Shown: positions 1 through 64,000 of the stretch, in pieces
Layout: the number at the start of each line of letters is the position of its first letter
Numbering within the stretch: the first letter of the stretch is position 1
Source: Bacteroidota bacterium
GTDB taxonomy: Bacteria; Bacteroidota; Bacteroidia; Bacteroidales; B39-G9
Assembly (NCBI GenBank): GCA_015222055.1
Contig: JADFUR010000039.1
Location: forward strand, 1 to 64,000
Reading direction: 5' to 3'
Length of the DNA: 64,000 nt
Position numbers and translations under genes: made by a program
The notes under the pieces: generated by a model
Databases searched by the model: none
The model's input: the letters and a program-made list of their open reading frames with translations, nothing else
What the model was told of the DNA's origin: nothing

Positions 1-90
1 AAATTGGGCTTTACTTACGTGAGCTCTCAGGCTCGGTTCAGCCCGGATTATAATGATTCTCCACAACTTTTTAAAGTGATCCGTATTTAA
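1..90 (+). CDS. C-terminal end of an unidentified protein (cut by window edge)
   Basis: Frame 1 is open from the first base to a TAA at 88-90 and gives 29 residues ending SPQLFKVIRI. The stretch is more GC-rich than what follows, and the non-coding DNA after the stop drops to very AT-rich, as expected at a true gene end. The alternating polar/hydrophobic pattern would suit a last beta-strand, for example of a surface or outer-membrane protein, but the fragment is too short to name a family. It converges on the minus-strand gene that ends at 117. Confidence 0.5.
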   Translation, partial: KLGFTYVSSQARFSPDYNDSPQLFKVIRI

Positions 91-116
91 TTAAAATATA
101 GAACATTAAAAATTTG

Positions 117-671
117 TTAATCGTTACCAAAAAAATACAAAAGCCCAACATTAAAATTAAACAAGTCAATTTTTTTTGAATGATAGTCCATATTTTGACT
201 TATTATATGAACTGATTTAATATAAGTTAAACTTGTATTTACAAAAAGATTTTTTAATATTTTTGAATCAGCTAATATTCCAATTGAGGGACAAATGCGC
301 AAACTTTTTTCTTCATATTTTAGAGAAAAAAATAAATCAAATTTTTTTAAATAATATCCAGCTCCAATACTTAAATAAGGACGACAATTTTTTAAGTTAA
401 AAAAATATTTAATGCTTGATGAGATAGAGCTTATTCTGTATTTATCGTAAAATGTGTTAGGAAAAAATAACTGTGAATATTTTAAATCAACATCTATTTT
501 TTTATTTATAGAATATCCTAATAAAAAATTCCAACCAGCACCATAACCAATTTCATCCTGAAATTTTGATGTGGGTGCTAATAGTTCACCTGTTGTTCCA
601 ATAAAAAATTGAGATTTTACTGAAAAAGCTGTTAAAAAAATTATTGTTGATATTAAAAATATTTTTTTCAT
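117..671 (-). CDS. Small outer-membrane beta-barrel protein
   Basis: 184 residues. An N-terminal signal peptide (two Lys, a hydrophobic run, then VKSQ) would be cut near residue 20. The remainder alternates short amphipathic strands with turns (GAGWNFLLGYSINKK, PYLSIGAGYYLKK, FNVGLLYFFG) and ends in an aromatic-rich strand, the layout of the porin-like or OmpA-like 8-strand barrels common in Bacteroidota. No enzymatic motif is visible and the function is unknown. It lies 165 bp downstream of the TonB-receptor gene on the same strand, but a palindromic repeat sits between them, so co-transcription is uncertain. Confidence 0.7.
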   Translation of the reverse strand: MKKIFLISTIIFLTAFSVKSQFFIGTTGELLAPTSKFQDEIGYGAGWNFLLGYSINKKIDVDLKYSQLFFPNTFYDKYRISSISSSIKYFFNLKNCRPYLSIGAGYYLKKFDLFFSLKYEEKSLRICPSIGILADSKILKNLFVNTSLTYIKSVHIISQNMDYHSKKIDLFNFNVGLLYFFGND

Positions 672-727
672 CTGTTTATAATTTAATTAAGAATTAAAAA
701 TTACGAATTATGGTTATTCGAACCCAA

Positions 728-802
728 TGCTGTTAGGGATTTTTAATCCCGAATTAACAATCTGTATATTAATGCTTTCGGATTGCAAATCCGAAAGAGC
801 AG
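728..802 (-). repeat. Two-hairpin dispersed repeat, copy 1 (family A)
   Basis: A perfect 10-bp stem CTTTCGGATT/AATCCGAAAG with loop GCA lies at 775-797, and a second stem GGGATT/AATCCC at 736-750. Read on the minus strand the order is GCTC, first hairpin, AT-rich spacer, second hairpin, AGCA. This matches the copies at 51931, 52645 and 54745. It lies between two genes and contains no ORF. Confidence 0.75.
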
Positions 803-836
803 AGGGTCGAATTTCATTTTATTGGTTTATACTAAT

Positions 837-3155
837 TTAAAATTTAAAACTATAACTAAACGATGGGAAAAACGAAAATAAACTTTGTTGATAAAGCTTT
901 AAATTATCCTTTTTATTATTTTCAAGAGTGATAAATAATTTTCTTTCAAAATAGTAGTAATAAGGATTTTGTCTGTTGTAAAGGTTAAATATGCTTATAG
1001 TCCAGGTTCTTTCCCCCCAACTTGTTTTTTTATTAAAATTAACTCCAACATCTAATCTGTGATAATTTCTCATTTTAAATGAATTAATATCATCATAAGC
1101 ATAAACCTCTTTACCCGAACTTGTATATTTTTCTGTTGCAAGAGTTATTGGGTAACCTGAGCCGTAAGTCCATGTTGCAGAGAGTGCTATATTTTCTTTT
1201 ATTTTGTGAGTTATTGACAAACCTACATCAAATAACCTGTCATATTTAAAAGGAAAGGTTTTTCCATTATTGAGATTAGCAAATTTTCTATCTGCTTTTG
1301 ATAATGTTATACCAATCCAACCTGTGGTTTTTCCTTGCATTTTTTGTAGCAACAACTCTAAACCATAGGCATTTCCCTTACCTTTTTTCTCAATCACGTT
1401 TTCCCAGTTATCAATATTACCAAAAAAAGATTCCCCTTGTTTAAATGCAATAAGATTACTCATTATTTTATAATATGAATTAATACTAAATTCATATTTA
1501 TCGTCGAAAAAAGATTGGGCTATCCCTAATGTATTTTGGTAAGATGTTTCGGGTACAACATTTTTTGTTGTTGGCATCCAAAAATCTGAAGGCATGCCGA
1601 CACCCGAATAACTTAACAAATGAACATATTGCTTCATAGTTGAAAACGAATATTTTAGCGATAAATTTTCAGCTAAAATAAAATTAAAAAGTATCCTTGG
1701 TTCAACTGAGTAATATTTTTTATTTTTTATATCATAGTTTGAAAAACGAACTCCGAAATTTGTATTAAACCGGTTATATTTTATTTCACTTTCTAAATAT
1801 ACTGAATTTTCAAAAGCATTTGTATTAATGTCATTATATGAAGTGTCGATATGTGAAATATTTTCACCCTCCTGAAAATAATAAATATCGTTTGGCGTAA
1901 AAATATGATATATTGAATTTATTCCGTATCGTAATTTAATATTAGGATTAATATAGTAATCAAAGTCAAATTTTGCATTAATATCTTTAATGCCTGAATA
2001 TAAATTATTTAATATATTTTGATTTGTGCTGTCAGATTTATAATATGATGTAATATTGTTTTGATAATTATAATTAGTATATGACAGGGTTAGATTACTG
2101 AATAATTTTGAATTAAAAATATGATTCCATCTTAATGCTGCGAGCGTATTGCCCCATTTTACAGATCTTGTATCTTTTTGTTTTATTGAACTTGTTTTTA
2201 TTTCATTTTTTATTTTCACCTTATCGTTACCTGAATAAAAGCTGAAAAATATTCGGTCGTTTTGTGAAAGTTTATGATTAATTTTTGCATTAATATCATA
2301 ATAATTGTAGGAAACTCCTAAGTCGAATAATTTAAAAACAGGCAAAAGGTTTCTCCTAACAGAGATAATAAAAGAAGTTTTATTTTTAATTATGGGACCT
2401 TCAAAAGATATTTTTGAAGATAACAAACCTAAAGTACCCTGAACATGATATTTTTGCATATTTCCTTCTCTCATTCTAATATCGAGCACAGAAGAAAGTC
2501 TGCTACCATATCGTGCGGGAAATCCTCCTTTTATTAGTTTCACATCGTTAATTGCATCTGCATTAAATATTGAAAACATGCCTCCAAAATGACTAACATA
2601 ATATAAGGGAACATCATCTAATAAAATTAAATTTTGGTCAGGGCTGCCACCTCTCACATATAAACTGCTTTTTGCTTCACCTCCCGATTGAACACCCGGC
2701 ATTAATTGCAACGATTTCATTATATCTACCTCACCAAAAAGATTAGGCAACGATTTTATTTTTTTCATCTGCAGGCGAACAACTCCGGTTTCGTTTCTTT
2801 CAACTATACTCTTATTTTTATACCCTGTTATGGTAACTTCATCTATTTCAATGCCAGATTCTAAAAAAAGATTAATTCTTTTGTTTTGCTTAAGTAATAT
2901 CTTTACCGATTTTGTTTTATATCCAATGTATGAAACAATTATTTTTATGCTGCCTTTTGCAGTTAATGTAAGGCTGTAAAAACCATATTCGTTGCTTATT
3001 GTTGCCGTTCTCGAATTAAGATCAAAAATGTTTGCTCCAATCAAAACTTCTTTACTTTTATTATCGAAAACATATCCGCTAATTGTATATCTGTTTTGAG
3101 CAAAACAATTAGAAAGGCTAATAATAAAAGCAATAATTGTTATTATTTTTTTCAT
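837..3155 (-). CDS. TonB-dependent receptor with carboxypeptidase-like regulatory domain
   Basis: 772 residues. A signal peptide ends near SNCFAQ (about residue 20). Residues 22-105 form a CarboxypepD_reg-like domain (YTISGYVFDN, GANIFDLNS). A TonB plug follows at about 110-225 with SLYVRGGSPDQN, then LIKGGFPARYGSR. The remainder is a 22-strand-type barrel rich in aromatic strands that ends SFSYSFKF with a terminal Phe. At 772 residues it belongs to the shorter FecA-like TBDTs rather than the roughly 1000-residue SusC class. It starts 3 bp after the stop of the DUF4249 lipoprotein gene, a pairing often seen in Bacteroidota and usually read as receptor plus surface lipoprotein. The substrate cannot be told from sequence. 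Confidence 0.9.
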   Translation of the reverse strand: MKKIITIIAFIISLSNCFAQNRYTISGYVFDNKSKEVLIGANIFDLNSRTATISNEYGFYSLTLTAKGSIKIIVSYIGYKTKSVKILLKQNKRINLFLESGIEIDEVTITGYKNKSIVERNETGVVRLQMKKIKSLPNLFGEVDIMKSLQLMPGVQSGGEAKSSLYVRGGSPDQNLILLDDVPLYYVSHFGGMFSIFNADAINDVKLIKGGFPARYGSRLSSVLDIRMREGNMQKYHVQGTLGLLSSKISFEGPIIKNKTSFIISVRRNLLPVFKLFDLGVSYNYYDINAKINHKLSQNDRIFFSFYSGNDKVKIKNEIKTSSIKQKDTRSVKWGNTLAALRWNHIFNSKLFSNLTLSYTNYNYQNNITSYYKSDSTNQNILNNLYSGIKDINAKFDFDYYINPNIKLRYGINSIYHIFTPNDIYYFQEGENISHIDTSYNDINTNAFENSVYLESEIKYNRFNTNFGVRFSNYDIKNKKYYSVEPRILFNFILAENLSLKYSFSTMKQYVHLLSYSGVGMPSDFWMPTTKNVVPETSYQNTLGIAQSFFDDKYEFSINSYYKIMSNLIAFKQGESFFGNIDNWENVIEKKGKGNAYGLELLLQKMQGKTTGWIGITLSKADRKFANLNNGKTFPFKYDRLFDVGLSITHKIKENIALSATWTYGSGYPITLATEKYTSSGKEVYAYDDINSFKMRNYHRLDVGVNFNKKTSWGERTWTISIFNLYNRQNPYYYYFERKLFITLENNKKDNLKLYQQSLFSFFPSFSYSFKF

Positions 3156-3158
3156 TGA

Positions 3159-4088
3159 TTATTTAACTTTTGTCGTTTTAATTAAAATGGTTTCTGTATC
3201 TTCTTGGTAGCCAGCAAATATCCCATATCCATTTTCAATATTTGAAAACACATTTACGGGTTCTCCTGTGCCGTATAATATATCTCCTTGTTGTCGATAC
3301 AAATGTTGCAGTAACGATGTTTTATATTTATAGTAATTTTCCGAAACACTTCTAAAATGCAAAAAAACTACCTGATTGTCAATATATCTGCCGTCAGGGT
3401 CAATATATTGCGGTGGATAATAGAATATTCTTAATTGGTGTTTTTCACCATTAATATAACTGTCGTTAAAAAGTAAATATTCGGGATTTTCTGCATCAAA
3501 TGAAAGTAAAGACGGGTAATAACTTTCTGATGTAATAATATTGTCATTTGAAAAAATTTGATATGAAATTTCATCAGAAATTTCCATCTCATAGAAATTT
3601 TTTTCATTTGCTGGGTCACAAAAATTAATAGTTATTTCCGAATAAATATCTCCACAATCGTTGGTGCCGGCAATAGGATTAATTTCATAAGATGTCATTT
3701 CAACTCTATTTGGAACAAGGTCGTTACTTGTAACAGTTTTAAAACCTGATTTTATAATTTTTAATTCATAATTTTTACCTGTTTCAGGAAAAGTAAAGTC
3801 GGAGAAATCATAATAATCTGATGAATCGTTATATTTCATTGTGTCAATTTGATTGCCAGATGAAATTATCACAGTAGCATCTGTAATAGCCTTCATTGTT
3901 GTTGTATCAAGCAATGGCGAGCTTTGATTAACTTTTACGTTAAATGATTTCGGATTTGGTGTTGTGAACGGTATAAAAAAAGAATTTACAATTAATTTGG
4001 GTTCCTTTTTGGGCAAATCTATACTAATTTCTTTTGTGCAAGAAATTAGTATAAAAATTAACAGAATAAATATTTTTTTTTTTTGCAT
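3159..4088 (-). CDS. DUF4249-type surface lipoprotein, TonB-receptor partner
   Basis: 309 residues. The N-terminus MQKKKIFILLIFILISC is a lipoprotein signal with the lipobox Cys in LISC followed by TKEISIDLPKKEPKLIV, the usual opening of DUF4249 proteins. The rest looks beta-rich (KSFNVKVNQSSPLLDT, ATVIISSGNQ, GKNYELKIIKSGF) and ends near GYGIFAGYQEDTETI, where the phrase GIFAG is typical of this family. It is translated just before the TonB receptor with 3 bp between them, so the two are one operon. By analogy with SusD it may lid or assist the receptor, but no ligand is known for most members. Confidence 0.85.
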   Translation of the reverse strand: MQKKKIFILLIFILISCTKEISIDLPKKEPKLIVNSFFIPFTTPNPKSFNVKVNQSSPLLDTTTMKAITDATVIISSGNQIDTMKYNDSSDYYDFSDFTFPETGKNYELKIIKSGFKTVTSNDLVPNRVEMTSYEINPIAGTNDCGDIYSEITINFCDPANEKNFYEMEISDEISYQIFSNDNIITSESYYPSLLSFDAENPEYLLFNDSYINGEKHQLRIFYYPPQYIDPDGRYIDNQVVFLHFRSVSENYYKYKTSLLQHLYRQQGDILYGTGEPVNVFSNIENGYGIFAGYQEDTETILIKTTKVK

Positions 4089-4092
4089 CTTA

Positions 4093-4395
4093 TTATTTTA
4101 TATTGTTAAGTTCCTCGTTAATAACATTTTCTAAATAATTAATTGCATATTTATCGTCTAATATTTTCCCGTTTACCACAAATGTTGGTGTAGAATATAT
4201 TTGTTTAGATATCAATTGCTTTTTAGTTTTTAATAATTTTTTTAATGCATCATCACTAAAATATATAAACTTAAAATTTGTCTGATTATTATATTTTAAA
4301 TATGCTTCATTGCAAAAATTATTCCCTGAAGAAGCAAAAGTTTTATTTGTTGAAGCTGAAAAAGATGCAAAATGGAGATATAACGGGGCAATTTA
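4093..4395 (-). pseudogene. Truncated thioredoxin-fold (DsbA/Thioredoxin_4-like) gene, 3' part
   Basis: On the minus strand an open frame ends with a TAA at 4093-4095, 4 bp before the DUF4249 start. It carries IYSTPTFVVNGKILDD followed by INYLENVINEEL. The cis-Pro phrase TPTFVVNG and the closing helix are the hallmark C-terminal half of DsbA/Thioredoxin_4 domains in Bacteroidota. The frame runs upstream only to an in-frame stop at about 4397 and has no Met start, so the catalytic CxxC half and the signal peptide are missing. The homologous part is convincing from about 4330 down. Above that the reading (LYLHFASFSAS) may be chance. Once it was probably the first gene of this operon. Confidence 0.65.
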
Positions 4396-4466
4396 AAATT
4401 AGTGTGGGTTATGATAAAATAATTATTGTTCCACGATAAATTTTAATACTATTTAAATATTGAAAC

Positions 4467-4537
4467 AGGACGTACCTACGGCACTTTAAAATATTTTATA
4501 AACTTTTTTTTATAAACAGATCACCACTACGTGGTTT
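4467..4537. repeat. Small palindromic element in the 4400-4955 gap
   Basis: The non-coding stretch of about 560 bases before the regulator gene holds ACGTACCTACGGCACTTT at 4470-4487 and, after a 24-base AT spacer, ATAAACAGATCACC leading into the stem ACCAC/GTGGT at 4523-4535. Two compact GC-richer palindromic blocks in otherwise very AT-rich DNA suggest a REP/MITE-like unit different from family A. In the rest of 4400-4955 I see no gene, RNA or clear promoter. Confidence 0.35.
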
Positions 4538-4955
4538 GTTTTTATGTGCAAATTAGAGCGTATTTGTTTATAATAAAATATTTTTCAAGAAGATAAACAT
4601 AGAAAATTAGCTATTTTGAGATATTAATATATTTAAGCATTTTAAACATTCTGTTTGTGGATTAAAAGTTCTGAAATTTACGTTTAATCCACCCGAATTT
4701 TAAAGAGAGCCGATATAACAGTTGAAAACGATTACAAGCTTTAGATTTTTCTGAATAAGAAAAGTTTATTGAAATAATTTTATACAAAACATACTTGTAG
4801 TTTGTTGACTTTAAGTTTGTTTTTTTTTGTTTAAGGCTGTTTAATTCTGTTAATTTTAATATTTATATATAAGGTTTAAAAATGGAGTAGTGTTTTAAGT
4901 TGTTAGGCAATATATTTTTTATTAATTTTAAAAAGTATTAATAATATAAATTTTA

Positions 4956-7808
4956 ATGAAATTCTTTTTAGAGACATTTTTGGTATTTTTTTTATTCCTA
5001 AAGTCATTATTTCTTTTTGCTGAGGATGAAAAGCCCTTTATTATAAATTTTACAAAAGAGGTTTATAGGGCTGGTGATCAGAATTGGTCGTTATCAATTG
5101 ATGATGAAGGAATAGTCTTTTTCGCAAATAACAAAGGATTACTTGAATTTGACGGGTCAAACTGGTTTTTACAAAAAATGCCGGAAGGTGAAGCTCTCCG
5201 GGCTGTATTTGCTGAAGAAAAAAATAGGATTTATGTTGGGGCTTATGAAGAATTTGGATATTGGAAAAAAAATATTAATGGAGAAAAAACATATTTTTCT
5301 TTAAGCAATTCTCTTACAACCGAAGCATTTCATAATGATGAAATTTGGAAAATAATATCATTAAATGATGATATCTATTTTCAATCATTCTCGAAAATTT
5401 TTAAATATGACGGTAAAAAAATTACAATTATTGATCCTAAATCTTCAATAGTTTTTTTATTAAAAGCCAGAAATCGTTTATTTATTCAACTTATTGGAAA
5501 AGGCTTATATGAATTAAAAAATGATAAGTTGGTTTTGTTAAAAGGTAGTGAGTTTTTAGCAAATGATGAAGTTAAATTTGTACTCCCATTTAGGGATAAT
5601 GATTTTTTAATTGGTGCAAGCAAAAATGGAATTTTAGTATATGACAATTTTAATTTTTCAGCAATAAAAACTCCAATTGCTAAACGTATTCGCGATTCAA
5701 AGATTAATAACGGTATTGTATTAGAAAATAAATTTGCTATTGGAACAATAACAAATGGGATTTTTATAATTACAGAAGATGGTGATTTTCAAAATCATTT
5801 AAATACTTCCGCCTGTCTTCAAAACAATACAGTATTAGGCTTAAAAGCAGATTCTAAAAATAATTTATGGGTAGCTTTAGATAGAGGAATCGATTACGTT
5901 GAGATGAATAGTATGATTGATTTTTACGTTGATCCATTTTATAAAATAGGAGCTGTTTATGCCGCTGTTCTTAAAAATAATGACCTTTGGATTGGTACTA
6001 ATAAAGGCTTGTATAAATATGTTTTCGATAATAAAAAGCAAATTTATATTAATACAGGAATGATAGATGGCTCACAAGGTCAGGTTTTGGATTTGTATAT
6101 TATCGACAATGAAATTTTATGCGGGCACACTAACGGAACCTATTCATTAAAGGGTGGAAACTTTAAAAAAATTAGCGATTTTAATGGAGCTTACGATTTT
6201 AAGAAGATTAGTTTTAATGGAGAAGAGATATTGCTGCAAAGCACTTATAGTAATCTTGTTGTTTATAAAAAAAGTAAAAATGGCTGGAGGTTTTCAAATT
6301 TTATAGATGGATTTATTGAACCAATACCCGATATTGAACAAGATAATTTTGGGAATTTTTGGGCAGCACATCTAAAAAAAGGAGTTTTTAAATTTAAATT
6401 AAACAATAATCTTGATAAAATTCAGAATATTAAATATTATGTAGAAAAAAACGGGTTTAAAAACGATAAAGAAATACAAATTTCAAAAATTGACAATCGA
6501 ATAGTTTTTACAAACGGCAGTATAGTTTACACATACGATGATTTAAACGATACAATAATACCATATAAAAATATAAACGAACAATTTGAAGAAAATGTTG
6601 AAATAAAAAAAATAATACAGATTGATGAAAATTATTATTGGTTTGTTACACAAAATAATATTTCGTTATTCTTAAAAGATAATGAAATATTTAAACAAAA
6701 ATTTTCTTATAATTTATACCGACAAGGATTTTATTTATCTGCAGATTATCCTAAAATTATCTCTCTTAAAAATAATTATAATCTTATATGTCTAGACAAG
6801 GGCTTTGCATTATTTCATTTTAAAAAAGATTTAATTAATAATTTGCCAGATAAGTTGTTAATGAGGAAAATAATTATTTTTAATAATAAAAATGTTAAGA
6901 AATTTCTTCCTCTAAATTCAATTAAGAATAATGAAATTCCTTTTTCTTTTAGGAATATAAAATTTGTTTATTCTAGTTCTGAAATAACAAAAAAACCTTT
7001 ATATAGATATAAAATAAAAGGATTAAATGAAAATTTCAGCAACTGGTCCAGTAAATCGTATACCGAAATTAATAGATTGCCTTATGGTAAATATAAGTTT
7101 GTTGTGCAATCAAAGACAGTTGAAAATAATTTTTTAGATCCATTAGTTTACTCATTTGAAATTTTACCCCCTTTTTATTTTAATACTATTTCTTTTGTAA
7201 TATATGGTTTTATTATATTTTTTTTATTGCTATTTGGCATTATAAGTTTTAAAAGGATTTTAAAAAAAAATAAGCGAAAAGTAGAAAAGTTTGAAAAAGA
7301 AAAAAGAGAGCAAGAGTTACTTAAAAGCAAACAAAAATATGTTGATTTGAAAAACAAAAATCTTCAATCGGAATTATACTATAAGAATATTCAACTTGCA
7401 AATCATGCAATCATTATTTCAAATAGAAATGATTTACTCATTAAGATTAAAAAAAATATTAATAATCTTAAAAAAGAAATGGGAGGTAGGCTTCCAGATT
7501 CTTTTTATAAGAAACAAATTAGTCTTTTAAATTCGCATATCTCAAGTGATGATGAATGGAAAACTTTTGAAGGTTATTTTGACCAAATACATCAAGATTA
7601 TTTTAAACGACTTATTTCTCAATATTCAGATCTTACACAAAGTGATTTAAAACTATGTGCATATTTAAGATTAAACCTATCTTCAAAAGAAATAGCTTCT
7701 CTTTTAAATATTTCTCTTAGAGGCGTAGAAGCCCGAAGGTATAGATTAAGAAAAAGATTAAATTTTGAACACGATAAAAATCTTGTTGAATTTTTACTTA
7801 AAATTTAA
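4956..7808 (+). CDS. Triple-Y type membrane regulator of the PUL (propeller, Y_Y_Y, LuxR-like HTH)
   Basis: 950 residues. A signal peptide (about 1-22) precedes a periplasmic beta-propeller of Reg_prop-like repeats (GIVFFANNKGLLEFDG, LWVALDRGIDYVE, DLWIGTNKGLYKY). A Y_Y_Y domain follows at about 665-735 (YRYKIKGLNENFSNWS), then one transmembrane helix at about 743-766 and a basic coiled coil. The C-terminal HTH at about 890-945 is of the LuxR/GerE type (SSKEIASLLNISLRGVEARRYRLRKRL). There is no HisKA, ATPase or receiver domain, so the protein should bind DNA directly from the membrane. It is encoded just upstream of susC on the same strand, the usual place for a PUL regulator. The likely signal is a periplasmic oligosaccharide of the substrate imported here. 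Confidence 0.9.
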   Translation: MKFFLETFLVFFLFLKSLFLFAEDEKPFIINFTKEVYRAGDQNWSLSIDDEGIVFFANNKGLLEFDGSNWFLQKMPEGEALRAVFAEEKNRIYVGAYEEFGYWKKNINGEKTYFSLSNSLTTEAFHNDEIWKIISLNDDIYFQSFSKIFKYDGKKITIIDPKSSIVFLLKARNRLFIQLIGKGLYELKNDKLVLLKGSEFLANDEVKFVLPFRDNDFLIGASKNGILVYDNFNFSAIKTPIAKRIRDSKINNGIVLENKFAIGTITNGIFIITEDGDFQNHLNTSACLQNNTVLGLKADSKNNLWVALDRGIDYVEMNSMIDFYVDPFYKIGAVYAAVLKNNDLWIGTNKGLYKYVFDNKKQIYINTGMIDGSQGQVLDLYIIDNEILCGHTNGTYSLKGGNFKKISDFNGAYDFKKISFNGEEILLQSTYSNLVVYKKSKNGWRFSNFIDGFIEPIPDIEQDNFGNFWAAHLKKGVFKFKLNNNLDKIQNIKYYVEKNGFKNDKEIQISKIDNRIVFTNGSIVYTYDDLNDTIIPYKNINEQFEENVEIKKIIQIDENYYWFVTQNNISLFLKDNEIFKQKFSYNLYRQGFYLSADYPKIISLKNNYNLICLDKGFALFHFKKDLINNLPDKLLMRKIIIFNNKNVKKFLPLNSIKNNEIPFSFRNIKFVYSSSEITKKPLYRYKIKGLNENFSNWSSKSYTEINRLPYGKYKFVVQSKTVENNFLDPLVYSFEILPPFYFNTISFVIYGFIIFFLLLFGIISFKRILKKNKRKVEKFEKEKREQELLKSKQKYVDLKNKNLQSELYYKNIQLANHAIIISNRNDLLIKIKKNINNLKKEMGGRLPDSFYKKQISLLNSHISSDDEWKTFEGYFDQIHQDYFKRLISQYSDLTQSDLKLCAYLRLNLSSKEIASLLNISLRGVEARRYRLRKRLNFEHDKNLVEFLLKI

Positions 7809-7896
7809 GTAGCTTTTTTAATTATTCAATACCAATAATATCCGAATTTTTAAAATATTGATTTTTAGAACTTTAGCAACGTAATTTCTTTGTTTA

Positions 7897-7995
7897 TAGT
7901 AGTATTGTCGTAGTGGTTTTTACTGCTATTTTTGTTCCTATAGTAAATTTGTAGTAGTATATTATTTTTATTTCCAATCTTATAGTAATAAATTT
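7897..7995 (+). promoter_or_regulatory. Candidate promoter/operator of the PUL (repeated TAGTAGTAT and TATAGTAAATTT)
   Basis: In the 245 bases between the regulator and susC, TAGTAGTAT occurs at 7897-7905 and again at 7952-7960. TATAGTAAATTT (7939-7950) is echoed by TATAGTAATAAATTT (7981-7995). The first of these holds TAAATTTG at 7944-7951, a full match to the Bacteroidota -7 box TAnnTTTG, which would leave a leader of about 95 bases. No good -33 TTG lies 19-21 bases upstream. The direct repeats could be binding sites for the upstream regulator; this is inference. Confidence 0.35.
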
Positions 7996-8053
7996 ACTTA
8001 AAAATATTGTAGGTGGATTTTCTAATATCATATTATTAAAATTAAGCTAAAAG

Positions 8054-11053
8054 ATGATGCAACAAACAATGAAAATAAAATTTATTAAAAGATTAGCATT
8101 ACTTCTTCTTTTTTCGTTTTACATACAATTTAGTTATGCACAAGAAAAATCTATATCCGGAAGAGTTTTAGACTTTAACACTGGAGAATCGTTACCGGGG
8201 GCAAATATAATTGTAAAAGGAACCAACAATGGTACTACATCTGATTTTGATGGATTTTTTAAGTTTAATATAAGTGATGATGACAAAATTTTGTTAGTTT
8301 CATTTATTGGCTACGAAATTTATGAAACACCTATAGATAACAGGTCTAATTATATAGTTAGATTAAAATCACAAGATCTTTCGATAGATGAAGTGGTTGT
8401 TATCGGATATGGCTCAGTAAAAAAGAGTGATTTAACCGGCTCTGTAAGTTCTGTAAAGGGTGATGATTTAACAAAAATTCCGGCAGCTTCAATTGAACAA
8501 TCATTACATGGTAAAGTTGCAGGTCTTCAGGTTTCAAATATTTCAGGTGCTCCCGGGAGTATTCCTGTATTAAGAATACGAGGTGTAGGAACACTAAATA
8601 ATTCTTCACCAATTTTTGTTGTTGATGGAATTATATTAGATGATATTAGCTTTTTAAACAGTGCTGATATTGAATCTATTGAAGTTTTAAAAGATGCTTC
8701 GGCAACTGCAATTTATGGTTCGAGAGGTGCTAATGGTGTTATTATTATAACTTCTAAATCGGGGAAATCAGGAGAGGGTACTACTTTTAATTTTTCTTCG
8801 GAATACAGTATGCAATTTTTACAAAAAAGGATTGATCTCCTTTCTGGCTCTGAATTTGCTCGAGTAGTGAATCAAATAAACCCAGGAACATTTAATAATA
8901 TTGATTTAGTTGCAAATACAGATTGGCAAAATCAAGTTTTTGAAAATAACACACCTCTTTTAAATATTCAATTTTCTTTTTCAGGATCTACTAAAGATAA
9001 ATATAATTACTACTTTGGTGTAGGCTATTTCGATCAGCAGGGAGTTATTCCAAAATCAGATTATAACAGAATTACAGCTAAGCTTAATCAAACGTACTTT
9101 TTTACAAAAAAAATAAAAATTGGTAGTAATCTTTCATTATCATCAGAAAAAAGAAATAATGCAGCAAATGTAATATCTCAAATATATAGGGCGTGGCCAA
9201 GCTCTCTTCCTATAAATGAAGACGGTAGCTTTGCCGAAGTAAACGGCTCTGGTAATCCATTAGCTTCTATAAGTTACAATAATTCGAATTACGATAAATT
9301 AAGATCGGTTGGTAATCTTTATGCAGATTTCAAATTTTTAAAATACTTTGTTTTTAAATCGAGTATAGGATTTGACTTGGGATACGGTAAATCAAAGAAC
9401 TTTGCACCTATCTATTATGTCTCCCCAACACAACAAAATGTAACAAATGATTTAACAGTATATAATGATGAGTTCTTTACATGGTTGTGGGAGAATACTT
9501 TAAATTTTGATTATTCAATTGAAAATCATAATATAAATATATTGGGAGGTTATACAATGCAAAAAATGACCTTTGAAAACCTTGGAGGAAGTGTACAAAA
9601 TTTATCAGGAAACGATCCTTCTCTTTGGTATTTAAATGCAGGAGAAACTCCAACTCAACGAAGTTTTAATTCAGGTTCTGCTTCATCAATGATTTCATAT
9701 TTATTCAGAGCTAACTATTCATACAGCAGTAAATATTTAATAACAGCATCTTTAAGATCTGATGGTTCTTCAAAATTTAGTAAAAGCAATAGATTTGGTT
9801 ATTTTCCTTCATTTGCTTTAGGATGGAATTTATCAAAAGAAGATTTTTTTCCTAAAAATAAAATTATGGAAAAGCTTAAACTGCGTGCCAGCTGGGGTAA
9901 AATTGGTAACGAAAAAATTCCTCAAAACGAACGTTTCGCACTTGTCTCAAATGTAGAAAATGCAGTATTCGGAATTGATGAAAAATTAATCGCGGGTGCT
10001 TCATTAGGAAATACAGCTAATCCAAATCTTAGATGGGAAACGACAACTCAAACAGATATTGGTGTTGAAATGGGATTTTTAAAAGATAAGATAAAAGCTG
10101 AAATAGATTTTTTTGATAGAAAAACAGAAGATATTTTAGTTGGCGTTTCTATTCCTGGATATTTTGGAAATGGAGCCTTTGTAAGAGTAATTACTAATGC
10201 CGCCGACATAAGAAATCAGGGTGTAGAATTTAATCTTGGCTTACATAGTAATATCGGGAATATAAAAGCGTCTTTCAATGCAAATGGATCTATAATTAAA
10301 AACGAAGTTCTAAAACTTGCTTCTACTACAGGAGACGATTCATTTATTTCAGGAGGTAATTTAAGTAATGGACAACAAGTAACAAGAACTGAAGTTGGAG
10401 AACCTATTGGTTCATTTTATGGATACGAGGTTATTGGAATAATTCAAAATCAAAATGAACTGGATAATTCCGCAATAGTTTCTGGTCAAGAAATTGGAGA
10501 TTTGAAATTTAAAGATATTGATAATAATGGTATTATTGATGCTGCAGACAGAACTTATCTAGGGTCTCCAATTCCTGATTTTATTTTTGGATTTAGTACT
10601 TCTTTAAAATACAAACAACTATCACTAACGATAGATTTGCAGGGACAAACAGGAAATAAAATATACAATGGCAAAAATGCAGTAAGACCGGATTTATACA
10701 ATTTCGAATCAAGAGTTAAAGACCGTTGGCATGGTGAAGGAACTTCAAACTCTGAACCTCGTGCTACTGCAAGTGGAGCCAATTATAGTGCTTCAAGTTA
10801 TTTTATTGAAGATGGATCTTTTTTAAGATTAAGGAATGTTTCACTACAATATTCATTCAAACCCGAAAGCCTTAGTAAATTTAAAATTAGTCAGTTAAAT
10901 GTTTACATTAAAGGTACAAACTTATATACTATTTCAAAATTTTCAGGATACTCTCCTGAAATAGGAAGCAATGACGTTATTTCATCGGGAATTGACTTTG
11001 GATCATATCCTGTAACAGCAGTAATTTCATTTGGGATGTCCTGTAAATTTTAA
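8054..11053 (+). CDS. SusC/RagA-family TonB-linked outer-membrane importer
   Basis: 999 residues. The signal peptide ends at about residue 30 (FSYAQEKS). A CarboxypepD_reg-like domain follows (ISGRVLDFNTGESLPGANI), then the SusC phrase DEVVVIGYGSVKKSDLTGS and the plug with VPVLRIRGVGTLNN-like text and DGIILDDISF, ASATAIYGSRGANGV. The large barrel ends VISFGMSCKF. ATGs at 8054, 8057 and 8069 are all possible starts; the third still leaves a complete signal peptide. It forms the import pore with the SusD protein encoded 47 bp downstream. In this locus the cargo is inferred to be beta-1,2-gluco-oligosaccharides. Confidence 0.95.
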   Translation: MMQQTMKIKFIKRLALLLLFSFYIQFSYAQEKSISGRVLDFNTGESLPGANIIVKGTNNGTTSDFDGFFKFNISDDDKILLVSFIGYEIYETPIDNRSNYIVRLKSQDLSIDEVVVIGYGSVKKSDLTGSVSSVKGDDLTKIPAASIEQSLHGKVAGLQVSNISGAPGSIPVLRIRGVGTLNNSSPIFVVDGIILDDISFLNSADIESIEVLKDASATAIYGSRGANGVIIITSKSGKSGEGTTFNFSSEYSMQFLQKRIDLLSGSEFARVVNQINPGTFNNIDLVANTDWQNQVFENNTPLLNIQFSFSGSTKDKYNYYFGVGYFDQQGVIPKSDYNRITAKLNQTYFFTKKIKIGSNLSLSSEKRNNAANVISQIYRAWPSSLPINEDGSFAEVNGSGNPLASISYNNSNYDKLRSVGNLYADFKFLKYFVFKSSIGFDLGYGKSKNFAPIYYVSPTQQNVTNDLTVYNDEFFTWLWENTLNFDYSIENHNINILGGYTMQKMTFENLGGSVQNLSGNDPSLWYLNAGETPTQRSFNSGSASSMISYLFRANYSYSSKYLITASLRSDGSSKFSKSNRFGYFPSFALGWNLSKEDFFPKNKIMEKLKLRASWGKIGNEKIPQNERFALVSNVENAVFGIDEKLIAGASLGNTANPNLRWETTTQTDIGVEMGFLKDKIKAEIDFFDRKTEDILVGVSIPGYFGNGAFVRVITNAADIRNQGVEFNLGLHSNIGNIKASFNANGSIIKNEVLKLASTTGDDSFISGGNLSNGQQVTRTEVGEPIGSFYGYEVIGIIQNQNELDNSAIVSGQEIGDLKFKDIDNNGIIDAADRTYLGSPIPDFIFGFSTSLKYKQLSLTIDLQGQTGNKIYNGKNAVRPDLYNFESRVKDRWHGEGTSNSEPRATASGANYSASSYFIEDGSFLRLRNVSLQYSFKPESLSKFKISQLNVYIKGTNLYTISKFSGYSPEIGSNDVISSGIDFGSYPVTAVISFGMSCKF

Positions 11054-11100
11054 TTTAGCAGTTAATAAATCATGCAATAATATTTTAATAAATTATAATC

Positions 11101-12597
11101 ATGAATACAAATCTAATTAAAAATAAGTATAAAATTTTCACTTGTTTTCTACTTTTAATTATCGTTATAAATATAGGATGTGATAAAGATTTTTTAGAAG
11201 AGAAACCTCAAGGTATTACAACAGAAACTACTTTTCTGAAAAATTCAGGAGATGCTGTTTTAGCCACCAATGCGATCTACAGTTCTGCACGTGAATGGAA
11301 TTTTTATTCAGGAGGATATCCAATTTTAGATGTAATGTCTGACGATGCTGTTAAAGGAAGTAACCCTGGTGATGGAGCATTTCTTAATTTATTTGATAGG
11401 TTTCAGTTTACTTCTGAAATTGGTGATGTTAGTCGTTGGTATTCTGCTTTATACAAATGTGTTAGACGATCTAATATAGTGATTGAAAGAGTGCCTGAGA
11501 TTGATATGGATGGAAAATTAAAGAACAGATTAATAGCTGAAGCAAAATTTTTTAGAGCTTTTTCTTATTTCCAACTTATCAAAGCATTTGGAGATGTGCC
11601 TGAAGTTACAATTGAAAATCCTCCTTACAACTTAATAAGAACAGATAAAAATAAAATATATCAGGATATAATTATAAAAGATTTAGAATTTGCTATTGAA
11701 TTTTTACCCTTTAAAGATAAGTATGGTTCTGCTGATATTGGACGCATTACAAAAGGTGCTGCAGGAACTTTATTAGCTGATGTTTATTTGTTCAGAAACG
11801 ATTTTGTAAATTCTGAGAAATATGCATTACAAGTTATTGAATCAATGAAATACGACCTTGAAGATAATTATTCTGATGCATTTTCAATTAAAGGACAACA
11901 TGGAATTGAATCTGTTTTTGAAATTGCAGCATTACCTGAAGAAAATCCTACTTTAGGAGGAAATCAATATGCAAATACTCAAGGTGTAAGAGGAACACCC
12001 AACAGGGGATGGGGATTTAACAGACCTTCAATGGATTTAATAAATTCTTTTGAAGAAAAAGATATTAGAAAAGATGCAACAATAATATTTCTTAATGAAG
12101 TAATAGACGGAATTACTATTGTTGGGGATAGAACAACTCCAGATATTACATATACTGACGAAACTAATACTGTTATAAAAGAAATGGAAACTTATAATCA
12201 AAAAGTATGGGTTTCTGGTTCAACAACTGTTGAAGAATGGGGTTATAATGTTAGAATTTATAGGTATGCTGAAGTTTTACTTATTGCAGCTGAAGCATTA
12301 AACGAAAATGGAAATCAACCTCTGGCATTAGATTATTTAAATAAAGTTCGTAAAAGAGCAGGATTAGATGATTCAGATATTATTGATAAAGAGATTTTAA
12401 GAAACCAAATTTGGAAAGAAAGAAGGCTCGAACTAGCTTTAGAATGCAAAAGATATTTTGATCTTATTAGACAAGATCGTGCTTACAATATTCTTGGGGA
12501 TAAGGGATTTATTAAAGGTAAAAATGAACTCTTGCCTATTCCTCAAAATGAAATTGATTTATCAAACGGATTACTTAAGCAAAATCCAAAATGGTAA
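11101..12597 (+). CDS. SusD/RagB-family surface glycan-binding lipoprotein
   Basis: 498 residues. The lipobox ends at Cys in VINIGC and is followed by DKDFLEEKPQG, an acidic start typical of surface-exported lipoproteins in this phylum. Typical SusD text follows: AEAKFFRAFSYFQLIKAFGDVP, the TPR-like helices ending in EVLLIAAEALNENG, and a C-terminal LLPIPQNEIDLSNGLLKQNPKW, nearly the family consensus. It should act as the hinged lid on the SusC barrel and bind the oligosaccharide. The gene lies between susC and the LamG lipoprotein with short gaps, so one operon is expected. Confidence 0.95.
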   Translation: MNTNLIKNKYKIFTCFLLLIIVINIGCDKDFLEEKPQGITTETTFLKNSGDAVLATNAIYSSAREWNFYSGGYPILDVMSDDAVKGSNPGDGAFLNLFDRFQFTSEIGDVSRWYSALYKCVRRSNIVIERVPEIDMDGKLKNRLIAEAKFFRAFSYFQLIKAFGDVPEVTIENPPYNLIRTDKNKIYQDIIIKDLEFAIEFLPFKDKYGSADIGRITKGAAGTLLADVYLFRNDFVNSEKYALQVIESMKYDLEDNYSDAFSIKGQHGIESVFEIAALPEENPTLGGNQYANTQGVRGTPNRGWGFNRPSMDLINSFEEKDIRKDATIIFLNEVIDGITIVGDRTTPDITYTDETNTVIKEMETYNQKVWVSGSTTVEEWGYNVRIYRYAEVLLIAAEALNENGNQPLALDYLNKVRKRAGLDDSDIIDKEILRNQIWKERRLELALECKRYFDLIRQDRAYNILGDKGFIKGKNELLPIPQNEIDLSNGLLKQNPKW

Positions 12598-12648
12598 ATT
12601 ATATATTTAAATTTAATCGTTAATTATTAATCTAAAAACCAATCAATT

Positions 12649-13866
12649 ATGAAAAAAATTAGTATTATTTTAATGCTTACAGCATTTCTTTTTTCTTTGA
12701 ATAGCTGTGATAAAGATGATGATCCAACTCCTTTAACATTAGTTAGCCTAAATGCAGGTGAAATTAATCTAAATGGTGTAGATGTTGCTTCTTCTGTTCC
12801 TGTTTCAACTACTATAGTTGCTACATTTTCAACTAATATTGATGCAGCAACTGCAACAACTTCAAACATTACTTTGAAAAGAACATTCGATTCTGAAAAT
12901 GTAGAATTTAACATTACCGTAGAAGAAAAAGTAATTACAATTACTCCATCAGAAGAGCTTTATGGTGGAGCTGCTTATGAATTAAAGGTAAACACCGGTC
13001 TTTTATCAACAGATGGTTTAGCTATTCCTGAATTCTCTCGTTCATTTATTACAATGGGTTCATTTGTTCCTTCAGGACAAATTGCTTACTGGAACTTTGA
13101 AGAAAATGCAAACGATATTGTAGGTGAATACGACCCAGCTGGAGCTGATATTATTGATATTGCTTATGTTCCTTCAAGAAATGAAAATGCAGGTACCGCA
13201 GCATCTTTTAATGGTTCTACTTCATTAATTGAAATTCCTGACGGTGACAAATTAATTACAAGCCAAGATTTTTCTATTGTATTTTGGGTTAAAACTGATT
13301 CTAAGGATAAAGAAACTTCTCATTTCGTTATGGGATGTGCTGGATGGTATGGTTTCCAATACGAACTTTTTTCAGATTATAAAGGAAGTAAATTCGCTTT
13401 TCAATATGCACTTGCTGAAGGATCAGCTTCTGAAGATATGTGGTTTCCTGCAAATGCTGACTTAGGATGGCAAGGTTGGAACTTTGCAAAAAGTTTAAAT
13501 GATGATGAAATGATTGCCTTATTAAAAGATAATTGGTTACATGTTGTTTATACATATAATGCAGCTGAAAAACAAGGTAAATTATTTTTCAATGGAGAAA
13601 AAATGAAAAGTTTTGATTTTAATTTATGGCCGGAAGAAGATGTTAAAACAGGTGTTACAGGCATTAAATATTCAGGAGATCCTGCAGGAAATAAATTTGC
13701 TTTAGGTTTTCTTCAAGGCAGAGAAAACAGAACAATAACTGATGATTGGGCAGATTATTCTAATCCTGCTAATAATCACTTTAAAGGTCAATTAGATGAT
13801 ATTCGTATTTTCCATAAAGCAATTACTGAAGATGAAATTGATTTAATGTATAAATCTGAGAAGTAA
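12649..13866 (+). CDS. Surface lipoprotein with Ig-like (Big_5) and LamG domains, probable glycan-binding protein
   Basis: 405 residues. The lipoprotein signal ends at SC and is followed by DKDDDPTP, a K-plus-acidic motif of the kind that sends lipoproteins to the cell surface in Bacteroidota. Residues about 27-135 resemble a Big_5 Ig-like domain (STTIVATFSTNIDAATATTSNITL). From about 145 to 400 there is a concanavalin/LamG_3 fold (IAYWNFEENANDIVGEYD, FSIVFWVKT, WLHVVYTYNAAEKQGKLFFNG, GQLDDIRIFHKAITEDEID). The third-position lipoprotein in a PUL is usually a surface glycan-binding protein, which fits here; I see no hydrolase motif. Its Ig module is like those in the next gene. Confidence 0.85.
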   Translation: MKKISIILMLTAFLFSLNSCDKDDDPTPLTLVSLNAGEINLNGVDVASSVPVSTTIVATFSTNIDAATATTSNITLKRTFDSENVEFNITVEEKVITITPSEELYGGAAYELKVNTGLLSTDGLAIPEFSRSFITMGSFVPSGQIAYWNFEENANDIVGEYDPAGADIIDIAYVPSRNENAGTAASFNGSTSLIEIPDGDKLITSQDFSIVFWVKTDSKDKETSHFVMGCAGWYGFQYELFSDYKGSKFAFQYALAEGSASEDMWFPANADLGWQGWNFAKSLNDDEMIALLKDNWLHVVYTYNAAEKQGKLFFNGEKMKSFDFNLWPEEDVKTGVTGIKYSGDPAGNKFALGFLQGRENRTITDDWADYSNPANNHFKGQLDDIRIFHKAITEDEIDLMYKSEK

Positions 13867-13888
13867 TTCTCTTTAATTTTATAATTTT

Positions 13889-14001
13889 TAGAGGCTGTTA
13901 TAATAGATTGAAATTTGTTGTCGGATAGTGTAATAAAGTATTGTTCCATTAATCTGTTTTGTGAAAATATTTTGACGAATAATTTTTTATAACAGCCTCT
14001 A
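13889..14001. mobile_element. MITE-like element with 13-bp perfect inverted ends and TA duplication
   Basis: GAGGCTGTTATAA at 13891-13903 is the exact reverse complement of TTATAACAGCCTC at 13987-13999. Both ends are flanked by TA, giving 113 bases including the duplicated dinucleotide. There is no ORF inside. TA target duplication and short inverted ends fit a non-autonomous element of an IS630/Tc1-like group. The 3' end is followed by CTTTTT, so it could also terminate or attenuate transcription between the LamG gene and the first GH144 gene. Confidence 0.55.
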
Positions 14002-14068
14002 TCTTTTTATTAGAATCATAATAAAATATCATATAATTTAATATTAATCTTTTATAAAATCTGTTAAG

Positions 14069-16045
14069 TTGAAAATTTTATTCAAGACTTTTCTATATTT
14101 AATTTTGTTTTTTTTTTCATTGATTAGCTGTAATAAGCAGGATGAAGAGAAGCCAGAATTGACATTGCTTTCGTTAAAATCAGGCGATGAACTGATTAGT
14201 GCCAATGCCAGCAATTTTGGTATTAAAATTGACGGAAATTTTGTGGCGGAATTTAATTATAAAATTGATACTCTTGGATTAAAACAATCGATTTTTTTAA
14301 TAGATAAAAATAATAATACTGTATATTTTAAAAATATTCAAATAGTAAATAACAATTCAATTAGATTCATAACAGCTGATTCTTTAATGCCAAATTCAGC
14401 TTATAATTTTGTTTTTTCTGATAATATAAGAAGTAAGTCAGGAGGCATTTTTAATGAACTCAGAATTTTATTTACAACAAAAAATGCAACTATAAATCTT
14501 ATTAAAGCAACTGATGGTAATATAAATTTTTTAAAAAATTCTATTATCCAAAATGTTCCTTTAAGTCCAAAAATTGAACTTGAATTTAATAAACCCATAG
14601 ACCCACAATCAGTAACATCAAATAGTATAAGAATTATCAACAATGGAACTTATGTTAATCTTAATTTTACATTAAAAAATTCAAACAAAACAATAGTTAT
14701 CACTTCTGACAAAAAACTAACTCACCTTTCAAAATATTTATTATTTATAAAAAATTCTTTATCAGGACAATTTGGAGAAGAATTTTCAGAATTTTCTAAA
14801 ACTTTTTACTCGGAAATTGATACAACTCCGAAATTTAAAATTATTTCAGACGAACAACTTTTGACATTAATTCAAAAGCAAACCTTTAAATATTTTTGGG
14901 ATTTTGCTCATCCCACTAGCGGAATGACAAGAGAAAGATATAATTCCCAAGATATTGTTACAACAGGAGGTTCAGGCTTTGGAGTAATGGCATTAATTGT
15001 TGGAATCGAAAGGGGATTTATAACAAGAGAACAAGGTCTTCAAAGATTATCAAAAATATTAACATTTTTAGAAAATGCCGATCGCTTTCATGGTGTATGG
15101 TCACATTGGTTAAATGGAAACTCAGGTAAAGTTTACCCTTTCTCGCTAAAGGATGATGGTGCAGACTTGGTTGAGACATCTTTTTTGGTACAAGGATTAC
15201 TGACTTTCAGACAATATCTTAATTCGTCTGTATCTCAAGAAAATGAGCTGATTGCAAGAATAAATAGTTTATGGAATACAATTGAATGGAATTTTTTTAC
15301 TCAAAATGAAAATGTTCTCTATTGGCATTGGTCTCCAAAATATAATTTTGAAATGAATATGCCTATAAGGGGACATAACGAAGCTCTAATAACTTATATT
15401 CTGGCAGCTTCAAGTTCTAATTATGGAATTGAACCTGCTGTTTACCACCAAGGATACGCAATAAACGGTAACATTCAAAATGGAAATAATTATTGCGATA
15501 TATTTTTACCATTAGGACAAGCTTACGGCGGACCTTTGTTTTTTACTCATTATTCGTTTTTAGGTTTAGACCCCAGAAATCTTAATGATAATTATGCAAA
15601 TTATTGGCAACAAAATAAAAATCACACATTAATAAACAGAGCTTATTGCTTAAAAAATCCTAAAAATTATATCGACTATAGTGTTGATTGTTGGGGGCTT
15701 ACAGCCAGCGATAATCAAAAGGGCTACAGTGCACATTCTCCAACAAACGATTTAGGAGTAATTACTCCATCAGCAGCTATTTCTTCAATAGTTTATACTT
15801 CTGAAGAATCATTAAAAGCAATTCATCATTTTTATTATATACTTGGAGACAGGCTATGGGGCGAATACGGTTTTTATGATGCATTTAATGCTACAGAAAA
15901 TTGGTGGGCAGACTCTTATTTAGCTATTGATCAAGGACCAATTATTATCATGATTGAAAATTACAGATCGGGTTTATTATGGGATTTATTTATGTCATGC
16001 CCTGAAATTCAATCTGGTTTAAATAAACTAGAATTTATTTATTAG
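14069..16045 (+). CDS. GH144-type beta-1,2-glucanase, lipoprotein with two N-terminal Ig-like domains
   Basis: 658 residues, TTG start at 14069 because the lipoprotein signal begins there and no ATG is available. The lipobox Cys (LISC) is followed by NKQDEEKP, an acidic surface-export type motif. Residues about 28-255 form two Big_5-like Ig domains. From about 264 onward lies the PF10091/GH144 glucoamylase-like (alpha/alpha)6 domain: TFKYFWDFAHPTSGMTRER, TTGGSGFGVMALIVGIERG, WSHWLNG, RGHNEALITYILAASS, WGLTASD and WGEYGFYDAFN, ending IDQGPIIIMIENYRSGLLWD. GH144 enzymes hydrolyse beta-1,2-glucan to sophorose-size oligosaccharides. This copy is probably the surface endo-enzyme (inference from its signal). 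Confidence 0.85.
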   Translation: MKILFKTFLYLILFFFSLISCNKQDEEKPELTLLSLKSGDELISANASNFGIKIDGNFVAEFNYKIDTLGLKQSIFLIDKNNNTVYFKNIQIVNNNSIRFITADSLMPNSAYNFVFSDNIRSKSGGIFNELRILFTTKNATINLIKATDGNINFLKNSIIQNVPLSPKIELEFNKPIDPQSVTSNSIRIINNGTYVNLNFTLKNSNKTIVITSDKKLTHLSKYLLFIKNSLSGQFGEEFSEFSKTFYSEIDTTPKFKIISDEQLLTLIQKQTFKYFWDFAHPTSGMTRERYNSQDIVTTGGSGFGVMALIVGIERGFITREQGLQRLSKILTFLENADRFHGVWSHWLNGNSGKVYPFSLKDDGADLVETSFLVQGLLTFRQYLNSSVSQENELIARINSLWNTIEWNFFTQNENVLYWHWSPKYNFEMNMPIRGHNEALITYILAASSSNYGIEPAVYHQGYAINGNIQNGNNYCDIFLPLGQAYGGPLFFTHYSFLGLDPRNLNDNYANYWQQNKNHTLINRAYCLKNPKNYIDYSVDCWGLTASDNQKGYSAHSPTNDLGVITPSAAISSIVYTSEESLKAIHHFYYILGDRLWGEYGFYDAFNATENWWADSYLAIDQGPIIIMIENYRSGLLWDLFMSCPEIQSGLNKLEFIY

Positions 16046-16190
16046 GTTTTATTTTTAATGAAATATCATAATATATATTAAACAGTCTCTGTCTTGATTT
16101 CATCTTGTATGGATAATCATCAAAACAATAAAAAATAATTACTGCATAATCAATATAATTGAAAAGCAGTAGTAATAAAAATAAGGAAAT

Positions 16191-17573
16191 ATGAAAATTA
16201 GTAAAATATTAATATTTGTTATAATCAGCTTAACTGCCTGTAATCAGCCAAATCAATTGAAATATAATTCGACTGGGAAAATTGATTACCCCATAACAGA
16301 AGACGAAGAAATAATGCTTGATTCCATTCAGCAGAAAACATTTCTTTTCTTTTTAAACGAACACCATCCTGATTGGGGAATTGTTAAAGATCGTGCTTCG
16401 CGTTGGGCTCCTTCAAGCATAGCATCAACTGGTTTTGGAATTCCGTGCTTTGCAATTGGTGTTGAAAGAGATTGGATTAAAAGGGAACAAGCAGCACTTA
16501 TTACCCTTAAGATGCTTAATTTTTATACAAATTCAGTTCAAAGTGCCGATACTGCCGCTACAGGTTACAAAGGGTTTTATTATCATTTCCATAGAATGAA
16601 TTCCGGTACAAGAGAATGGAATTGCGAACTTTCATCAATTGATACAGGCTTATTAATGATGGGAATAATTTTTGCAAGAAATTATTACCGTTTAGATAAT
16701 GAAGTTGAAAAAGAAATTCGTTTGCTTGCAGCAGATTTAATTGCCAGGGTTGATTGGGATTTTATGAAAATGTCTGATTCGGGTAAATTTGCAAATACAA
16801 TATCTATGGGCTGGTCTCCCGAAGAAGGATTACACAATATGGGTTGGAGTGGCTATAATGAGGCATTATTTTTATATGTTTTGGCTGCCGGTTCAGGAAT
16901 GGAAAATAGTGAAAATATTTACAACTCATGGTTAAAATCATATAAATGGGACACTCCTTACAAAGGACTTTCTCATGTGGCATTTCCTCCATTATTTGGA
17001 CACCAGTTTTCACAAGCATTTATTGATTTCAGAGGTCTGGCAGATCCTTTCATGAAAGAAAAAGGCATTGATTACTTCGAAAATTCTCGTCGTGCAACTT
17101 ATGTTCAACGTCAATATGCAATAGAAAATCCTAAAAATTGGGTTGGCTATGATTCTCTTTGTTGGGGTGTAACAGCTAGTGACGGGCCAACAGAAACATA
17201 TAACGTTGAAGATAAAGTATTTTATGGCTATGCAGGAAGAGGAACAAGTGGCCCTGATTATAATTATTTTGAAGATGGAACAATTGCACCTTATGCAGCA
17301 CTCTCGTCATTACCTTTTGCCCCGGAAATAGTATTACCTACAATTAAATCAATGCTGGAAAAAAATGGAGATAAGATTTGGGGGAAATATGGCTTTTATG
17401 ATTCTTTTAACCAAACAGCTAACTGGGTCGACAATGATTTTATTGGCATTGACCAAGGTCCGATGCTAATTATGATAGAAAATTTTAGAACAGGACTTGT
17501 TTGGAATTATGTAATGAAAGACCCTATCATCCAAAAAGGATTGAACATACTAGGATTTGAATATCTAAAGTAA
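16191..17573 (+). CDS. Second GH144-type beta-1,2-glucan hydrolase, probable periplasmic lipoprotein
   Basis: 460 residues. A lipoprotein signal (ISLTAC) is followed by NQPNQLKYNS with no acidic cluster, which suggests it stays in the periplasm. After a short linker the whole protein is the GH144/PF10091 domain: TFLFFLNEHHPDWGIVKDR, STGFGIPCFAIGVERDW, GWSGYNEALFLYVLAAGS, LCWGVTASDGP, WGKYGFYDSFN and IDQGPMLIMIENFRTGLVW. It lacks the Ig modules of its neighbour. Some single-domain GH144 enzymes are exo-acting and release sophorose from the non-reducing end. Such a split of labour with the surface copy is plausible but not shown by sequence. The gap to the previous gene is 145 bases. Confidence 0.87.
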   Translation: MKISKILIFVIISLTACNQPNQLKYNSTGKIDYPITEDEEIMLDSIQQKTFLFFLNEHHPDWGIVKDRASRWAPSSIASTGFGIPCFAIGVERDWIKREQAALITLKMLNFYTNSVQSADTAATGYKGFYYHFHRMNSGTREWNCELSSIDTGLLMMGIIFARNYYRLDNEVEKEIRLLAADLIARVDWDFMKMSDSGKFANTISMGWSPEEGLHNMGWSGYNEALFLYVLAAGSGMENSENIYNSWLKSYKWDTPYKGLSHVAFPPLFGHQFSQAFIDFRGLADPFMKEKGIDYFENSRRATYVQRQYAIENPKNWVGYDSLCWGVTASDGPTETYNVEDKVFYGYAGRGTSGPDYNYFEDGTIAPYAALSSLPFAPEIVLPTIKSMLEKNGDKIWGKYGFYDSFNQTANWVDNDFIGIDQGPMLIMIENFRTGLVWNYVMKDPIIQKGLNILGFEYLK

Positions 17574-17629
17574 ACTTTTAAGAAAAATTCTAAGTTAATG
17601 AATTTGTTTTAGCTCTTTAATATCAGAAA

Positions 17630-20600
17630 ATGAAGACTATTTTAATAAAGATACAAGCAATATTAGTTATAGTGATTTTTACAACTTCAATTATTTCTGC
17701 ACAAACATTAATTTTAGATGAATTTGAAAATAATGATGGTTGGAATTTAATCAAATCCGATGGGGTTGCTCTTAGCATATCTAATGAAAAAGGATTAACA
17801 AATAAAGCAATTCGATTCGATTATGATTTTACCAATGGAACAGGATACGCTGGAATACAAAAATTATTTCCGATTGAACTTCCAGATAATTATGAACTTA
17901 GTTTTAATATTAAAGCAGAATCGCTTTCTAATAATTTTGAAATAAAATTTATTGATAGCACTGGTAATAATGTTTGGTGGGTTAATAATAGAAATTATGA
18001 TTTTTCTTCAGATTGGAAAAAAATTCGAATAAAGAAAAGACATATAAAATTTGCCTGGGGATCGATAAGCGACCATTGTTTAAAGCGAATTGACAGAATT
18101 GAGTTTACCGTTTCTTCTTTTGTTGGAGGAAAAGGAACTATCTGGATTGACAATCTGAAATTTAAACCTCTTAAACCTGAAGTAGATTTTTATCCTACAC
18201 CATTAGTGAAAACATCCTCTTTTAGAAAAAAATATTCACCTGAATTTGTTGTCGATTCTTCAAATGAAACTTTTTGGCAAAGTCGTGGAGTAAAAAATCA
18301 GTTTGTTATGTTCGATTTTACTACAAACAGGGAATTTGGTGGTTTACAAATAAATTGGCAAAAAAATCATCGAGCAGAAAATTTCGACATTTTGATATCA
18401 AATAATGCAATTGATTGGGAAATAGTTTATTCTGTTCGGTCAAATCAAAGTGATGTTAGTTTCATTAAGCTCACTGAAACAGAGGCTAAGTATCTAAAAG
18501 TAAATCTTCTTAAAAGTAATTCTCCAAAAGGTTTTGGAATAAACAGAATAAAGTTTCTAAATATTAAGAATTCATTAACAACAAATGATTATTTGATATA
18601 CACGGCAAAAAATTCATCTGCAGGTAATTATCCAAGGTATTTTTCGAATCAAGCTTCCTACTGGACCATTGTAGGAACAAATAATGACACAAAAGAAGCC
18701 TTGATTAATGAGGATGGTATGGTTGAAGTAGATAAGGCTTTGTTTTCTATAGAACCAATGATAAAAATTGGGAGCAAACTTTATAATTGGGAAAATGTGA
18801 AATCATCTCAATCAATGAGCTTCCCTGAAAATAGTGACAAATTGAATTTCACACCCTCTGTTACGTGGTTGTGCGATGATTTGAAATTTGCAACCGGCGT
18901 ATCTACATATGGGAAAGCAAATATTAATTCAAAGCTTAACATAGCTTATTTTTTCAAAAATACTTCTGAGCAATCAAAAGATTTCGAATTTTATTTGCTT
19001 ATTAGACCTTTTCAGGTGAATCCACATTACCAGTTTTTGAATACTATTGGAGGTGCCGGCAAAATATTTTCTATCAATGAAGAAGAGCATGGTAAAAAAA
19101 TTATTGTTGACGATAAAATAATACTATCTGCCAGAGAATATGATTTTTTAAAAGCAGGTACTTTTGATAATGGAAATATAGTTGAGCTTATCAGAAATGA
19201 AAAAATTCAAGAAAAAAAATCTGCCTATGATAAAAGCGGAATGGCAAATGGTGTTATAAAATATTCAATTCACCTTGATCCGGGAGAACAAACAAAATTT
19301 TTTGTCGTAGTGCCGTTTCACGATGTTGAATCTGTCAGCAATGAAATAAGTAATGAATCTATTTCAAAAGAATTTAGCGAAACTGCTGAATTTTGGAAAT
19401 CAAAAGTAAATCATATCAAATTCAACTTACCCGAATCAGCCAATAGAATTGTAAACACTTATAAATCAAATCTTGCATACATTCTAATCAATAGGGATAA
19501 AGCTGGCATTCAACCCGGTTCTCGTTCATATGAAAGAAGTTGGATACGTGATGGCTCATTAACATCATCAGCACTTTTAAAATCGGGTATAGTAGAAGAA
19601 GTTAAAGATTTTATCGAATGGTATGCCGATTATCAATATGAAAGCGGTAAAGTTCCATGTGTTGTTGATTTAAGAGGAGCTGATCCGGTTCCAGAAAACG
19701 ACAGTCATGGACAACTCATATATTTAATTCGTGAATATTTTAACTTTACACAAGATACGGCTTTTCTAAAGTCTAAAAATAAATATGTTCTAAATGCAGT
19801 TAACTATATTGAATCTTTAATTGCTGAACGATCAACAAACCATTTTAAATATGGGAATGATAGCCTTAGAGCATTCTACGGTCTTGTTCCCGAATCAATT
19901 AGTCACGAAGGTTATTCTGCAAAGCCGATGCATTCGTATTGGGATAATTTTTTTATAATGAAAGGTTTGAAAGATGCTGCTGAAATACAAAAGGCACTGG
20001 GTGAAGAAGCATCTTATGAACGCATTATAAAAGTTCGTGATACATTCAAGATAAATTTATATAATTCGTTGCAACTGGCAATGAAAACAAGAAAAATTGA
20101 TTACATCCCGGGATGTGTTGAACTTGGCGATTTTGATGCAACATCAACAACCATAGCATTAAGTCCTTGTAATGAATTAAAAAATTTACCAAAGCCGCAA
20201 ATTTATAACACTTTTGATAAGTATTACAAGTTTTTTAAAAACAGGAAAGACGGAAATACTAAGTGGATAAATTATACACCATACGAAAATCGTTTGATAG
20301 GTTCATATATCATTTTAGACCAACCAGAAAGAGCTCACGAATTATTGGAGTTTTTTCTGAATAACCAGCGTCCACAGGGTTGGAACCACTGGGCCGAAGT
20401 GGTATGGAATGATTACAGAACACCTCGCTTTATTGGAGATATGCCACACACGTGGGTAGGAAGCGACTTTATTAATGCAATTCGTTCTATGTTTGTTTAT
20501 GAAAATGAGTATGACCAAACACTTGTTTTGGCTTCTGCACTTTATCAGGACTGGATTGATTCTCCTAAAGGTATGTCGGTCGAAAATCTACCAACGTATT

Positions 20601-20818
20601 ATGGTGAGATTTCTTATAAAATAAAAAAAGATCAAAATGAATATCATTTTTCCATTTTTGGTGATGTAAAACTTCCAGAGAATGGAATTACAATAAAAAA
20701 TTTCAATGGTTCTAGATTACCTGTAAGTGTAACTATAAATGGAATAGAAAGCAAAGACTTTAATGAAAAGGAAATTGTTGTGGAAGAGTCTCCTGCTGAA
20801 GTTGTGATATATTATTAA
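17630..20818 (+). CDS. Secreted protein with CBM-like and F5/8C-like domains and an (alpha/alpha)6 catalytic-type domain
   Basis: 1062 residues. A signal peptide is cut near SIISAQ (residue 25). Residues about 26-185 resemble a beta-sandwich CBM (LDEFENNDGWNLI, IDNLKFKPL), and 190-325 an F5/8 type C/discoidin domain (FVVDSSNETFWQSRG, NFDILISNNAIDWEIV). A further beta region leads to a helical (alpha/alpha)6 domain at about 605-1000 with SWIRDGS (W638, D641), SYWDNFF (D772) and WNHWAEVVW (E923). WxRDG and YWDN are typical of inverting (alpha/alpha)6 glycoside hydrolases such as GH15, GH63 and GH94 relatives. I cannot assign a family. Location should be periplasmic, between GH144 and the symporter, so it probably trims or debranches beta-1,2-glucan fragments. 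Confidence 0.75.
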   Translation: MKTILIKIQAILVIVIFTTSIISAQTLILDEFENNDGWNLIKSDGVALSISNEKGLTNKAIRFDYDFTNGTGYAGIQKLFPIELPDNYELSFNIKAESLSNNFEIKFIDSTGNNVWWVNNRNYDFSSDWKKIRIKKRHIKFAWGSISDHCLKRIDRIEFTVSSFVGGKGTIWIDNLKFKPLKPEVDFYPTPLVKTSSFRKKYSPEFVVDSSNETFWQSRGVKNQFVMFDFTTNREFGGLQINWQKNHRAENFDILISNNAIDWEIVYSVRSNQSDVSFIKLTETEAKYLKVNLLKSNSPKGFGINRIKFLNIKNSLTTNDYLIYTAKNSSAGNYPRYFSNQASYWTIVGTNNDTKEALINEDGMVEVDKALFSIEPMIKIGSKLYNWENVKSSQSMSFPENSDKLNFTPSVTWLCDDLKFATGVSTYGKANINSKLNIAYFFKNTSEQSKDFEFYLLIRPFQVNPHYQFLNTIGGAGKIFSINEEEHGKKIIVDDKIILSAREYDFLKAGTFDNGNIVELIRNEKIQEKKSAYDKSGMANGVIKYSIHLDPGEQTKFFVVVPFHDVESVSNEISNESISKEFSETAEFWKSKVNHIKFNLPESANRIVNTYKSNLAYILINRDKAGIQPGSRSYERSWIRDGSLTSSALLKSGIVEEVKDFIEWYADYQYESGKVPCVVDLRGADPVPENDSHGQLIYLIREYFNFTQDTAFLKSKNKYVLNAVNYIESLIAERSTNHFKYGNDSLRAFYGLVPESISHEGYSAKPMHSYWDNFFIMKGLKDAAEIQKALGEEASYERIIKVRDTFKINLYNSLQLAMKTRKIDYIPGCVELGDFDATSTTIALSPCNELKNLPKPQIYNTFDKYYKFFKNRKDGNTKWINYTPYENRLIGSYIILDQPERAHELLEFFLNNQRPQGWNHWAEVVWNDYRTPRFIGDMPHTWVGSDFINAIRSMFVYENEYDQTLVLASALYQDWIDSPKGMSVENLPTYYGEISYKIKKDQNEYHFSIFGDVKLPENGITIKNFNGSRLPVSVTINGIESKDFNEKEIVVEESPAEVVIYY

Positions 20819-20841
20819 TATTTAAATTTATCAATACCAAT

Positions 20842-22923
20842 ATGAATCAATTTAAAAAAGTTGCAACTAAAGATAAAAAAAATGAAAATCATGTTAAATT
20901 TTCACAATTAGCAACCTATGGCTCAGGAGGAATAATACCAATAGCACTTTTTAACGTAGCAGGAATGCTCGTAGGACTAATGGGAAATATAAGTCTTGGG
21001 CTAAGTGCTTTTTGGTTAGGGTTGATATTAATCATACCGCGACTTTGGGATGCTGTATCGGATCCTATAGTTGGACACCTTACAGATAATGCACGTACCC
21101 GTTGGGGCAGACGTCGTCCTTTCATTCTAGTTGGAGGAATTTTAGTGGCAATATTTTTTGTTCTCATCTGGTGGATTCCAAAGGGCGAAATGGTGCGGGT
21201 TTGGTTTCCCTCTGAAAGTGGTTATCAGGTATTCCAACTTATCTATATTCTCATAACTCTTTTGCTGTTTTTTACGGCATGCACAATTTTTGAGATACCT
21301 CATGGTGCTCTTGGTATGGAAATGACTAATGATTCTCATGAACGAACACGCCTTTTTAGTGCAAAGAGTTTTATTGGAAATCTTTTTGCAATGAGCACTC
21401 CATGGTTATTTGCTCTTGCAAGTTTAGATATTTTTAAGGGACCCGGGGGTAATGAAATGGATGGTATGCGTTATGTATCCATACTTATAGCAGCTATAAT
21501 AATTCCTCTCTCAATTTGGTGGTTTTTTTCTTTGCGTGAACCTGGATTTAAAAAGCTTGCTAAACAGGAAAAAACACCCTTTTGGAAAAATATGAAACAT
21601 ACTGCCAGCAATAAAAATTTTATAATGTTAACGCTTACAATTTTTACTCTGGCAATGGGCTTTAATTTCGTTAATTTGCTGGGTTCTTACATTCCAATTT
21701 TTTATATTTTTGGAGGAGATAAAGTTGCAGGTGCATATTTATTAGGTATTAATGGTACTGTGTGGGCAATTACCGGATTACTTGCTGTTTTTCCTCTTAA
21801 CTGGATTAGTCCTAAACTTGGGAAGAGAAATACTCTCATTATTTCAATTTTGCTCATGTGCTTGGCACAACTTTCAAAAATTGTTTGTTACAATCCGTCA
21901 TATCCTTATTTAATAATTATTCCAACTGTTCTTCTTTCTGCAGGGATGTTGATTTTTTTTACACTTGGTTCTTCAATGGTTGGCGATATTTGTGATGAAG
22001 ATGAACTTAAAACAGGATGTAGAAGAGAAGGAAGCTTTTATTCTATTTTTTGGTGGTTTATTAAAATGGGAACAGCTCTTGCCAGTTTTGTTGCAGGAGC
22101 ATTAATTGTACTTACCCTTTTTGACCAAGATCAGGTAACTAAAGTTGATGATATACAAGGAAGTATAGGCGAAATGAATAGTATTGTGCAGACATGGGAA
22201 GGTGATACTACGCTTAACATTATAAACAAAGACCGGATTGGCAAAATAAATTCCCGGTATAATGATGCTTTAAAAGAGTCTAAAGATTATTTAATTTATC
22301 TTGATAAGGAATCCAAAAAATGGGAAAATCGGGAAGTGAAAAAAATTATAAAGTCCCAAAAACAAAAAAGAAAAATTTTGGCAAAAGCCAAGTCTGGAAC
22401 AAACTCAACGATTAGTGAGTTGGAGAAAATTCAGTATCAAATAAAAAGCATAGATGCTAAGAGTGAAGTTCTTCATATTAAAGCTATTAATAAAAAATTA
22501 ATTGCGCTCACTCTCCAAACTAAACTTGAAAAAGCTAGAATAAACGCTTTTAATCTTATGATGCATCTGGAAACGAAATCTGATGAAACCAAAAATAGCA
22601 GGGGGCATTATGATGAACTTATGCAAGATATTAGAGAAGTGAATAATCATCTTGCCAAAATGAACGCTTCAAAACCTTTAAAAGTCCTTGATAAAGAATT
22701 AAATGCAATTGAAGATAAAATTGTTCCTTTAAAGAAACAATCACCACATACTCTTTTAATGATGCGAATTGTAGAAATTGGTTTGCCATTATTACTAAGT
22801 ATTTTTTCAATCATCTTTGTTCTGCGTTATAAATTAACCGAAAAAAGATCGTATGAAATAAAAGAGCTTTTAAAGCAACGAAATATTAATAGTTTTAAAG
22901 AAAAAGATAATGCAATACTATAG
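20842..22923 (+). CDS. GPH/MFS sugar:cation symporter with a large helical insertion
   Basis: 693 residues; GPH-family transporters (MelB/LacS-like, sucrose type) are usually 450-500. The cytoplasmic loop 2-3 signature is clear: WDAVSDPIVGHLTDNARTRWGRRRPF. Later helices match the family, including MVGDICDEDELKTGCRREGSFYSIFWWFIKMG. After about residue 433, beyond the helix SFVAGALIVLTLF, come about 200 Lys/Glu-rich residues predicted as long helices or coiled coil (KKIIKSQKQKRKIL, ISELEKIQYQIKSIDAKSE). A last membrane helix follows near 640-660. Standard MFS topology puts this loop in the periplasm. The role inferred from position, 23 bp after the secreted hydrolase and 34 bp before GH35, is import of beta-1,2-gluco-oligosaccharides. 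Confidence 0.88.
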   Translation: MNQFKKVATKDKKNENHVKFSQLATYGSGGIIPIALFNVAGMLVGLMGNISLGLSAFWLGLILIIPRLWDAVSDPIVGHLTDNARTRWGRRRPFILVGGILVAIFFVLIWWIPKGEMVRVWFPSESGYQVFQLIYILITLLLFFTACTIFEIPHGALGMEMTNDSHERTRLFSAKSFIGNLFAMSTPWLFALASLDIFKGPGGNEMDGMRYVSILIAAIIIPLSIWWFFSLREPGFKKLAKQEKTPFWKNMKHTASNKNFIMLTLTIFTLAMGFNFVNLLGSYIPIFYIFGGDKVAGAYLLGINGTVWAITGLLAVFPLNWISPKLGKRNTLIISILLMCLAQLSKIVCYNPSYPYLIIIPTVLLSAGMLIFFTLGSSMVGDICDEDELKTGCRREGSFYSIFWWFIKMGTALASFVAGALIVLTLFDQDQVTKVDDIQGSIGEMNSIVQTWEGDTTLNIINKDRIGKINSRYNDALKESKDYLIYLDKESKKWENREVKKIIKSQKQKRKILAKAKSGTNSTISELEKIQYQIKSIDAKSEVLHIKAINKKLIALTLQTKLEKARINAFNLMMHLETKSDETKNSRGHYDELMQDIREVNNHLAKMNASKPLKVLDKELNAIEDKIVPLKKQSPHTLLMMRIVEIGLPLLLSIFSIIFVLRYKLTEKRSYEIKELLKQRNINSFKEKDNAIL

Positions 22924-22957
22924 AATCAACATTTACATAAACTGATAAATTACTCAG

Positions 22958-25390
22958 ATGACATTTAGTATAAAAGAAGATTGTTTTTATCTTAACAACA
23001 AAAAGGTATTCCTGAATTCTGGTGAAATTCATTATTTCAGGATTAAGCGTGAGTTATGGGATAAGCATTTGCAAGCAGCCTGTGATGCAGGATTAACAAC
23101 AGTGAGTACTTATGTCCCCTGGGCATGGCATGAATCAACTGAAGGCGTTTTTGATTTTGATGGTATATCATGTCCTGAGCGAGATTTAAATGCGTGGCTT
23201 CAACTATGTAAGGAATATAATTTACATTGTATTTTAAAACCGGGACCATTTATTTTGGCGGAAACAAGGGGAGCAGGTCTTCCAGATTGGTTTCTGCATC
23301 AACACCAGAATGAGGTAAAGATGCACAACCGCAAAGGCGATATAGTTCAAAGTGATGGAGTTAGTCTTTTTAATAAAATTTATTTAGAAAAAGTTACACT
23401 GTGGTACGATCAAATCATGCCTTTTATTCGGGAACGTGAAATATCAAATGGTGGTCCGGTCATTATGATCCAAATTTGTAATGAGATAGGCGTATTTCCT
23501 TGGTTAGCACATCAGGGTGATTATAGCAAAGACGTGAATGTGCGTTTTATTTCTTACTTGAAAAATAAGTTTAGTAATATTACAGAAGTGAATCGTTTGT
23601 GGGGAAAAAGTTACAATCAGTTTGATGATATTGTACTGCCTCCTGATGGCAAGCTACCATATGAATCAAAAGAAGATCGTGCTCGAGACTATGAGTGGCA
23701 TTGTTTCTGGAGAACTTATTATGGCGATTATTTGAGAATGCTATGCAATATGGCTAGGGAAAGGGGAGTGACCGTTCCATTTTATCACAACCTACCGGGT
23801 TGGATATATGGTAGCGGGTATGAATTTCCGGTAAATATCACTATGTATGAAAATTTATATCAAGAAAAGAGTGAACTTATTTTTGGAGTTGATCATATTC
23901 CAGAATTCATGTCATATCGTAATATGCACGACGATCGCATTATAAACGATATAACATTTGCCATGCAAGGGAAAAAACCTCTTTTTGCTGCTGAATTTCA
24001 AAGTGGTTCTCGTGAATATCATGTAGTACCCAATCCACGAGAGATGGAGCTTTTTTATAAAGCAAGTATTGCCAATGGACTTTCCGGTTGGAACTACTAT
24101 ATGTTTTCACAAGGACATAACCAAAGGCAAAAAGGCTATTCTGGAGATACTTTCTATTGGTATTGTCCGCTCACTCCCGAAGGGAAACGTACAAGTGCTT
24201 TTCCCCTTGTAAAAAGAATGAGTAAGATTATTAAAACATCAGAACATATAATACTTAACGCAAAAAGAAAAGCAGAGGTATGTGTTCTTTTTTATCCGCC
24301 ATATTATGCAACAGAATTGGAAAGACCTGAAAATGGTAAAAGCGAACTTGAGTTTACTCCTGCAACAATTCGCAGAACAGCATATTTTGATGGATTACTA
24401 AAAGCTCTTCAGGTGCTAAATATAGACTATGATATGCTTGACCTTAGTAAAGCTTCTGTAGATAAATTAACCAAATATAAACAGGTCTGGGCTTTCACTA
24501 CAGACGAAATGAATGCCAAAGATCAACAAGTTATTGTTGATTATACTAAGGCAGGAGGAAATCTTATTATGTTCCCATATCTGCCCGACCGAGAGATGAA
24601 TCAGAATCCTTGCTCAATTATCCGAAAAGCTCTTTCGATTGAGCCAATGGGAAAAGAAATTATTGATTCTCCATTGGTTGATATTTATAATCTTAAAGAT
24701 ATTAAATGTGCAAATCCACAAATTGTTTACTCAAAAGAATCTCTTTTGGGAGCAAAAGTTATTGCAAAAACTATAAATGATACTATTTGTGGTTTCGAAA
24801 AAAATCTTGGTAAAGGATTATTTATCAATATTGGTACATGGTTTGGTTTTGATACAGAGGGGCATAGAGCCGTTTACGAAACAATTTTAAATAAATCAGA
24901 TGCGAAACTTAGACAATCATTCGTAGACAATGAAAATATTGCTGTAAGACAACGTTTCACTGATGATGATTCTGCTATTTTATTTATAGGAAATTACTAT
25001 AATGAAGAGTCTTGGGGTAAAATATCCTATACACATCCCCAAAGTGGAGAATTAGTAACAATTCCATATGCACAGGAGAAAATGCTTTTTCCTCCATTAT
25101 ATGCTATGTTAACTCCTATTTGCATTGATGTAATTGATGGGTTAAAAATTTTACATAGCACATCAGACATTATTAGTATTGAAGTGTTGGACGATAAATT
25201 CAATATTATTGTGTATGGAGATAGAGATTTGATTGGAGAAATTGTTCTGGAAGGCATTAACACAACTAAAGTAAAATCTGCAACAATTGATGGCGAAAAT
25301 ATTAATATTATTTGTCACAAAAATCGTATTGTGTTAAATTACAATCATAAACACAAAAAAGAAATGTTTTTAACTGTAAAAATTTGCTAG
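22958..25390 (+). CDS. GH35-family enzyme, probably acting on beta-1,2-gluco-oligosaccharides
   Basis: 810 residues without a signal peptide, so cytoplasmic. The N-terminal (beta/alpha)8 barrel starts with SGEIHYFRIKRELWDKHLQAACDAGLTTVSTYVPWAWHE, read here in pieces as a GH35 opening. The acid/base Glu is expected at E176 (QICNEIG) and the nucleophile at E346 (FAAEFQSG). About 430-620 is a flavodoxin-like middle domain (VCVLFYPPYYATEL, GGNLIMFPYLPD), then a beta-sandwich. Default annotation would be beta-galactosidase. However, it ends directly against the GH94 start codon and sits in a beta-1,2-glucan locus. From memory, at least one GH35 enzyme next to an oligoglucan phosphorylase (Ignavibacterium album) is a beta-1,2-glucosyltransferase, so that or a beta-1,2-glucosidase activity is more likely. 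Confidence 0.83.
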   Translation: MTFSIKEDCFYLNNKKVFLNSGEIHYFRIKRELWDKHLQAACDAGLTTVSTYVPWAWHESTEGVFDFDGISCPERDLNAWLQLCKEYNLHCILKPGPFILAETRGAGLPDWFLHQHQNEVKMHNRKGDIVQSDGVSLFNKIYLEKVTLWYDQIMPFIREREISNGGPVIMIQICNEIGVFPWLAHQGDYSKDVNVRFISYLKNKFSNITEVNRLWGKSYNQFDDIVLPPDGKLPYESKEDRARDYEWHCFWRTYYGDYLRMLCNMARERGVTVPFYHNLPGWIYGSGYEFPVNITMYENLYQEKSELIFGVDHIPEFMSYRNMHDDRIINDITFAMQGKKPLFAAEFQSGSREYHVVPNPREMELFYKASIANGLSGWNYYMFSQGHNQRQKGYSGDTFYWYCPLTPEGKRTSAFPLVKRMSKIIKTSEHIILNAKRKAEVCVLFYPPYYATELERPENGKSELEFTPATIRRTAYFDGLLKALQVLNIDYDMLDLSKASVDKLTKYKQVWAFTTDEMNAKDQQVIVDYTKAGGNLIMFPYLPDREMNQNPCSIIRKALSIEPMGKEIIDSPLVDIYNLKDIKCANPQIVYSKESLLGAKVIAKTINDTICGFEKNLGKGLFINIGTWFGFDTEGHRAVYETILNKSDAKLRQSFVDNENIAVRQRFTDDDSAILFIGNYYNEESWGKISYTHPQSGELVTIPYAQEKMLFPPLYAMLTPICIDVIDGLKILHSTSDIISIEVLDDKFNIIVYGDRDLIGEIVLEGINTTKVKSATIDGENINIICHKNRIVLNYNHKHKKEMFLTVKIC

Positions 25391-28300
25391 ATGATTATTA
25401 AAAATTCACATGGACTTATTTTTGAATTTCTGAATAATGGTTCAGTAAAAAGTATTGAAGTTGACCCAATAAGAATAAGTCTCGAATCAAGCTCGCCTTT
25501 TTCATTACTGGGGGCAAACATTTTTTTAAGAAAAAGAACAAAGCCTTACGAATATATTGCTTTAACAGGTTCTGAGAGCAATAGTGTTTTTAGCATTGTC
25601 GACGATAGATTTATGACCAAAGGCAGTTGGGCTAATCTTGATTATTTATGTTGTTTGCAACTATCAAAAAAAAGTCTAAGCTGGCAATGGAGTGTAGAAG
25701 TTAAAAATTTATCTGATAAAGATGTTGAGCTTGATTTAATTTACGTTCAAGATGCTGGACTGAAGTCAATAAATGAAGGATTAATCAACGAATATTATGT
25801 AAGTCAATATCTTGAAAGATTAATCCTAAAAGATAAAAAGTATGGTTCTGTAATATGCTGTCGTCAAAACATGCAGGAATTTGTTGGATATCCCTGGCTA
25901 ATGATGGCTTGTAAAAATGGAGCTGTAGCAGCAAGTGTTGATGGAATGCAATTTTATGGTAAAACATTCAGGGAAACCAGAATCCCTGAGGGATTGAAAT
26001 CAGATAAGCTTGGTGGTGAATATTCAGGGGAATCTTCAGTGCTTGCATTGCAGCAAAAACCTTTCAGCATAGCATCCGGGCAGATTAGTAACAGTGTTTT
26101 TGTTGCCACTTATTTTCCTAATCATCCAAAAGCAACGTCTGTTGATGATTTGAAAAGTCTTCCTGATCTTATGCTCGAATTTGATGATAAGATGACAATT
26201 GCTAGTAAGAAAAATTGGAAACTACCTATCAAAAATTTATTTAATACATCTCCATTTTTACCTGTTAACGATTTAAATGATAAAGAACTTAATTTGTTTT
26301 TTGGTAAAGAGAGACGTCATTATGAAAAGGAAAATGGTAAATTGTTATCGTTTTTTAGTGAGGAAAATAATCATGTTGTTTTGCGAGCCAAGGAAATCAT
26401 GGTGGATAGACCACATGGACATATTATGCAAGCTAAAACAGGACTCTTGCCTAATGAAAATATTGTTTCTACTAGCTCAAACGCTTATGGGGTATTCAAT
26501 TCACATCTAACACAAGGTAATACAAATTTTAATATTTTATTATCAGTTTGCAATAGTCAGTTCAATCTAGCACCGGAAACAGGTCAGCGTATTTTTGTGA
26601 AATTAAATAAGCAATATTATTTACTTGGTATTCCTTCTGCTTTTGAGATTGGTTTAAATCATTGCCGTTGGATATACAAATTTGGTGATTATTGTTTTCA
26701 AATCAGGACGTGGACCTCAAAATCTGCCCCACAGGTTAATCTTGATATTAAAGAGCTTTCGGGTAATAAAGTAGATTTGTTAATTACTCATCATTTTGAC
26801 AAAGCTAATAATTGGAATATTATTTCGGGCAATTCATCTGGTGAATATATTGCAAAACCGAAAGTTAACAGCATGATCTCTGGAAAATTTTCTAAGGCAC
26901 AGTTCCGAATAATTGTTCAGAGTAAAAATGCTAAATATAAAGCTTGTAATGATGAGGTATTATATAGCAATACTAAAAAAGAAGCAAACGAATTATTTGT
27001 CTTTGATGTGAATAAAACATCAAATTTTTGTATGAGTTTTATTGGTGAAGTATGTAATCGTGTAAACGAAATTGAAATTAATAATTCAGATAATCAATGG
27101 CTTTCAGATACTCGTGAAGGTCAGAATTTTTGGAATAAATTAAGCCTAAATTTATCTCTCAATGGAGAGCAAAAAGATGTTTCTGCTATCAATGAAATAT
27201 TGCCATGGTATGGAATGAATGCACTTACACATTTTTTAACACCCTATGGATTAGAACAATTTAGTGGAGCTGCTTGGGGTACTCGTGATGTTTCTCAAGG
27301 TCCAATCGATTTGTTGCTTAGTTTAGAAAAGTATGCAGAAGCAAGAAAATTATTACAAATTATATTCTCGAACCAGAATCCCGATGGCGGATGGCCACAG
27401 TGGTGGATGTTCGATAGTTATACAAATATTAGGGCTCAAGATGCTCATGGTGATGTTGCTTACTGGTGTATTATAGCCCTTAGTAAGTATATTAAAGTTA
27501 CTGGAGACCTGAATATTATTGATGATTTTTTACCTTATTACAATGAAAATGCTCTTGACAATAATGAAAAAACACCACTTAGCGAACATGTAGAACGTCT
27601 TATTAAAATGATTGTTGATTCGTTTATCCCTGGCACTGCTTTGGTTCCCTATGGCGGTGGCGACTGGAACGATTCATTGCAACCCGTAAGTAAAGAATTG
27701 GCTAAGCGTATGATATCAAGCTGGACTGTTGAAATGAATTACCAGGCTTTTGATCAATATAAAGAGGTATATAAGATTACCGGTAATACAGAAAAAGCGA
27801 ATGAGTTAAAAGTGATTTGTGAAAAGATTAAAGCCGATTTTAATAAATATTTAATAAAGGATGGCGTGGTTGCAGGATATGGTCTGATTGAAGATAATGG
27901 CAGTATCAGCGTTTTGCTTCATCCTACAGACCAAAAAACTGGTATTCATTACAGTATTTTACCAATGAATCGTGGTATTATAAGTGGAATTTTTTCAAAA
28001 GAACAAGTTATTCAACATCAGGAATATACCGAACAACATCTTAAAGGACCCGATGGTGCTCGTTTAATGGATCATCCGCTCGAATACAGAGGCGGAATTC
28101 AAACTATTTTTCAAAGAGCAGAAAGTAGCACTTTTTTTGGACGTGAGATTGGACTTATGTATGTACATGAGCATATCCGTTATGCAGAATCACTTGCAAT
28201 TACAGGTAAAGCAGATGCTTTTGTGAAAGCACTTCGACAAGCAATTCCGGTTGATTACAAGGATATTGTACCATGTGGAGATGTTCGACAATCAAATTGT

Positions 28301-28735
28301 TACTACAGCAGTTCTGATGTCGTTTTTAAAAATCGTTACGATGCTTATAACCGCTACGATGAAATTAAAACGGGAAAGATTACTCTAAGAGGTGGTTGGA
28401 GAGTTTATTCAAGTGGTCCCGGCATTTATATTGGGATTATTATTTCACGTTTAATAGGTTTGCGTACTGCTTTTGAAAATACAATTTTAGATCCCGTAAT
28501 TTCACATTCATTAAATAATTTTTCAGCAACAATAGATTATTTGGGGCATAATTTAACTTTTATTTATGAAGTAAGAAATGATTGTTTTAGCCCAAAAGAA
28601 ATTATTATTAACGATAAAAAGCTTAATTTTAAATATGAGGATAATCAGTATCGTAAAGGAGGTGCTGTTATTTTAACCAGTCAATTTTTATCTATGGCAG
28701 ATAAAAAAAATAATATTATCAAGATAATACTATAA
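25391..28735 (+). CDS. GH94 enzyme, probable 1,2-beta-oligoglucan phosphorylase
   Basis: 1114 residues, no signal peptide. The length is essentially that of characterised 1,2-beta-oligoglucan phosphorylases (about 1113 residues), larger than cellobiose phosphorylase. The C-terminal (alpha/alpha)6 barrel carries GLEQFSGAAWGTRDVSQGPID, FSNQNPDGGWPQWWMFDS, AQDAHGDVAYWCI and the general-acid segment YGGGDWNDSLQPV with Asp at residue 758, then HPTDQKTGIHYSILPMNRG. Expected reaction: phosphorolysis of beta-1,2-glucan oligosaccharides in the cytoplasm, giving alpha-glucose 1-phosphate and a shortened chain. The ATG at 25391 follows the GH35 TAG without a gap, so the two are translationally linked. 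It is the last gene of the PUL. Confidence 0.9.
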   Translation: MIIKNSHGLIFEFLNNGSVKSIEVDPIRISLESSSPFSLLGANIFLRKRTKPYEYIALTGSESNSVFSIVDDRFMTKGSWANLDYLCCLQLSKKSLSWQWSVEVKNLSDKDVELDLIYVQDAGLKSINEGLINEYYVSQYLERLILKDKKYGSVICCRQNMQEFVGYPWLMMACKNGAVAASVDGMQFYGKTFRETRIPEGLKSDKLGGEYSGESSVLALQQKPFSIASGQISNSVFVATYFPNHPKATSVDDLKSLPDLMLEFDDKMTIASKKNWKLPIKNLFNTSPFLPVNDLNDKELNLFFGKERRHYEKENGKLLSFFSEENNHVVLRAKEIMVDRPHGHIMQAKTGLLPNENIVSTSSNAYGVFNSHLTQGNTNFNILLSVCNSQFNLAPETGQRIFVKLNKQYYLLGIPSAFEIGLNHCRWIYKFGDYCFQIRTWTSKSAPQVNLDIKELSGNKVDLLITHHFDKANNWNIISGNSSGEYIAKPKVNSMISGKFSKAQFRIIVQSKNAKYKACNDEVLYSNTKKEANELFVFDVNKTSNFCMSFIGEVCNRVNEIEINNSDNQWLSDTREGQNFWNKLSLNLSLNGEQKDVSAINEILPWYGMNALTHFLTPYGLEQFSGAAWGTRDVSQGPIDLLLSLEKYAEARKLLQIIFSNQNPDGGWPQWWMFDSYTNIRAQDAHGDVAYWCIIALSKYIKVTGDLNIIDDFLPYYNENALDNNEKTPLSEHVERLIKMIVDSFIPGTALVPYGGGDWNDSLQPVSKELAKRMISSWTVEMNYQAFDQYKEVYKITGNTEKANELKVICEKIKADFNKYLIKDGVVAGYGLIEDNGSISVLLHPTDQKTGIHYSILPMNRGIISGIFSKEQVIQHQEYTEQHLKGPDGARLMDHPLEYRGGIQTIFQRAESSTFFGREIGLMYVHEHIRYAESLAITGKADAFVKALRQAIPVDYKDIVPCGDVRQSNCYYSSSDVVFKNRYDAYNRYDEIKTGKITLRGGWRVYSSGPGIYIGIIISRLIGLRTAFENTILDPVISHSLNNFSATIDYLGHNLTFIYEVRNDCFSPKEIIINDKKLNFKYEDNQYRKGGAVILTSQFLSMADKKNNIIKIIL

Positions 28736-28741
28736 AGATTG

Positions 28742-28985
28742 TGTCTATTAAGCCTTTTTTTTTGGTATGTCGGGTATGGTATTTATTTCGCAGGGTGTAA
28801 GTCCCGGCATGTGTTGGGTTGATAGAAAATATTAGTGATTGGCAAGGGTGTTGTGGATGACTGCAAATCTGAAAGAAGCATTAGCAAATTTGAAGTTTTG
28901 ATGCCCAGAAATCAGATATAAGGCTTACTTGGGAGGTTACCCGAGCCAAGGGTTGGGAACGCCCAAATATCAATCGTAATCCACC
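28742..28985 (+). mobile_element. Group II intron fragment (domain I region only, no maturase)
   Basis: The 263 bases between two gene ends carry, in order, a GTGTC-like start, GCAGGGTGTAAGTCCC (28792-28807), GGCAAGGGTGTTGTGGAT, ATCTGAAAGAAGC, CAGAAATCAGATATAAGGC and two compact hairpins (GGGAGGTTACCC; TTGGGAACGCCCAA). This series is the conserved 5' domain I text of bacterial group II introns that encode an LtrA-type reverse transcriptase. The region is far more GC-rich than its surroundings. No reverse-transcriptase frame and no domain V hairpin follow; the TPR regulator gene ends at 28999 instead. I read it as a truncated relic inserted at the end of the PUL. Confidence 0.75.
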
Positions 28986-28998
28986 TACCTACTTGGTT

Positions 28999-30687
28999 CT
29001 AAATATTTTCTATAAAATTTTTAAAATTTTCTTTACTCGAAAGATTAAATTTACATTTAAGTCTATATTTATAATTATTTACACTTTTTTCTGATATATT
29101 AAGTATATGACCAATTTCTTTAGAAGAAAGTTCTAATCTTATCATAGCAGCCAAATTTAAATCTTTCTTTTTTAAATCAGGAAATTTTTCTTTTAATTTA
29201 TAATAAAAAGTATCTGATAATTTTTGTACCTGTAAAAATATTTTTTCTCTATTGCTACTCTCTTCAAAAGAATGATAAACTATATTTAAACTTTCATTTA
29301 TAACTTTAAGATCTTTATCAGAAACTGAATTTTTCTTTAATTTTTTAAGATTTAATTTTAATTTATTAAAATATTTATCTCTTAATGAAATGTGTAAAGC
29401 AAAATTTTTAAGTTCATTTTTTTGAAACTCTAATTCTTTTTCCTTGATTTTTCCTTGATTTTTTAAAATTTTATGTTCTAATAATAAACTATCTTTTTTT
29501 AATCTATCACTTTTCGATTTCATTCTTTGCCATAAAAAAAGCAATGCTACTATAATAATAATTGAAATTAAAAGTATTATACTTATAATATACTTGCTTT
29601 TTTCTTTATTTCTTTGAATTCTATTAGATGCTTTCCATTTATCAAATTTTATTTGCATTTCTAATTTAGAAATTTGTTTAATATTTTGCTTTGCTTTTAT
29701 ACTATCATGACATATTAAATATTTATTTAGATAAATATATGCATTCTTAAAATCATTAGATTCTTTGTAAGAAGAATTTAAACTAGAATATACTTTTTCT
29801 GCTATTTCAATAAATCCATATTTATTAACAATATCTTCAGCTAAACTCATATATTCAAAATATTGTTTTTTATTTTTTAATGTTTTTTGATAAAACAGTG
29901 CTTTATTATAATATATTGATAAAAGCATTTTATTTAATACTAAATGTTTTTTGTCTTTTTTTAAATATTTTTTACACAATTTTTCAGCCTTATTATAAAA
30001 GTATAAAGCAGAATCTTTAAAATTTACTCTATCACATAAAGTTCCATAATTATTTAAAAGAAGTAAATAACTATTTTTACTATTTTTATCAAGGTTCTCT
30101 TTATTAGCATCTAAAATTTTTAATGATTTTCTATTATAATATAAAGACGAATCCAAATTACCTAATTTGTTATGTACTACAGCAAGATTAGTATACAAAA
30201 AAGCAATTTTAACAGAATCTTTATTATTAAGGCTCATATTAATACGCATATTAATATACTTATGAGCTTCTTTAAATTTACCTATTTTAAAATATATTGC
30301 ACCTATATTATTTATGCACCTTGCCTTACTTTTTTTTAAATTTATATTAAACGGATTCTTATTTAATAAATTATTATATAAATTTTTAGCTTTTTCTAAA
30401 AATGTCAATGCTTTTGAATATTCTGAATTTTCTATATATATAGAAGAAATTTGTTCATAAATATATGCAATTTGTTCATTATCACATCTTTGTTCTGCTT
30501 CAATTTTAACTTTATGAGCCAATATTAATGCTTCCGATGGATCATAGCTAATTAATGAATCAATAAGTTTGCATTTATCTTTAATATTTGTTGAATCAAA
30601 TATTTTAAAAATAGAATCTGTATTTGAAAATAAAGGAATTATTTCAACAAAAAATAATAAAAATATTATTAAAGATTTTTTTTTCAT
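28999..30687 (-). CDS. TPR-containing membrane regulator with LuxR-like C-terminal HTH
   Basis: 562 residues. Signal peptide (about 1-22), then TPR-like helices at about 30-340 (ARCINNIGAIYFKIGKFKEAHKYI, AVVHNKLGNLDSSLYYNRKS). One transmembrane helix lies at about 362-385 (YIISIILLISIIIIVALLFLW), then a Lys/Glu-rich coiled coil. The HTH at about 500-555 is LELSSKEIGHILNISEKSVNNYKYRLK, clearly related to the HTH of the triple-Y protein at 4956. No kinase or receiver domain is present. It should sense something through its periplasmic TPRs and bind DNA from the membrane. It is divergent from the Asp-box/C25 peptidase genes, which are its most likely targets (inference). Confidence 0.85.
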   Translation of the reverse strand: MKKKSLIIFLLFFVEIIPLFSNTDSIFKIFDSTNIKDKCKLIDSLISYDPSEALILAHKVKIEAEQRCDNEQIAYIYEQISSIYIENSEYSKALTFLEKAKNLYNNLLNKNPFNINLKKSKARCINNIGAIYFKIGKFKEAHKYINMRINMSLNNKDSVKIAFLYTNLAVVHNKLGNLDSSLYYNRKSLKILDANKENLDKNSKNSYLLLLNNYGTLCDRVNFKDSALYFYNKAEKLCKKYLKKDKKHLVLNKMLLSIYYNKALFYQKTLKNKKQYFEYMSLAEDIVNKYGFIEIAEKVYSSLNSSYKESNDFKNAYIYLNKYLICHDSIKAKQNIKQISKLEMQIKFDKWKASNRIQRNKEKSKYIISIILLISIIIIVALLFLWQRMKSKSDRLKKDSLLLEHKILKNQGKIKEKELEFQKNELKNFALHISLRDKYFNKLKLNLKKLKKNSVSDKDLKVINESLNIVYHSFEESSNREKIFLQVQKLSDTFYYKLKEKFPDLKKKDLNLAAMIRLELSSKEIGHILNISEKSVNNYKYRLKCKFNLSSKENFKNFIENI

Positions 30688-31062
30688 ATTTTTTTATATA
30701 GCTGTTACAATTTTATTTAATCTATGTAAACGTTTAGCTTTCGCTTAAACTGATATTAAGTATTCTGTTTTTTATATTATTTTTGAAAAACATTTATGCC
30801 TTTTATAAAAAAAATATTTTTATATGAGAGTTAATATTTAACTTATACAATGAAGTAAAATATTTTATTAGAGATAATTATTTATTTGTAATAAAAAAAT
30901 TATCCGAATTCATAATTTCCTGCAAAAATAGAATGTTTCTTCTCATAAAGAAATATTTACACACATTTATTTATGTTTATTGTAAATATTATGGTTACAT
31001 AATTTATAATGAATAGTTACTATTTGGTTATATATTAAAATAGTTTATAACTATATCATTTA

Positions 31063-31070
31063 TAAATTTG
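31063..31070 (+). promoter_or_regulatory. Candidate -7 box of the propeller-protein gene
   Basis: TAAATTTG matches the Bacteroidota -7 consensus TAnnTTTG and lies 27 bases before the ATG at 31098. About 20 bases upstream there is GTTT rather than TTTG, a weak -33. The rest of the 410-base divergent gap (30688-31097) is very AT-rich, and I see no further gene or RNA in it. A second match, TATTTTTG on the minus strand (30930-30923), could serve the TPR regulator but would leave a leader of over 200 bases. Confidence 0.4.
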
Positions 31071-31097
31071 TCGAAATTATAAACCAAAAAAAATATT

Positions 31098-34000
31098 ATG
31101 AAAAAAATTTTTACACTAAGTGTAATGGCAATTTTTCTATTTAATATTGTCTTTGCTCAACCAAAAAACAAAAGGTCTATTTTTAAAAAAGAGGTTTTCG
31201 AAAAAGTTAAAATTGGAGAAAAATCTAAAATAGATAATATTTCAAAAGCAAAAGCAAATGAAAATGCTATAGGACCTTTTGGAGGTAAAATAACACAAAG
31301 TATTGTTTGTCCTGATGATCCTAATATTGTTATTGTATCAGGAGAAAGAGGTTTGTACAAAAGTATTGACGCTGGTGCTAATTGGTCACAATTAGATATA
31401 CCTGGACGCGAATGCTTAGGAATTACTTTTTCTAATTCTGTTATTTATGCTTTTTTTAAAACAGAAAATTTTTATAGATCAACTGACTTTGGAGAAACAT
31501 GGGAAAATTTACATTTTGGATTCCCAACAGAATATTATCCTGGAATTGGAAAAATTTTAATCGATCCTACTGATAATAATTCTTTTATAGTTGGTTTTGG
31601 TAGTCATGCAGAAGAACATCTTATTTATAAAGCTAAATATGATGAAGCTACTAGTTTATGTACATGGACACATATTACAACTCCAGAAGCTATTGGTGAA
31701 AAATACGTTAAAGATATGTGTTATGATATGTCTAAACCTAATGATATTTATGTAACCTTTGCAGAAGATAATTATCAAGCTGAAATTTATGTTTCCAGAG
31801 ATAATGGAGATACTTTTACTTCTACTACTAATAATATGCCTACTAATTATGCATTAACTAGCATTTCTGCAAATAATTCTGTTGTTTATGTTGCTGGTGG
31901 TTATGCTTTTGCTAGTGGCGAAGTTGGAGTTTATAAAAGTGCTGATGGTGGTGCTAATTGGGCAGATGTTTCTGAAGATTTTCCTAAAAAAATATGCTAT
32001 AGTGTTGCTATTGACCCTTCTAATCCTCAAAAAATTTATGCAGGTTCTGACGGCTGGGGAATGTATGTTTCTGAAGATGCTGGAGCAACTTGGAACTATG
32101 ACGTAAGCGGTACTAGAAACACTTCTATACTTTCAATTAATTTTGATCCTACTAATTTTTCTAATATATATATAACTGATGCATCTAAAGGTGTTTTAAA
32201 AAGTACTGATGGTGGTGCAACTTTCACTAACTCTAGTAATGGTATTGGCGGAACTAGTGTAAATGATATTAATGTAAATCCTGCTAATACTCAACAAATT
32301 GTTGCTGCTGCTCCTGGTGATTATCAAGGTGGTAACTTATATATTTCTAACGATTTTGGTAATTCTTGGAATATTGCTAACCTTCCTGCTTTAACATTAA
32401 ATTGGGCAGATTTCGATATTGATGGTAATATGTATGTTTGGTCTCAAGGTCCAGGTTGGAATGGTGACGATGGTCTTTATAAATCTGTTGACAATGGAGA
32501 AAATTGGGAAAATCTTGGTCCTAACCCTACCCCTGTTAATCTTGATGACAGAATTGCGACTATTACTTTTTCTAAAAACGATGCTAAGAAAATTTACATG
32601 GGAGGAACTCCATGGGTAGGAAAAGAAGCTAGAATTTACAAAACTATTAATGGTGGCGAATCTTGGGATAAAATATATTCTTTTGAAAGTGAAACCTTAC
32701 GAAGAAGCATTTCTAAAGTATGTGTTAGCGGTGATAACGACCAATTTATTTATGCTATTTATTCAGAAACTGACGATGATTATAATACAACTTGCGGTAT
32801 ATTATTTAGCAATGATGGTGGTGACACTTGGTCTGAAAAAAAACCTGATTTTTTAACTATTCACGCTTCTTACACTGTTCCTCCTTTATGTGTTCTTGCT
32901 GATGGTAAAACTTTATATTCTGCAGCTGGAGATCCTGAAACTAGAAAATTTAATTTATATTGTTCTAAAGATTCAGGAGATAACTGGGAAAAAATTTGCA
33001 GTGTTGATGAGAAATACGAAGAAATTAAAGATATAGTTGTAAAAGCTGAAGATGAAGATATTATTTATCTTTTAACTTCTGGAGGCGATAATTGCTTAAA
33101 ATATTCTACTGACAGAGGTAATACTTGGAGTGAAATGGGAGGCGATATTTATGCTTACCAATTATCAGAAATTGTTAATGTTAATGGTGCTGATGTTATT
33201 CTTGGTGGTGGTAGTGGTGGTAGCTATAAATTTAATGTTGCTCGTAAACGCCCTATTAATTTAGCTACTGAAAGTTTTGATGATAAAATTTCTCTTACTT
33301 GGGAAGCTCCTACAAATACTTCAGATGTTACTGCTTACAACGTTTATCGTAACGATAAAAAAATTAATACTAGCGAACTTACGGAATTATCTTATGATGA
33401 CTTAAATGTTGAATCTGGTATTTATTCTTATTATATTACTGCTCTTTATAATGATATTGAGTCTGGTGCTTCAGAAAAAGTTAAAGTTATTTATAAATCT
33501 CCTGAATTAAATTTAGATGTTGAAAAAATAGCTGTTGAAATTAATCCTGAACAAACTAAATTAGAAAGCTTTGAGCTTAATAACTCTGGTAATGCTGTTC
33601 TTAATTATACTTTTAGTATTACTGATGAAAAATACTATAACGAAAAAATCAATCAAAGTGAATTAACTGACAAAGGTGTTTATAGCTATAATATGGATGA
33701 TTTATATCCAGATTATACTTCTTTAGCTTCTGATGATTTTGAAGTTGCTGAAGGAAAAACTTTAAATATTTCTGCTGTTAAAGTATTTGGTGTTGCTAAA
33801 TATGATGATTCTGTTTTCGACAAATTAAATATTTATTTCTTTAATGACGATAATGGAAAACCTGGCGAAAGTGTTAAAGAATTTCTTAACGCTGATGCTA
33901 ATTATAGCAATGGCGAAATTACAGCTTCTTTACCAGAAGAAATAAATTTTGAAAGTGGTAAATATTGGTTCTCTGCTGAAATTCCTAATAACACTTATGG

Positions 34001-35762
34001 CGATAAAGGTAGCTTCAAATGGATTGTTGTTAAAAATGGTTTAGGGAGTAACTTTATGTTTAAAAATCCTAAAGATGGTTTAGGTACAGGTGCTATAGAA
34101 TGGACTTCTAGCGAAATAGCTTACTCTTCTTTCGAAGGTAATGGTTTAGCTTTTGTTTTTTATGGTGTTGACGAAACTGTTACGAATTGGGTTAATATTG
34201 ATAAAACTACCGGTAACATTAATGCCAGTGAAAACGAAACTTTTAATGTTACATTCTCTTCTGCTTCTATGATTAATGGTTTTGCTTCAGCTAATCTTCA
34301 TTTAGTTACTAACAATCCTTTACAAGCTGAATTTGATGTTAAACTTGCTCTAAATATTATTTATTCTTATTTACCACCTGCAAATTTTGCTTTAACTCAA
34401 GACGGTAAAAATGTTAATTTCACATGGGAAGATAATAACAGTTGTATATATACTCCAACTTCATATAATATTTACAGAAATGAAGTTCTTGTTAACGAAA
34501 ATCCTATTACTGAGAAAAAGTATACTGATACTGATTTAAAAGGCGGTGTTTATAATTATACTATAAAAAGTATTTTTGAAAACGGAGAATCAGAACTTAG
34601 CGAAGCTATTTCTATTGAAATATTTGAAACTCTTCCTCCTTTAAGACTAAATGCTAAAGTTAATAATAAGGACAATGTAGATCTTAGCTGGAGTAATCCT
34701 TTTGCTCAAGAATCTTGGATTAATTATGATACTGAAACTATTGGGACAGCTTATGGTTTTGGTGATCAAACACTTTCTTCTGTTATTGTTTTCGAAGAAG
34801 ATTATATAAGCACTTTTGCTGGTATGAAATTCGAAAAAATTAAATTTTTCGTTCACGAAGGAGCTAATGGTTTAAGTAATTATACTCTTCAAATTTTTAA
34901 AATTGATAATGATAAATTTTCTATTGTTTGCGAACAAAAAGTAGAAGCTGATATTATTCTTAATGATTGGAATGAATTTGAATTAACAACGCCTGTTACT
35001 ATTGAAGATGGTTTTGGTTATATGGTTGGTATGAAAGTTGTAACTGGGGCTGGAGATTTTCCTTGTTCTATTGATGATGGTGCAGATGTAGCTACGGGTC
35101 TTGGTAATGTTGTTTTATTTGATAACATTTTATATATTTTACCAGATGTAGGTGCTGATACAGATGGAAACTGGAAAATACGTACTTATATCGCTGCTGA
35201 AGAAGAAGAAGAAATTGAATTGCCTTTAATTAATAATAGAAATTCAGAAATGCCTTCTTTTATTTCTAAAAATTCTATTGATTTAAATGTTGATGAATGT
35301 AAAATAAAATCTCAGCCTAAAGCTTTAATTTCTTATAATATTTATAGAGATGGTGCAAAAATTAACACTAACCCTATTACTAGTACTACTTATACTGATC
35401 TTTCTGATCTTGTAAGTAAAACTTATGAATATTATGTTACTTCAATTTTTGACGAAGGTGAATCTGAAGCTTCTAATACTGCTAGTGTAGAAATTATTGA
35501 GGATATTAGTAGTGTTGATAATATTGTTAATGATGGGATTAGTATTTATCCTATACCTGCTGTAAATAAACTTACAGTTAACATTTCTTTTAAATCAAAT
35601 ATTGAAATATATAACGCTACAGGTTCTTTAATGTCTAAAGTTAATAATGTTGAAAACACTATTAATATCGACTTAAGTAAGTTCGAAAACGGATATTATT
35701 TTATGAGAATTTTATCTAATAATGGTAATGTTATTATTAAAAAAATCTGTGTTTTAAAATAA
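31098..35762 (+). CDS. Giant secreted Asp-box propeller protein with FN3 domains and T9SS type A tail
   Basis: 1554 residues. Signal peptide ends near NIVFAQ. From about 50 to 715 I count 12 Asp-box/BNR motifs of the form SxDxGxxW (SIDAGANW, STDFGETW, SADGGANW, SVDNGENW, SNDGGDTW, STDRGNTW), as in sortilin/VPS10-like and xyloglucanase-type propellers. FN3-type domains follow at about 718-800 and 1095-1175. A third FN3 at about 1180-1465 is split by a cleaved-adhesin-like domain of about 180 residues (1195-1375). The last 75 residues (SIYPIPAVNKLTV, YFMRILSNNGNVIIKKI) are a T9SS type A sorting domain. No catalytic residues are recognisable, so an adhesin or binding role is more likely than an enzyme. 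Codons end in T unusually often (GCT, ACT, TCT, GGT). Confidence 0.85.
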   Translation: MKKIFTLSVMAIFLFNIVFAQPKNKRSIFKKEVFEKVKIGEKSKIDNISKAKANENAIGPFGGKITQSIVCPDDPNIVIVSGERGLYKSIDAGANWSQLDIPGRECLGITFSNSVIYAFFKTENFYRSTDFGETWENLHFGFPTEYYPGIGKILIDPTDNNSFIVGFGSHAEEHLIYKAKYDEATSLCTWTHITTPEAIGEKYVKDMCYDMSKPNDIYVTFAEDNYQAEIYVSRDNGDTFTSTTNNMPTNYALTSISANNSVVYVAGGYAFASGEVGVYKSADGGANWADVSEDFPKKICYSVAIDPSNPQKIYAGSDGWGMYVSEDAGATWNYDVSGTRNTSILSINFDPTNFSNIYITDASKGVLKSTDGGATFTNSSNGIGGTSVNDINVNPANTQQIVAAAPGDYQGGNLYISNDFGNSWNIANLPALTLNWADFDIDGNMYVWSQGPGWNGDDGLYKSVDNGENWENLGPNPTPVNLDDRIATITFSKNDAKKIYMGGTPWVGKEARIYKTINGGESWDKIYSFESETLRRSISKVCVSGDNDQFIYAIYSETDDDYNTTCGILFSNDGGDTWSEKKPDFLTIHASYTVPPLCVLADGKTLYSAAGDPETRKFNLYCSKDSGDNWEKICSVDEKYEEIKDIVVKAEDEDIIYLLTSGGDNCLKYSTDRGNTWSEMGGDIYAYQLSEIVNVNGADVILGGGSGGSYKFNVARKRPINLATESFDDKISLTWEAPTNTSDVTAYNVYRNDKKINTSELTELSYDDLNVESGIYSYYITALYNDIESGASEKVKVIYKSPELNLDVEKIAVEINPEQTKLESFELNNSGNAVLNYTFSITDEKYYNEKINQSELTDKGVYSYNMDDLYPDYTSLASDDFEVAEGKTLNISAVKVFGVAKYDDSVFDKLNIYFFNDDNGKPGESVKEFLNADANYSNGEITASLPEEINFESGKYWFSAEIPNNTYGDKGSFKWIVVKNGLGSNFMFKNPKDGLGTGAIEWTSSEIAYSSFEGNGLAFVFYGVDETVTNWVNIDKTTGNINASENETFNVTFSSASMINGFASANLHLVTNNPLQAEFDVKLALNIIYSYLPPANFALTQDGKNVNFTWEDNNSCIYTPTSYNIYRNEVLVNENPITEKKYTDTDLKGGVYNYTIKSIFENGESELSEAISIEIFETLPPLRLNAKVNNKDNVDLSWSNPFAQESWINYDTETIGTAYGFGDQTLSSVIVFEEDYISTFAGMKFEKIKFFVHEGANGLSNYTLQIFKIDNDKFSIVCEQKVEADIILNDWNEFELTTPVTIEDGFGYMVGMKVVTGAGDFPCSIDDGADVATGLGNVVLFDNILYILPDVGADTDGNWKIRTYIAAEEEEEIELPLINNRNSEMPSFISKNSIDLNVDECKIKSQPKALISYNIYRDGAKINTNPITSTTYTDLSDLVSKTYEYYVTSIFDEGESEASNTASVEIIEDISSVDNIVNDGISIYPIPAVNKLTVNISFKSNIEIYNATGSLMSKVNNVENTINIDLSKFENGYYFMRILSNNGNVIIKKICVLK

Positions 35763-35785
35763 TAAATATTTTTAGTTGATAATTA

Positions 35786-35820
35786 TAGGGGTTGTTTTAT
35801 TTAGACAGCCCTTATTTTTA
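35786..35820 (+). terminator. Intrinsic terminator after the propeller gene
   Basis: AGGGGTTGT at 35787-35795 pairs with ACAGCCCTT (35805-35813) with a G-T wobble, closing on a short AT loop and followed by ATTTTTA. It lies 24 bases after the stop at 35760-35762, so the downstream C25 peptidase gene probably has its own promoter or depends on read-through. Confidence 0.55.
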
Positions 35821-35883
35821 TTAATATTAAATCATTAAAATAATACTGTAAAACTTTATAATTCCCTAGAAATCTAAAACTTT

Positions 35884-38800
35884 ATGAAAAGATTAATAAT
35901 TCTAAATTTGTTATTATTTTTTTGTTTAAACTCATTTTCTAATGACAATAAAAAAATAAGCTGTACCTTTTCTAAAAATAATTTTTCTTTAGAAAAATCA
36001 AAACATTTTTTTAATAATGAAAAAATATATATTATAAAAAGCAATGAAGTAGATTTTATTTCTAATGCTAAAATTGGGGAACCGGATATCCCTTCTAAGA
36101 TAATTCGTGTTTTTGTTCCTCTTAATGCTAAATTCGAAAATATTAATTTATCTATTAATAATTCTTATATTTTTAGTGATAATGTAATTATAGAACCTAG
36201 ACAAAAAGAAATTACTACTAATCAAAATCCCGCTGATATTAATTATATTTATCCTTCTGATAAATATTTTTCAAAAAAATCTTTTCCTGATAATACTGTG
36301 AAATTTTTAAGCGAAGAAATTTACAGAGGTTACAAAATGTTCGTATTTTCTGTTTGTCCTTTTAATTATAATACTAAAAATAAAAATTTAACTTTTTTTT
36401 CAAATATATCTTTTAATATAGAATATAGCTTTACTAAAGCCAAAACTAATATTGTTAATAATAACAATGTTTATTGCAATTTTGTAAAATCATTATGTGT
36501 AAATAATAAAGATATTAATTTCCATAATGCGAAAAATGATGATAATATAAAATATCTTCTTATCACTAATGAAAATATGAAAGAAGAATTTGATAAATTA
36601 GTTTTATGGAAAAATAAATGTGGTGTTAAAGCTAAACTTATTACTGTTGAAGAAATAAAAAATCAATATACAGAAGCAACTATTCAAGAAAAAATAAAAA
36701 AATGTATTTATGATTATTATACATCTGATCAAATTATTTATGTTGCTTTATGTGGTGACGATACTGTTATTCCTGATCAAAATGTTTATGGTGCTGTAAT
36801 TGACAATTCTATTTCTGAAATTGACCCATCTATGCCGGCAGATTATTTTTATGCTTGTTTTGATAACACCTTTAATTGGAATAAAAACAATAACGAAACA
36901 GTTGGAGAAATTGACGATGACGTTGATTTAGCTCCTGAAGTTTTTCTTTCCAGAATTTCTGTTAATACTCCCGAACAAGCTAATATTTATATAAATAAAC
37001 TTATTAAGTACGAAACAAATCCTAGGATTGATGATTTTGGCGAAAAATTTCTTATGACTGGTAATCCTTTAGCAGATGCTAATATCCACGATGAGACTAC
37101 TAAATCAAATTTTTTAGAACAAAAATATATTCTTAAAAATTGGAATAATGATAATAAAGTTATTGATTGGTTAACATCCGGAAAATCTTGTTTTAACAAC
37201 CAAACATCTACCTTAGAAGCTAACTGCACTAATCTTATTAATACTTTAAACAAAGGCTATGGTATGGTTCATATGGCTACTCATGGCATGCAAGATTTTT
37301 GGGCTTTTGAGGGTGCTTATTTTACTGCTGATCTTGCTGCTAATCTTAATAATAATGCTCAAGGTGTTATTGTTACTATAGCTTGCTTATCTAATGCTTT
37401 CGACACCGATTGTCAGGTTACTCAAGGTATGGACAACGAAACTTGTTTAAGCGAAGCTTTCTTAAGAAATCCTAATGGTGGATCTGTTGCTTATTTGGGT
37501 TGTTCTCGCGAAGGCTGGGGTATTAGCAATTCTTATAATATTGGTGGTTCTTTTAAAGTTGATGCTGAATTTTATGCTAATCTTTATAATCCTGAATTTG
37601 CCGAAGGTGCTTATAAATTTGCTGTTTTAGCTCAAATAAGCAAAGCTGTTTTAGCTAATGCTAATCAAGATAACAATACCGACAGATGGTTAACTTTTGG
37701 TATTAATCCTATGGGTGACCCTGAAATGGATATTTATACAGACAAACCTCATATTTTTTATCCTGAAATTTTTACTAAAAATATAGAACTAAACAATAAT
37801 TCTTCTTTTGTAATTTCTACAGGTGTTGAAAATGCTAATGTAAATATTTTTAAAGAAAATGATATTTTTACGACTGTTTTAAGTGATGAAAATGGTAATG
37901 CTGAAATAAATATTGAACCTTCTTCTGTTGGTACTTTATTTATTACTATCAAAAAACATAATTTTGCTACTTTTCAAGATTCGTTAAAAGTTATTAATGT
38001 TGAAAATTCTCCTATTGCTAATTTCGAATCTAATATTCAAGAAGCTGGCATTATGCAAAAAATTTATTTTGAAAACACTTCAAAAAATAATGCTACTGAA
38101 TTATTTTGGCATTTCGAAGGTGGATACCCTGAATATTCAAGCAAAGAAAAACCTATTATTATTTATTCTAAACAAGGAGAATATAATGTTGAATTAACTG
38201 CTAAAAATAGCCTAGGTGAAGATATTAAAACTGCAGAAAAATTTATTGAAATTGTTTCTTTAAAAAAACCTACTGCTGATTTTATTGCTTTAAATAATAA
38301 TATTTATGCTGGCGATTCTATTGCTTTCGCAGATGTTTCTTTAAACAATCCAAACCAATGGATTTGGACTTTCGAAGGTGCTTCTATCGAAACTTCTAAT
38401 TTACAAAATCCTATTGTCTATTTCGAAAACAATGGGGAATTTAAAGTCTCTCTTAAGGTAATCAACAATTCTGGCGAGGATATTAAAACTATTGAATCTT
38501 ATATAAAAGTATCTAAATTTAATTATTGTATTCCTGATAACGACTTTTCTACAGCTAACGCTTTAGCAATTAATACTGTCTCTTTTTCTAATGTTCTGTC
38601 AATTTCAGATTTAGGCGAAAACGGTTATCAATCATTTACTAATTTCAAAGCAAAAGTTATTCCAGGTAACGATTATATTTTAAAAATAAAACCTCAAAAT
38701 AAATGGCCTAAAAACTGTATTTCGGTTTGGATAGATTGGAATGCTAATGGAGATTTCAACGATGAAGGGGAATTAGTTTGGCTTATGGATAAAAAGAAAG

Positions 38801-39480
38801 AATATTCTACTACTATTTCTATTCCTGAAGATGTTAAAACAGGATTAACAGGCATGAGAATCAGAACAAGCTACGACGATGCTATTACTGATCCTTGCAA
38901 ACCTGGTTCTGATCACGGTGAAATTGAAGATTATATTGTTAATATTTTAAATAACGATGTCTATATAAATATGGATGAAATTGTTTTAAATGAAAACTAT
39001 GTAGAATTATCTAAAGATGGAATATTACCTCTTGAGGCTAAAATTTTACCTGAAAATTCTAACGACAAAAGAATTGTTTGGGCTTCTTCTGATAATAATA
39101 TTGCTAGTGTTGATAATGACGGTATTGTTTCTGCTGTTAATTATGGTGAAGCTATTATTAGTGTGAAAAATTTAAATAATTCTTTGTCTGCTTACTGTAA
39201 GATTAATGTTAGAAATACCATTTCTATCTATAATATAAAAAATGATAATATTTGTATTTATCCAAATCCATTTATTAATGATTTTACTTTAGATTTTGGG
39301 AAATCAAATATTGAGAAAATTTATGTTTATAATATTGCAGGTAAAATTTGTTATTCTAAAGCTGTTAATATTAATAATGATAAAATAAAAATAGATTTAT
39401 CTGATAACTCCAGAGGAGTATATTTTATTAAGCTTCAATCTGGAGATAATATAATTGTTAAAAAAATTATTAAACTTTAG
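35884..39480 (+). CDS. Gingipain-like C25 cysteine peptidase with PKD, GEVED, Ig-like domains and T9SS tail
   Basis: 1198 residues. Signal peptide ends near LNSFSND. A C25 propeptide-like region is at about 25-200, and the peptidase at about 222-620 with the catalytic pair in MATHGMQDFW (H467) and TIACLSNAFD (C501), a spacing like that of gingipains. PKD domains are at about 709-790 and 795-878. A GEVED domain at about 940-1022 has WIDWNANGDFNDEGE and GEIEDYIV. A Big_2-like Ig domain lies at 1025-1110 (IVWASSDNNIASVDNDGIVSA). A type A T9SS sorting domain starts at 1119 (NICIYPNPFINDF, GVYFIKLQSG). It is exported by T9SS and probably anchored on or shed from the surface. It shares the T-ending codon preference of the previous gene. 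Confidence 0.9.
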   Translation: MKRLIILNLLLFFCLNSFSNDNKKISCTFSKNNFSLEKSKHFFNNEKIYIIKSNEVDFISNAKIGEPDIPSKIIRVFVPLNAKFENINLSINNSYIFSDNVIIEPRQKEITTNQNPADINYIYPSDKYFSKKSFPDNTVKFLSEEIYRGYKMFVFSVCPFNYNTKNKNLTFFSNISFNIEYSFTKAKTNIVNNNNVYCNFVKSLCVNNKDINFHNAKNDDNIKYLLITNENMKEEFDKLVLWKNKCGVKAKLITVEEIKNQYTEATIQEKIKKCIYDYYTSDQIIYVALCGDDTVIPDQNVYGAVIDNSISEIDPSMPADYFYACFDNTFNWNKNNNETVGEIDDDVDLAPEVFLSRISVNTPEQANIYINKLIKYETNPRIDDFGEKFLMTGNPLADANIHDETTKSNFLEQKYILKNWNNDNKVIDWLTSGKSCFNNQTSTLEANCTNLINTLNKGYGMVHMATHGMQDFWAFEGAYFTADLAANLNNNAQGVIVTIACLSNAFDTDCQVTQGMDNETCLSEAFLRNPNGGSVAYLGCSREGWGISNSYNIGGSFKVDAEFYANLYNPEFAEGAYKFAVLAQISKAVLANANQDNNTDRWLTFGINPMGDPEMDIYTDKPHIFYPEIFTKNIELNNNSSFVISTGVENANVNIFKENDIFTTVLSDENGNAEINIEPSSVGTLFITIKKHNFATFQDSLKVINVENSPIANFESNIQEAGIMQKIYFENTSKNNATELFWHFEGGYPEYSSKEKPIIIYSKQGEYNVELTAKNSLGEDIKTAEKFIEIVSLKKPTADFIALNNNIYAGDSIAFADVSLNNPNQWIWTFEGASIETSNLQNPIVYFENNGEFKVSLKVINNSGEDIKTIESYIKVSKFNYCIPDNDFSTANALAINTVSFSNVLSISDLGENGYQSFTNFKAKVIPGNDYILKIKPQNKWPKNCISVWIDWNANGDFNDEGELVWLMDKKKEYSTTISIPEDVKTGLTGMRIRTSYDDAITDPCKPGSDHGEIEDYIVNILNNDVYINMDEIVLNENYVELSKDGILPLEAKILPENSNDKRIVWASSDNNIASVDNDGIVSAVNYGEAIISVKNLNNSLSAYCKINVRNTISIYNIKNDNICIYPNPFINDFTLDFGKSNIEKIYVYNIAGKICYSKAVNINNDKIKIDLSDNSRGVYFIKLQSGDNIIVKKIIKL

Positions 39481-39520
39481 TTGTTGTCATATAGTGTCAG
39501 AAAGAAAACTACCTATTTTT

Positions 39521-39650
39521 AAGTCTTTGATAAGAAAATGTTAAAGACAAGGCTTTCGAAGTGTTGAAAATCAAGGAGCTTACTTTTGTAAACGACTGTT
39601 TTCAACACAAGAATAACGCAGTATTTGGCGTTTTCTTGCAAAGACTATAT
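39521..39650. mobile_element. Nested inverted-repeat element (MITE-like)
   Basis: The outer arms AGTCTTTGATAAGAAAATG (39522-39540) and CGTTTTCTTGCAAAGACT (39629-39646) are imperfect inverted repeats. Inside them GTGTTGAAAA (39561-39570) and TTTTCAACAC (39599-39608) are perfect inverted repeats around a GC-richer core. No ORF is present. It occupies the first part of the 404-base gap between the peptidase gene and fabD. The remainder of that gap holds the terminator at 39692 and a G7 run near 39764, and otherwise nothing I can name. Confidence 0.5.
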
Positions 39651-39691
39651 AAAGGTTTTTTAATTTAAAATTTCATACTCATCTCATGATT

Positions 39692-39730
39692 AGACACCAG
39701 CTTAAATTTTAAGCTGGTGTCTTTATTTTA
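39692..39730. terminator. Strong intrinsic terminator
   Basis: AGACACCAGCTTAAA pairs perfectly with TTTAAGCTGGTGTCT (15 bp, 39692-39722), followed by TTTATTTTA on the + strand. It probably ends transcription coming from the C25 peptidase gene. On the minus strand the stem has only a short A/T tail, so it would be weaker for fabD. Confidence 0.8.
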
Positions 39731-39884
39731 CATCAAAAATTAATTTACCATCTTTTACAGGGGGGGTATAAAAATTAGAGGGGATTATACATAAATTTTA
39801 GTAAGTATAAATAAAAAAATTATATATCTGTCACACCTCTTTGAGTAGCTCTAAAATTTTATAACAATTTGTCAATGTAATATA

Positions 39885-40757
39885 TTAAGCACTTTGAGTT
39901 GCTGCGGTTCTGTTAACTTTTTTAATTAAGCCCTGCAATACTTTTCCGGGACCTACTTCAGTAAACGAATCAGCACCATCAGCTAACATGTTTTTAACTG
40001 TCTGTGTCCATCTAACGGGAGAAGTTAATTGTTTAATTAAGTTTTGTTTTATTATTTCAGGATTATCAGTTGGCTTTGCATCAACATTTTGATAAACCGG
40101 ACAAATTGGTTTGTTAAAAGTTGTTGAGTTAATAGCATTTTCTAATTCAATTCTTGCAGATTCCATTAATGGTGAATGAAAAGCACCACCAACAGCAAGT
40201 TTAATTGCACGCTTAGCACCTAGTTCGTTTAGTTTTTCAACAGCTAAATCAATACCTTTTATTGAACCTGAAATAACTACTTGCCCTGGACAGTTATAAT
40301 TCGCAGGAATAACTATTTCTTTAATTCCAGAACAAACTTTTTCAACAAGTTCGTCTTCCATACCAATAATTGCAGCCATTGTTGAAGGTTCTTTCTCGCA
40401 TGCTTTTTGCATTGCCATTGCTCGTTTTGAAACTAATAATACCCCGTCGTCAAACGACAGAGCTTTGTTTGCAACTAAAGCCGAAAATTCACCCAGAGAA
40501 TGACCTGCAACCATGTCGGGAGCAAAATCCTTAAGGGTTTCGGCTAAAATTACTGAATGCAAAAAAATTGCCGGTTGAGTTACTTTTGTTTGTTTAAGAT
40601 CCTCGTCAGTTCCATTAAACATTAACTCTGTTATCCTAAATCCTAATATTTTATTTGCTTTTTCAAAAAGATTTTTTGCTAAGTCAGAATTGTCGTAAAG
40701 GTCTTTGCCCATACCCACAAATTGAGCCCCTTGACCGGGAAAAACGTATGCTTTCAT
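39885..40757 (-). CDS. fabD: Malonyl-CoA:ACP transacylase
   Basis: 290 residues, the usual FabD length. It transfers malonyl from CoA to acyl carrier protein, the entry to fatty-acid chain elongation in the cytoplasm. The motifs are complete: FPGQGAQFVGMG at the N-terminus, the nucleophile Ser in AGHSLGEF, the Arg/Gln region KRAMAMQKACE, the active-site His in AFHSPLME, and the closing FTEVGPGKVLQGL. The ATG at 40757 places FPGQGAQ at residue 6 as in homologues. A good Bacteroidota promoter lies directly upstream, so the gene looks monocistronic. Confidence 0.97.
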   Translation of the reverse strand: MKAYVFPGQGAQFVGMGKDLYDNSDLAKNLFEKANKILGFRITELMFNGTDEDLKQTKVTQPAIFLHSVILAETLKDFAPDMVAGHSLGEFSALVANKALSFDDGVLLVSKRAMAMQKACEKEPSTMAAIIGMEDELVEKVCSGIKEIVIPANYNCPGQVVISGSIKGIDLAVEKLNELGAKRAIKLAVGGAFHSPLMESARIELENAINSTTFNKPICPVYQNVDAKPTDNPEIIKQNLIKQLTSPVRWTQTVKNMLADGADSFTEVGPGKVLQGLIKKVNRTAATQSA

Positions 40758-40783
40758 TTTTTGTTTTTTTATAGTTATTATTA

Positions 40784-40815
40784 CAAAAGTAAGAAAAAAA
40801 TATTTGAAACATCAA
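40784..40815 (-). promoter_or_regulatory. fabD promoter
   Basis: On the minus strand TTG (40815-40813) is followed 21 bases later by TACTTTTG (40791-40784). This fits the Bacteroidota pattern TTG, 19-21 bases, TAnnTTTG. It starts 27 bases upstream of the fabD ATG. Confidence 0.55.
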
Positions 40816-40934
40816 CATTTTGATTTATATTGTATTAGTTTTTAATCCGTTTTATTACAAACAATTTTTTAAATATATTTTTTTGTTCAAATATTTTAAT
40901 CACAAATTTAATAGTTAAACAAAACCTTTTTATT

Positions 40935-41678
40935 ATGAAAAAATTTTATTTAACCAACTTAGTGCTTTTATTATTTGTAATAAGCTCTTATTCACAATTA
41001 TTTACAATAGGTAATTTTGGTATTGGATACCTTGACCTTGGCCTTAAAGCGGGTACAACAATTTCTTCAATAAAAAGACAGTTGCCTTCAGGAATTAATC
41101 AAAAAGTTAAAATGGGATTTCAAATTGGAGCTGTTGGGAATTTTGGCATTACTGAAAAACTTTCAATTCAATCGGAGTTGATTTATTCGCAAAAGGGAGA
41201 TGTTATTGATGCTTTTGGAACAGAAACAAAAACAAAAGAGAATTTTTTCGGCATTCCAATATTGGCAAAATTTAAATTTATTCAAATTGGTAAAATGAAA
41301 TTTTATGCCAATGGAGGCACTTATACAAATATTTTAGTTGGAGGAAAAGTTATATATTCAAATGGGGAGGAGTTTCACCTTGAAGATTCGCGATATAAGA
41401 CTGTCGATTTTGGATTAAACATTGGTGCAGGTTTTCAGTATGATTTAGATAATGGAGATTTGCTTTTTGATTTAAGGTATGATTTTGGTGTTGTCGATTC
41501 TGATAAAATTGATCCGGAGAGAAATACAAATAAATCTCTTGGTATTACTTTAACTTATATTTATGATATTAATGATATAATAGCTTTTTCAAAAAAACAT
41601 ATCTTTAAGAAATCAAATAACAAAAACGATGATGCAGGGGTTGAACTTGATGGTGTGAAAAAAGTTAATGAGGAATAA
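40935..41678 (+). CDS. Outer-membrane beta-barrel (porin-family) protein
   Basis: 247 residues. A signal peptide ends near ISSYSQ. The body has alternating strands with glycine-aromatic turns typical of OMP_b-brl/PorT-like proteins: LDLGLKAGTTISSIKR, KMGFQIGAVGNFGITEKLSIQSELIYSQKG in pieces, FGIPILAKFKF, VDFGLNIGAGFQYDL and LLFDLRYDFGVVDS. A polar, Lys/Asn-rich tail of about 40 residues follows the last strand (KKSNNKNDDAGVELDG), which is unusual for such barrels and may face the periplasm. The function is unknown. It stands alone and converges on folE across a shared terminator. Confidence 0.8.
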   Translation: MKKFYLTNLVLLLFVISSYSQLFTIGNFGIGYLDLGLKAGTTISSIKRQLPSGINQKVKMGFQIGAVGNFGITEKLSIQSELIYSQKGDVIDAFGTETKTKENFFGIPILAKFKFIQIGKMKFYANGGTYTNILVGGKVIYSNGEEFHLEDSRYKTVDFGLNIGAGFQYDLDNGDLLFDLRYDFGVVDSDKIDPERNTNKSLGITLTYIYDINDIIAFSKKHIFKKSNNKNDDAGVELDGVKKVNEE

Positions 41679-41701
41679 TTTATTATAGAACAAGGTTTAA
41701 T

Positions 41702-41732
41702 AAAAAAGTCCCGAAATTCGGGACTTTTTTTA
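41702..41732. terminator. Bidirectional terminator between the barrel gene and folE
   Basis: AAAAAAGTCCCGAA and TTCGGGACTTTTTT form a near-perfect stem with A-run and T-run tails on both sides. It can therefore stop transcripts from both convergent genes. Confidence 0.88.
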
Positions 41733-41745
41733 GTTGTAAAATATT

Positions 41746-42384
41746 TTATGATAGTTTTGAACTTATTAAGTGAATAAATTCTTGTCTGGTGGCATTGTTT
41801 TTAAGAAATTCTCCTGTAAAAGCAGATGTTGTTGTAATAGAATTTTGTTTTTGTACACCACGCATTTGCATACATAAGTGCTGTGCTTCAATAACAACAG
41901 CTACACCAATAGGATTTAAGGTTTTTTGAATACAATCTCTTATTTCATAAGTCATACGTTCCTGAATTTGTAAACGTCTTGCATAAGCCTCAACTACTCT
42001 GGCAATTTTACTCAAGCCGGTAATGTAACCATTAGGAATATATGCAACATGAGCTTTGCCAATAAATGGAATTATATGATGTTCACATAATGAGTATATT
42101 TCAATATCTTTAACAATCACCATCTGTTTATAATCTTCTTTAAACATTGCAGATTTAATAATTTTTTCAGGATCGGTATTATAACCCTGTGTTAAAAATT
42201 GCATTGCTTTTGCTACACGCAAAGGTGTTTTTATTAGACCTTCTCTTTCAGGGTTTTCTCCTATTAGAGACAAAACTTCTTTATATAATTCTGATAGTCT
42301 TTTTGTTGTTTTGTCATTCCATTGTTCAACTTTTGTGTAGCCAGTTCCATTGTTAATGCCGGCATCATTATTTATTATTTCCAT
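41746..42384 (-). CDS. folE: GTP cyclohydrolase I
   Basis: 212 residues from the ATG at 42384. It converts GTP to 7,8-dihydroneopterin triphosphate, the entry to folate, pterin and queuosine synthesis. Zinc and active-site motifs are present: [45 protein letters not shown], and the late [24 protein letters not shown] containing the second Cys ligand. A longer frame with a TTG start at 42417 would overlap queD by 29 bases. The ATG just 4 bases beyond the queD stop is the better start, giving tight queD-folE coupling. It ends against a bidirectional terminator. Confidence 0.95.
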
Positions 42385-42388
42385 CTTG

Positions 42389-42802
42389 TTATTTGTGTTT
42401 ATTTCCGTAATATTCAATAAAATTGTTTTCTGTTTCTACTAATTTTATACAGTATAATTCAACTCCAAGTTCAATTATTTTTGTTTCAATATTTCCCCAA
42501 ATAGCTATTGCAATATTTTCCGAAGTAACTATTGTGTTTTTTAAAAAATCAACATCTGTATTTAAATTTTTATGATCGAGTTTTTCTATAATGTTTTGCT
42601 TAACAACACGACTAAGTTCTTTTAAATTAACAACAAAACCTGTTTCTTTATTAACAGTTCCTTGAACTGTGATAAACAATTCGTAGTTATGTCCATGTAA
42701 ATTGGAACATTTATCAAAAATTTCGAAATTTTTTTCTTCTGACCAATCTTCTCTATAAAGTCTGTGTGAACTACTGAATCGTTCTCTTCTTGTAATTAAC
42801 AT
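42389..42802 (-). CDS. queD: 6-carboxytetrahydropterin/6-pyruvoyltetrahydropterin synthase family
   Basis: 137 residues. It uses the FolE product; the QueD type makes 6-carboxy-5,6,7,8-tetrahydropterin for queuosine, the PTPS type makes pyruvoyl-tetrahydropterin. Zinc ligands are visible in SSSHRL and LHGHNY, the catalytic Cys in [11 protein letters not shown], the catalytic Asp-His in EKLDHKNLN, and the substrate Glu in LVETENN. The CxxxHGH spacing favours the QueD type. It is the first gene of a two-gene unit with folE. A -7 box match (TACATTTG, 42830-42823) lies 21 bases upstream. Confidence 0.9.
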
Positions 42803-42822
42803 TTTTATTTGCTTTTGGAATA

Positions 42823-42892
42823 CAAATGTATTTAGTTTTTTTAAAATTAATAATAAAATTAAAAGAAAATATCTAAAAAGCCATTATATTTG
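42823..42892. promoter_or_regulatory. Divergent -7 boxes for queD-folE and mqnB-mqnD
   Basis: TACATTTG on the minus strand (42830-42823) and TATATTTG on the plus strand (42885-42892) both match TAnnTTTG and point away from each other in the 111-base gap. Neither has a clear -33 TTG, so activity is probable rather than certain. Confidence 0.45.
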
Positions 42893-42913
42893 ATTTGTTA
42901 AAAAAGAATTATT

Positions 42914-43588
42914 TTGAAAATATTATTAATATCAGCTACACAAAAAGAAGTTGAACCATTGCTAAAAAAAATGGTTGTAAAAGAGAAATCATTAAATATT
43001 TTTAAATGTAAATATAATGATTTTTTTATTGATGTCTTAATTTCGGGAGTTGGCATTTTATCAACAGCTTATTATTTAACTAAATTTATTAAAAGAGATT
43101 ATGATTTAGTTATTAATGCGGGAATTTGTGGTAGCTTTTCACATAATTTTGAGATAGGACAAGTTTTAAATGTAGTAAGTGAGCAGTTTTCAGATATTGG
43201 AGTTGAAGATAGCAATAATTTTTTAACGGTTTTTGAAGCAGGATTAATAGATTATAATGAGAACCCTTTTGTTAATGGAGTTTTGGTAAATGATTTTAAG
43301 CATATACAAATAAATGATTTAGAAAAAGTGACAGCCGTTACTGTAAATATTGTTCATGGAAATAAGGAAAGTATAAGTCAAGTAAAACAAAAATTTAATC
43401 CTGATATTGAAACAATGGAAGGAGCTGCTGTTTTTTTTGTATGCTTAGCAGAAAACTTACCTTTTGTTGAAATAAGAGCTGTGTCAAATTATGTTGAAGA
43501 AAGAAATAAAGGTAATTGGAACATCCCTTTAGCTGTGAATAATCTTAATAAGATGTTATTTGATTTTATTAAAAATATTAATCAATAA
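42914..43588 (+). CDS. mqnB: Futalosine hydrolase
   Basis: 224 residues, TTG start at 42914 (the first available start; LLISATQKEVEP begins as in homologues). A nucleoside-phosphorylase fold enzyme (PNP_UDP_1) that releases hypoxanthine or adenine from (aminodeoxy)futalosine in menaquinone synthesis. The motifs are DLVINAGICGSFSHNFEIGQVLNV, the catalytic-region ETMEGAAVFFVCL and EIRAVSNYVEERNKGNWNIPLA, the last being typical of MqnB rather than MTA/SAH nucleosidase. It is 2 bp from mqnD, so the two are one operon. Confidence 0.92.
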   Translation: MKILLISATQKEVEPLLKKMVVKEKSLNIFKCKYNDFFIDVLISGVGILSTAYYLTKFIKRDYDLVINAGICGSFSHNFEIGQVLNVVSEQFSDIGVEDSNNFLTVFEAGLIDYNENPFVNGVLVNDFKHIQINDLEKVTAVTVNIVHGNKESISQVKQKFNPDIETMEGAAVFFVCLAENLPFVEIRAVSNYVEERNKGNWNIPLAVNNLNKMLFDFIKNINQ

Positions 43589-43590
43589 TA

Positions 43591-44424
43591 ATGAAATTAA
43601 AACTAGGAATATCAACATGCCCAAACGATACTTTTATGTTCGATGCGTTGCTTCATAACAAAATTGATACCGAAGGATTGTCTTTTGATTTGTTTATGGC
43701 GGATGTTGAAGAATTAAATAAAAGAGCTTTAAACAAAAGTTTAGATGTTACAAAATTAAGTTATCATGCTTATTGTTATCTTTCAGATAATTATGTTCTA
43801 TTAGATGCAGGAAGTGCTTTAGGTTACAAAAACGGGCCTTTATTAATAAGCAAACACAAAGTTTATCCCGACGAAATAGAAAATTTAAAAATTGCAATTC
43901 CCGGTAAGTTAACTACTGCTAATTTGCTTTTGAGCATTGCTCAACCAAAAGCACAAAATAAATTGGAGTATCTTTTTTCAGATATTGAAGATGTTGTTTT
44001 AAGCAATGAATGTGATGCAGGTTTAATTATTCACGAAAATAGATTTACTTTTCAGGAAAAAGGATTGAAGAAAGTTATTGATTTTGGCGAATATTGGGAG
44101 CAACAAACAAACTTACCTATCCCTCTTGGAGCAATTGTGGTGAAAAGAGAATTATCTGCTGATATTCAACAAAAAATAAATAGAGTATTACGAAAAAGCA
44201 TTGAATATGCTTTTAAAAATCCAAAATCAAGTTCCGATTTTGTTAAGCAATATGCACAAGAGATGGCAGAAGATGTTATGTATAAACATATTAATCTTTA
44301 TGTAAATAAATTTTCTACTAATTTGGGAGAAGAAGGGAAGCGAGCTATTAATGAGTTGTTTAAAAAGGCTCAAGAATTTAATATTATACCAAAAATTAAT
44401 AAACAAATTTTTATTAACAAGTAA
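43591..44424 (+). CDS. mqnD: 1,4-dihydroxy-6-naphthoate synthase
   Basis: 277 residues, a periplasmic-binding-protein-like fold enzyme acting in the cytoplasm on cyclic dehypoxanthine futalosine. It opens with LGISTCPNDTFMFDALLH and continues with KLSYHAYCYLSDNYVLLDAGSALGYKNGP in pieces and LPIPLGAIVVKR, all characteristic of MqnD. It follows mqnB by 2 bp. Together with the UbiD-family gene at the right edge it shows that this organism makes menaquinone through futalosine, not through the classical Men pathway. Confidence 0.94.
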   Translation: MKLKLGISTCPNDTFMFDALLHNKIDTEGLSFDLFMADVEELNKRALNKSLDVTKLSYHAYCYLSDNYVLLDAGSALGYKNGPLLISKHKVYPDEIENLKIAIPGKLTTANLLLSIAQPKAQNKLEYLFSDIEDVVLSNECDAGLIIHENRFTFQEKGLKKVIDFGEYWEQQTNLPIPLGAIVVKRELSADIQQKINRVLRKSIEYAFKNPKSSSDFVKQYAQEMAEDVMYKHINLYVNKFSTNLGEEGKRAINELFKKAQEFNIIPKINKQIFINK

Positions 44425-44437
44425 TTATAAAAAGTGG

Positions 44438-44445
44438 TATTTTTG
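44438..44445 (+). promoter_or_regulatory. Candidate -7 box of hldD
   Basis: TATTTTTG matches TAnnTTTG, lies 29 bases before the ATG of hldD and just after the mqnD stop. No clear -33 element is visible, so hldD may be partly independent of the mqnBD transcript. Confidence 0.35.
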
Positions 44446-44474
44446 TATTTTAAAAATAATCAAAAAATTGCATT

Positions 44475-45440
44475 ATGATAGTTGTAACAGGAGCAGCCGG
44501 TTTTATTGGAAGCAACCTAGTAAAAAGGCTAAATGATGAAGGATATAGAGATATAGTATTAGTTGATGACTTTTCCAATAATCAAAAAAACAAAAATTTT
44601 GAAAATAAGATTTATTCTCAAAAAGTTGAGAGAACAGTTTTTTTTGATTGGCTAGATGAGAATCAAAAATTTGTAGAATTTATTTTTCATATGGGAGCAA
44701 GGTCTGCCACAACAGGATTCGACAAATCCGTTTATGATGAGTTAAATTTAAACTACTCTAAAAAAGTTTGGCTTGCTTGCGTAGAATATGGTCTTCCTTT
44801 GGTTTATGCGTCTTCTGCTGCTACTTATGGTATGGGAGATTATGGTTACGAAGACAATCACGAGATTATTTATAAGTTAAAGCCATTAAATTTATATGGT
44901 AAATCAAAAAATGATTTTGATAAATGGGCATTAAAGCAAGCTCAAAAACCATATTTTTGGGCAGGCTTGAAGTTCTTTAATGTATATGGCCCAAATGAAT
45001 ATCATAAAGGAAGAATGGCTTCTGTTATTTTACATTCATATAATCAGATAAAAAAAACAGGAAAAATGAATATGTTCCGTTCACATAATCCAAATTTTAA
45101 AGATGGGGAACAGATGCGAGATTTTGTTTATGTGAAAGATTTAGCAGAGATAATGTTTTTTTTAATGAATCACCGAAAAGATTCAGGACTTTATAATGTA
45201 GGTACAGGCAAGGCTCGTACTTTTTACGATTTAGTTAGCAATACATTTAAAGCAATGGGGGTTGATGAAAATATTCAATTTATTGATACTCCTGAAGATA
45301 TTCGAGATAAGTATCAATATTTTACTCAAGCCAAGATGGACAAATTATTATCAATTGGTTATGATAAAGGTTTTTGTTCGCTCGAAGACGGTGTTGAAGA
45401 TTATGTTAAAAATTATTTAATGAGGAATGTATATAGCTAG
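44475..45440 (+). CDS. hldD: ADP-L-glycero-D-manno-heptose 6-epimerase
   Basis: 321 residues, extended SDR family. It epimerises ADP-D-glycero- to ADP-L-glycero-manno-heptose for the LPS inner core. The NADP-binding motif is VTGAAGFIGSNLVKRL. The HldD-specific FHMGARSATTGFDKS, the catalytic YGKSKNDFDKWAL (Tyr-x3-Lys), KFFNVYGPNEYHKGRMASV and DGEQMRDFVYVKDLAE are all present. Length and motifs agree with HldD/RfaD. It fits with gmhB elsewhere in the window. A terminator follows at 45468. Confidence 0.95.
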   Translation: MIVVTGAAGFIGSNLVKRLNDEGYRDIVLVDDFSNNQKNKNFENKIYSQKVERTVFFDWLDENQKFVEFIFHMGARSATTGFDKSVYDELNLNYSKKVWLACVEYGLPLVYASSAATYGMGDYGYEDNHEIIYKLKPLNLYGKSKNDFDKWALKQAQKPYFWAGLKFFNVYGPNEYHKGRMASVILHSYNQIKKTGKMNMFRSHNPNFKDGEQMRDFVYVKDLAEIMFFLMNHRKDSGLYNVGTGKARTFYDLVSNTFKAMGVDENIQFIDTPEDIRDKYQYFTQAKMDKLLSIGYDKGFCSLEDGVEDYVKNYLMRNVYS

Positions 45441-45467
45441 AGAATAAAGTTAATATAAATTTTTTTT

Positions 45468-45500
45468 AAAAGCTCTTTAAAATTCTAAAGAGCTTTTATT
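45468..45500 (+). terminator. Intrinsic terminator after hldD
   Basis: AAAAGCTCTTTA pairs with TAAAGAGCTTTT around AAATTC, followed by ATTTTTAA. The upstream T8 run suggests it can also work on the minus strand for transcripts of the histidine kinase gene. Confidence 0.8.
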
Positions 45501-45502
45501 TT

Positions 45503-45572
45503 TAATCCGAAGTTATTTAACAAAGGTTGTGCTCAAATAATAAAAGCTACGGATTGCAAATCCGTAGCTGCA
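45503..45572 (+). repeat. Two-hairpin dispersed repeat, copy 2 (left hairpin degraded)
   Basis: AGCTACGGATT (45545-45555), loop GCA, AATCCGTAGCT (45559-45569) is a perfect 11-bp stem equal to the second hairpin of family A, followed by GCATGAG. AATCCGAAGTTATT at 45504-45517 is the remaining right arm of the first hairpin. It lies just after the hldD terminator and before the end of the histidine kinase gene. Confidence 0.65.
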
Positions 45573-45586
45573 TGAGTTAGAGTATT

Positions 45587-48256
45587 TTATTCTGTTGGCA
45601 AAGTGAAAATAAAACGACTTCCTTTCTCTAATTCGCTTTCAACCCAAATTTTACCATTATGCTTTTCAACAAATTCTTTACATAGTACTAATCCTAAACC
45701 AGTACCGGTTTCTCCTGCAGTGCCCAACTTTGATTGACTTGTATTTAAACCAAATATTTTGTTTTGTGTTTTTTTATCAATCCCAACACCGTTATCTTCA
45801 ACTGTTATTTTAACATTTTTTTCAATTAACATTGCAGATATATTTACAGATCCTTTAATATTTGTAAATTTTAAAGCATTTGTTATTAAGTTGTGTAAAA
45901 CACTTGTAATCATGTTTCTGTCAGCATTAATATTTATGTCGTCGGTTAAAAAATAGTTTAAAGTGATTTTTTTTCCCAGTGCTATTTTTGTGTGCAATTC
46001 AACAATATTTTTAAAAAGTGATTTTAATGAAATTTTTTCAGGACTGAAATTCACTGCACCTTGTTGTGTTCGTGCCCACACTAATAGATTTTCTAATAAA
46101 TTATAAGCATTTTGTGAGCTTTTTGATATATTTTCGATATACTCTTCTCTTTTTTCTTTACTAATTTTTTTGTGATTTAATAATAATAAATTTGAAAAGC
46201 CAAGTATTGCGTTAAAGGGACTTTTTAAATCATGAGCAATAATTGAAAAAAATTTATCTTTAGTAGCATTTAATCCTTCTGCTTGTTCTTTAGCTGTTTT
46301 AAGTTCTTCCTCTATGTCTTTTTGTTTTGTAATATCTTCTTTTACAGCTATGTAATTCACTATTTCATTTTTGTCATTTTTGATAGGAGAAACAATTGCT
46401 TTTTCAATAAATTCTTCGCCATTTTTTTTCTTATTAATAAATTCTCCTTTCCATGTTTTACCAGATGATATTGTTTTCCACATTTCTACATAAGTTTTAT
46501 TGGAAGTTTTCCCAGAGTTGAAATTTTTTGGATTTAAACCCATTACTTCTTTTGCAGTATAGCCGGTTAATTTTTCAAAATGTGGATTTGCATATTCTAT
46601 ATTTCCTTGCAAATCTGTAATAAGAATGGTTGTTGGGCTTTGTTTTATCGCTGTCGACAGTTTGGTTATTTCCAATGAACTTGCTTTTCTTTTTGAAATG
46701 TTTCTCATTATTCCCTCTACACCTATTCTTTTGCCGGAATTATTGTACATGAATTTTGAGTTCGCTTCAAAACTTAAAGCTTTACCATCTTTATTTTTTA
46801 AAAGAATTTCAAAATTTTTAACAACCCCTTCTTTTTGTATTGCTGATAAAAATTTGGCACGATCATCTTCAAAATAATAAATGTCTTTTGGAAAATTTTT
46901 ACCAAGCAACTCTTCTTCATTATCATATCCTAACTCCTTCACTCCAGAAGGATTGATACAAATTAAATTTTGTTCATTATCAGATTGATAATAAACATCA
47001 ATCATATTATTTAAGATGTTTTTGTATTTTTCTTCACTTTTTTTTAGTGCATTAGATTGGGATAAAATTTTTTGGGAATTGCTTTTTAATAATTTTTTTT
47101 GATTAAGTATTTTTATAATTATTAGAAGAAAGAAAATTAATATAAGGAAAATTCCAGCAATCAAACAACAAATAATTTTTTGTTGTTTAATTTCAGCTAG
47201 GTTTTGAATTTTTTCAATTTGCAGTTGCTCGTTTTTATTTTTTTCTTCATTTATTTTAAATAGAGTTTTTATTGAATTAATTTGTCTGTCACTCTCTGTA
47301 GAAAACAAGTAGTCTTTTATTTGAGAATAAGACATATAATAAAGATAAGCTTTTTTATATAAATTTTGAGATTTGTATATATTAGAAAGTGTTAAATTCG
47401 CTTCTTTCTCTCTGAATTTTGCTCCAATTTGTTGTGAAATTATTAAACTTTCATTTGCATATTCTTTTGCTTTTTTATATTTTTTTTGAGAAGCAAATAT
47501 TTTAGCTATCTCATTTTTTAAAGTTGCAATTATAGTTTTATTAGTATTTAAACGCTTGCTTATTTTAAGAGCTTCTTCATATTCCTTTAATGCTTCTTCT
47601 GTTTTGTCTTCCTGAATTAAAATGTCACCAAGATTTTTTTTTGCTATAGTTAGCCCTTCTTTATCATGGTTTTTTTTTCTCATTTTTATCACTCGATCAA
47701 TAAAATACCTTGCTTTTTTGTAGTTACCCAATTCTGTGTATGTTCGACCTAAATTGTAGTAAAGATATGCTTTTTGCGTAATGTTATCATTGTTTTTAGA
47801 ACTCTCAAAAGCTTTTTCAAAAAAATTAAGGGCTTGATTCATCTCATTTCTGTAAATGTGAAGATTGCCTATGTTTATGTAGGCATAAGTGAGTTGTTCG
47901 AAATTATTGTGTTTTTTTGCAAGTTTCACCCCTTCATAATATAATTCGAGAGCCTTTGCATAAATACCTTTATTTCTATATATAACTCCTGTGAAACTTA
48001 GGGCTTTTAATTTTTCTTCTATGTTAACAATACTATCTGATAGCTCTAATGCACGAGTTCCAAATATGAGGGCAGAATCTGTATCGGTATTTCTGTATAG
48101 CCAACAAAGTTCGTTAAGCAATTTAATCTTTTTGTTATTATCATTACTTTGTCTTAAATTGGTTTTTAGACTGTCAATTTTAAACTGATTTTGAGAAAAG
48201 ACCGAAGAACTAATAACAATAAAATGAAAAAGAAATAGAAATCGAAATATTTTCAT
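45587..48256 (-). CDS. Membrane histidine kinase with TPR sensor and two PAS domains
   Basis: 889 residues. Signal peptide (about 1-21), periplasmic TPR repeats at about 30-330 (AYLYYNLGRTYTELGNYKKARYFI), one transmembrane helix at about 360-382, then two cytoplasmic PAS/PAC units at about 405-525 and 530-650 (PTTILITDLQGNIEYANPHFEKLTGY). HisKA has the phospho-acceptor H675 in FFSIIAHDLKSPFNAILGF. The HATPase boxes are NLITNALKFT, VEDNGVGID and GTAGETGTGLGLVLCKEF. No receiver domain is attached and no response-regulator gene is adjacent, so its partner is encoded elsewhere. The TPR-TM arrangement is the same as in the HTH regulator at 28999, with a kinase in place of the DNA-binding domain. 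Confidence 0.93.
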   Translation of the reverse strand: MKIFRFLFLFHFIVISSSVFSQNQFKIDSLKTNLRQSNDNNKKIKLLNELCWLYRNTDTDSALIFGTRALELSDSIVNIEEKLKALSFTGVIYRNKGIYAKALELYYEGVKLAKKHNNFEQLTYAYINIGNLHIYRNEMNQALNFFEKAFESSKNNDNITQKAYLYYNLGRTYTELGNYKKARYFIDRVIKMRKKNHDKEGLTIAKKNLGDILIQEDKTEEALKEYEEALKISKRLNTNKTIIATLKNEIAKIFASQKKYKKAKEYANESLIISQQIGAKFREKEANLTLSNIYKSQNLYKKAYLYYMSYSQIKDYLFSTESDRQINSIKTLFKINEEKNKNEQLQIEKIQNLAEIKQQKIICCLIAGIFLILIFFLLIIIKILNQKKLLKSNSQKILSQSNALKKSEEKYKNILNNMIDVYYQSDNEQNLICINPSGVKELGYDNEEELLGKNFPKDIYYFEDDRAKFLSAIQKEGVVKNFEILLKNKDGKALSFEANSKFMYNNSGKRIGVEGIMRNISKRKASSLEITKLSTAIKQSPTTILITDLQGNIEYANPHFEKLTGYTAKEVMGLNPKNFNSGKTSNKTYVEMWKTISSGKTWKGEFINKKKNGEEFIEKAIVSPIKNDKNEIVNYIAVKEDITKQKDIEEELKTAKEQAEGLNATKDKFFSIIAHDLKSPFNAILGFSNLLLLNHKKISKEKREEYIENISKSSQNAYNLLENLLVWARTQQGAVNFSPEKISLKSLFKNIVELHTKIALGKKITLNYFLTDDININADRNMITSVLHNLITNALKFTNIKGSVNISAMLIEKNVKITVEDNGVGIDKKTQNKIFGLNTSQSKLGTAGETGTGLGLVLCKEFVEKHNGKIWVESELEKGSRFIFTLPTE

Positions 48257-48319
48257 ATTACAGATAGTTTTATAAATTATAATTGGGTGAGTACGAATAT
48301 AATAAAAAAATAAGTTATA

Positions 48320-48356
48320 AAAAAATGGCGGTCAAAAATTGACCGCCATTTTTTTA
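48320..48356 (-). terminator. Intrinsic terminator after the S9 peptidase gene
   Basis: AAATGGCGGTCAA and TTGACCGCCATTT form a 13-bp perfect stem with A/T runs on both sides. It lies 17 bases beyond the peptidase stop on the minus strand and upstream of the histidine kinase gene, separating the two units. Confidence 0.85.
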
Positions 48357-48372
48357 TAACTTAAAAAAGCAA

Positions 48373-50304
48373 TTATTTTTCAGTTTTAACTTCTGTTTCA
48401 ACTTTTGTTTTATCTCCAATGTGATTATCTAAGAAATCGCCCATTGCTTTGTAAAAGTCCATTCGATTTTCTTCGTTATGGAAACCATGACCTTCATTAT
48501 CTTTTACCATATATTCAACTTCAATACCACGAGCTTTCATGGCAGCAACCATTTGGTCTGATTCGTTTTTATTTACACGTGGGTCATTAGCACCTTGAGC
48601 AATAAATAATGGAACTATAATTTTATCTACATGAAAAACAGGTGAAGCTGCAGCAAGTAAAACGCTGTCTTTTACAGGATCTCCAACTTGATTATACATC
48701 ATTTCTAACATAGGTTTCCAGTAAGGAGGAATAGATTTCATAAAAGTAAATAAGTTTGAAACACCAACATAATCTACACCACAAGCATATAATTCAGGAG
48801 TGAATGTTAAGCCGGCAAGTGTTGCATAGCCACCATAACTTGCACCATATATTGCAATACGTTCTGGGTCGGCAATACCTTCATCTATTAACCATTGAAC
48901 ACCATCAGAAATATCATCTTGCATTGTAAGTCCCCATTTTTTGTAGCTTGCTTCTAAGAATTTTCTTCCATATCCTGTAGAGCCTCTAAAGTTCATTTGT
49001 AAAACAGCATAGCCTTTGTTTGCAAGATATTGAACTTCAGGATTAAAACCCCAATTATCGCGAGCCCAAGGACCTCCGTGAGGATTTATTACAACTGGCA
49101 AATTTTTAGCTTCAATACCTTTAGGCAATGTTAAATAACCATGAATAGTTAAACCATCGCGTGATTTATATTCAATAGGTTTTTCTACTGCCATATTGTT
49201 TTCATCAATCCAAGGAGCTGCATCAATAATTTTTTCTAATTTATCAGAGTTTTTATCGAATAAATAATAAGCTCCCAAAGAACGGTCGCTATATGTTCTT
49301 ATAATAAATTTATCTTCGTTTTTTGTTTCGCTTGTTATAGCAATTTCATATTGTCCAAGATCTTTTCTTAATCGTGTAAATAAATTTTCGGTTTCTTTGT
49401 CAAAAAAATGTCTGTGTCGTTTGTCGGTAACGTAAGAAACAGAGGTAACAACTTTACGCTTTTTTGAATAACTCAAATTAGATACATCAACTTCGTCGTT
49501 TTTATAAATAGTTTCAATTTCTTTGCCATTGGCAATATCAAATAAAACAATTTCATTTTTATCACGGTTTAAGTTCGAAGAAGCATAAACATTTTTGTTT
49601 TCAAAATCGAAAAACATTGGGTTAACACCTTCTTTATAATCAGTAGTTAACACAACTTTGAATTCCTGTTTTTCGGTATCGCGGTATAGAAGACTTGTTT
49701 CAAGGCCATTAAGAACAAACGCAACTCTCAATTTACCAGCATGGTCAGTCATCCATCCCATTATGTTTCCAGGATTTTCGGTAATCATATTCATTTCGCC
49801 TGTAATAATATTTAAACGATAAGGGTCAAAAATTTGAGGGTTTCTTTTGTTTAAACCAATAATTATTTCATCAGGAATTTCTTCTAAGTCGTCAATAATT
49901 TGAGTTCTAACTCCTTCAAAATCGGTTAAGCAAATTAAGTTGCTACCATCAATATTTACACCAAAAAGTTTGTAATTTTCGTTTCCTCCTGTATCTCTTA
50001 AGAATAAAATTCTGTTATTATTAGCCCAGAAATACCCTGAGATATCTCTTGTTGTATCTTTGGTTAATTGAATTACAGATTCTTTTCCAATTTCTTGAAC
50101 AAAAATATTCATCCGTTTTTCGAAAGGAGCTTTGAATGAATAATATTTCCCGTCGGGAGAAATTTGGAATGATGATTTTTCTGGATTTCTAAAGAAATCT
50201 TTTAATGGTACTTTTTTTGCTATCATTTCTTTTTTTGTTTGATTGCATGAACTAAAAAAAGTAATAATTACTAAAGCAATAATAAAAAAATTAATTTTTT
50301 TCAT
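48373..50304 (-). CDS. S9-family serine peptidase (prolyl oligopeptidase/acylaminoacyl-peptidase type), lipoprotein
   Basis: 643 residues. The lipobox is FFSSC (Cys near residue 20). An N-terminal WD/TolB-like propeller spans about 35-380 ([28 protein letters not shown] in pieces). The alpha/beta-hydrolase domain at about 390-625 has [38 protein letters not shown] in pieces, the nucleophile S489 in [10 protein letters not shown]574 in GANDPRVN and H606 in EGHGFHNEE. It should cleave short peptides in the periplasm or at the membrane. The Lys/Glu-rich tail ([13 protein letters not shown]) is extra. It is a stand-alone gene ended by its own terminator and divergent from yqgE. Confidence 0.93.
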
Positions 50305-50451
50305 ATTTTTAATACTTATTTTTTATAAGAATAATGACCCTCTTTATCGTTATCCTTTATTGTTTATAATAAATTTGGATAGAGGTTTTAATTTTAAGTA
50401 AATGTAAAACATTTTTTAGTATTCATAAAATATTTTTTATAATTTCGTAAT

Positions 50452-51039
50452 ATGAATTTAGATCTTAACATATTTGATGTTGAAAATAATTTAGAACAAG
50501 TTGGTGAAGGAAAAATTTTAATATCGGAGCCTTTTGCTACCGACGATTATTTTCATCGTTCGATAGTGCTTTTAACAGAGCATAATGAAAAAGATTCGTT
50601 TGGTTTTATATTAAACAAACCTATAGATATTCAGCCAAACGATATATTAATAGACTTCCCGAAATCTGAATTTAATGTTTCAATTGGTGGACCGGTTAAT
50701 CAAGATTCTGTTTATTATATTCATACTTTAGGTGATAAAATTCCAAATAGTATTAATATCTGCAAGAATGTTTTTTGGGGTGGCGATTTTGATGTTTTGA
50801 GGCAATTAGTTAAACAAGGTTTAGTTATGAAAAATGAATTGCGTTTTTTTATTGGCTATTCTGGGTGGGAATCTGAACAATTAAATGAAGAGTTATCAAA
50901 GAAGTATTGGATTGTTTCTGAAATTTCGGCAGTTAAGATAATGAATGTTAAAAAAGATTATTGGAAAAATATTCTTGATAGTCTTGGTGAAAAATATAAA
51001 ATTTGGGCAAATTCACCTAAGGATCCGAACATGAATTAG
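50452..51039 (+). CDS. YqgE/AlgH-family protein
   Basis: 195 residues, within the family range of about 185-200. It opens with GEGKILISEPFATDDYFHRSIVLLTEH, the hallmark of DUF179/YqgE, followed by GFILNKPID, SIGGPVNQDSVYYIHTLG, the conserved GGDFDVLRQLV and FIGYSGWESEQLNEEL. The family is widespread and its biochemical role is not established. Its TAG overlaps the TAA of the convergent aminotransferase-like gene in the shared bases TTAG (51036-51039). Confidence 0.92.
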   Translation: MNLDLNIFDVENNLEQVGEGKILISEPFATDDYFHRSIVLLTEHNEKDSFGFILNKPIDIQPNDILIDFPKSEFNVSIGGPVNQDSVYYIHTLGDKIPNSINICKNVFWGGDFDVLRQLVKQGLVMKNELRFFIGYSGWESEQLNEELSKKYWIVSEISAVKIMNVKKDYWKNILDSLGEKYKIWANSPKDPNMN

Positions 51040-51893
51040 TCATCAAAAGAAATTTCGTTAAGCTTATTGTTTAATATTTTTGATGTTTTGCTAAAGTACC
51101 GTCGATTTTTATAAGCGACAATCCACTTTATACCAAAAATAGCATTTGTTAAAAAAAGTTCGTCAGCTGATAATAAGTCTGTAGGTTTAATATTACAATC
51201 ATCAAAAACAATATAATTAAGAGATAGTGCAGTTTTAATAATTTGATTTCGCATTATGTTTGGAATGCAACCATCGGTTAAAGAGGGAGTATATAGTTGA
51301 TTATTTTTTACAATAAATATATTTGAGTTCACAGCTTCCACAATTTTATTTTCTTGGTTAAGAATAATGCAATCGTCAATGTTGTTTTTTTGTTTATATA
51401 TTTCGGCAAGAACAAAAAGTAAAGCATTTGATAAACTTAAGTCTGAAAAATAATCTGCACTTTTTTTAATTTCATTATAAATATCAATTACTAATCCTTT
51501 GTTATTAAGAATGTATTTTGCGTGTTCTAGCTCTTCAGCTTCAATAATAAACGAAATATTGTTTGATAAAGGTTTGTATGAAGCTCCATCGGAACGAAAA
51601 ACAGACAAGCGAATTTTTGCACCTTGAAACAATTTGTTTCTATTTAACAATTTCACAATCAGATTGTTAATATATTTTGGCGTAAAATAATCAGATACGC
51701 TCATGTATAGTTTTTCAATTCCATACATAAGACGCGAATAGTGTTCATTAAAAAATTGAACTTTTGTTCCGCTTGCATGCATTGTTTCAAAAAGACCGTC
51801 ACCGTAGCGAAAGGCTCTGTTTTTACATGTTAATACAGGCGAATCATTCAGATAAAAATCCCCATTATTACATATATATTTTGACTTTATCAT
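51036..51893 (-). CDS. Class IV aminotransferase-like protein lacking the PLP lysine
   Basis: 285 residues, fold type IV PLP family (aminodeoxychorismate lyase, BCAT). The family N-terminal motif RAFRYGDGLFETM, the later ILNQENKIVEAVNSNIFIVKN, and TDGCIPNIMRNQII are all well conserved and fix the alignment. The segment that should hold the Schiff-base lysine (normally LKxxNxLxxVLA, K159 in E. coli PabC) reads DLSLSNALLFVLA, so the lysine is Ser153, encoded AGT. The Asn after it is kept. Either it has lost aminotransferase/lyase activity or another lysine is used. It does not look like a decaying pseudogene, since the frame is intact and otherwise conserved. Confidence 0.85.
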   Translation of the reverse strand: MIKSKYICNNGDFYLNDSPVLTCKNRAFRYGDGLFETMHASGTKVQFFNEHYSRLMYGIEKLYMSVSDYFTPKYINNLIVKLLNRNKLFQGAKIRLSVFRSDGASYKPLSNNISFIIEAEELEHAKYILNNKGLVIDIYNEIKKSADYFSDLSLSNALLFVLAEIYKQKNNIDDCIILNQENKIVEAVNSNIFIVKNNQLYTPSLTDGCIPNIMRNQIIKTALSLNYIVFDDCNIKPTDLLSADELFLTNAIFGIKWIVAYKNRRYFSKTSKILNNKLNEISFDD

Positions 51894-51930
51894 TTAACAA
51901 GTTAAAAATTCATAAATTGTTTCAATCTCA

Positions 51931-52014
51931 GCTCTTTCGGATTTGTAATTCGAAAGTTATTAATAAAATTTAAGCTCAAATTTATAAGCTACGGATTATA
52001 AATCCTTAGCAGCG
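51931..52014 (+). repeat. Two-hairpin dispersed repeat, copy 3
   Basis: GCTCTTTCGGATTTGTAATT then CGAAAG forms the first hairpin (51934-51956). After a spacer of about 30 bases, GCTACGGATTATAAATCCTTAGC (51988-52010) forms the second, then AGCG. It lies between the aminotransferase-like gene and gmhB. Confidence 0.75.
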
Positions 52015-52049
52015 TTAACAATTAACAATTAACAATTAATAATTAATAA
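52014..52049. repeat. Tandem AACAATT/AATAATT repeat over the gmhB stop
   Basis: TTAACAA repeated three times and then two TTAATAA-type variants run without interruption from the edge of repeat copy 3 into the last codons of gmhB (KKIINY plus stop). The gmhB C-terminus is therefore partly made of this short repeat. Confidence 0.6.
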
Positions 52050-52527
52050 TTTTTTTACAGTATTTTGAGATGTTTTCATTAGCGTTAATTTTAATTGTTT
52101 GCAAACCAATTTTTTTTCCTGCTTCAATGTCTCGCTCACCATCTCCAATAAGGAAAGAAGATGAAATATCAATATTGAAACGAGCAATTGCTTTTTCTAG
52201 CATCAATGTATCGGGTTTTCTGCACAAGCATTTTTCATTACTTGAGTGATGAGGGCAATAATAAATTTCAGTTAATTCGACATTTTGTTTCTTTAAATTA
52301 TTTTTTAAATAATCATGAACCTCCTCAACATTTTTTTTGGTATAAATACCTTTTGAGATACCGCCTTGGTTAGATATTATTATTAATAAGAAATTATTTT
52401 CTTGAAATTTTTGTAAGCTCTCAACTATACCTTCATTTATTTTAAAATCTTCAACTCTATAAATATAATAATGACCTTTATCACTATTAATTACACCGTC
52501 GCGGTCAAGAAATATTGCTTTATTCAT
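52036..52527 (-). CDS. gmhB: D-glycero-D-manno-heptose-1,7-bisphosphate 7-phosphatase
   Basis: 163 residues, HAD superfamily IIIA. It removes the 7-phosphate in ADP-heptose synthesis for LPS. The nucleophile motif is IFLDRDGVIN (Asp8, Asp10), motif II is IIISNQGGISKG, and the GmhB-specific zinc loop is CPHHSSNEKCLCRKP with its Cys-His-Cys-Cys ligands. The late acidic motif is LIGDGERDIEAGKKIG. It works in the pathway that ends with HldD at 44475. Its 3' end abuts a repeat. Confidence 0.93.
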   Translation of the reverse strand: MNKAIFLDRDGVINSDKGHYYIYRVEDFKINEGIVESLQKFQENNFLLIIISNQGGISKGIYTKKNVEEVHDYLKNNLKKQNVELTEIYYCPHHSSNEKCLCRKPDTLMLEKAIARFNIDISSSFLIGDGERDIEAGKKIGLQTIKINANENISKYCKKIINY

Positions 52528-52644
52528 TTGGAATGATATTTTTTACAAACTTAAAGAAACAATAAATATTTAACAAAAGGTAAAAAAATAATTTTAATAG
52601 TCAAAGGACTTATTTTCCCTTCTTAAAATAATTAATTATTTGTT

Positions 52645-52724
52645 CGCTCTTACGAATTTGTAATCTGTAAGTTTTAATTGTGTATGAGTTTTTAAATTTT
52701 CGGATTTCAAATTGGAAAAAGCAG
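52645..52724 (+). repeat. Two-hairpin dispersed repeat, copy 4 (diverged)
   Basis: GCTCTTACGAATTTGTAATCTGTAAG (52646-52671) and, after the spacer, TTTTCGGATTTCAAATTGGAAAAAGCAG (52697-52724) keep the two-hairpin plan with several compensated and uncompensated changes. It occupies most of the gap between gmhB and the rhomboid gene. Confidence 0.6.
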
Positions 52725-52752
52725 TGTTGTTAGTTTATTTTTAATTTAAGAA

Positions 52753-53358
52753 CTAAAAGCTAAAAAGATTATTGATAAAAACTTGAAATAATTCGGGCTT
52801 TAAAATAATTGGAAAGATTAGTCCGAAAACAGCACCCCAAAAGTGAGCATCGTGACCAATATCATCAACATTTTTTTTGCTCATATAATAGGAATAAGCT
52901 AAGTATAGAAGAGCAAATATGATTCCAGGAATAGGAAGAATACCAAAAAACCAGACCTTATTAAGCGGGTCAAAAAATATGCTTGCAAATACTACTGCAG
53001 ATACTGCTCCTGAAGCACCTAATGCATTGTAATTGTAATTTTCGCGATTTTTGAACAGAGAATATATTATTGAAATAATTATTCCTCCTGCATACAAACA
53101 AATGAAAAGTAAGTTTGCATTTTCCCTAAAATAATAATGAAAGTAATATTCAAGCGAAGTGCCAAATGAATATAAAACTATCATGTTTATTATTAAATGC
53201 ATATAATTAGCGTGCAAAAGAGCGTAAGAAATTATTCTATACCATTGTTTGCGGTGATAAATTTGGTAGGCATTAAAATTATATTTATAGATAAGCTCTT
53301 TTTTATTAAAAGCAGCAAAAGAGACCAACGTTGTAACTATAATTATTATTAGCGTCAT
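52753..53358 (-). CDS. Rhomboid-family intramembrane serine protease
   Basis: 201 residues with six hydrophobic segments. The catalytic serine is S116 in LGASGAVSAV (GxSG), and the catalytic His is H172 in HDAHFWGAVFG. Between TM1 and TM2 there is the usual WYRIISYALLHANYMHLIINM region, with the HANYMHLIxN motif. It cleaves transmembrane substrates within the inner membrane; the substrate is unknown. Size and motifs match the small bacterial rhomboids with no extra domains. Confidence 0.92.
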   Translation of the reverse strand: MTLIIIIVTTLVSFAAFNKKELIYKYNFNAYQIYHRKQWYRIISYALLHANYMHLIINMIVLYSFGTSLEYYFHYYFRENANLLFICLYAGGIIISIIYSLFKNRENYNYNALGASGAVSAVVFASIFFDPLNKVWFFGILPIPGIIFALLYLAYSYYMSKKNVDDIGHDAHFWGAVFGLIFPIILKPELFQVFINNLFSF

Positions 53359-53620
53359 TGATTTTGGTTTTTTCTTAATTTAAGTGGGTAATCCCTTTTA
53401 AAGCCTAAAGTTTTAATTGTTTATTGATTATTATTGATTCATAAATCTAAAGGCTAAAGTAAAAAAGCTAAAAGTTAGAATAAAAAGTATTTTAAAATTA
53501 TTTCTTTCTTTTATTGCAAAGATTAATCCCGATGCTTGGGGATTTGATAAATCATTTAGTATATTTTTTTTTATCCACTCTAAATCATACAGAACCTTAA
53601 TTTTAGTAAAAAAAATTTTG

Positions 53621-53995
53621 TTAATCACGAGGTTCAAATTCAAAAGGGATATCCAAAATTGAAGAAAAGTTAATTCCTGTTTTTAACATATCCTCATCAG
53701 GTTTCTCATAGCACCATAATATTGAATAATTTTTGCCTTTTTTATATAGTTCTTCAAGTTTTTTTAAAACATGAAATAATACTGTATGAGTTGATGAACT
53801 GAGGTATTGAAAAAAAAATTCACATTTTAATTTGTCAATATCATTACAAAAATTATCAATCCAATTAATGACAGGCAAAAAAGTTGCATTGGAATCTTCA
53901 GGTATTGAAACGCCATGAATTTTAAACATTAAATTTTTAGTATCCAAATAAATACTTGGACTGTCGTCAGTGGCTTCTATTTTTAAAACATTCAA
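53621..53995 (-). CDS. SiaC-family (DUF1987) regulatory phosphoprotein
   Basis: 124 residues, the normal length of DUF1987. Conserved text: ATDDSPSIYLDTKNLMFKIHGVSIPEDS in pieces, the central FFQYLSSSTHTVLFHVLKKLEELYKKGKNYSILWCYEKPDEDML in pieces, and INFSSILDIPFEFEPRD. In Pseudomonas, SiaC is phosphorylated by SiaB and controls a diguanylate cyclase. The conserved Ser/Thr segment SSSTHT here would be the phospho-site by analogy. No siaA/siaB/siaD neighbour is present in the window, so its partners are elsewhere. Confidence 0.85.
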   Translation of the reverse strand: MNVLKIEATDDSPSIYLDTKNLMFKIHGVSIPEDSNATFLPVINWIDNFCNDIDKLKCEFFFQYLSSSTHTVLFHVLKKLEELYKKGKNYSILWCYEKPDEDMLKTGINFSSILDIPFEFEPRD

Positions 53996-54043
53996 ATTTT
54001 CTAAGTTTTAAGTTTAAAAGATAAAGTTAGATATAATTTAATA

Positions 54044-54550
54044 TTATGCCAAATTATGTTGATATATTTTAAAGTTTTCTTCATCGAAAGTTGCAAAAAT
54101 TATTTTTTTAATTGATTTGTTGTTGCACAGAAATTTTTTTATTTCAGATATAGCAATCACTGCGGCTTTATTTTTCGGGAAACCATAAACTCCTGTGCTG
54201 ATATTCGGAAACGCAATTGTCTCAATATTATTATTGACAGCCAGTTCTAAACTTTTTTTATAGCAGGAAGTCAATAAGTCTTCTTCGAAATTTTTGCCTC
54301 CATACCAAATAGGACCAACAGTATGAATAACAAATTTGCATGGCAGATTGTATGCCTTTGTAATTTTTGCCTCACCGGTGTTACAACCATTTAATGTGTG
54401 ACATTCGGCTAATAGTTCTTTACCAGCAACTCGGTGAATAGCTCCATCAACACCAGCACCACCAAGTAATGTTTTATTTGCAGCATTAACAATAGCATCA
54501 ACTTTGAGCGTTGTTATGTCACCTTTAAATATTTCTATTCGTTCCATCAC
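54044..54550 (-). CDS. Macro-domain ADP-ribose hydrolase (YmdB/O-acetyl-ADP-ribose deacetylase type)
   Basis: 168 residues, a single macro domain. The motifs are [41 protein letters not shown], the glycine loop [16 protein letters not shown] and [12 protein letters not shown]. The [10 protein letters not shown] and STGVYGFP loops match the YmdB/MacroD class, which removes acetyl or ADP-ribose groups from ADP-ribose derivatives. The start ATG at 54550 puts the first beta-strand at residue 4. Next to the SiaC-like gene on the same strand with a 48-base gap, possibly co-transcribed. Confidence 0.92.
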
Positions 54551-54744
54551 TGAGTTTTTAAGTTAATAGATTCCATATAGTGCATGCACGAAAATTCTAA
54601 AATATCGAATATTTATGCAATACAGCTTATTTTATGGATTGAATATATTGTTAAATGGTTATTCTGCATATTATTTATATTTCAACAATTTAACAATTTG
54701 ATGAAAATTTGAAACAATTTTTATTTTGCAATATCAATAATTCC

Positions 54745-54834
54745 GCTCTTTCGGATTTGTAATCCGAAAGTTATAAAAAATAAAATTAACAACTTAAATA
54801 ATAATAAGCTACGGATTACAAATCCGAAGCAGCG
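54745..54834 (+). repeat. Two-hairpin dispersed repeat, copy 5 (best preserved)
   Basis: GCTCTTTCGGATTTGTAATCC continuing to GAAAG (54745-54770) has a perfect 10-bp stem. After a spacer of 37 bases, GCTACGGATTACAAATCCGAAGC (54808-54830) and AGCG follow. The core of the second hairpin (GGATTACAAATCC) is the reverse complement of the first (GGATTTGTAATCC), so the unit is two inverted copies of one hairpin. It sits in the 342-base gap between the macro-domain gene and pheT; the rest of that gap shows nothing else. Confidence 0.8.
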
Positions 54835-54892
54835 TGAGAACTGATTACAGCGTTTTCTTTCAAACACTATATACTTTCAACTTTTTTTTTAT

Positions 54893-57355
54893 TTATCTGA
54901 TTTTTGCTCCTAATTCGTTTTCAAATACCTTTATAAATTTATTCATTATTTTATCTATTTGCTTATCGGCAAGTGTTTTAAATGGGTCTTGCAAAATAAA
55001 ACTAACTGCATACGATTTTTTATCGTCTTCAATTTTTTTGCCTTCATAAACATCAAATAACGAAATTCTTTTTAATAGTTTTCTTTCGGTATTAAAAGCT
55101 AAAGTCTTAATTTGTTCAAAATGAATTTTTTTATCTAATAATAAAGCCAAATCACGTTTTACTTCTGGGTATTTTGCTATTTCTGTATATGTTACTTTTT
55201 TTGTTTTTAATATTTTTAAAACAGAATCCCAATCAAAATCGGCATAATAAACATCTGATTTTATATCAAATGCTTTTAGTATTTTTTTGTTAACACTACC
55301 AAAAGACACAAATGGTATTTTTTTATTATTTTGATTATGAGTGTATTGCAATGCGTAGTCGAAAATATCAGAATTTATTTCGTCAGCATCAATAAAATTA
55401 TTGTCAATGCCAAGGCGGTGCATTATGTTTTCAACATACGATTTAATGAAATAAAAATTTGAAAGCTCCGCTTTTATATTCCAACTAGCTTGTTGTTTTA
55501 ATCCTGTTACAAATAAAGAGAAATGAAAATCTTCGTTGTATTTTTTTATTGGATTTTCATCTTGTGTTTTTTTATTTATTGAATAACAATTTCCAAATTC
55601 GTAAAATTTTAAATCGGAATTTTTTCTGTTTATATTAAAAGCAATAGCTTCTAAACCACCAAACAATAATGTTTGTCGCATACAGTTGAGGTCTGAACTT
55701 AATGGGTTTAATATTGAAACAAGATTATCTTTATCATAAGATTTTAAGTCCTCATAATACGATGATTTTGTTAGTGAGTTCGACATAATCTCGTTAAATC
55801 CAATACTTGTAAGTAAATTGGATGTGAGATTTGTTACTGTGTTTTTATTTGGTTTTTCTGAATAAGCAATTGTTGATTTAACATGAGATGAAATTTCAAT
55901 ATTATTATAACCATATATTCTTAAAATTTCTTCAATAACATCGGCTTCTCTTTTAACATCAGCCCTGTAGGTAGGAACTTCGAGATTTAATGTTTGTTCA
56001 TCTTCAGAAACAATTTTAATATCAAGTGAAGATAAAATATTTTTAATATTTTCTTTTTCAAGATGTTTTCCTATTAATCGGTCAATATTGAAATAACTAA
56101 CCGTAACTTTATAATCTTCAATAGTTTTAGGGTAAATATCAATAATATCTGAACTAATTTTGCCTCCAGCTAATTCTTTAATAAGCAATGCCACACGTTT
56201 AAGCGCATAAACAGTAATGTTTGCGTCGGCACCTCTTTCGTAGCGAAAAGAAGCATCAGTTTGTAATGAATGACGTCTTGATGTTTTACGAATAAAAACA
56301 GGATCGAAACAAGCACTTTCTAAAAATACATTTTTGGTATTCTCGGTAACTCCGGATTTTATTCCACCAAAAACACCGGCTATGCACATTCCTTCTTCTT
56401 CGTTACAAATCATCAAATCGTCTGACGATAATTTATGTTCCGTTTCGTCGAGGGTAGTAAATTTTGTTCCTTCTTTTAGTGTTTTAACAATAACTTTTTT
56501 GCCTTTAATTTTATCGGCATCAAAAGCGTGCAAAGGCTGACCTGTTTCTTGTAGCACAAAATTTGTAGCATCAACAATATTATTAATTGGGTTTAAGCCA
56601 ATAGATTTTAATCTATTTTTTAACCACTCGGGAGATTCTTTAATCTCTATTCCTGATATTGTAATTCCTGAGTAACGAGTGCAGGCATCATTGTTTTCAA
56701 TTTTAACATCAATAACATTATCATTATTATCAACTTTAAAATTATCAACAGACGGTTTATTTAATGCAATATTTTGATGTTGATTAAGATAAGCTGCTAA
56801 ATCGCGAGCTACACCGTAGTGAGAAGCTCCATCGATTCTGTTAGGAGTAAGTCCTATTTCGAAAACAATGTCGTTCTCAATGTTAAAATAATCTTTTGCC
56901 TGAGTTCCAACAGCAATATTATTATCAAGCACCATTATTCCATCGTGAGAAACACCAAGACCAATTTCATCTTCAGCACAAATCATTCCCATTGATGGTT
57001 CGCCACGCATTTTTGCTTTTTTTATTTTGAAACTTTCGTCTCCATCATAAAGTGTTGTGCCAACTGTAGCTACAACAACTTTTTGTCCGGCTCTTACGTT
57101 AGGAGCTCCGCAAACAATCGGCAATAATTCGTTTTTACCAACATCAACAGTAGTTATACTTAAATGGTCTGAATTGGGATGTGCTTCACATGTTTTCACT
57201 TCTCCAATAACCAGTCCTTCTAATCCTCCTTTTATTGATTGAAATTTTTCTATTCCTTCAACCTCAAGTCCGGTGTTTGTTAATATTTCAGAAACTTCTT
57301 GATAACCTAAATCAGTATCAATGTATTGCTTTATCCAATTGTATGATATCTTCAT
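54893..57355 (-). CDS. pheT: Phenylalanyl-tRNA synthetase beta subunit
   Basis: 820 residues, full length for bacterial PheT. Domains in order: N-terminal KISYNWIKQYID start; EMAP/tRNA-binding OB fold at about 40-150 (HLSITTVDVGKNELLPIVCGAPNVRAGQKVVVATVG in pieces); B3/4 editing domain (SGITISGIEI to HAFDADKIKG); B5 domain at about 400-470 (IDRLIGKHLEKENIKNILSSLDI in pieces); the catalytic-like core; and the C-terminal ferredoxin-fold anticodon-binding domain at about 725-818 (YPEVKRDLALLLDKKIHFEQI in pieces). It pairs with PheS, which is not in this window. TATTTTTG on the minus strand (57387-57380) is a possible -7 box. The gap 57356-57725 to surE contains no other recognisable feature. Confidence 0.97.
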   Translation of the reverse strand: MKISYNWIKQYIDTDLGYQEVSEILTNTGLEVEGIEKFQSIKGGLEGLVIGEVKTCEAHPNSDHLSITTVDVGKNELLPIVCGAPNVRAGQKVVVATVGTTLYDGDESFKIKKAKMRGEPSMGMICAEDEIGLGVSHDGIMVLDNNIAVGTQAKDYFNIENDIVFEIGLTPNRIDGASHYGVARDLAAYLNQHQNIALNKPSVDNFKVDNNDNVIDVKIENNDACTRYSGITISGIEIKESPEWLKNRLKSIGLNPINNIVDATNFVLQETGQPLHAFDADKIKGKKVIVKTLKEGTKFTTLDETEHKLSSDDLMICNEEEGMCIAGVFGGIKSGVTENTKNVFLESACFDPVFIRKTSRRHSLQTDASFRYERGADANITVYALKRVALLIKELAGGKISSDIIDIYPKTIEDYKVTVSYFNIDRLIGKHLEKENIKNILSSLDIKIVSEDEQTLNLEVPTYRADVKREADVIEEILRIYGYNNIEISSHVKSTIAYSEKPNKNTVTNLTSNLLTSIGFNEIMSNSLTKSSYYEDLKSYDKDNLVSILNPLSSDLNCMRQTLLFGGLEAIAFNINRKNSDLKFYEFGNCYSINKKTQDENPIKKYNEDFHFSLFVTGLKQQASWNIKAELSNFYFIKSYVENIMHRLGIDNNFIDADEINSDIFDYALQYTHNQNNKKIPFVSFGSVNKKILKAFDIKSDVYYADFDWDSVLKILKTKKVTYTEIAKYPEVKRDLALLLDKKIHFEQIKTLAFNTERKLLKRISLFDVYEGKKIEDDKKSYAVSFILQDPFKTLADKQIDKIMNKFIKVFENELGAKIR

Positions 57356-57689
57356 CTTTTTTATAAAATTTTAGAACAACAAAAATAGTAAAAAAATTAG
57401 ATTTTAGACTTATGTTTTTATGATTTACATAATTGAATATTAATAAAAATTATTTGAGTATATAAGCAGAGTTATGTCGATTTTAGTTATTGTTAATAAA
57501 AGTAGAGTGACTTATAACACAAATCATTATAACCACAGTTAAGTATCAACCATAATAAACAGCATGAATTTTTAAATTGATTTTTTTAACACAGATTGAA
57601 ATTTTATCGCACAAAATTTATTATTGATTTCACTAACAGATTGTTATAAATATTTTGAGGTTTTTAGTTTAATTCAGTAATACTTTAAA

Positions 57690-57697
57690 TATATTTG
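57690..57697 (+). promoter_or_regulatory. Candidate -7 box of surE
   Basis: TATATTTG matches TAnnTTTG and lies 28 bases before the surE ATG. Nineteen bases upstream there is GTTT in place of TTTG, a weak -33. Confidence 0.4.
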
Positions 57698-57725
57698 TAT
57701 TTTTATAAATAATTTAAAATTTTTA

Positions 57726-58505
57726 ATGTTGAAAACAAACAAAAGACCTTTAATTCTAGTATCTAACGACGATGGAGTAAATGCAAGAGGATTAGAAAAT
57801 TTGATTGACGTTGTTAAGCCTTATGGCGATATTGTAGTAGTAGCTCCGGAATCTCCCAGATCAGGTATGTCACATGCAATTTCTTTTAAAAACCCCTTAC
57901 GTTTAAATAAAATTAAAGAATATGACAATGTTAAGATTTATAGTTGCTCGGGAACACCTGCCGATTGTGTTAAAATAGCTTTAAATCAGGTTGTTGATCG
58001 TAAACCAGATTTTTTGGTATCAGGAATTAATCATGGATCAAACTCATCAATAAGTGTTATTTATTCCGGTACAATGGGTGCTACTATTGAAGGTTGCTTG
58101 AATGGAATACAATCAATTGGTTTCTCAATATTATCTCATTCGTTAGATGCCGATTTTTCGCTTGCTCGAAAATATTCACAGGAAATTTTCGAAAAAGTTA
58201 TGGACAAAGGATTACCTAAAGGTATTTGCTTAAATGTTAATTTTCCAGTTATTGATATTAATGATTTAAAGGGGTTTAAAGTTTGTCGTCAGGCTCAAGG
58301 TGTTTGGAAAGAAGAATTTGATAAACGAATTGACCCGAACAACAAAGAGTATTACTGGTTAACAGGTAATTTTAGTAATTTTGAACCCGAATCAGAAGAT
58401 ACTGACGAATGGGCTTTAAAAAATAATTATGCTTCAATTGTTCCAATAAGTATTGATTTTACTTCCTATGAAACAGTTGAAAAAATGAAAGAAAATTATT
58501 TCTAA
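57726..58505 (+). CDS. surE: 5'-/3'-nucleotidase SurE
   Basis: 259 residues, the family length. A metal-dependent phosphatase of nucleoside monophosphates. The metal site opens with ILVSNDDGVNARGLENL, then VVVAPESPRSGMSHAISF, SCSGTPADCVKIAL, the substrate loop VSGINHGSN, and the conserved YSGTMGATIEGCLNG. The start ATG at 57726 leaves a short Lys-rich lead before the first strand. The small membrane protein and pentapeptide genes that follow, and then lpxB, are all on the same strand with gaps of 94-205 bases. Confidence 0.96.
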   Translation: MLKTNKRPLILVSNDDGVNARGLENLIDVVKPYGDIVVVAPESPRSGMSHAISFKNPLRLNKIKEYDNVKIYSCSGTPADCVKIALNQVVDRKPDFLVSGINHGSNSSISVIYSGTMGATIEGCLNGIQSIGFSILSHSLDADFSLARKYSQEIFEKVMDKGLPKGICLNVNFPVIDINDLKGFKVCRQAQGVWKEEFDKRIDPNNKEYYWLTGNFSNFEPESEDTDEWALKNNYASIVPISIDFTSYETVEKMKENYF

Positions 58506-58607
58506 ACAAACAGAATATAAGTGTTTTTTTTATTGTAGGTTTAAATTAGTTCGCACTTTTATAATTACAATTGAAACATAAAATATTCTAATAATAAAAT
58601 AAATAAT

Positions 58608-58916
58608 ATGGATAAAAATGTAAAATCAAAGTTTAATAAACAGAAAATAGGGCTTGTTATTGGTTTACTTGCTCCAATTATTACAATTTTTATTTTATAT
58701 TTATTTAACAAAAGTAGTTTTGGCTCTTTTGAAAATTTTTATAATCATTTTGTAACGCTTCATCTAAGTTCTCAGATTGTTAGCCTAAGTGTATTAGCAA
58801 ATTTAGCTGTTTTTTATTTATTTATAAAAAAGAATTTTCTCTTTTCAGCCAGAGGTGTAGTTTTAGCAACCATGATTTATGGTTTAATAATTATTGTGTT
58901 AAAGTTCTTTATTTAA
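58608..58916 (+). CDS. Small membrane protein with three predicted helices
   Basis: 102 residues. Three hydrophobic stretches (IGLVIGLLAPIITIFILYLF, IVSLSVLANLAVFYLFI, VVLATMIYGLIIIVLKFFI) separated by short polar loops, with a Lys-rich N-terminus that should be cytoplasmic. No named family is recognised. I believe it is real because the frame is intact, hydrophobic segments are well spaced, and it has an ATG with an AT-rich leader. It lies 102 bases after surE; in other Bacteroidota small membrane proteins of this sort are often found near surE and lpxB, which I recall only loosely. Confidence 0.7.
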   Translation: MDKNVKSKFNKQKIGLVIGLLAPIITIFILYLFNKSSFGSFENFYNHFVTLHLSSQIVSLSVLANLAVFYLFIKKNFLFSARGVVLATMIYGLIIIVLKFFI

Positions 58917-58926
58917 CTGAGAGGTT

Positions 58927-59046
58927 CAAGTTTCGTGTTTCAAGTTTCGTGTTTAACGTTGCCAAACCTGACAGGTTTTTCTAATTCCATCGCAGAAAGA
59001 TGAAAAACACATGTAACTTTTATAAAACAAACCTGTCAGGTCTTTT
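58927..59046. repeat. Tandem 14-mer followed by a pair of CCTGACAGG/CCTGTCAGG hairpins
   Basis: CAAGTTTCGTGTTT is repeated exactly at 58927-58940 and 58941-58954. AAACCTGACAGGTTT (58964-58978) and AAACCTGTCAGGTCTTT (59029-59045) are two short palindromes 50 bases apart with inverted cores, the same two-hairpin plan as family A but a different sequence. The second is followed by a T run and could terminate transcription of the preceding gene. Confidence 0.5.
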
Positions 59047-59121
59047 TATAAATGTTTAACGTTTGTAATTGATAGTAATTAATTCTTTATAGTTAATTAC
59101 TGAACATTTGAAAAAAAATTA

Positions 59122-59700
59122 ATGGACAAAAAATATATACAAGATAGGTCTTTTAAAGGCACAGATTTTTTAAATAATGAATTAATAAAAGGTGATTATG
59201 AAAATTGCACTTTTAATAATTGTTTTTTTTCTAATTTCGATTTATCCGGAACAGATTTTATCGACTGTGAATTTAATAATTGTGACTTAAGCATGGCTAA
59301 AACAATTAACACTGCTTTTAGAAATGTTAAATTTACAGACTGCAAATTATTGGGTTTGCATTTCGACGATTGTAATAAATTTTTGTTTGCTGTCAATTTT
59401 AAAACTTGTCAGTTAAATTTATCATCTTTTTATAAGCAGATTTTAAAAAATATTAAATTTGTTGATTGCCAACTTAACGAAGTGGATTTTACAGAAGCGA
59501 ATCTTTCTGGTTCAAAGTTTGAAAATTGTGATTTGTCGGCAGCAATATTTACAAATACTATTCTTGAGAAAGTTGATTTTAAAACTTCATATAATTTTTC
59601 AATTAACCCTGAAAATAATCGAATAAGAAAGGCTAAATTTTCACTCTCAGGAGTTGTTGGACTATTGGATAAATATAACATTGAAATAGAAGGGATATAG
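59122..59700 (+). CDS. Pentapeptide-repeat protein
   Basis: 192 residues. Regular A/C-[DN]-[LF]-x-x repeats cover most of the chain: NCFFSNFDLSGTDFIDCEFNNCDLSMA, FTDCKLLGLHFDDC, VDCQLNEVDFTEANLSGSKFENCDLSAAIF. They should fold into a right-handed quadrilateral beta-helix, with a short helical C-terminus (GVVGLLDKYNIEI) after an unstructured break near PENNRIRKAKF. That layout and length (McbG about 187, Qnr about 218 residues) resemble the DNA-gyrase-protecting McbG/Qnr group, whose C-terminal segment dimerises the helix. There is no direct evidence for gyrase binding here. Start at ATG 59122 after an A-rich leader. Confidence 0.85.
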   Translation: MDKKYIQDRSFKGTDFLNNELIKGDYENCTFNNCFFSNFDLSGTDFIDCEFNNCDLSMAKTINTAFRNVKFTDCKLLGLHFDDCNKFLFAVNFKTCQLNLSSFYKQILKNIKFVDCQLNEVDFTEANLSGSKFENCDLSAAIFTNTILEKVDFKTSYNFSINPENNRIRKAKFSLSGVVGLLDKYNIEIEGI

Positions 59701-59794
59701 ATAAAATTTGAAACTTGGAAGTATTATTCACATAAAAAGTTCAAATATCCATAATTCCTAATTCGTAATTTTTAATTCGTAATTAAGCAAACGC

Positions 59795-60922
59795 ATGAAA
59801 TATTACATAATAGCAGGTGAAGCGTCGGGTGATTTGCATGGTTCAAATTTAATTAAATCGTTAAAGCTGAAAGATGAAAATGCAGAAATACGTTTTTGGG
59901 GCGGCAATTTAATGAAGGCTCAGGGAGGCACTCTTATCAAGCATTATAACGAGCTTGCTTTTATGGGTTTTATCACTGTTTTGCTAAATTTAAAAACAAT
60001 ATTTAAAAATATTAAATTTTGTAAAAACGACATTAAAGAATTTAATCCTGATGTAATTATTTTAATTGATTATCCGGGTTTTAATTTAAGAATAGCCGAG
60101 TTCGCTCATAATTCAGGATTTAAGGTTTATTATTATATATCGCCAAAAATTTGGGCATGGAAACAATCACGCATAAAAACAATTAAGAAATTTATCGATA
60201 AGATGTATGTGATATTTCCTTTTGAAACGGAATTTTATAATAAGTTTAATTATAAAGTCGATTTTCAGGGTAACCCATTGGTTGATGCTTTAGAAAACAG
60301 GGAAGGAAAAAACGAGACTTTCTCTGAATTTATTTCAAAAAATAATCTTGAAGATAAACCAATAATATCCCTTTTGGCAGGTAGCAGAAAGCAGGAAATT
60401 AAAATGATATTACCTGAAATGCTCAAAATGCTTGAGTTTTATAATGACTATCAGTTTGTAATTGCCGGAGCACCAGGAATTAAGAAAGAATTTTATCAAC
60501 AGTTTATTAAGGATGAGAAGGTAAAAATAATTTTTGATCAGACTTATCAAATTGTTCAACAGTCAGATGCGGCATTAGTAACATCAGGAACAGCAACCCT
60601 CGAAACAGCGTTGCTTTCTACGCCTCAGGTAGTTTGTTATAAATTTAAAGGAGGGAAGTATGCTTATCTTTTAGGTGAAAAGTTTTTAAAAGTGAAATAT
60701 ATATCTCTTGTAAATTTGATTATGAATAATGAAGTAATAAAAGAATTGATTCAGCATAATCTAAATACTAATAATTTAAAAATTGAATTAGATAACATTT
60801 TATTTGATAAAACATATCGACAAAAAATGCTCGATAATTATAAATCGCTAAAAAATAATATGGGTAAATCTGGAGCTTCTGACAGAGTTGCCGGATTGAT
60901 TTACAAATCATTACAAAAGTGA
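59795..60922 (+). CDS. lpxB: Lipid-A-disaccharide synthase
   Basis: 375 residues, GT19. It joins UDP-2,3-diacyl-glucosamine and lipid X to make the lipid A disaccharide at the inner membrane. The signature IAGEASGDLHGSNLI is at the N-terminus, then FWGGNLMKAQGG, ELAFMGFITVL, VILIDYPGFNLRIAEFAH, YYISPKIWAWKQSRIKTIKK in pieces, GNPLVDAL and LLAGSRKQEI. The late motif SGTATLETAL with VVCYKFKGG closes the nucleotide site. All catalytic segments are present. The start overlaps no other frame; short AATTCGTAATT-type repeats precede it (59754-59786). Confidence 0.96.
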   Translation: MKYYIIAGEASGDLHGSNLIKSLKLKDENAEIRFWGGNLMKAQGGTLIKHYNELAFMGFITVLLNLKTIFKNIKFCKNDIKEFNPDVIILIDYPGFNLRIAEFAHNSGFKVYYYISPKIWAWKQSRIKTIKKFIDKMYVIFPFETEFYNKFNYKVDFQGNPLVDALENREGKNETFSEFISKNNLEDKPIISLLAGSRKQEIKMILPEMLKMLEFYNDYQFVIAGAPGIKKEFYQQFIKDEKVKIIFDQTYQIVQQSDAALVTSGTATLETALLSTPQVVCYKFKGGKYAYLLGEKFLKVKYISLVNLIMNNEVIKELIQHNLNTNNLKIELDNILFDKTYRQKMLDNYKSLKNNMGKSGASDRVAGLIYKSLQK

Positions 60923-60957
60923 TTTAAAATTATTTTGTTGAATAGTAGAATTTAGTT

Positions 60958-60999
60958 GTCATTAGTGGTCATTAGTGGTCATTGGTTTGGTGGTCATTG
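60958..60999. repeat. Short tandem repeat GTCATTAGTG
   Basis: GTCATTAGTG occurs twice head to tail (60958-60977), followed by the variants GTCATTGGTTTG and GTGGTCATTG. It lies in the 259-base gap between lpxB and the SpoIID-like gene. Farther on, AAATGACAA (61095-61103) and TTGTCATTA (61137-61145) are an inverted pair around a GC-richer core; no gene is visible in this gap. Confidence 0.55.
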
Positions 61000-61181
61000 T
61001 TCGGATTTCGTATTGGTGTAATTATTTATTCTCATAAAAAGAGTATAATTTTGAAATATTGCTTAGTAATTTTATTGACTATGCTGTAAAATTAAATGAC
61101 AACAAATGGCGAGAAGCAAATAACGGTGAAGCCAATTGTCATTAAACAAATAATTTAGACACACAAAATAGATAGACAACA

Positions 61182-62348
61182 ATGAATAAAACAATATATA
61201 TCCTTTTTTCTTTTCTAATTCTGTTTAGCTATAAATCAAAAGCTCAGAATGTTTTTGTTAGCTTATATAATGATTTTGAGATTAAGACAGCAGTTATTCG
61301 ACCAGTTCAAGGTAAATATGAACTAATTGCAAACGATAACAAAGTACTTAAAATAAATAAGGGGAATAATATAATTTATTTTACAGCAATAGGAGATTCT
61401 ATAAGTGCATGGGATTTAGATAATCATCTGGGTATTTTTAGGAAGATTGAAATTGTTGTGAAATCAAAAAAGAATTCTTTTAGAATTCAACCGGCATATC
61501 CCGCACTTAAAGAGAGAGAATATCAAGGAGGGGTAGTTTTAACAGCAAAAGAAAATCGTTTGCTAATTATCAATAATGTTAATTTAGATTATTATGTTGC
61601 CGGAGTTGTAGAGTCGGAGTGTGGACCAAACGCTCCGTATGAATATTATAAATCGCAGGCAATTATTTGTAGAACATATGCATTAGATCATCTCAGTAGA
61701 CATATTCAAGATGGATTTCAATTGTGTGATTGTGTTCATTGTCAGGTATATAAAAATCGTTGTCGCAAGAATGACTCAATTCTTTTAGCTGTTAAAAAAA
61801 CACAAAATCTTGTAATTGTAGATTCTACTTTGAGTCTTATTGCTGCTACTTTTCATTCAAATTGTGGAGGACAAACAATGAACTCAGAGGATGTGTGGAG
61901 TTCCGAAAAATCGTACCTCAAATCGGTTATTGATACCTTTTGTAACAATCAGGTTCATTCAAACTGGACGGATACAATTTCCATTAAAGATTGGATAACT
62001 TATTTAGATACAATAGGTTTTGATATTACTCAAAAAACTTTAAACAATGATAGCTTAACTTTTATTCAGAAACACAGAAAAAAATATTACAGGATTAATG
62101 GAGACTCAATTCTCTTAACCAAGATTAGAAGTGATTTTAAATTAAAATCAACATTTTTTTCAATCTATCCTGAAAATGATTATTTAATTTTAAAAGGAAC
62201 CGGATATGGTCATGGAGTAGGATTGTGCCAAGAAGGCGCTATGCAGATGGCTAGATATGGATATTCTTATTCTAATATTATATATTTTTATTATAGAGGT
62301 GTATCAATAATAAACTTTAGAAGCAAGAAATTTGTTGATATTAAATAA
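61182..62348 (+). CDS. SpoIID/LytB-domain protein, secreted
   Basis: 388 residues. A signal peptide ends near YKSKAQN (about residue 22). The SpoIID domain at about 125-380 contains NLDYYVAGVVESECGPNAPYEYYKSQAIICRTYAL in pieces with the catalytic Glu in VVESE, then AATFHSNCGGQTMNSEDVWSSEKSYLKSV in pieces, and ends GTGYGHGVGLCQEGAMQMARYG. In sporulating bacteria SpoIID is a lytic transglycosylase; in Bacteroidota such proteins presumably cut denuded peptidoglycan strands in the periplasm. Cys-rich DCVHCQVYKNRC (about 185-195) is an addition typical of the Bacteroidota versions and may bind a metal or form a disulfide. It converges on a short minus-strand frame with 3 bases between them. Confidence 0.9.
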   Translation: MNKTIYILFSFLILFSYKSKAQNVFVSLYNDFEIKTAVIRPVQGKYELIANDNKVLKINKGNNIIYFTAIGDSISAWDLDNHLGIFRKIEIVVKSKKNSFRIQPAYPALKEREYQGGVVLTAKENRLLIINNVNLDYYVAGVVESECGPNAPYEYYKSQAIICRTYALDHLSRHIQDGFQLCDCVHCQVYKNRCRKNDSILLAVKKTQNLVIVDSTLSLIAATFHSNCGGQTMNSEDVWSSEKSYLKSVIDTFCNNQVHSNWTDTISIKDWITYLDTIGFDITQKTLNNDSLTFIQKHRKKYYRINGDSILLTKIRSDFKLKSTFFSIYPENDYLILKGTGYGHGVGLCQEGAMQMARYGYSYSNIIYFYYRGVSIINFRSKKFVDIK

Positions 62349-62351
62349 TTC

Positions 62352-62537
62352 TTAATCAGGAATAAATTCTTTTGCTATAATTCCTCCGGATAATAATTTT
62401 ATAGGTTTATTACTTACATTTCCTACTTTATCAGCACTTGCTGTAACATATACATTATAAACGTGTGAAGCAATTTTCCAATTATCAGTATCAATTATTA
62501 CACCAATGTTTTCTGCTACAACTTGATATTTCTTCAT
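62352..62537 (-). CDS. Small hypothetical protein (61 residues)
   Basis: A complete frame from ATG 62537 to a TAA at 62352. The peptide MKKYQVVAENIGVIIDTDNW, later VYNVYVTASADKVGNVSNKPIKLLSGG, has a balanced composition unlike the Lys/Asn/Ile-rich noise of random frames in this AT-rich DNA, and its end is placed exactly 3 bases from the convergent SpoIID-like gene. No family is recognised; a small beta-rich fold is possible. I lean towards a real gene. Confidence 0.5.
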   Translation of the reverse strand: MKKYQVVAENIGVIIDTDNWKIASHVYNVYVTASADKVGNVSNKPIKLLSGGIIAKEFIPD

Positions 62538-62651
62538 GAGAATTTTAATGAATTATTGTTTACAAAGAAGTATAATAAAAAAATTAATTCAAAGAGTTTT
62601 TTTTAAATTTTTTCACACAGTTATTAACAAATGATAATTGTTACCCCAACT

Positions 62652-62674
62652 GGTGCAAGCGTCTCGCTTGTACC
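62652..62674. repeat. GC-rich hairpin upstream of the UbiD-like gene
   Basis: GGTGCAAGCG, TCT, CGCTTGTACC pair over 10 positions with one G-T. The stem is followed by tandem TTGTACC/TTGTACC text (62669-62682). No T run follows at once, so a terminator is less likely than a palindromic insertion element. It lies 64 bases before the start of the UbiD-like gene. Confidence 0.45.
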
Positions 62675-62737
62675 TTGTACCTTGTGTTTTTTATTTTCCT
62701 TTTGTCTTCTTATCTTGTGAGATAAAAAATATAAAAA

Positions 62738-64000
62738 ATGCCATATAATAGCCTACAGCAGTTTATTAGTAAATTAGAAAAAGAAAATGAGCTTTTAAAG
62801 ATAAAAACTTATGTTAATCCGGAGCTTGAAATTACAGAAATAACCGATAGAATATCGAAGCAAAAGGGTGGGGGAAAAGCCTTATTGTTCGAAAATACTG
62901 GCACAAATTTTCCGTTGCTGATAAATTCATTAGGTTCAACAAAGCGTATCTGTTTAGCTCTTGGAGTTGACAATTTAGATGATATAGCCAATGAAATTGA
63001 CAATTTATTAAAACGTTTTAGTAAACCCCAAATTGATATTATAGATAAACTAAAATTATTATCTCAATTAAAAGAAATATCATCGTGGATGCCTAAGCTG
63101 GTTAATAAAAAAGGAGTTTGTCAGCAAGTAATTAATATGAATCCTGATATGTTTAAGTTGCCAATTTTAAAATGTTGGCCTCACGATGGCGGTAGGTTCA
63201 TCACATTACCAATGGTTCATACAAAAGACCCCATTACAGGCAGTAGAAATGTTGGGATGTATAGAGTTCAGATTTTCGAAAAAGATTTGTGTGCAATGCA
63301 CTGGCACAGACATAAAACAGGAGCGGCTCATTTCGATAAATATAAAAATATGGGCAGAAAGATGCCTATTGCCGTTGCTTTGGGTGGCGATCCGGCTTAT
63401 ACTTATTCAGCAACTGCTCCAATGCCTGAAAATTTTGACGAATACCTGCTTGCCGGCTTCCTCAGAAAAAAGCGAGTTGAGCTTGTGAAATGCATTACTC
63501 AGGATATTGAAGTGCCGGCTGATGCCGATATTGTTATTGAAGGTTATATTGACCCTGAAGAGGATTTTATTTTGGAAGGACCTTTTGGCGACCACACAGG
63601 TTTTTATTCGCTTGCTGATTATTATCCACGCCTTCATATTACCTGCATAACTCACCGTAAAAATGCTGTTTATCCAGCTACAATTGTGGGAATTCCTTCG
63701 CAAGAAGATGCTTATATTGCTAAAGCTACCGAGCGTATTTTTTTATCGCCAATAAAAATGACACTTTTACCCGAAATTGTTGATATTGATTTACCTAAAA
63801 CGGGAGTAGCTCACAATTTGACAATAGTGAAGATAAACAAAACATTTCCCGGCCAGGCTTTTAAAGTTGCAAACTCTCTTTGGGGTGCCGGTCAAATGAT
63901 GTTTAATAAAATTATGATTGTTGTTGATAAAGATGTTGATATTCATAATTATGAGACTCTGGCAAAGCATGTTTCAAAAAATATTAATCCTCAGACTGAT
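62738..64000 (+). CDS. UbiD-family decarboxylase (partial, runs off the window)
   Basis: At least 421 residues from ATG 62738, still open at the right edge. UbiD features: GGGKALLFENTGTNFPLLINSLGSTKRICLALG in pieces; GSRNVGMYRVQIFEKD; the HWHRHKTGAAHF segment around the prenylated-FMN site; AVALGGDPAYTYSATAP; ILEGPFGDHTGFYSLADYYP with its conserved Glu and Asp; and ATIVGIPSQEDAYIAKATERIF. These enzymes need prenylated FMN made by UbiX. Because mqnB and mqnD are in this window, the likely substrate is the prenylated dihydroxynaphthoate of futalosine-dependent menaquinone synthesis, although UbiD relatives have many substrates. Confidence 0.93.
   Translation, partial: MPYNSLQQFISKLEKENELLKIKTYVNPELEITEITDRISKQKGGGKALLFENTGTNFPLLINSLGSTKRICLALGVDNLDDIANEIDNLLKRFSKPQIDIIDKLKLLSQLKEISSWMPKLVNKKGVCQQVINMNPDMFKLPILKCWPHDGGRFITLPMVHTKDPITGSRNVGMYRVQIFEKDLCAMHWHRHKTGAAHFDKYKNMGRKMPIAVALGGDPAYTYSATAPMPENFDEYLLAGFLRKKRVELVKCITQDIEVPADADIVIEGYIDPEEDFILEGPFGDHTGFYSLADYYPRLHITCITHRKNAVYPATIVGIPSQEDAYIAKATERIFLSPIKMTLLPEIVDIDLPKTGVAHNLTIVKINKTFPGQAFKVANSLWGAGQMMFNKIMIVVDKDVDIHNYETLAKHVSKNINPQTD

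What the first reader, a model, noticed from the sequence alone, without database searches (positions are those of the whole stretch)
4956..28735. Complete beta-1,2-glucan (sophoran) utilisation locus built on GH144, GH35 and an oligoglucan phosphorylase
Seen: one-strand run of regulator, SusC, SusD, LamG lipoprotein, two GH144, an unassigned (alpha/alpha)6 protein, GPH symporter, GH35, and a 1114-residue GH94. Known: GH144 members hydrolyse beta-1,2-glucan, and 1,2-beta-oligoglucan phosphorylases are GH94 proteins of about this size. Inference: the set covers capture, surface cleavage, import and phosphorolytic use of one rare polymer. There is no GH3 beta-glucosidase, so final breakdown would run through GH35 and GH94, saving ATP by making glucose 1-phosphate.
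Basis: partly seen in the sequence, partly recalled or inferred. Interest (0 to 1): 0.75.

Follow-up and report, generated by a model that had tools for sequence, protein, structure and literature searches.

The report
Beta-1,2-glucan locus with unassigned enzyme family
This stretch of a Bacteroidales-type bacterial genome is a real set of genes for eating the rare sugar polymer beta-1,2-glucan; most parts are known kinds, but it carries one conserved enzyme-like protein that belongs to no named family, and its GH35 enzyme most likely moves glucose between sugars rather than cutting it off.

Summary
In detail: ten co-directional genes at 4956-28735, families as read. [quoted passage not shown] One step is revised: the GH35 is of IaSGT type, a beta-1,2-glucosyltransferase without hydrolytic activity; every catalytic, -1 and +1 residue is kept in 54 sequences. 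The assembly has no GH1, and its only GH3 is NagZ-like. I therefore infer a transfer-plus-phosphorolysis pair (2 sophorose -> sophorotriose + glucose; sophorotriose + Pi -> sophorose + G1P), like MalQ with maltodextrin phosphorylase; 44 of 44 SOGP-type GH94 genes in related loci follow a GH35 gene. What stands out is the unassigned 1062-residue protein X. A GH144 homologue is present in 68 of 69 related loci of 10 kb or more; X is fused to GH144 twice, and pairs with GH144 or SOGP in Proteobacteria too. Its confident model has a GH15/GH94-type core, at most 13% identical to any solved structure among the best matches, with nine invariant carboxylates. X is a candidate new glycoside hydrolase family of beta-1,2-glucan metabolism; its linkage specificity is unknown.

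The parts
4956..7808 (+). Regulator: signal peptide, propeller, Y_Y_Y, membrane segment, coiled coil, LuxR/sigma4-like HTH
   Evidence: Pfam Reg_prop, Y_Y_Y, Sigma70_r4_2; sequence
8054..11053 (+). SusC-type TonB-dependent outer-membrane transporter
   Evidence: TIGR04056 830 bits
11101..12597 (+). SusD-type surface lipoprotein
   Evidence: PF07980, PF14322
12649..13866 (+). Surface glycan-binding lipoprotein (Big_5 + LamG), mature start CDKDDD, acidic surface-export-type signal
   Evidence: Pfam, N-terminus
14069..16045 (+). GH144a, CpSGL-type endo-beta-1,2-glucanase with Big_5 domains, probable surface lipoprotein (CNKQDEE)
   Evidence: PF10091; CpSGL D135, D139, E142, E211 all kept; N-terminus
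16191..17573 (+). GH144b, XcSGL-type beta-1,2-glucanase lipoprotein without acidic export signal (CNQPNQ), probably periplasmic
   Evidence: Best match XcSGL 8xul 349 bits; clan residues E239, F286, Y367 kept
17630..20818 (+). X: secreted candidate new glycosidase: N-terminal CBM-like module, F5/8 type C module, supersandwich and (alpha/alpha)6 core; predicted acid E760, base E923
   Evidence: synteny
20842..22923 (+). GPH-type (MFS_2) cation symporter for oligosaccharides, with a long soluble insertion before its last membrane segment
   Evidence: PF13347, TIGR00792
22958..25390 (+). GH35 of IaSGT type, predicted cytosolic beta-1,2-glucosyltransferase
   Evidence: 7vkw 522 bits against 229 for the next group; residue mapping
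25391..28735 (+). [quoted passage not shown]
   Evidence: SOGP_N, SOGP_2nd, SOGP_4th; 5h3z 596 bits with substrate and phosphate residues kept

Best explanation
The locus is a SusCD-type utilisation locus for beta-1,2-glucan. Inferred order: surface GH144a cuts the polymer; SusCD imports fragments; in the periplasm GH144b and protein X trim them; the GPH symporter brings oligosaccharides into the cytosol; SOGP phosphorolyses chains of three or more units to G1P and sophorose. Sophorose is a dead end for SOGP, and the IaSGT-type GH35 removes it by transfer (2 sophorose -> sophorotriose + glucose), feeding SOGP again; net, sophorose + Pi -> glucose + G1P, the logic of MalQ with maltodextrin phosphorylase. 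X is an active inverting glycosidase of the GH15/GH94-type fold that belongs to no named family and acts on the same polymer. Shown here: families, residues, synteny, fold. Inferred: localisation, the transfer cycle, and the activity of X.
For: SOGP: domains, 596 bits to LpSOGP against 41 for the next GH94 with the named substrate residues kept, invariant in 19 orthologues. GH144: with residues of PMC12102758. GH35: 522 bits to IaSGT; Y52, L100, E102, N175, E176, N275, E343, R349, Y378 invariant in 54 sequences. Pairing: GH35 upstream of GH94 in 44 of 44. No GH1, only a NagZ-type GH3, no second GH35; three phosphoglucomutase-family proteins. GH3 proteins near related loci mostly carry a signal peptide, so they would not treat cytosolic sophorose. 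X: GH144b directly upstream in 61 of 72 loci, GH144 in 68 of 69 loci of 10 kb or more, GH144b-X fusions, GH144 with X in Proteobacteria, SOGP next to X in Methylosinus; model pLDDT 92, pTM 0.93; invariant D641, E689, D691, E760, D772, D834, D836, E923, D937 in 67 sequences.
Against: IaSGT itself disproportionates sophorose poorly (Km 120 mM) and prefers alkyl and aryl glucosides as acceptors (PMC8861115), so the cycle needs the orthologues here to be better; they differ exactly at subsite +2 (Q106A, F391Y, Y392S), but the direction of the effect is unknown. No expression or activity data. Other beta-glucosidase families (for example GH5, GH30, GH116) were not searched in the genome. The acid and base of X rest on a hand alignment of motifs; profile comparison to GH15 and GH94 is weak.
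Confidence: 0.6

Rival explanations
1. The GH35 is a true beta-1,2-glucosidase that hydrolyses sophorose, and ends the pathway on its own.
For: No other GH1 or GH3 beta-glucosidase in the assembly; the +2 subsite differs from IaSGT.
Against: The nearest characterised protein has no hydrolytic activity (PMC8861115) and all its catalytic, -1 and +1 residues are kept.
Confidence: 0.2
2. The natural substrate is a cyclic, alpha-1,6-cyclised or substituted beta-1,2-glucan, and X is the enzyme that opens or undecorates it before or beside GH144b.
For: X shares its fold with GH15 dextran dextrinase and glucodextranase, which act on alpha-1,6 links (the activities are established knowledge); it is fused to GH144b in two relatives; [quoted passage not shown]
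Against: The fold is as close to GH94 phosphorylases of beta links; fold alone does not give linkage.
Confidence: 0.35
3. The GH35 is not catabolic: it builds beta-1,2-glucosylated glycosides in the cytosol using imported sophorose as donor.
For: IaSGT prefers alkyl and aryl glucosides as acceptors (PMC8861115); the aglycone pocket L100, V179, F180, L183 is kept.
Against: Strict pairing with SOGP, 44 of 44, abutting or overlapping in three checked loci, points to catabolism.
Confidence: 0.2
4. X is a non-catalytic binding or scaffold protein made of carbohydrate-binding modules and a dead barrel.
For: Two binding-type modules at the N-terminus.
Against: Nine invariant carboxylates in the barrel part over 67 sequences from several phyla.
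Confidence: 0.05

Closest known systems
Ignavibacterium album beta-1,2-glucan cluster (IALB_1177-1187, PMC8861115)
   Same: GH144 pair, GH35 glucosyltransferase, a GH94 phosphorylase homologue, TonB-dependent uptake
   Different: There an ABC transporter and a GH94 like the C-terminal domain of cyclic glucan synthase; here SusCD, GPH symporter, a long SOGP directly behind GH35, and X
LpSOGP / Lin1839, 1,2-beta-oligoglucan phosphorylase (GH94)
   Same: Domain set and substrate residues
   Different: Sits behind an IaSGT-type GH35, whereas Lin1839 sits next to a GH3 beta-glucosidase (Lin1840)
IaSGT, beta-1,2-glucosyltransferase (GH35)
   Same: All catalytic, -1 and +1 residues; no signal peptide
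   Different: 38% identity; +2 residues changed (Q106A, F391Y, Y392S) in nearly all Bacteroidota copies
CpSGL and XcSGL beta-1,2-glucanases (GH144)
   Same: Defining residues kept
   Different: One of each subtype side by side, predicted in different compartments
MalQ with maltodextrin phosphorylase (alpha-1,4-glucan)
   Same: Proposed logic: a transferase rescues the disaccharide that the phosphorylase cannot use
   Different: Different enzymes and linkage; for beta-1,2-glucan untested
GH15 (dextran dextrinase 9ju0, glucodextranase 1ug9) and GH94 (cellobiose phosphorylase) for protein X
   Same: Supersandwich plus (alpha/alpha)6 core
   Different: At most 13% identity and TM up to 0.6; no Pfam or NCBIfam family fits the core

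Membership tests
SOGP (GH94, EC 2.4.1.333) | SOGP N-terminal, supersandwich and C-terminal domains plus GH94 core | tested here: met
   PF21958, PF21250, PF21270, PF17167
SOGP (GH94, EC 2.4.1.333) | LpSOGP residues R630, D631, W758, D760, E917, Y922, H924, S1005, Y141, R907 | tested here: met
   Alignment (chain index = native + 1); window R632, D633, W759, D761, E919, Y924, H926, S1007, Y136, R909, all invariant in 19 orthologues
SOGP (GH94, EC 2.4.1.333) | Phosphorolysis of sophorooligosaccharides of 3 or more units | not testable with these tools
   Needs an enzyme assay
GH144 / SGL clan | Acid Glu (E211 CpSGL, E239 XcSGL), acidic residue at CpSGL E142; F286 and Y367 of XcSGL | tested here: met
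   residues named in PMC12102758; F286 and Y367 were mapped on GH144b, by eye on GH144a
beta-1,2-glucosyltransferase (IaSGT type, GH35) | Y52, E102, N175, E176, N275, E343, Y378 and R349; N175 instead of the Asp of GlmA | tested here: met
   all invariant in 54 sequences
beta-1,2-glucosyltransferase (IaSGT type, GH35) | Same subsite +2 residues as IaSGT (Q106, F391, Y392); tunes acceptor use, not part of the catalytic definition | tested here: not met
   A, Y, S in the window and nearly all Bacteroidota copies
beta-1,2-glucosyltransferase (IaSGT type, GH35) | Transfer without hydrolysis | not testable with these tools
   Needs an assay
SusCD-type polysaccharide utilisation locus | Adjacent SusC and SusD with degradative enzymes and a regulator | tested here: met
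GH15 (for protein X) | Match to Glyco_hydro_15 above cut-off | tested here: not met
   Window protein none; 1 of 48 relatives at E 0.009; hhalign probability 25
GH94 (for protein X) | Match to GH94 models | tested here: not met
   No Pfam hit; hhalign probability 63, E 7e-5
GH144 / SGL clan (for protein X) | PF10091 or profile match | tested here: not met
   No Pfam hit; hhalign probability 0.6

The most novel reading that the evidence does not exclude
X founds a new glycoside hydrolase family dedicated to beta-1,2-glucan, built on the GH15/GH94-type barrel and spread over Bacteroidota, Ignavibacteria, Planctomycetota and Proteobacteria beside GH144 or SOGP; it performs a step no known enzyme covers (for example opening alpha-1,6-cyclised glucan, or an exo-cut), while SOGP and GH35 form a beta-1,2 counterpart of the MalQ / maltodextrin phosphorylase pair.
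Probability: 0.45. Interest if true: 0.7.

Novelty: new variant of a known kind. Interest (0 to 1): 0.55.

Why it matters
Beta-1,2-glucans are symbiosis and virulence factors of many bacteria, and their breakdown is only partly known. The locus offers a testable candidate for a new enzyme family (public annotation: 'discoidin domain-containing protein') and a testable answer to how cells without a GH1 or GH3 beta-glucosidase use sophorose.

Tried and rejected
Filing X under GH15, GH94, GH144 or the rhamnosidase six-hairpin family: profile, Pfam and fold searches give only distant kinship. GH35 as beta-galactosidase or glucosaminidase: 229 bits or less against 522; the GH35 beta-1,2-galactosidase Bxy_22780 next to a GH144 (PMC11739564) showed that GH144 neighbourhood alone does not settle a GH35, so residues were checked. 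The ABC transporter near X in Methylosinus as a cyclic glucan exporter: it is an ABC_membrane_2/SbmA-type protein. A hidden GH3 or GH1 beta-glucosidase in the genome: none of fitting type. PHROGs gave nothing for X. No paper in the held library holds 'discoidin domain-containing' together with '2-glucan' and 'glycoside hydrolase'. A formal GH94 or GH35 tree was not built, because reference sequences beyond the PDB alignments were not at hand; score gaps and residues were used instead.
Full report
Observation. The window is positions 1-64000 of contig 3 of a 3.75 Mb assembly, 98.6% complete. Ten ORFs on the + strand lie at the stated places, and Pfam and NCBIfam confirm the families named. The GH94 protein has 1114 residues, and its ATG follows the GH35 stop without a gap.

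GH94. The protein has SOGP_N, SOGP_2nd and SOGP_4th domains. Against solved structures it scores 596 bits over nearly its whole length with LpSOGP (5h3z) and at most 41 bits with any other GH94. The residues that bind Glc, phosphate and sophorose in LpSOGP (PMC5309861: R630, D631, W758, D760, E917, Y922, H924, S1005, Y141, R907) are kept and invariant in 19 orthologues.

GH144. The first protein scores 540-579 bits with CpSGL and a close structure and keeps CpSGL D135, D139, E142 and E211. The second is nearest to XcSGL (8xul, 349 bits) and keeps E239, F286 and Y367, which define the clan (PMC12102758). CpSGL and XcSGL are proven beta-1,2-glucanases. These two are the only PF10091 proteins of the assembly. 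Lipoprotein starts suggest GH144a on the surface (CNKQDEE) and GH144b in the periplasm (CNQPNQ); this is inference.

GH35. The best match is IaSGT at 522 bits; the next group, archaeal GlmA type, has 229. IaSGT transfers a glucose unit between beta-1,2 chains and does not hydrolyse (PMC8861115). In 54 sequences of this type, window included, the residues of the -1 and +1 sites, both catalytic Glu and the aglycone pocket are kept, apart from V179, which is Leu in 2. The three +2 residues differ: Q106A and Y392S in 52 of 54, F391Y in 53 of 54. Subsite +2 is where IaSGT has a mild clash that makes sophorooligosaccharides poor acceptors, so the difference may matter, in a direction that only an assay can tell. 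The window GH35 is the only GH35 in the assembly.

Fate of sophorose. SOGP needs three or more units and leaves sophorose. The assembly has no GH1 and a single GH3, of NagZ type fused to a beta-lactamase-like domain. In relatives with a GH3 near the locus, the GH3 mostly starts with a signal peptide, so it would not meet cytosolic sophorose. All 44 SOGP-type GH94 genes in the related loci have a GH35 upstream; exact abutment or a 4-nt overlap is seen in three checked loci (window; L022; L024). The script picked the Met nearest the stop, so its gap lengths are biased to small values. In an even draw of the phylum, SOGP-type GH94 was found in no other genome and this GH35 type in two, so the pairing is far from chance. 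From this I infer the cycle 2 Sop2 -> Sop3 + Glc (GH35) and Sop3 + Pi -> Sop2 + G1P (SOGP). Against it stands the Km of 120 mM of IaSGT for sophorose. Phosphoglucomutase-family proteins to take up the G1P are present.

Protein X (17630-20818). Sequence searches find only its F5/8 type C module and, by profile, a CBM11-like N-terminus; NCBIfam gives a weak oligosaccharide-amylase match. Close relatives occur in 3 of 60 near genomes and in none of 395 drawn evenly from the class. A scan of GTDB species genomes gave 106 relatives, 80 kept, mostly Bacteroidota MAGs, with Ignavibacteria, Planctomycetota, Phycisphaerae and Pseudoxanthomonas gei. In 72 loci with upstream sequence GH144b is the direct neighbour in 61; in 69 with downstream sequence the GPH symporter follows in 57. 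Of 69 loci of at least 10 kb, 68 hold a GH144 homologue; the exception is cut close upstream of X. These counts come from loci that were found through X. In L054 and L093 GH144b and X are one ORF, and in L083 GH3 and GH144b are one ORF. On plasmids, Xanthomonas sacchari has LacI, TonB receptor, GH144, ABC transporter and X; Croceibacterium has GH144 and X overlapping by 4 nt; Methylosinus has a distant X next to an SOGP. Public annotation calls X 'discoidin domain-containing protein'.

Fold of X. AlphaFold2 with 63 relatives gave pLDDT 91 and pTM 0.89; residues 310-1062 alone gave 92.4 and 0.93. Foldseek against the PDB places it with GH94 cellobiose phosphorylase, GH15 dextran dextrinase, cyclic glucan synthase and GH116, TM up to 0.60 by query length, identity at most 13% among the best 50. 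Profile comparison is weak to GH94 (probability 63) and GH15 (25) and absent to GH144 (0.6). By eye five motifs run in GH15 order: WIRDG (638-642), SHEGY (758-762), DFDAT (834-838, taken with G833), WAEVVW (921-926), GDMPHTW (936-942). E760 would be the acid and E923 the base. In 67 sequences these and D641, E689, D691, D772, D834, D836, D937 are invariant. A carboxylate at the base position and an exported protein argue for a hydrolase, not a phosphorylase; the alignment is inference.

Verdict. The locus is a new arrangement of a known kind (beta-1,2-glucan utilisation; see the Ignavibacterium cluster, PMC8861115, and GH144 loci across Bacteroidetes, PMC6499787). X is the item worth bench work.

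Noticed in passing
28851-29029 +: Group II intron D1-D4 structure (RF02001, 41.7 bits) right behind GH94; no intron reverse transcriptase seen beside it.
   Followed up: partly
13889-14001: 21-nt inverted repeats 71 nt apart (90% complementary) between the LamG gene and GH144a, MITE-like.
   Followed up: no
L083:6387-9980: GH3 and GH144b fused in one ORF in a relative.
   Followed up: partly
L128:5972-12430: Methylosinus plasmid: SOGP-type GH94 and a distant X, with no obvious signal peptide, side by side, with a GH15 protein near.
   Followed up: partly
20842-22923: The GPH symporter carries a long soluble insertion before its last membrane segment; ORF length varies between relatives (about 600-700 residues).
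   Followed up: no
31098-39480 +: Sortilin/BNR-repeat protein and a C25 (gingipain-type) peptidase, both with type IX secretion tails.
   Followed up: no
28999-30687 -: TPR protein with LuxR-type HTH, convergent with the locus.
   Followed up: no

Follow-up and report, generated by a model that had tools for sequence, protein, structure and literature searches.

Group II introns canonically begin with 5′ GUGYG and end with 3′ AY, and their domain V is the catalytic element required for splicing and reverse splicing. Insertion behind terminators was reportedly described by Robart and others in 2007. Class C (IIC) introns, which are without an endonuclease domain, insert behind intrinsic terminators according to the relevant sections of three papers (PMC4424553, PMC8919778, PMC3522654), and a section of one of them places the g6, U1 and U2 types near class C, in part also behind terminators (PMC8919778). 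The majority of group II intron copies in bacteria are stated in a passage of PMC4424553 to be truncated or inactivated, and 55 distinct group II intron fragments are given for the Enterobacteriales in a passage of PMC3522654. Bacterial introns without an open reading frame (ORF-less introns) retain a working ribozyme, are rare and nearly always have a related reverse transcriptase (RT) in the same genome, as summarized in part of PMC4424553.

Here, we analysed a 64-kb window, meaning the whole stretch of DNA under study, and conclude that positions 28765-28997 very probably hold the remnant of a dead group II intron of class C type, as present in Bacteroidales and their relatives, which has lost ~1,680 nt internally. 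With class C introns such as B.h.I1 the remnant shares a domain I that matches RF02001, and the RT-maturase of its relatives, which stand behind terminators, is closest to the GsI-IIC RT. In contrast to class C introns, the remnant has neither domains II-V nor an RT, and its subfamily begins with GTATG in place of GTGYG. Compared with the fragmented group II introns of bacteria, it keeps both termini and has lost the middle. It resembles ORF-less introns in having no RT gene between its two ends but differs from them in the absence of domain V and in that no intact RT was found in its own genome.

Extent, ends and deletion junction

In an Rfam covariance-model search of the 64-kb window, the sole gathering-level match was RF02001 (group-II-D1D4-3) at 28851-29029 on the + strand (41.7 bits, E 4.7e-05, gathering score 32), which bears out the group II intron domain I text recognized by the first-pass annotation. 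A permissive Rfam search of 28400-31200 gave no match to domain V (RF00029) up to E 10, in agreement with the absence of domain V claimed earlier, and yielded three other matches, all with E 0.96 or worse. With none of these at gathering level in the window, assignment of the segment to another structured RNA, an outcome for which the first-pass annotation had allowed, was ruled out. Because the likeness of the remnant to domain I of its relatives stops at ~28979 in the alignments, the last 50 bases of the RF02001 match (to 29029) are not domain I; the part of domain I that matches both RF02001 and the relatives is 28851-28979 (+).

The 5′ end of the intron is GTATG at 28765-28769 (+), as the start GTATGTCGGGYATGG is common to relatives, among which the flanks upstream of GTATGTCGGGYATGG vary. 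The remnant start at 28765 is preceded by a T9 run (28755-28763) and then one G. The interval annotated earlier, 28742-28985, overlaps the intron, but its first part, 28742-28764, is flank and lies outside it. Because less closely related introns from this order have GTGTG (L147) or GTGCG (L146) at the place of GTATG, the latter appears to be this subfamily's variant of the canonical GTGYG.

Aligned to its relatives, the remnant tracks domain I to TCAATCGTAA (28979) and then continues in the terminal 18 nt of domain VI, up to 28997. The text across the junction, TCAATCGTAATCCACCTACCTACTTGGT, consists of domain I to GTAA followed by the domain VI tail, as read in the assembled contig. The junction GTAA (28976-28979, +) occurs at both break points in the full-length relatives L095 and L190, in which the domain I site TCAAYCGTAA lies at offset 206-207, and because a further relative (L010) has GTAATCC in domain I, a repeat of 4 to 7 nt may have stood at the junction. 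We estimate that ~1,680 nt are missing because the remnant has 233 nt, compared with 1,913 nt in L095 and 1,914 nt in L190 (genome G233).

The domain VI 3′ arm and intron 3′ end of the remnant, TACCTACTTGGT (28980-28997, +), correspond to TACCTACTCGAT in most relatives; in the full-length ones, TACCTACTCGAT follows a terminal domain VI hairpin (GGGGGAGTAATCCCCC in L095). The 3′ end was set at 28997, a placement by comparison that could be off by one base, because the relatives have YRAT and one T in common and then diverge. The remnant ends in GT, and its relatives have AT at that place. Searched in the genome (3,752,272 bases) with at most 3 mismatches allowed, the pattern GTAATYCCNNTACCTACTYGRTT gave a single match, which lies at 28976-28998 and has 1 mismatch, and a reversed GTAATYCCNNTACCTACTYGRTT control pattern gave 0 matches. 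Because the match lies right where the homology to domain I stops, a chance match to the 3′ end is an unreasonable reading.

These results revise the earlier description of a truncated intron, since the alignment and the 3′-end pattern show that both termini survive. A simple 3′ truncation at the border of the neighbouring regulator gene, by insertion or deletion between two accessory loci, would explain why domain V and the RT are absent and would fit the change in composition at 29000, but the intron's own 3′ terminus is present and joined to domain I, and the regulator gene is uncut. The joined terminus together with the single genome match of the 3′-end pattern led us to rule this account out as highly improbable. 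An intron gutted in this manner looks 3′-truncated when the domain I model alone is used; on the combined basis of RF02001, the alignments to relatives and the 3′-end pattern, 28765-28997 (+) is an internally deleted class C type group II intron of 233 nt with both termini kept.

Intron family and short copies

The full-length relative L095 encodes within the intron a protein of 470 aa, in which RVT_1 and the maturase domain GIIM are the only Pfam matches, consistent with the earlier assignment of the segment to an RT-bearing family. The best PDB match of this protein was the GsI-IIC RT (372 bits), followed at a distance by LtrA (IIA; 144 bits) and 6me0 (135 bits). Because the L095 RT-maturase is nearest to the GsI-IIC RT, the family is probably class C/IIC or close to it. 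At the RNA level, L095 passes Rfam thresholds for RF02001 (119.9 bits), RF01998 and RF00029 (43.1 bits), and L190 passes those for RF02001 and RF01998; RF00029 gave no gathering-level match in L190, L100, L011 or L038. G233 has a protein 78% identical to the L095 RT, in an open frame of 475.

The remnant segment was matched in at least 15 of 295 genomes of the order, its own included, a count that is a lower bound because scoring was limited to 2 candidates per genome; within the same scope, the closest match was in G233 (82%). Several Bacteroidales MAGs are among the named records listed with 5′ ends of this kind. A scan of genome contigs with the 5′-end pattern returned at least 120 stretches, mostly chance matches in coding DNA, and a filter selected those resembling introns; these form no census, and as all carry the chosen 5′ end, copies without it are hidden. 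In the alignment of the matches, from which those spanning under ~180 query bases were dropped, 12 other rows agree throughout at 89 columns, and the remnant differs from them at 11 of these. Ten of those 12 rows depart from 0 to 5 columns, and the remaining copies, L167 (10/99) and L169 (11/100), are as worn as the remnant, so that drift is not unique to it.

The genome of the remnant has little left of the family's protein. PF00078 gave no RT match there at E 0.01 (0/1 genomes), and the L095 protein as query found one RT remnant of 33 residues with 2 stops on contig C102; an RT-maturase for the remnant was thus found neither in cis nor, with these two queries, as an intact RT of the L095 kind elsewhere in the genome. 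The absence of a maturase gene from the locus, claimed earlier, therefore stands. A second 5′ end of the same family, matched over 47 bases, lies near a contig end on contig C24. In this stretch (L002, 1508-1720), the family 5′ end stands behind a clear terminator stem-loop and the family text is lost after ~50 nt; it is followed by reverse-strand coding text that we take to be transposase-like. A different group II intron is located on contig C104 (L008, 1501-2098, -; RF00029 64.4 bits, RF01999 71.2 bits), for which PF00078 likewise gave no RT match in this genome.

Short copies with both ends were also found among the relatives, namely L038 (266 nt), L168/L011 (459 nt) and L100 (638 nt). Ten copies with both ends were listed in total; the remnant is absent from this list because its tail departs from the search expression, and its 233 nt were taken from the coordinates. 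On contig C165 of G087, we observed three short ORF-less copies (L155, L156 and L157, near 64080, 108403 and 105835) of 294, 294 and 283 nt, whose identities to the query copy are 100, 92 and 81%. These three have one common internal deletion and retain both ends, domain V and a portion of domain I; L155 passes Rfam thresholds for RF02001 (44.8 bits) and RF00029 (43.6 bits). They have ~45 nt of 3′ flank in common but not the 5′ flank, and this common 3′ flank is unexplained by plain intron insertion. The nearest RT in G087 is 39% identical to the L095 RT. With at most 2 candidates per genome, the G087 short form had some match in at least 89 of 393 genomes of the order, and its full 331-base query was covered in G087 only.

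The G087 set is possibly a short form that has spread without an RT of its own. In a wider reading that we consider unlikely, class C type introns of Bacteroidales would shed forms of <300 nt with both termini that spread without their own RT in the manner of MITEs or SINEs, and the remnant would be a small decayed member of these. The evidence for such a spread is the G087 set, with three places on one contig and one common deletion, and the remnant adds to it only its size and its two ends.

For the remnant itself, we consider it very unlikely that it was a miniature non-autonomous intron that moved in its deleted form with help in trans. Such an origin would suit a copy that has kept both termini, and it has parallels in the common deletion of the G087 forms and in the other short copies with both ends. 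However, the remnant is without domain V, which is needed for reverse splicing, no intact RT of the L095 kind was found in its genome, and its junction occurs in no other matched copy in the 295 genomes (at most 2 candidates per genome), as alignments other than its own end by query position 226 of 242. The last of these results also rules out a short form common to relatives and means that conservation of exactly this fragment elsewhere, the second outcome for which the first-pass annotation had allowed, was not observed in the same scope. Least likely of all is that the remnant would have persisted in the role of a functional non-coding RNA or a bidirectional barrier to transcription, as its position between two convergent genes and a domain I that is still recognisable over much of its length might suggest, because its 233-nt form was likewise not found elsewhere in these genomes, conserved columns have drifted and the consensus scan detected no terminator-like site inside it.

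Insertion site and neighbouring genes

We compared 29 distinct insertion sites among the matches listed, chosen by a filter that partly required a T run and from which rows with fewer than 50 bases upstream were dropped. A stem-loop (minimum 5 pairs, including 2 G-C) is located just upstream in 28 of 28 other sites, including L002 from the same genome and three from G087, and is lacking at the site of the remnant; in the shuffle control, in which the last 10 bases were kept, the count was 94 of 580. No stem was found before the T9 run of the remnant's 5′ flank (28755-28763, +): an RNA fold of 28700-28757 gave nothing (z-score 0.26), and a consensus scan gave one terminator-like site, at 28646-28667, which is inside the upstream gene and does not adjoin the T run. 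That no stem-loop precedes the T run counts against our account of the remnant, for which insertion behind a terminator is putative; the T9 run probably represents the tail of such a terminator. Since the stem-loop of the 28 other sites is missing and T9 remains, the left side of the site may have been altered. Insertion of the PUL into the terminator hairpin gained no support from a search of the window for the missing 5′ arm, which with at most 3 mismatches matched only the site itself.

By domain search, the upstream gene (25391-28735, +) encodes a glycoside phosphorylase with SOGP/GH94 domains and a complete C-terminus and is the last gene of the PUL. The convergent gene downstream (28999-30687, -) encodes a TPR/LuxR-type regulator, whose LuxR/GerE domain was matched at profile positions 17-50 of 57. 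The regulator stop codon (28999-29001, -) is one base past the intron end at 28997. The break supposed earlier at the end of the regulator gene is the intron's own 3′ end, and for that reason the coincidence is no evidence for a cut on the regulator side. Such proximity is what an insertion into the space between convergent genes would produce. The claim that an insertion or deletion shaped the boundary is corrected accordingly: the edge at the regulator shows no sign of such a cut.

In favour of the boundary claim are the possibly altered left flank and a composition step at 29000, where GC falls from 0.351 (28000-28999) to 0.178 (29000-29999). The GC of the regulator gene (28999-30687) is near 0.18, against values of 0.30-0.37 in most of the preceding PUL. 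The step indicates that the base content of the regulator differs from that of the PUL, and a recent joining of the loci is neither proven nor excluded by it. Among 6 family genomes, the glycoside phosphorylase gene had a match in its own genome only (1/6), and the regulator had matches in all (6/6), the best outside its own genome being 35% identical over part of its length. Neither a full-length-intron allele nor an empty-site allele was found in these 6 genomes, in which the left gene was matched only in the genome of the remnant. Elsewhere in the window, several intergenic places (775-804, 45542-45573, 51928-52015 and 54733-54845) carry short palindromic repeats of related sequence around TTTCGGATTTGTAATCCGAAAG and GCTACGGATTACAAATCCG, in direct and inverted order.

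Proposed history and meaning

We propose that an intron of ~1.9 kb with an RT-maturase inserted behind a terminator between the two convergent genes. The position behind terminators is that of the relatives, and insertion would have proceeded by reverse splicing and reverse transcription, a mechanism taken from the class C literature. A deletion of ~1,680 nt between the GTAA of domain I and the GTAA of the domain VI loop would then have taken out all of domain I beyond the break, together with domains II-V, the RT gene and the 5′ arm of domain VI. The alignment shows this junction; the event behind it may have been recombination or slippage at the short repeat. Because domain V is absent, the remnant is incapable of splicing or movement and would have drifted afterwards to become the present spacer DNA between two genes, which is without evident function.

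The remnant is ordinary decayed mobile DNA and constitutes no new system; as a genomic fossil, it has small functional import. If the G087 forms had indeed spread without an RT of their own, it would mean that very short non-autonomous group II introns exist in bacteria, which would bear on how these introns shed their RT.
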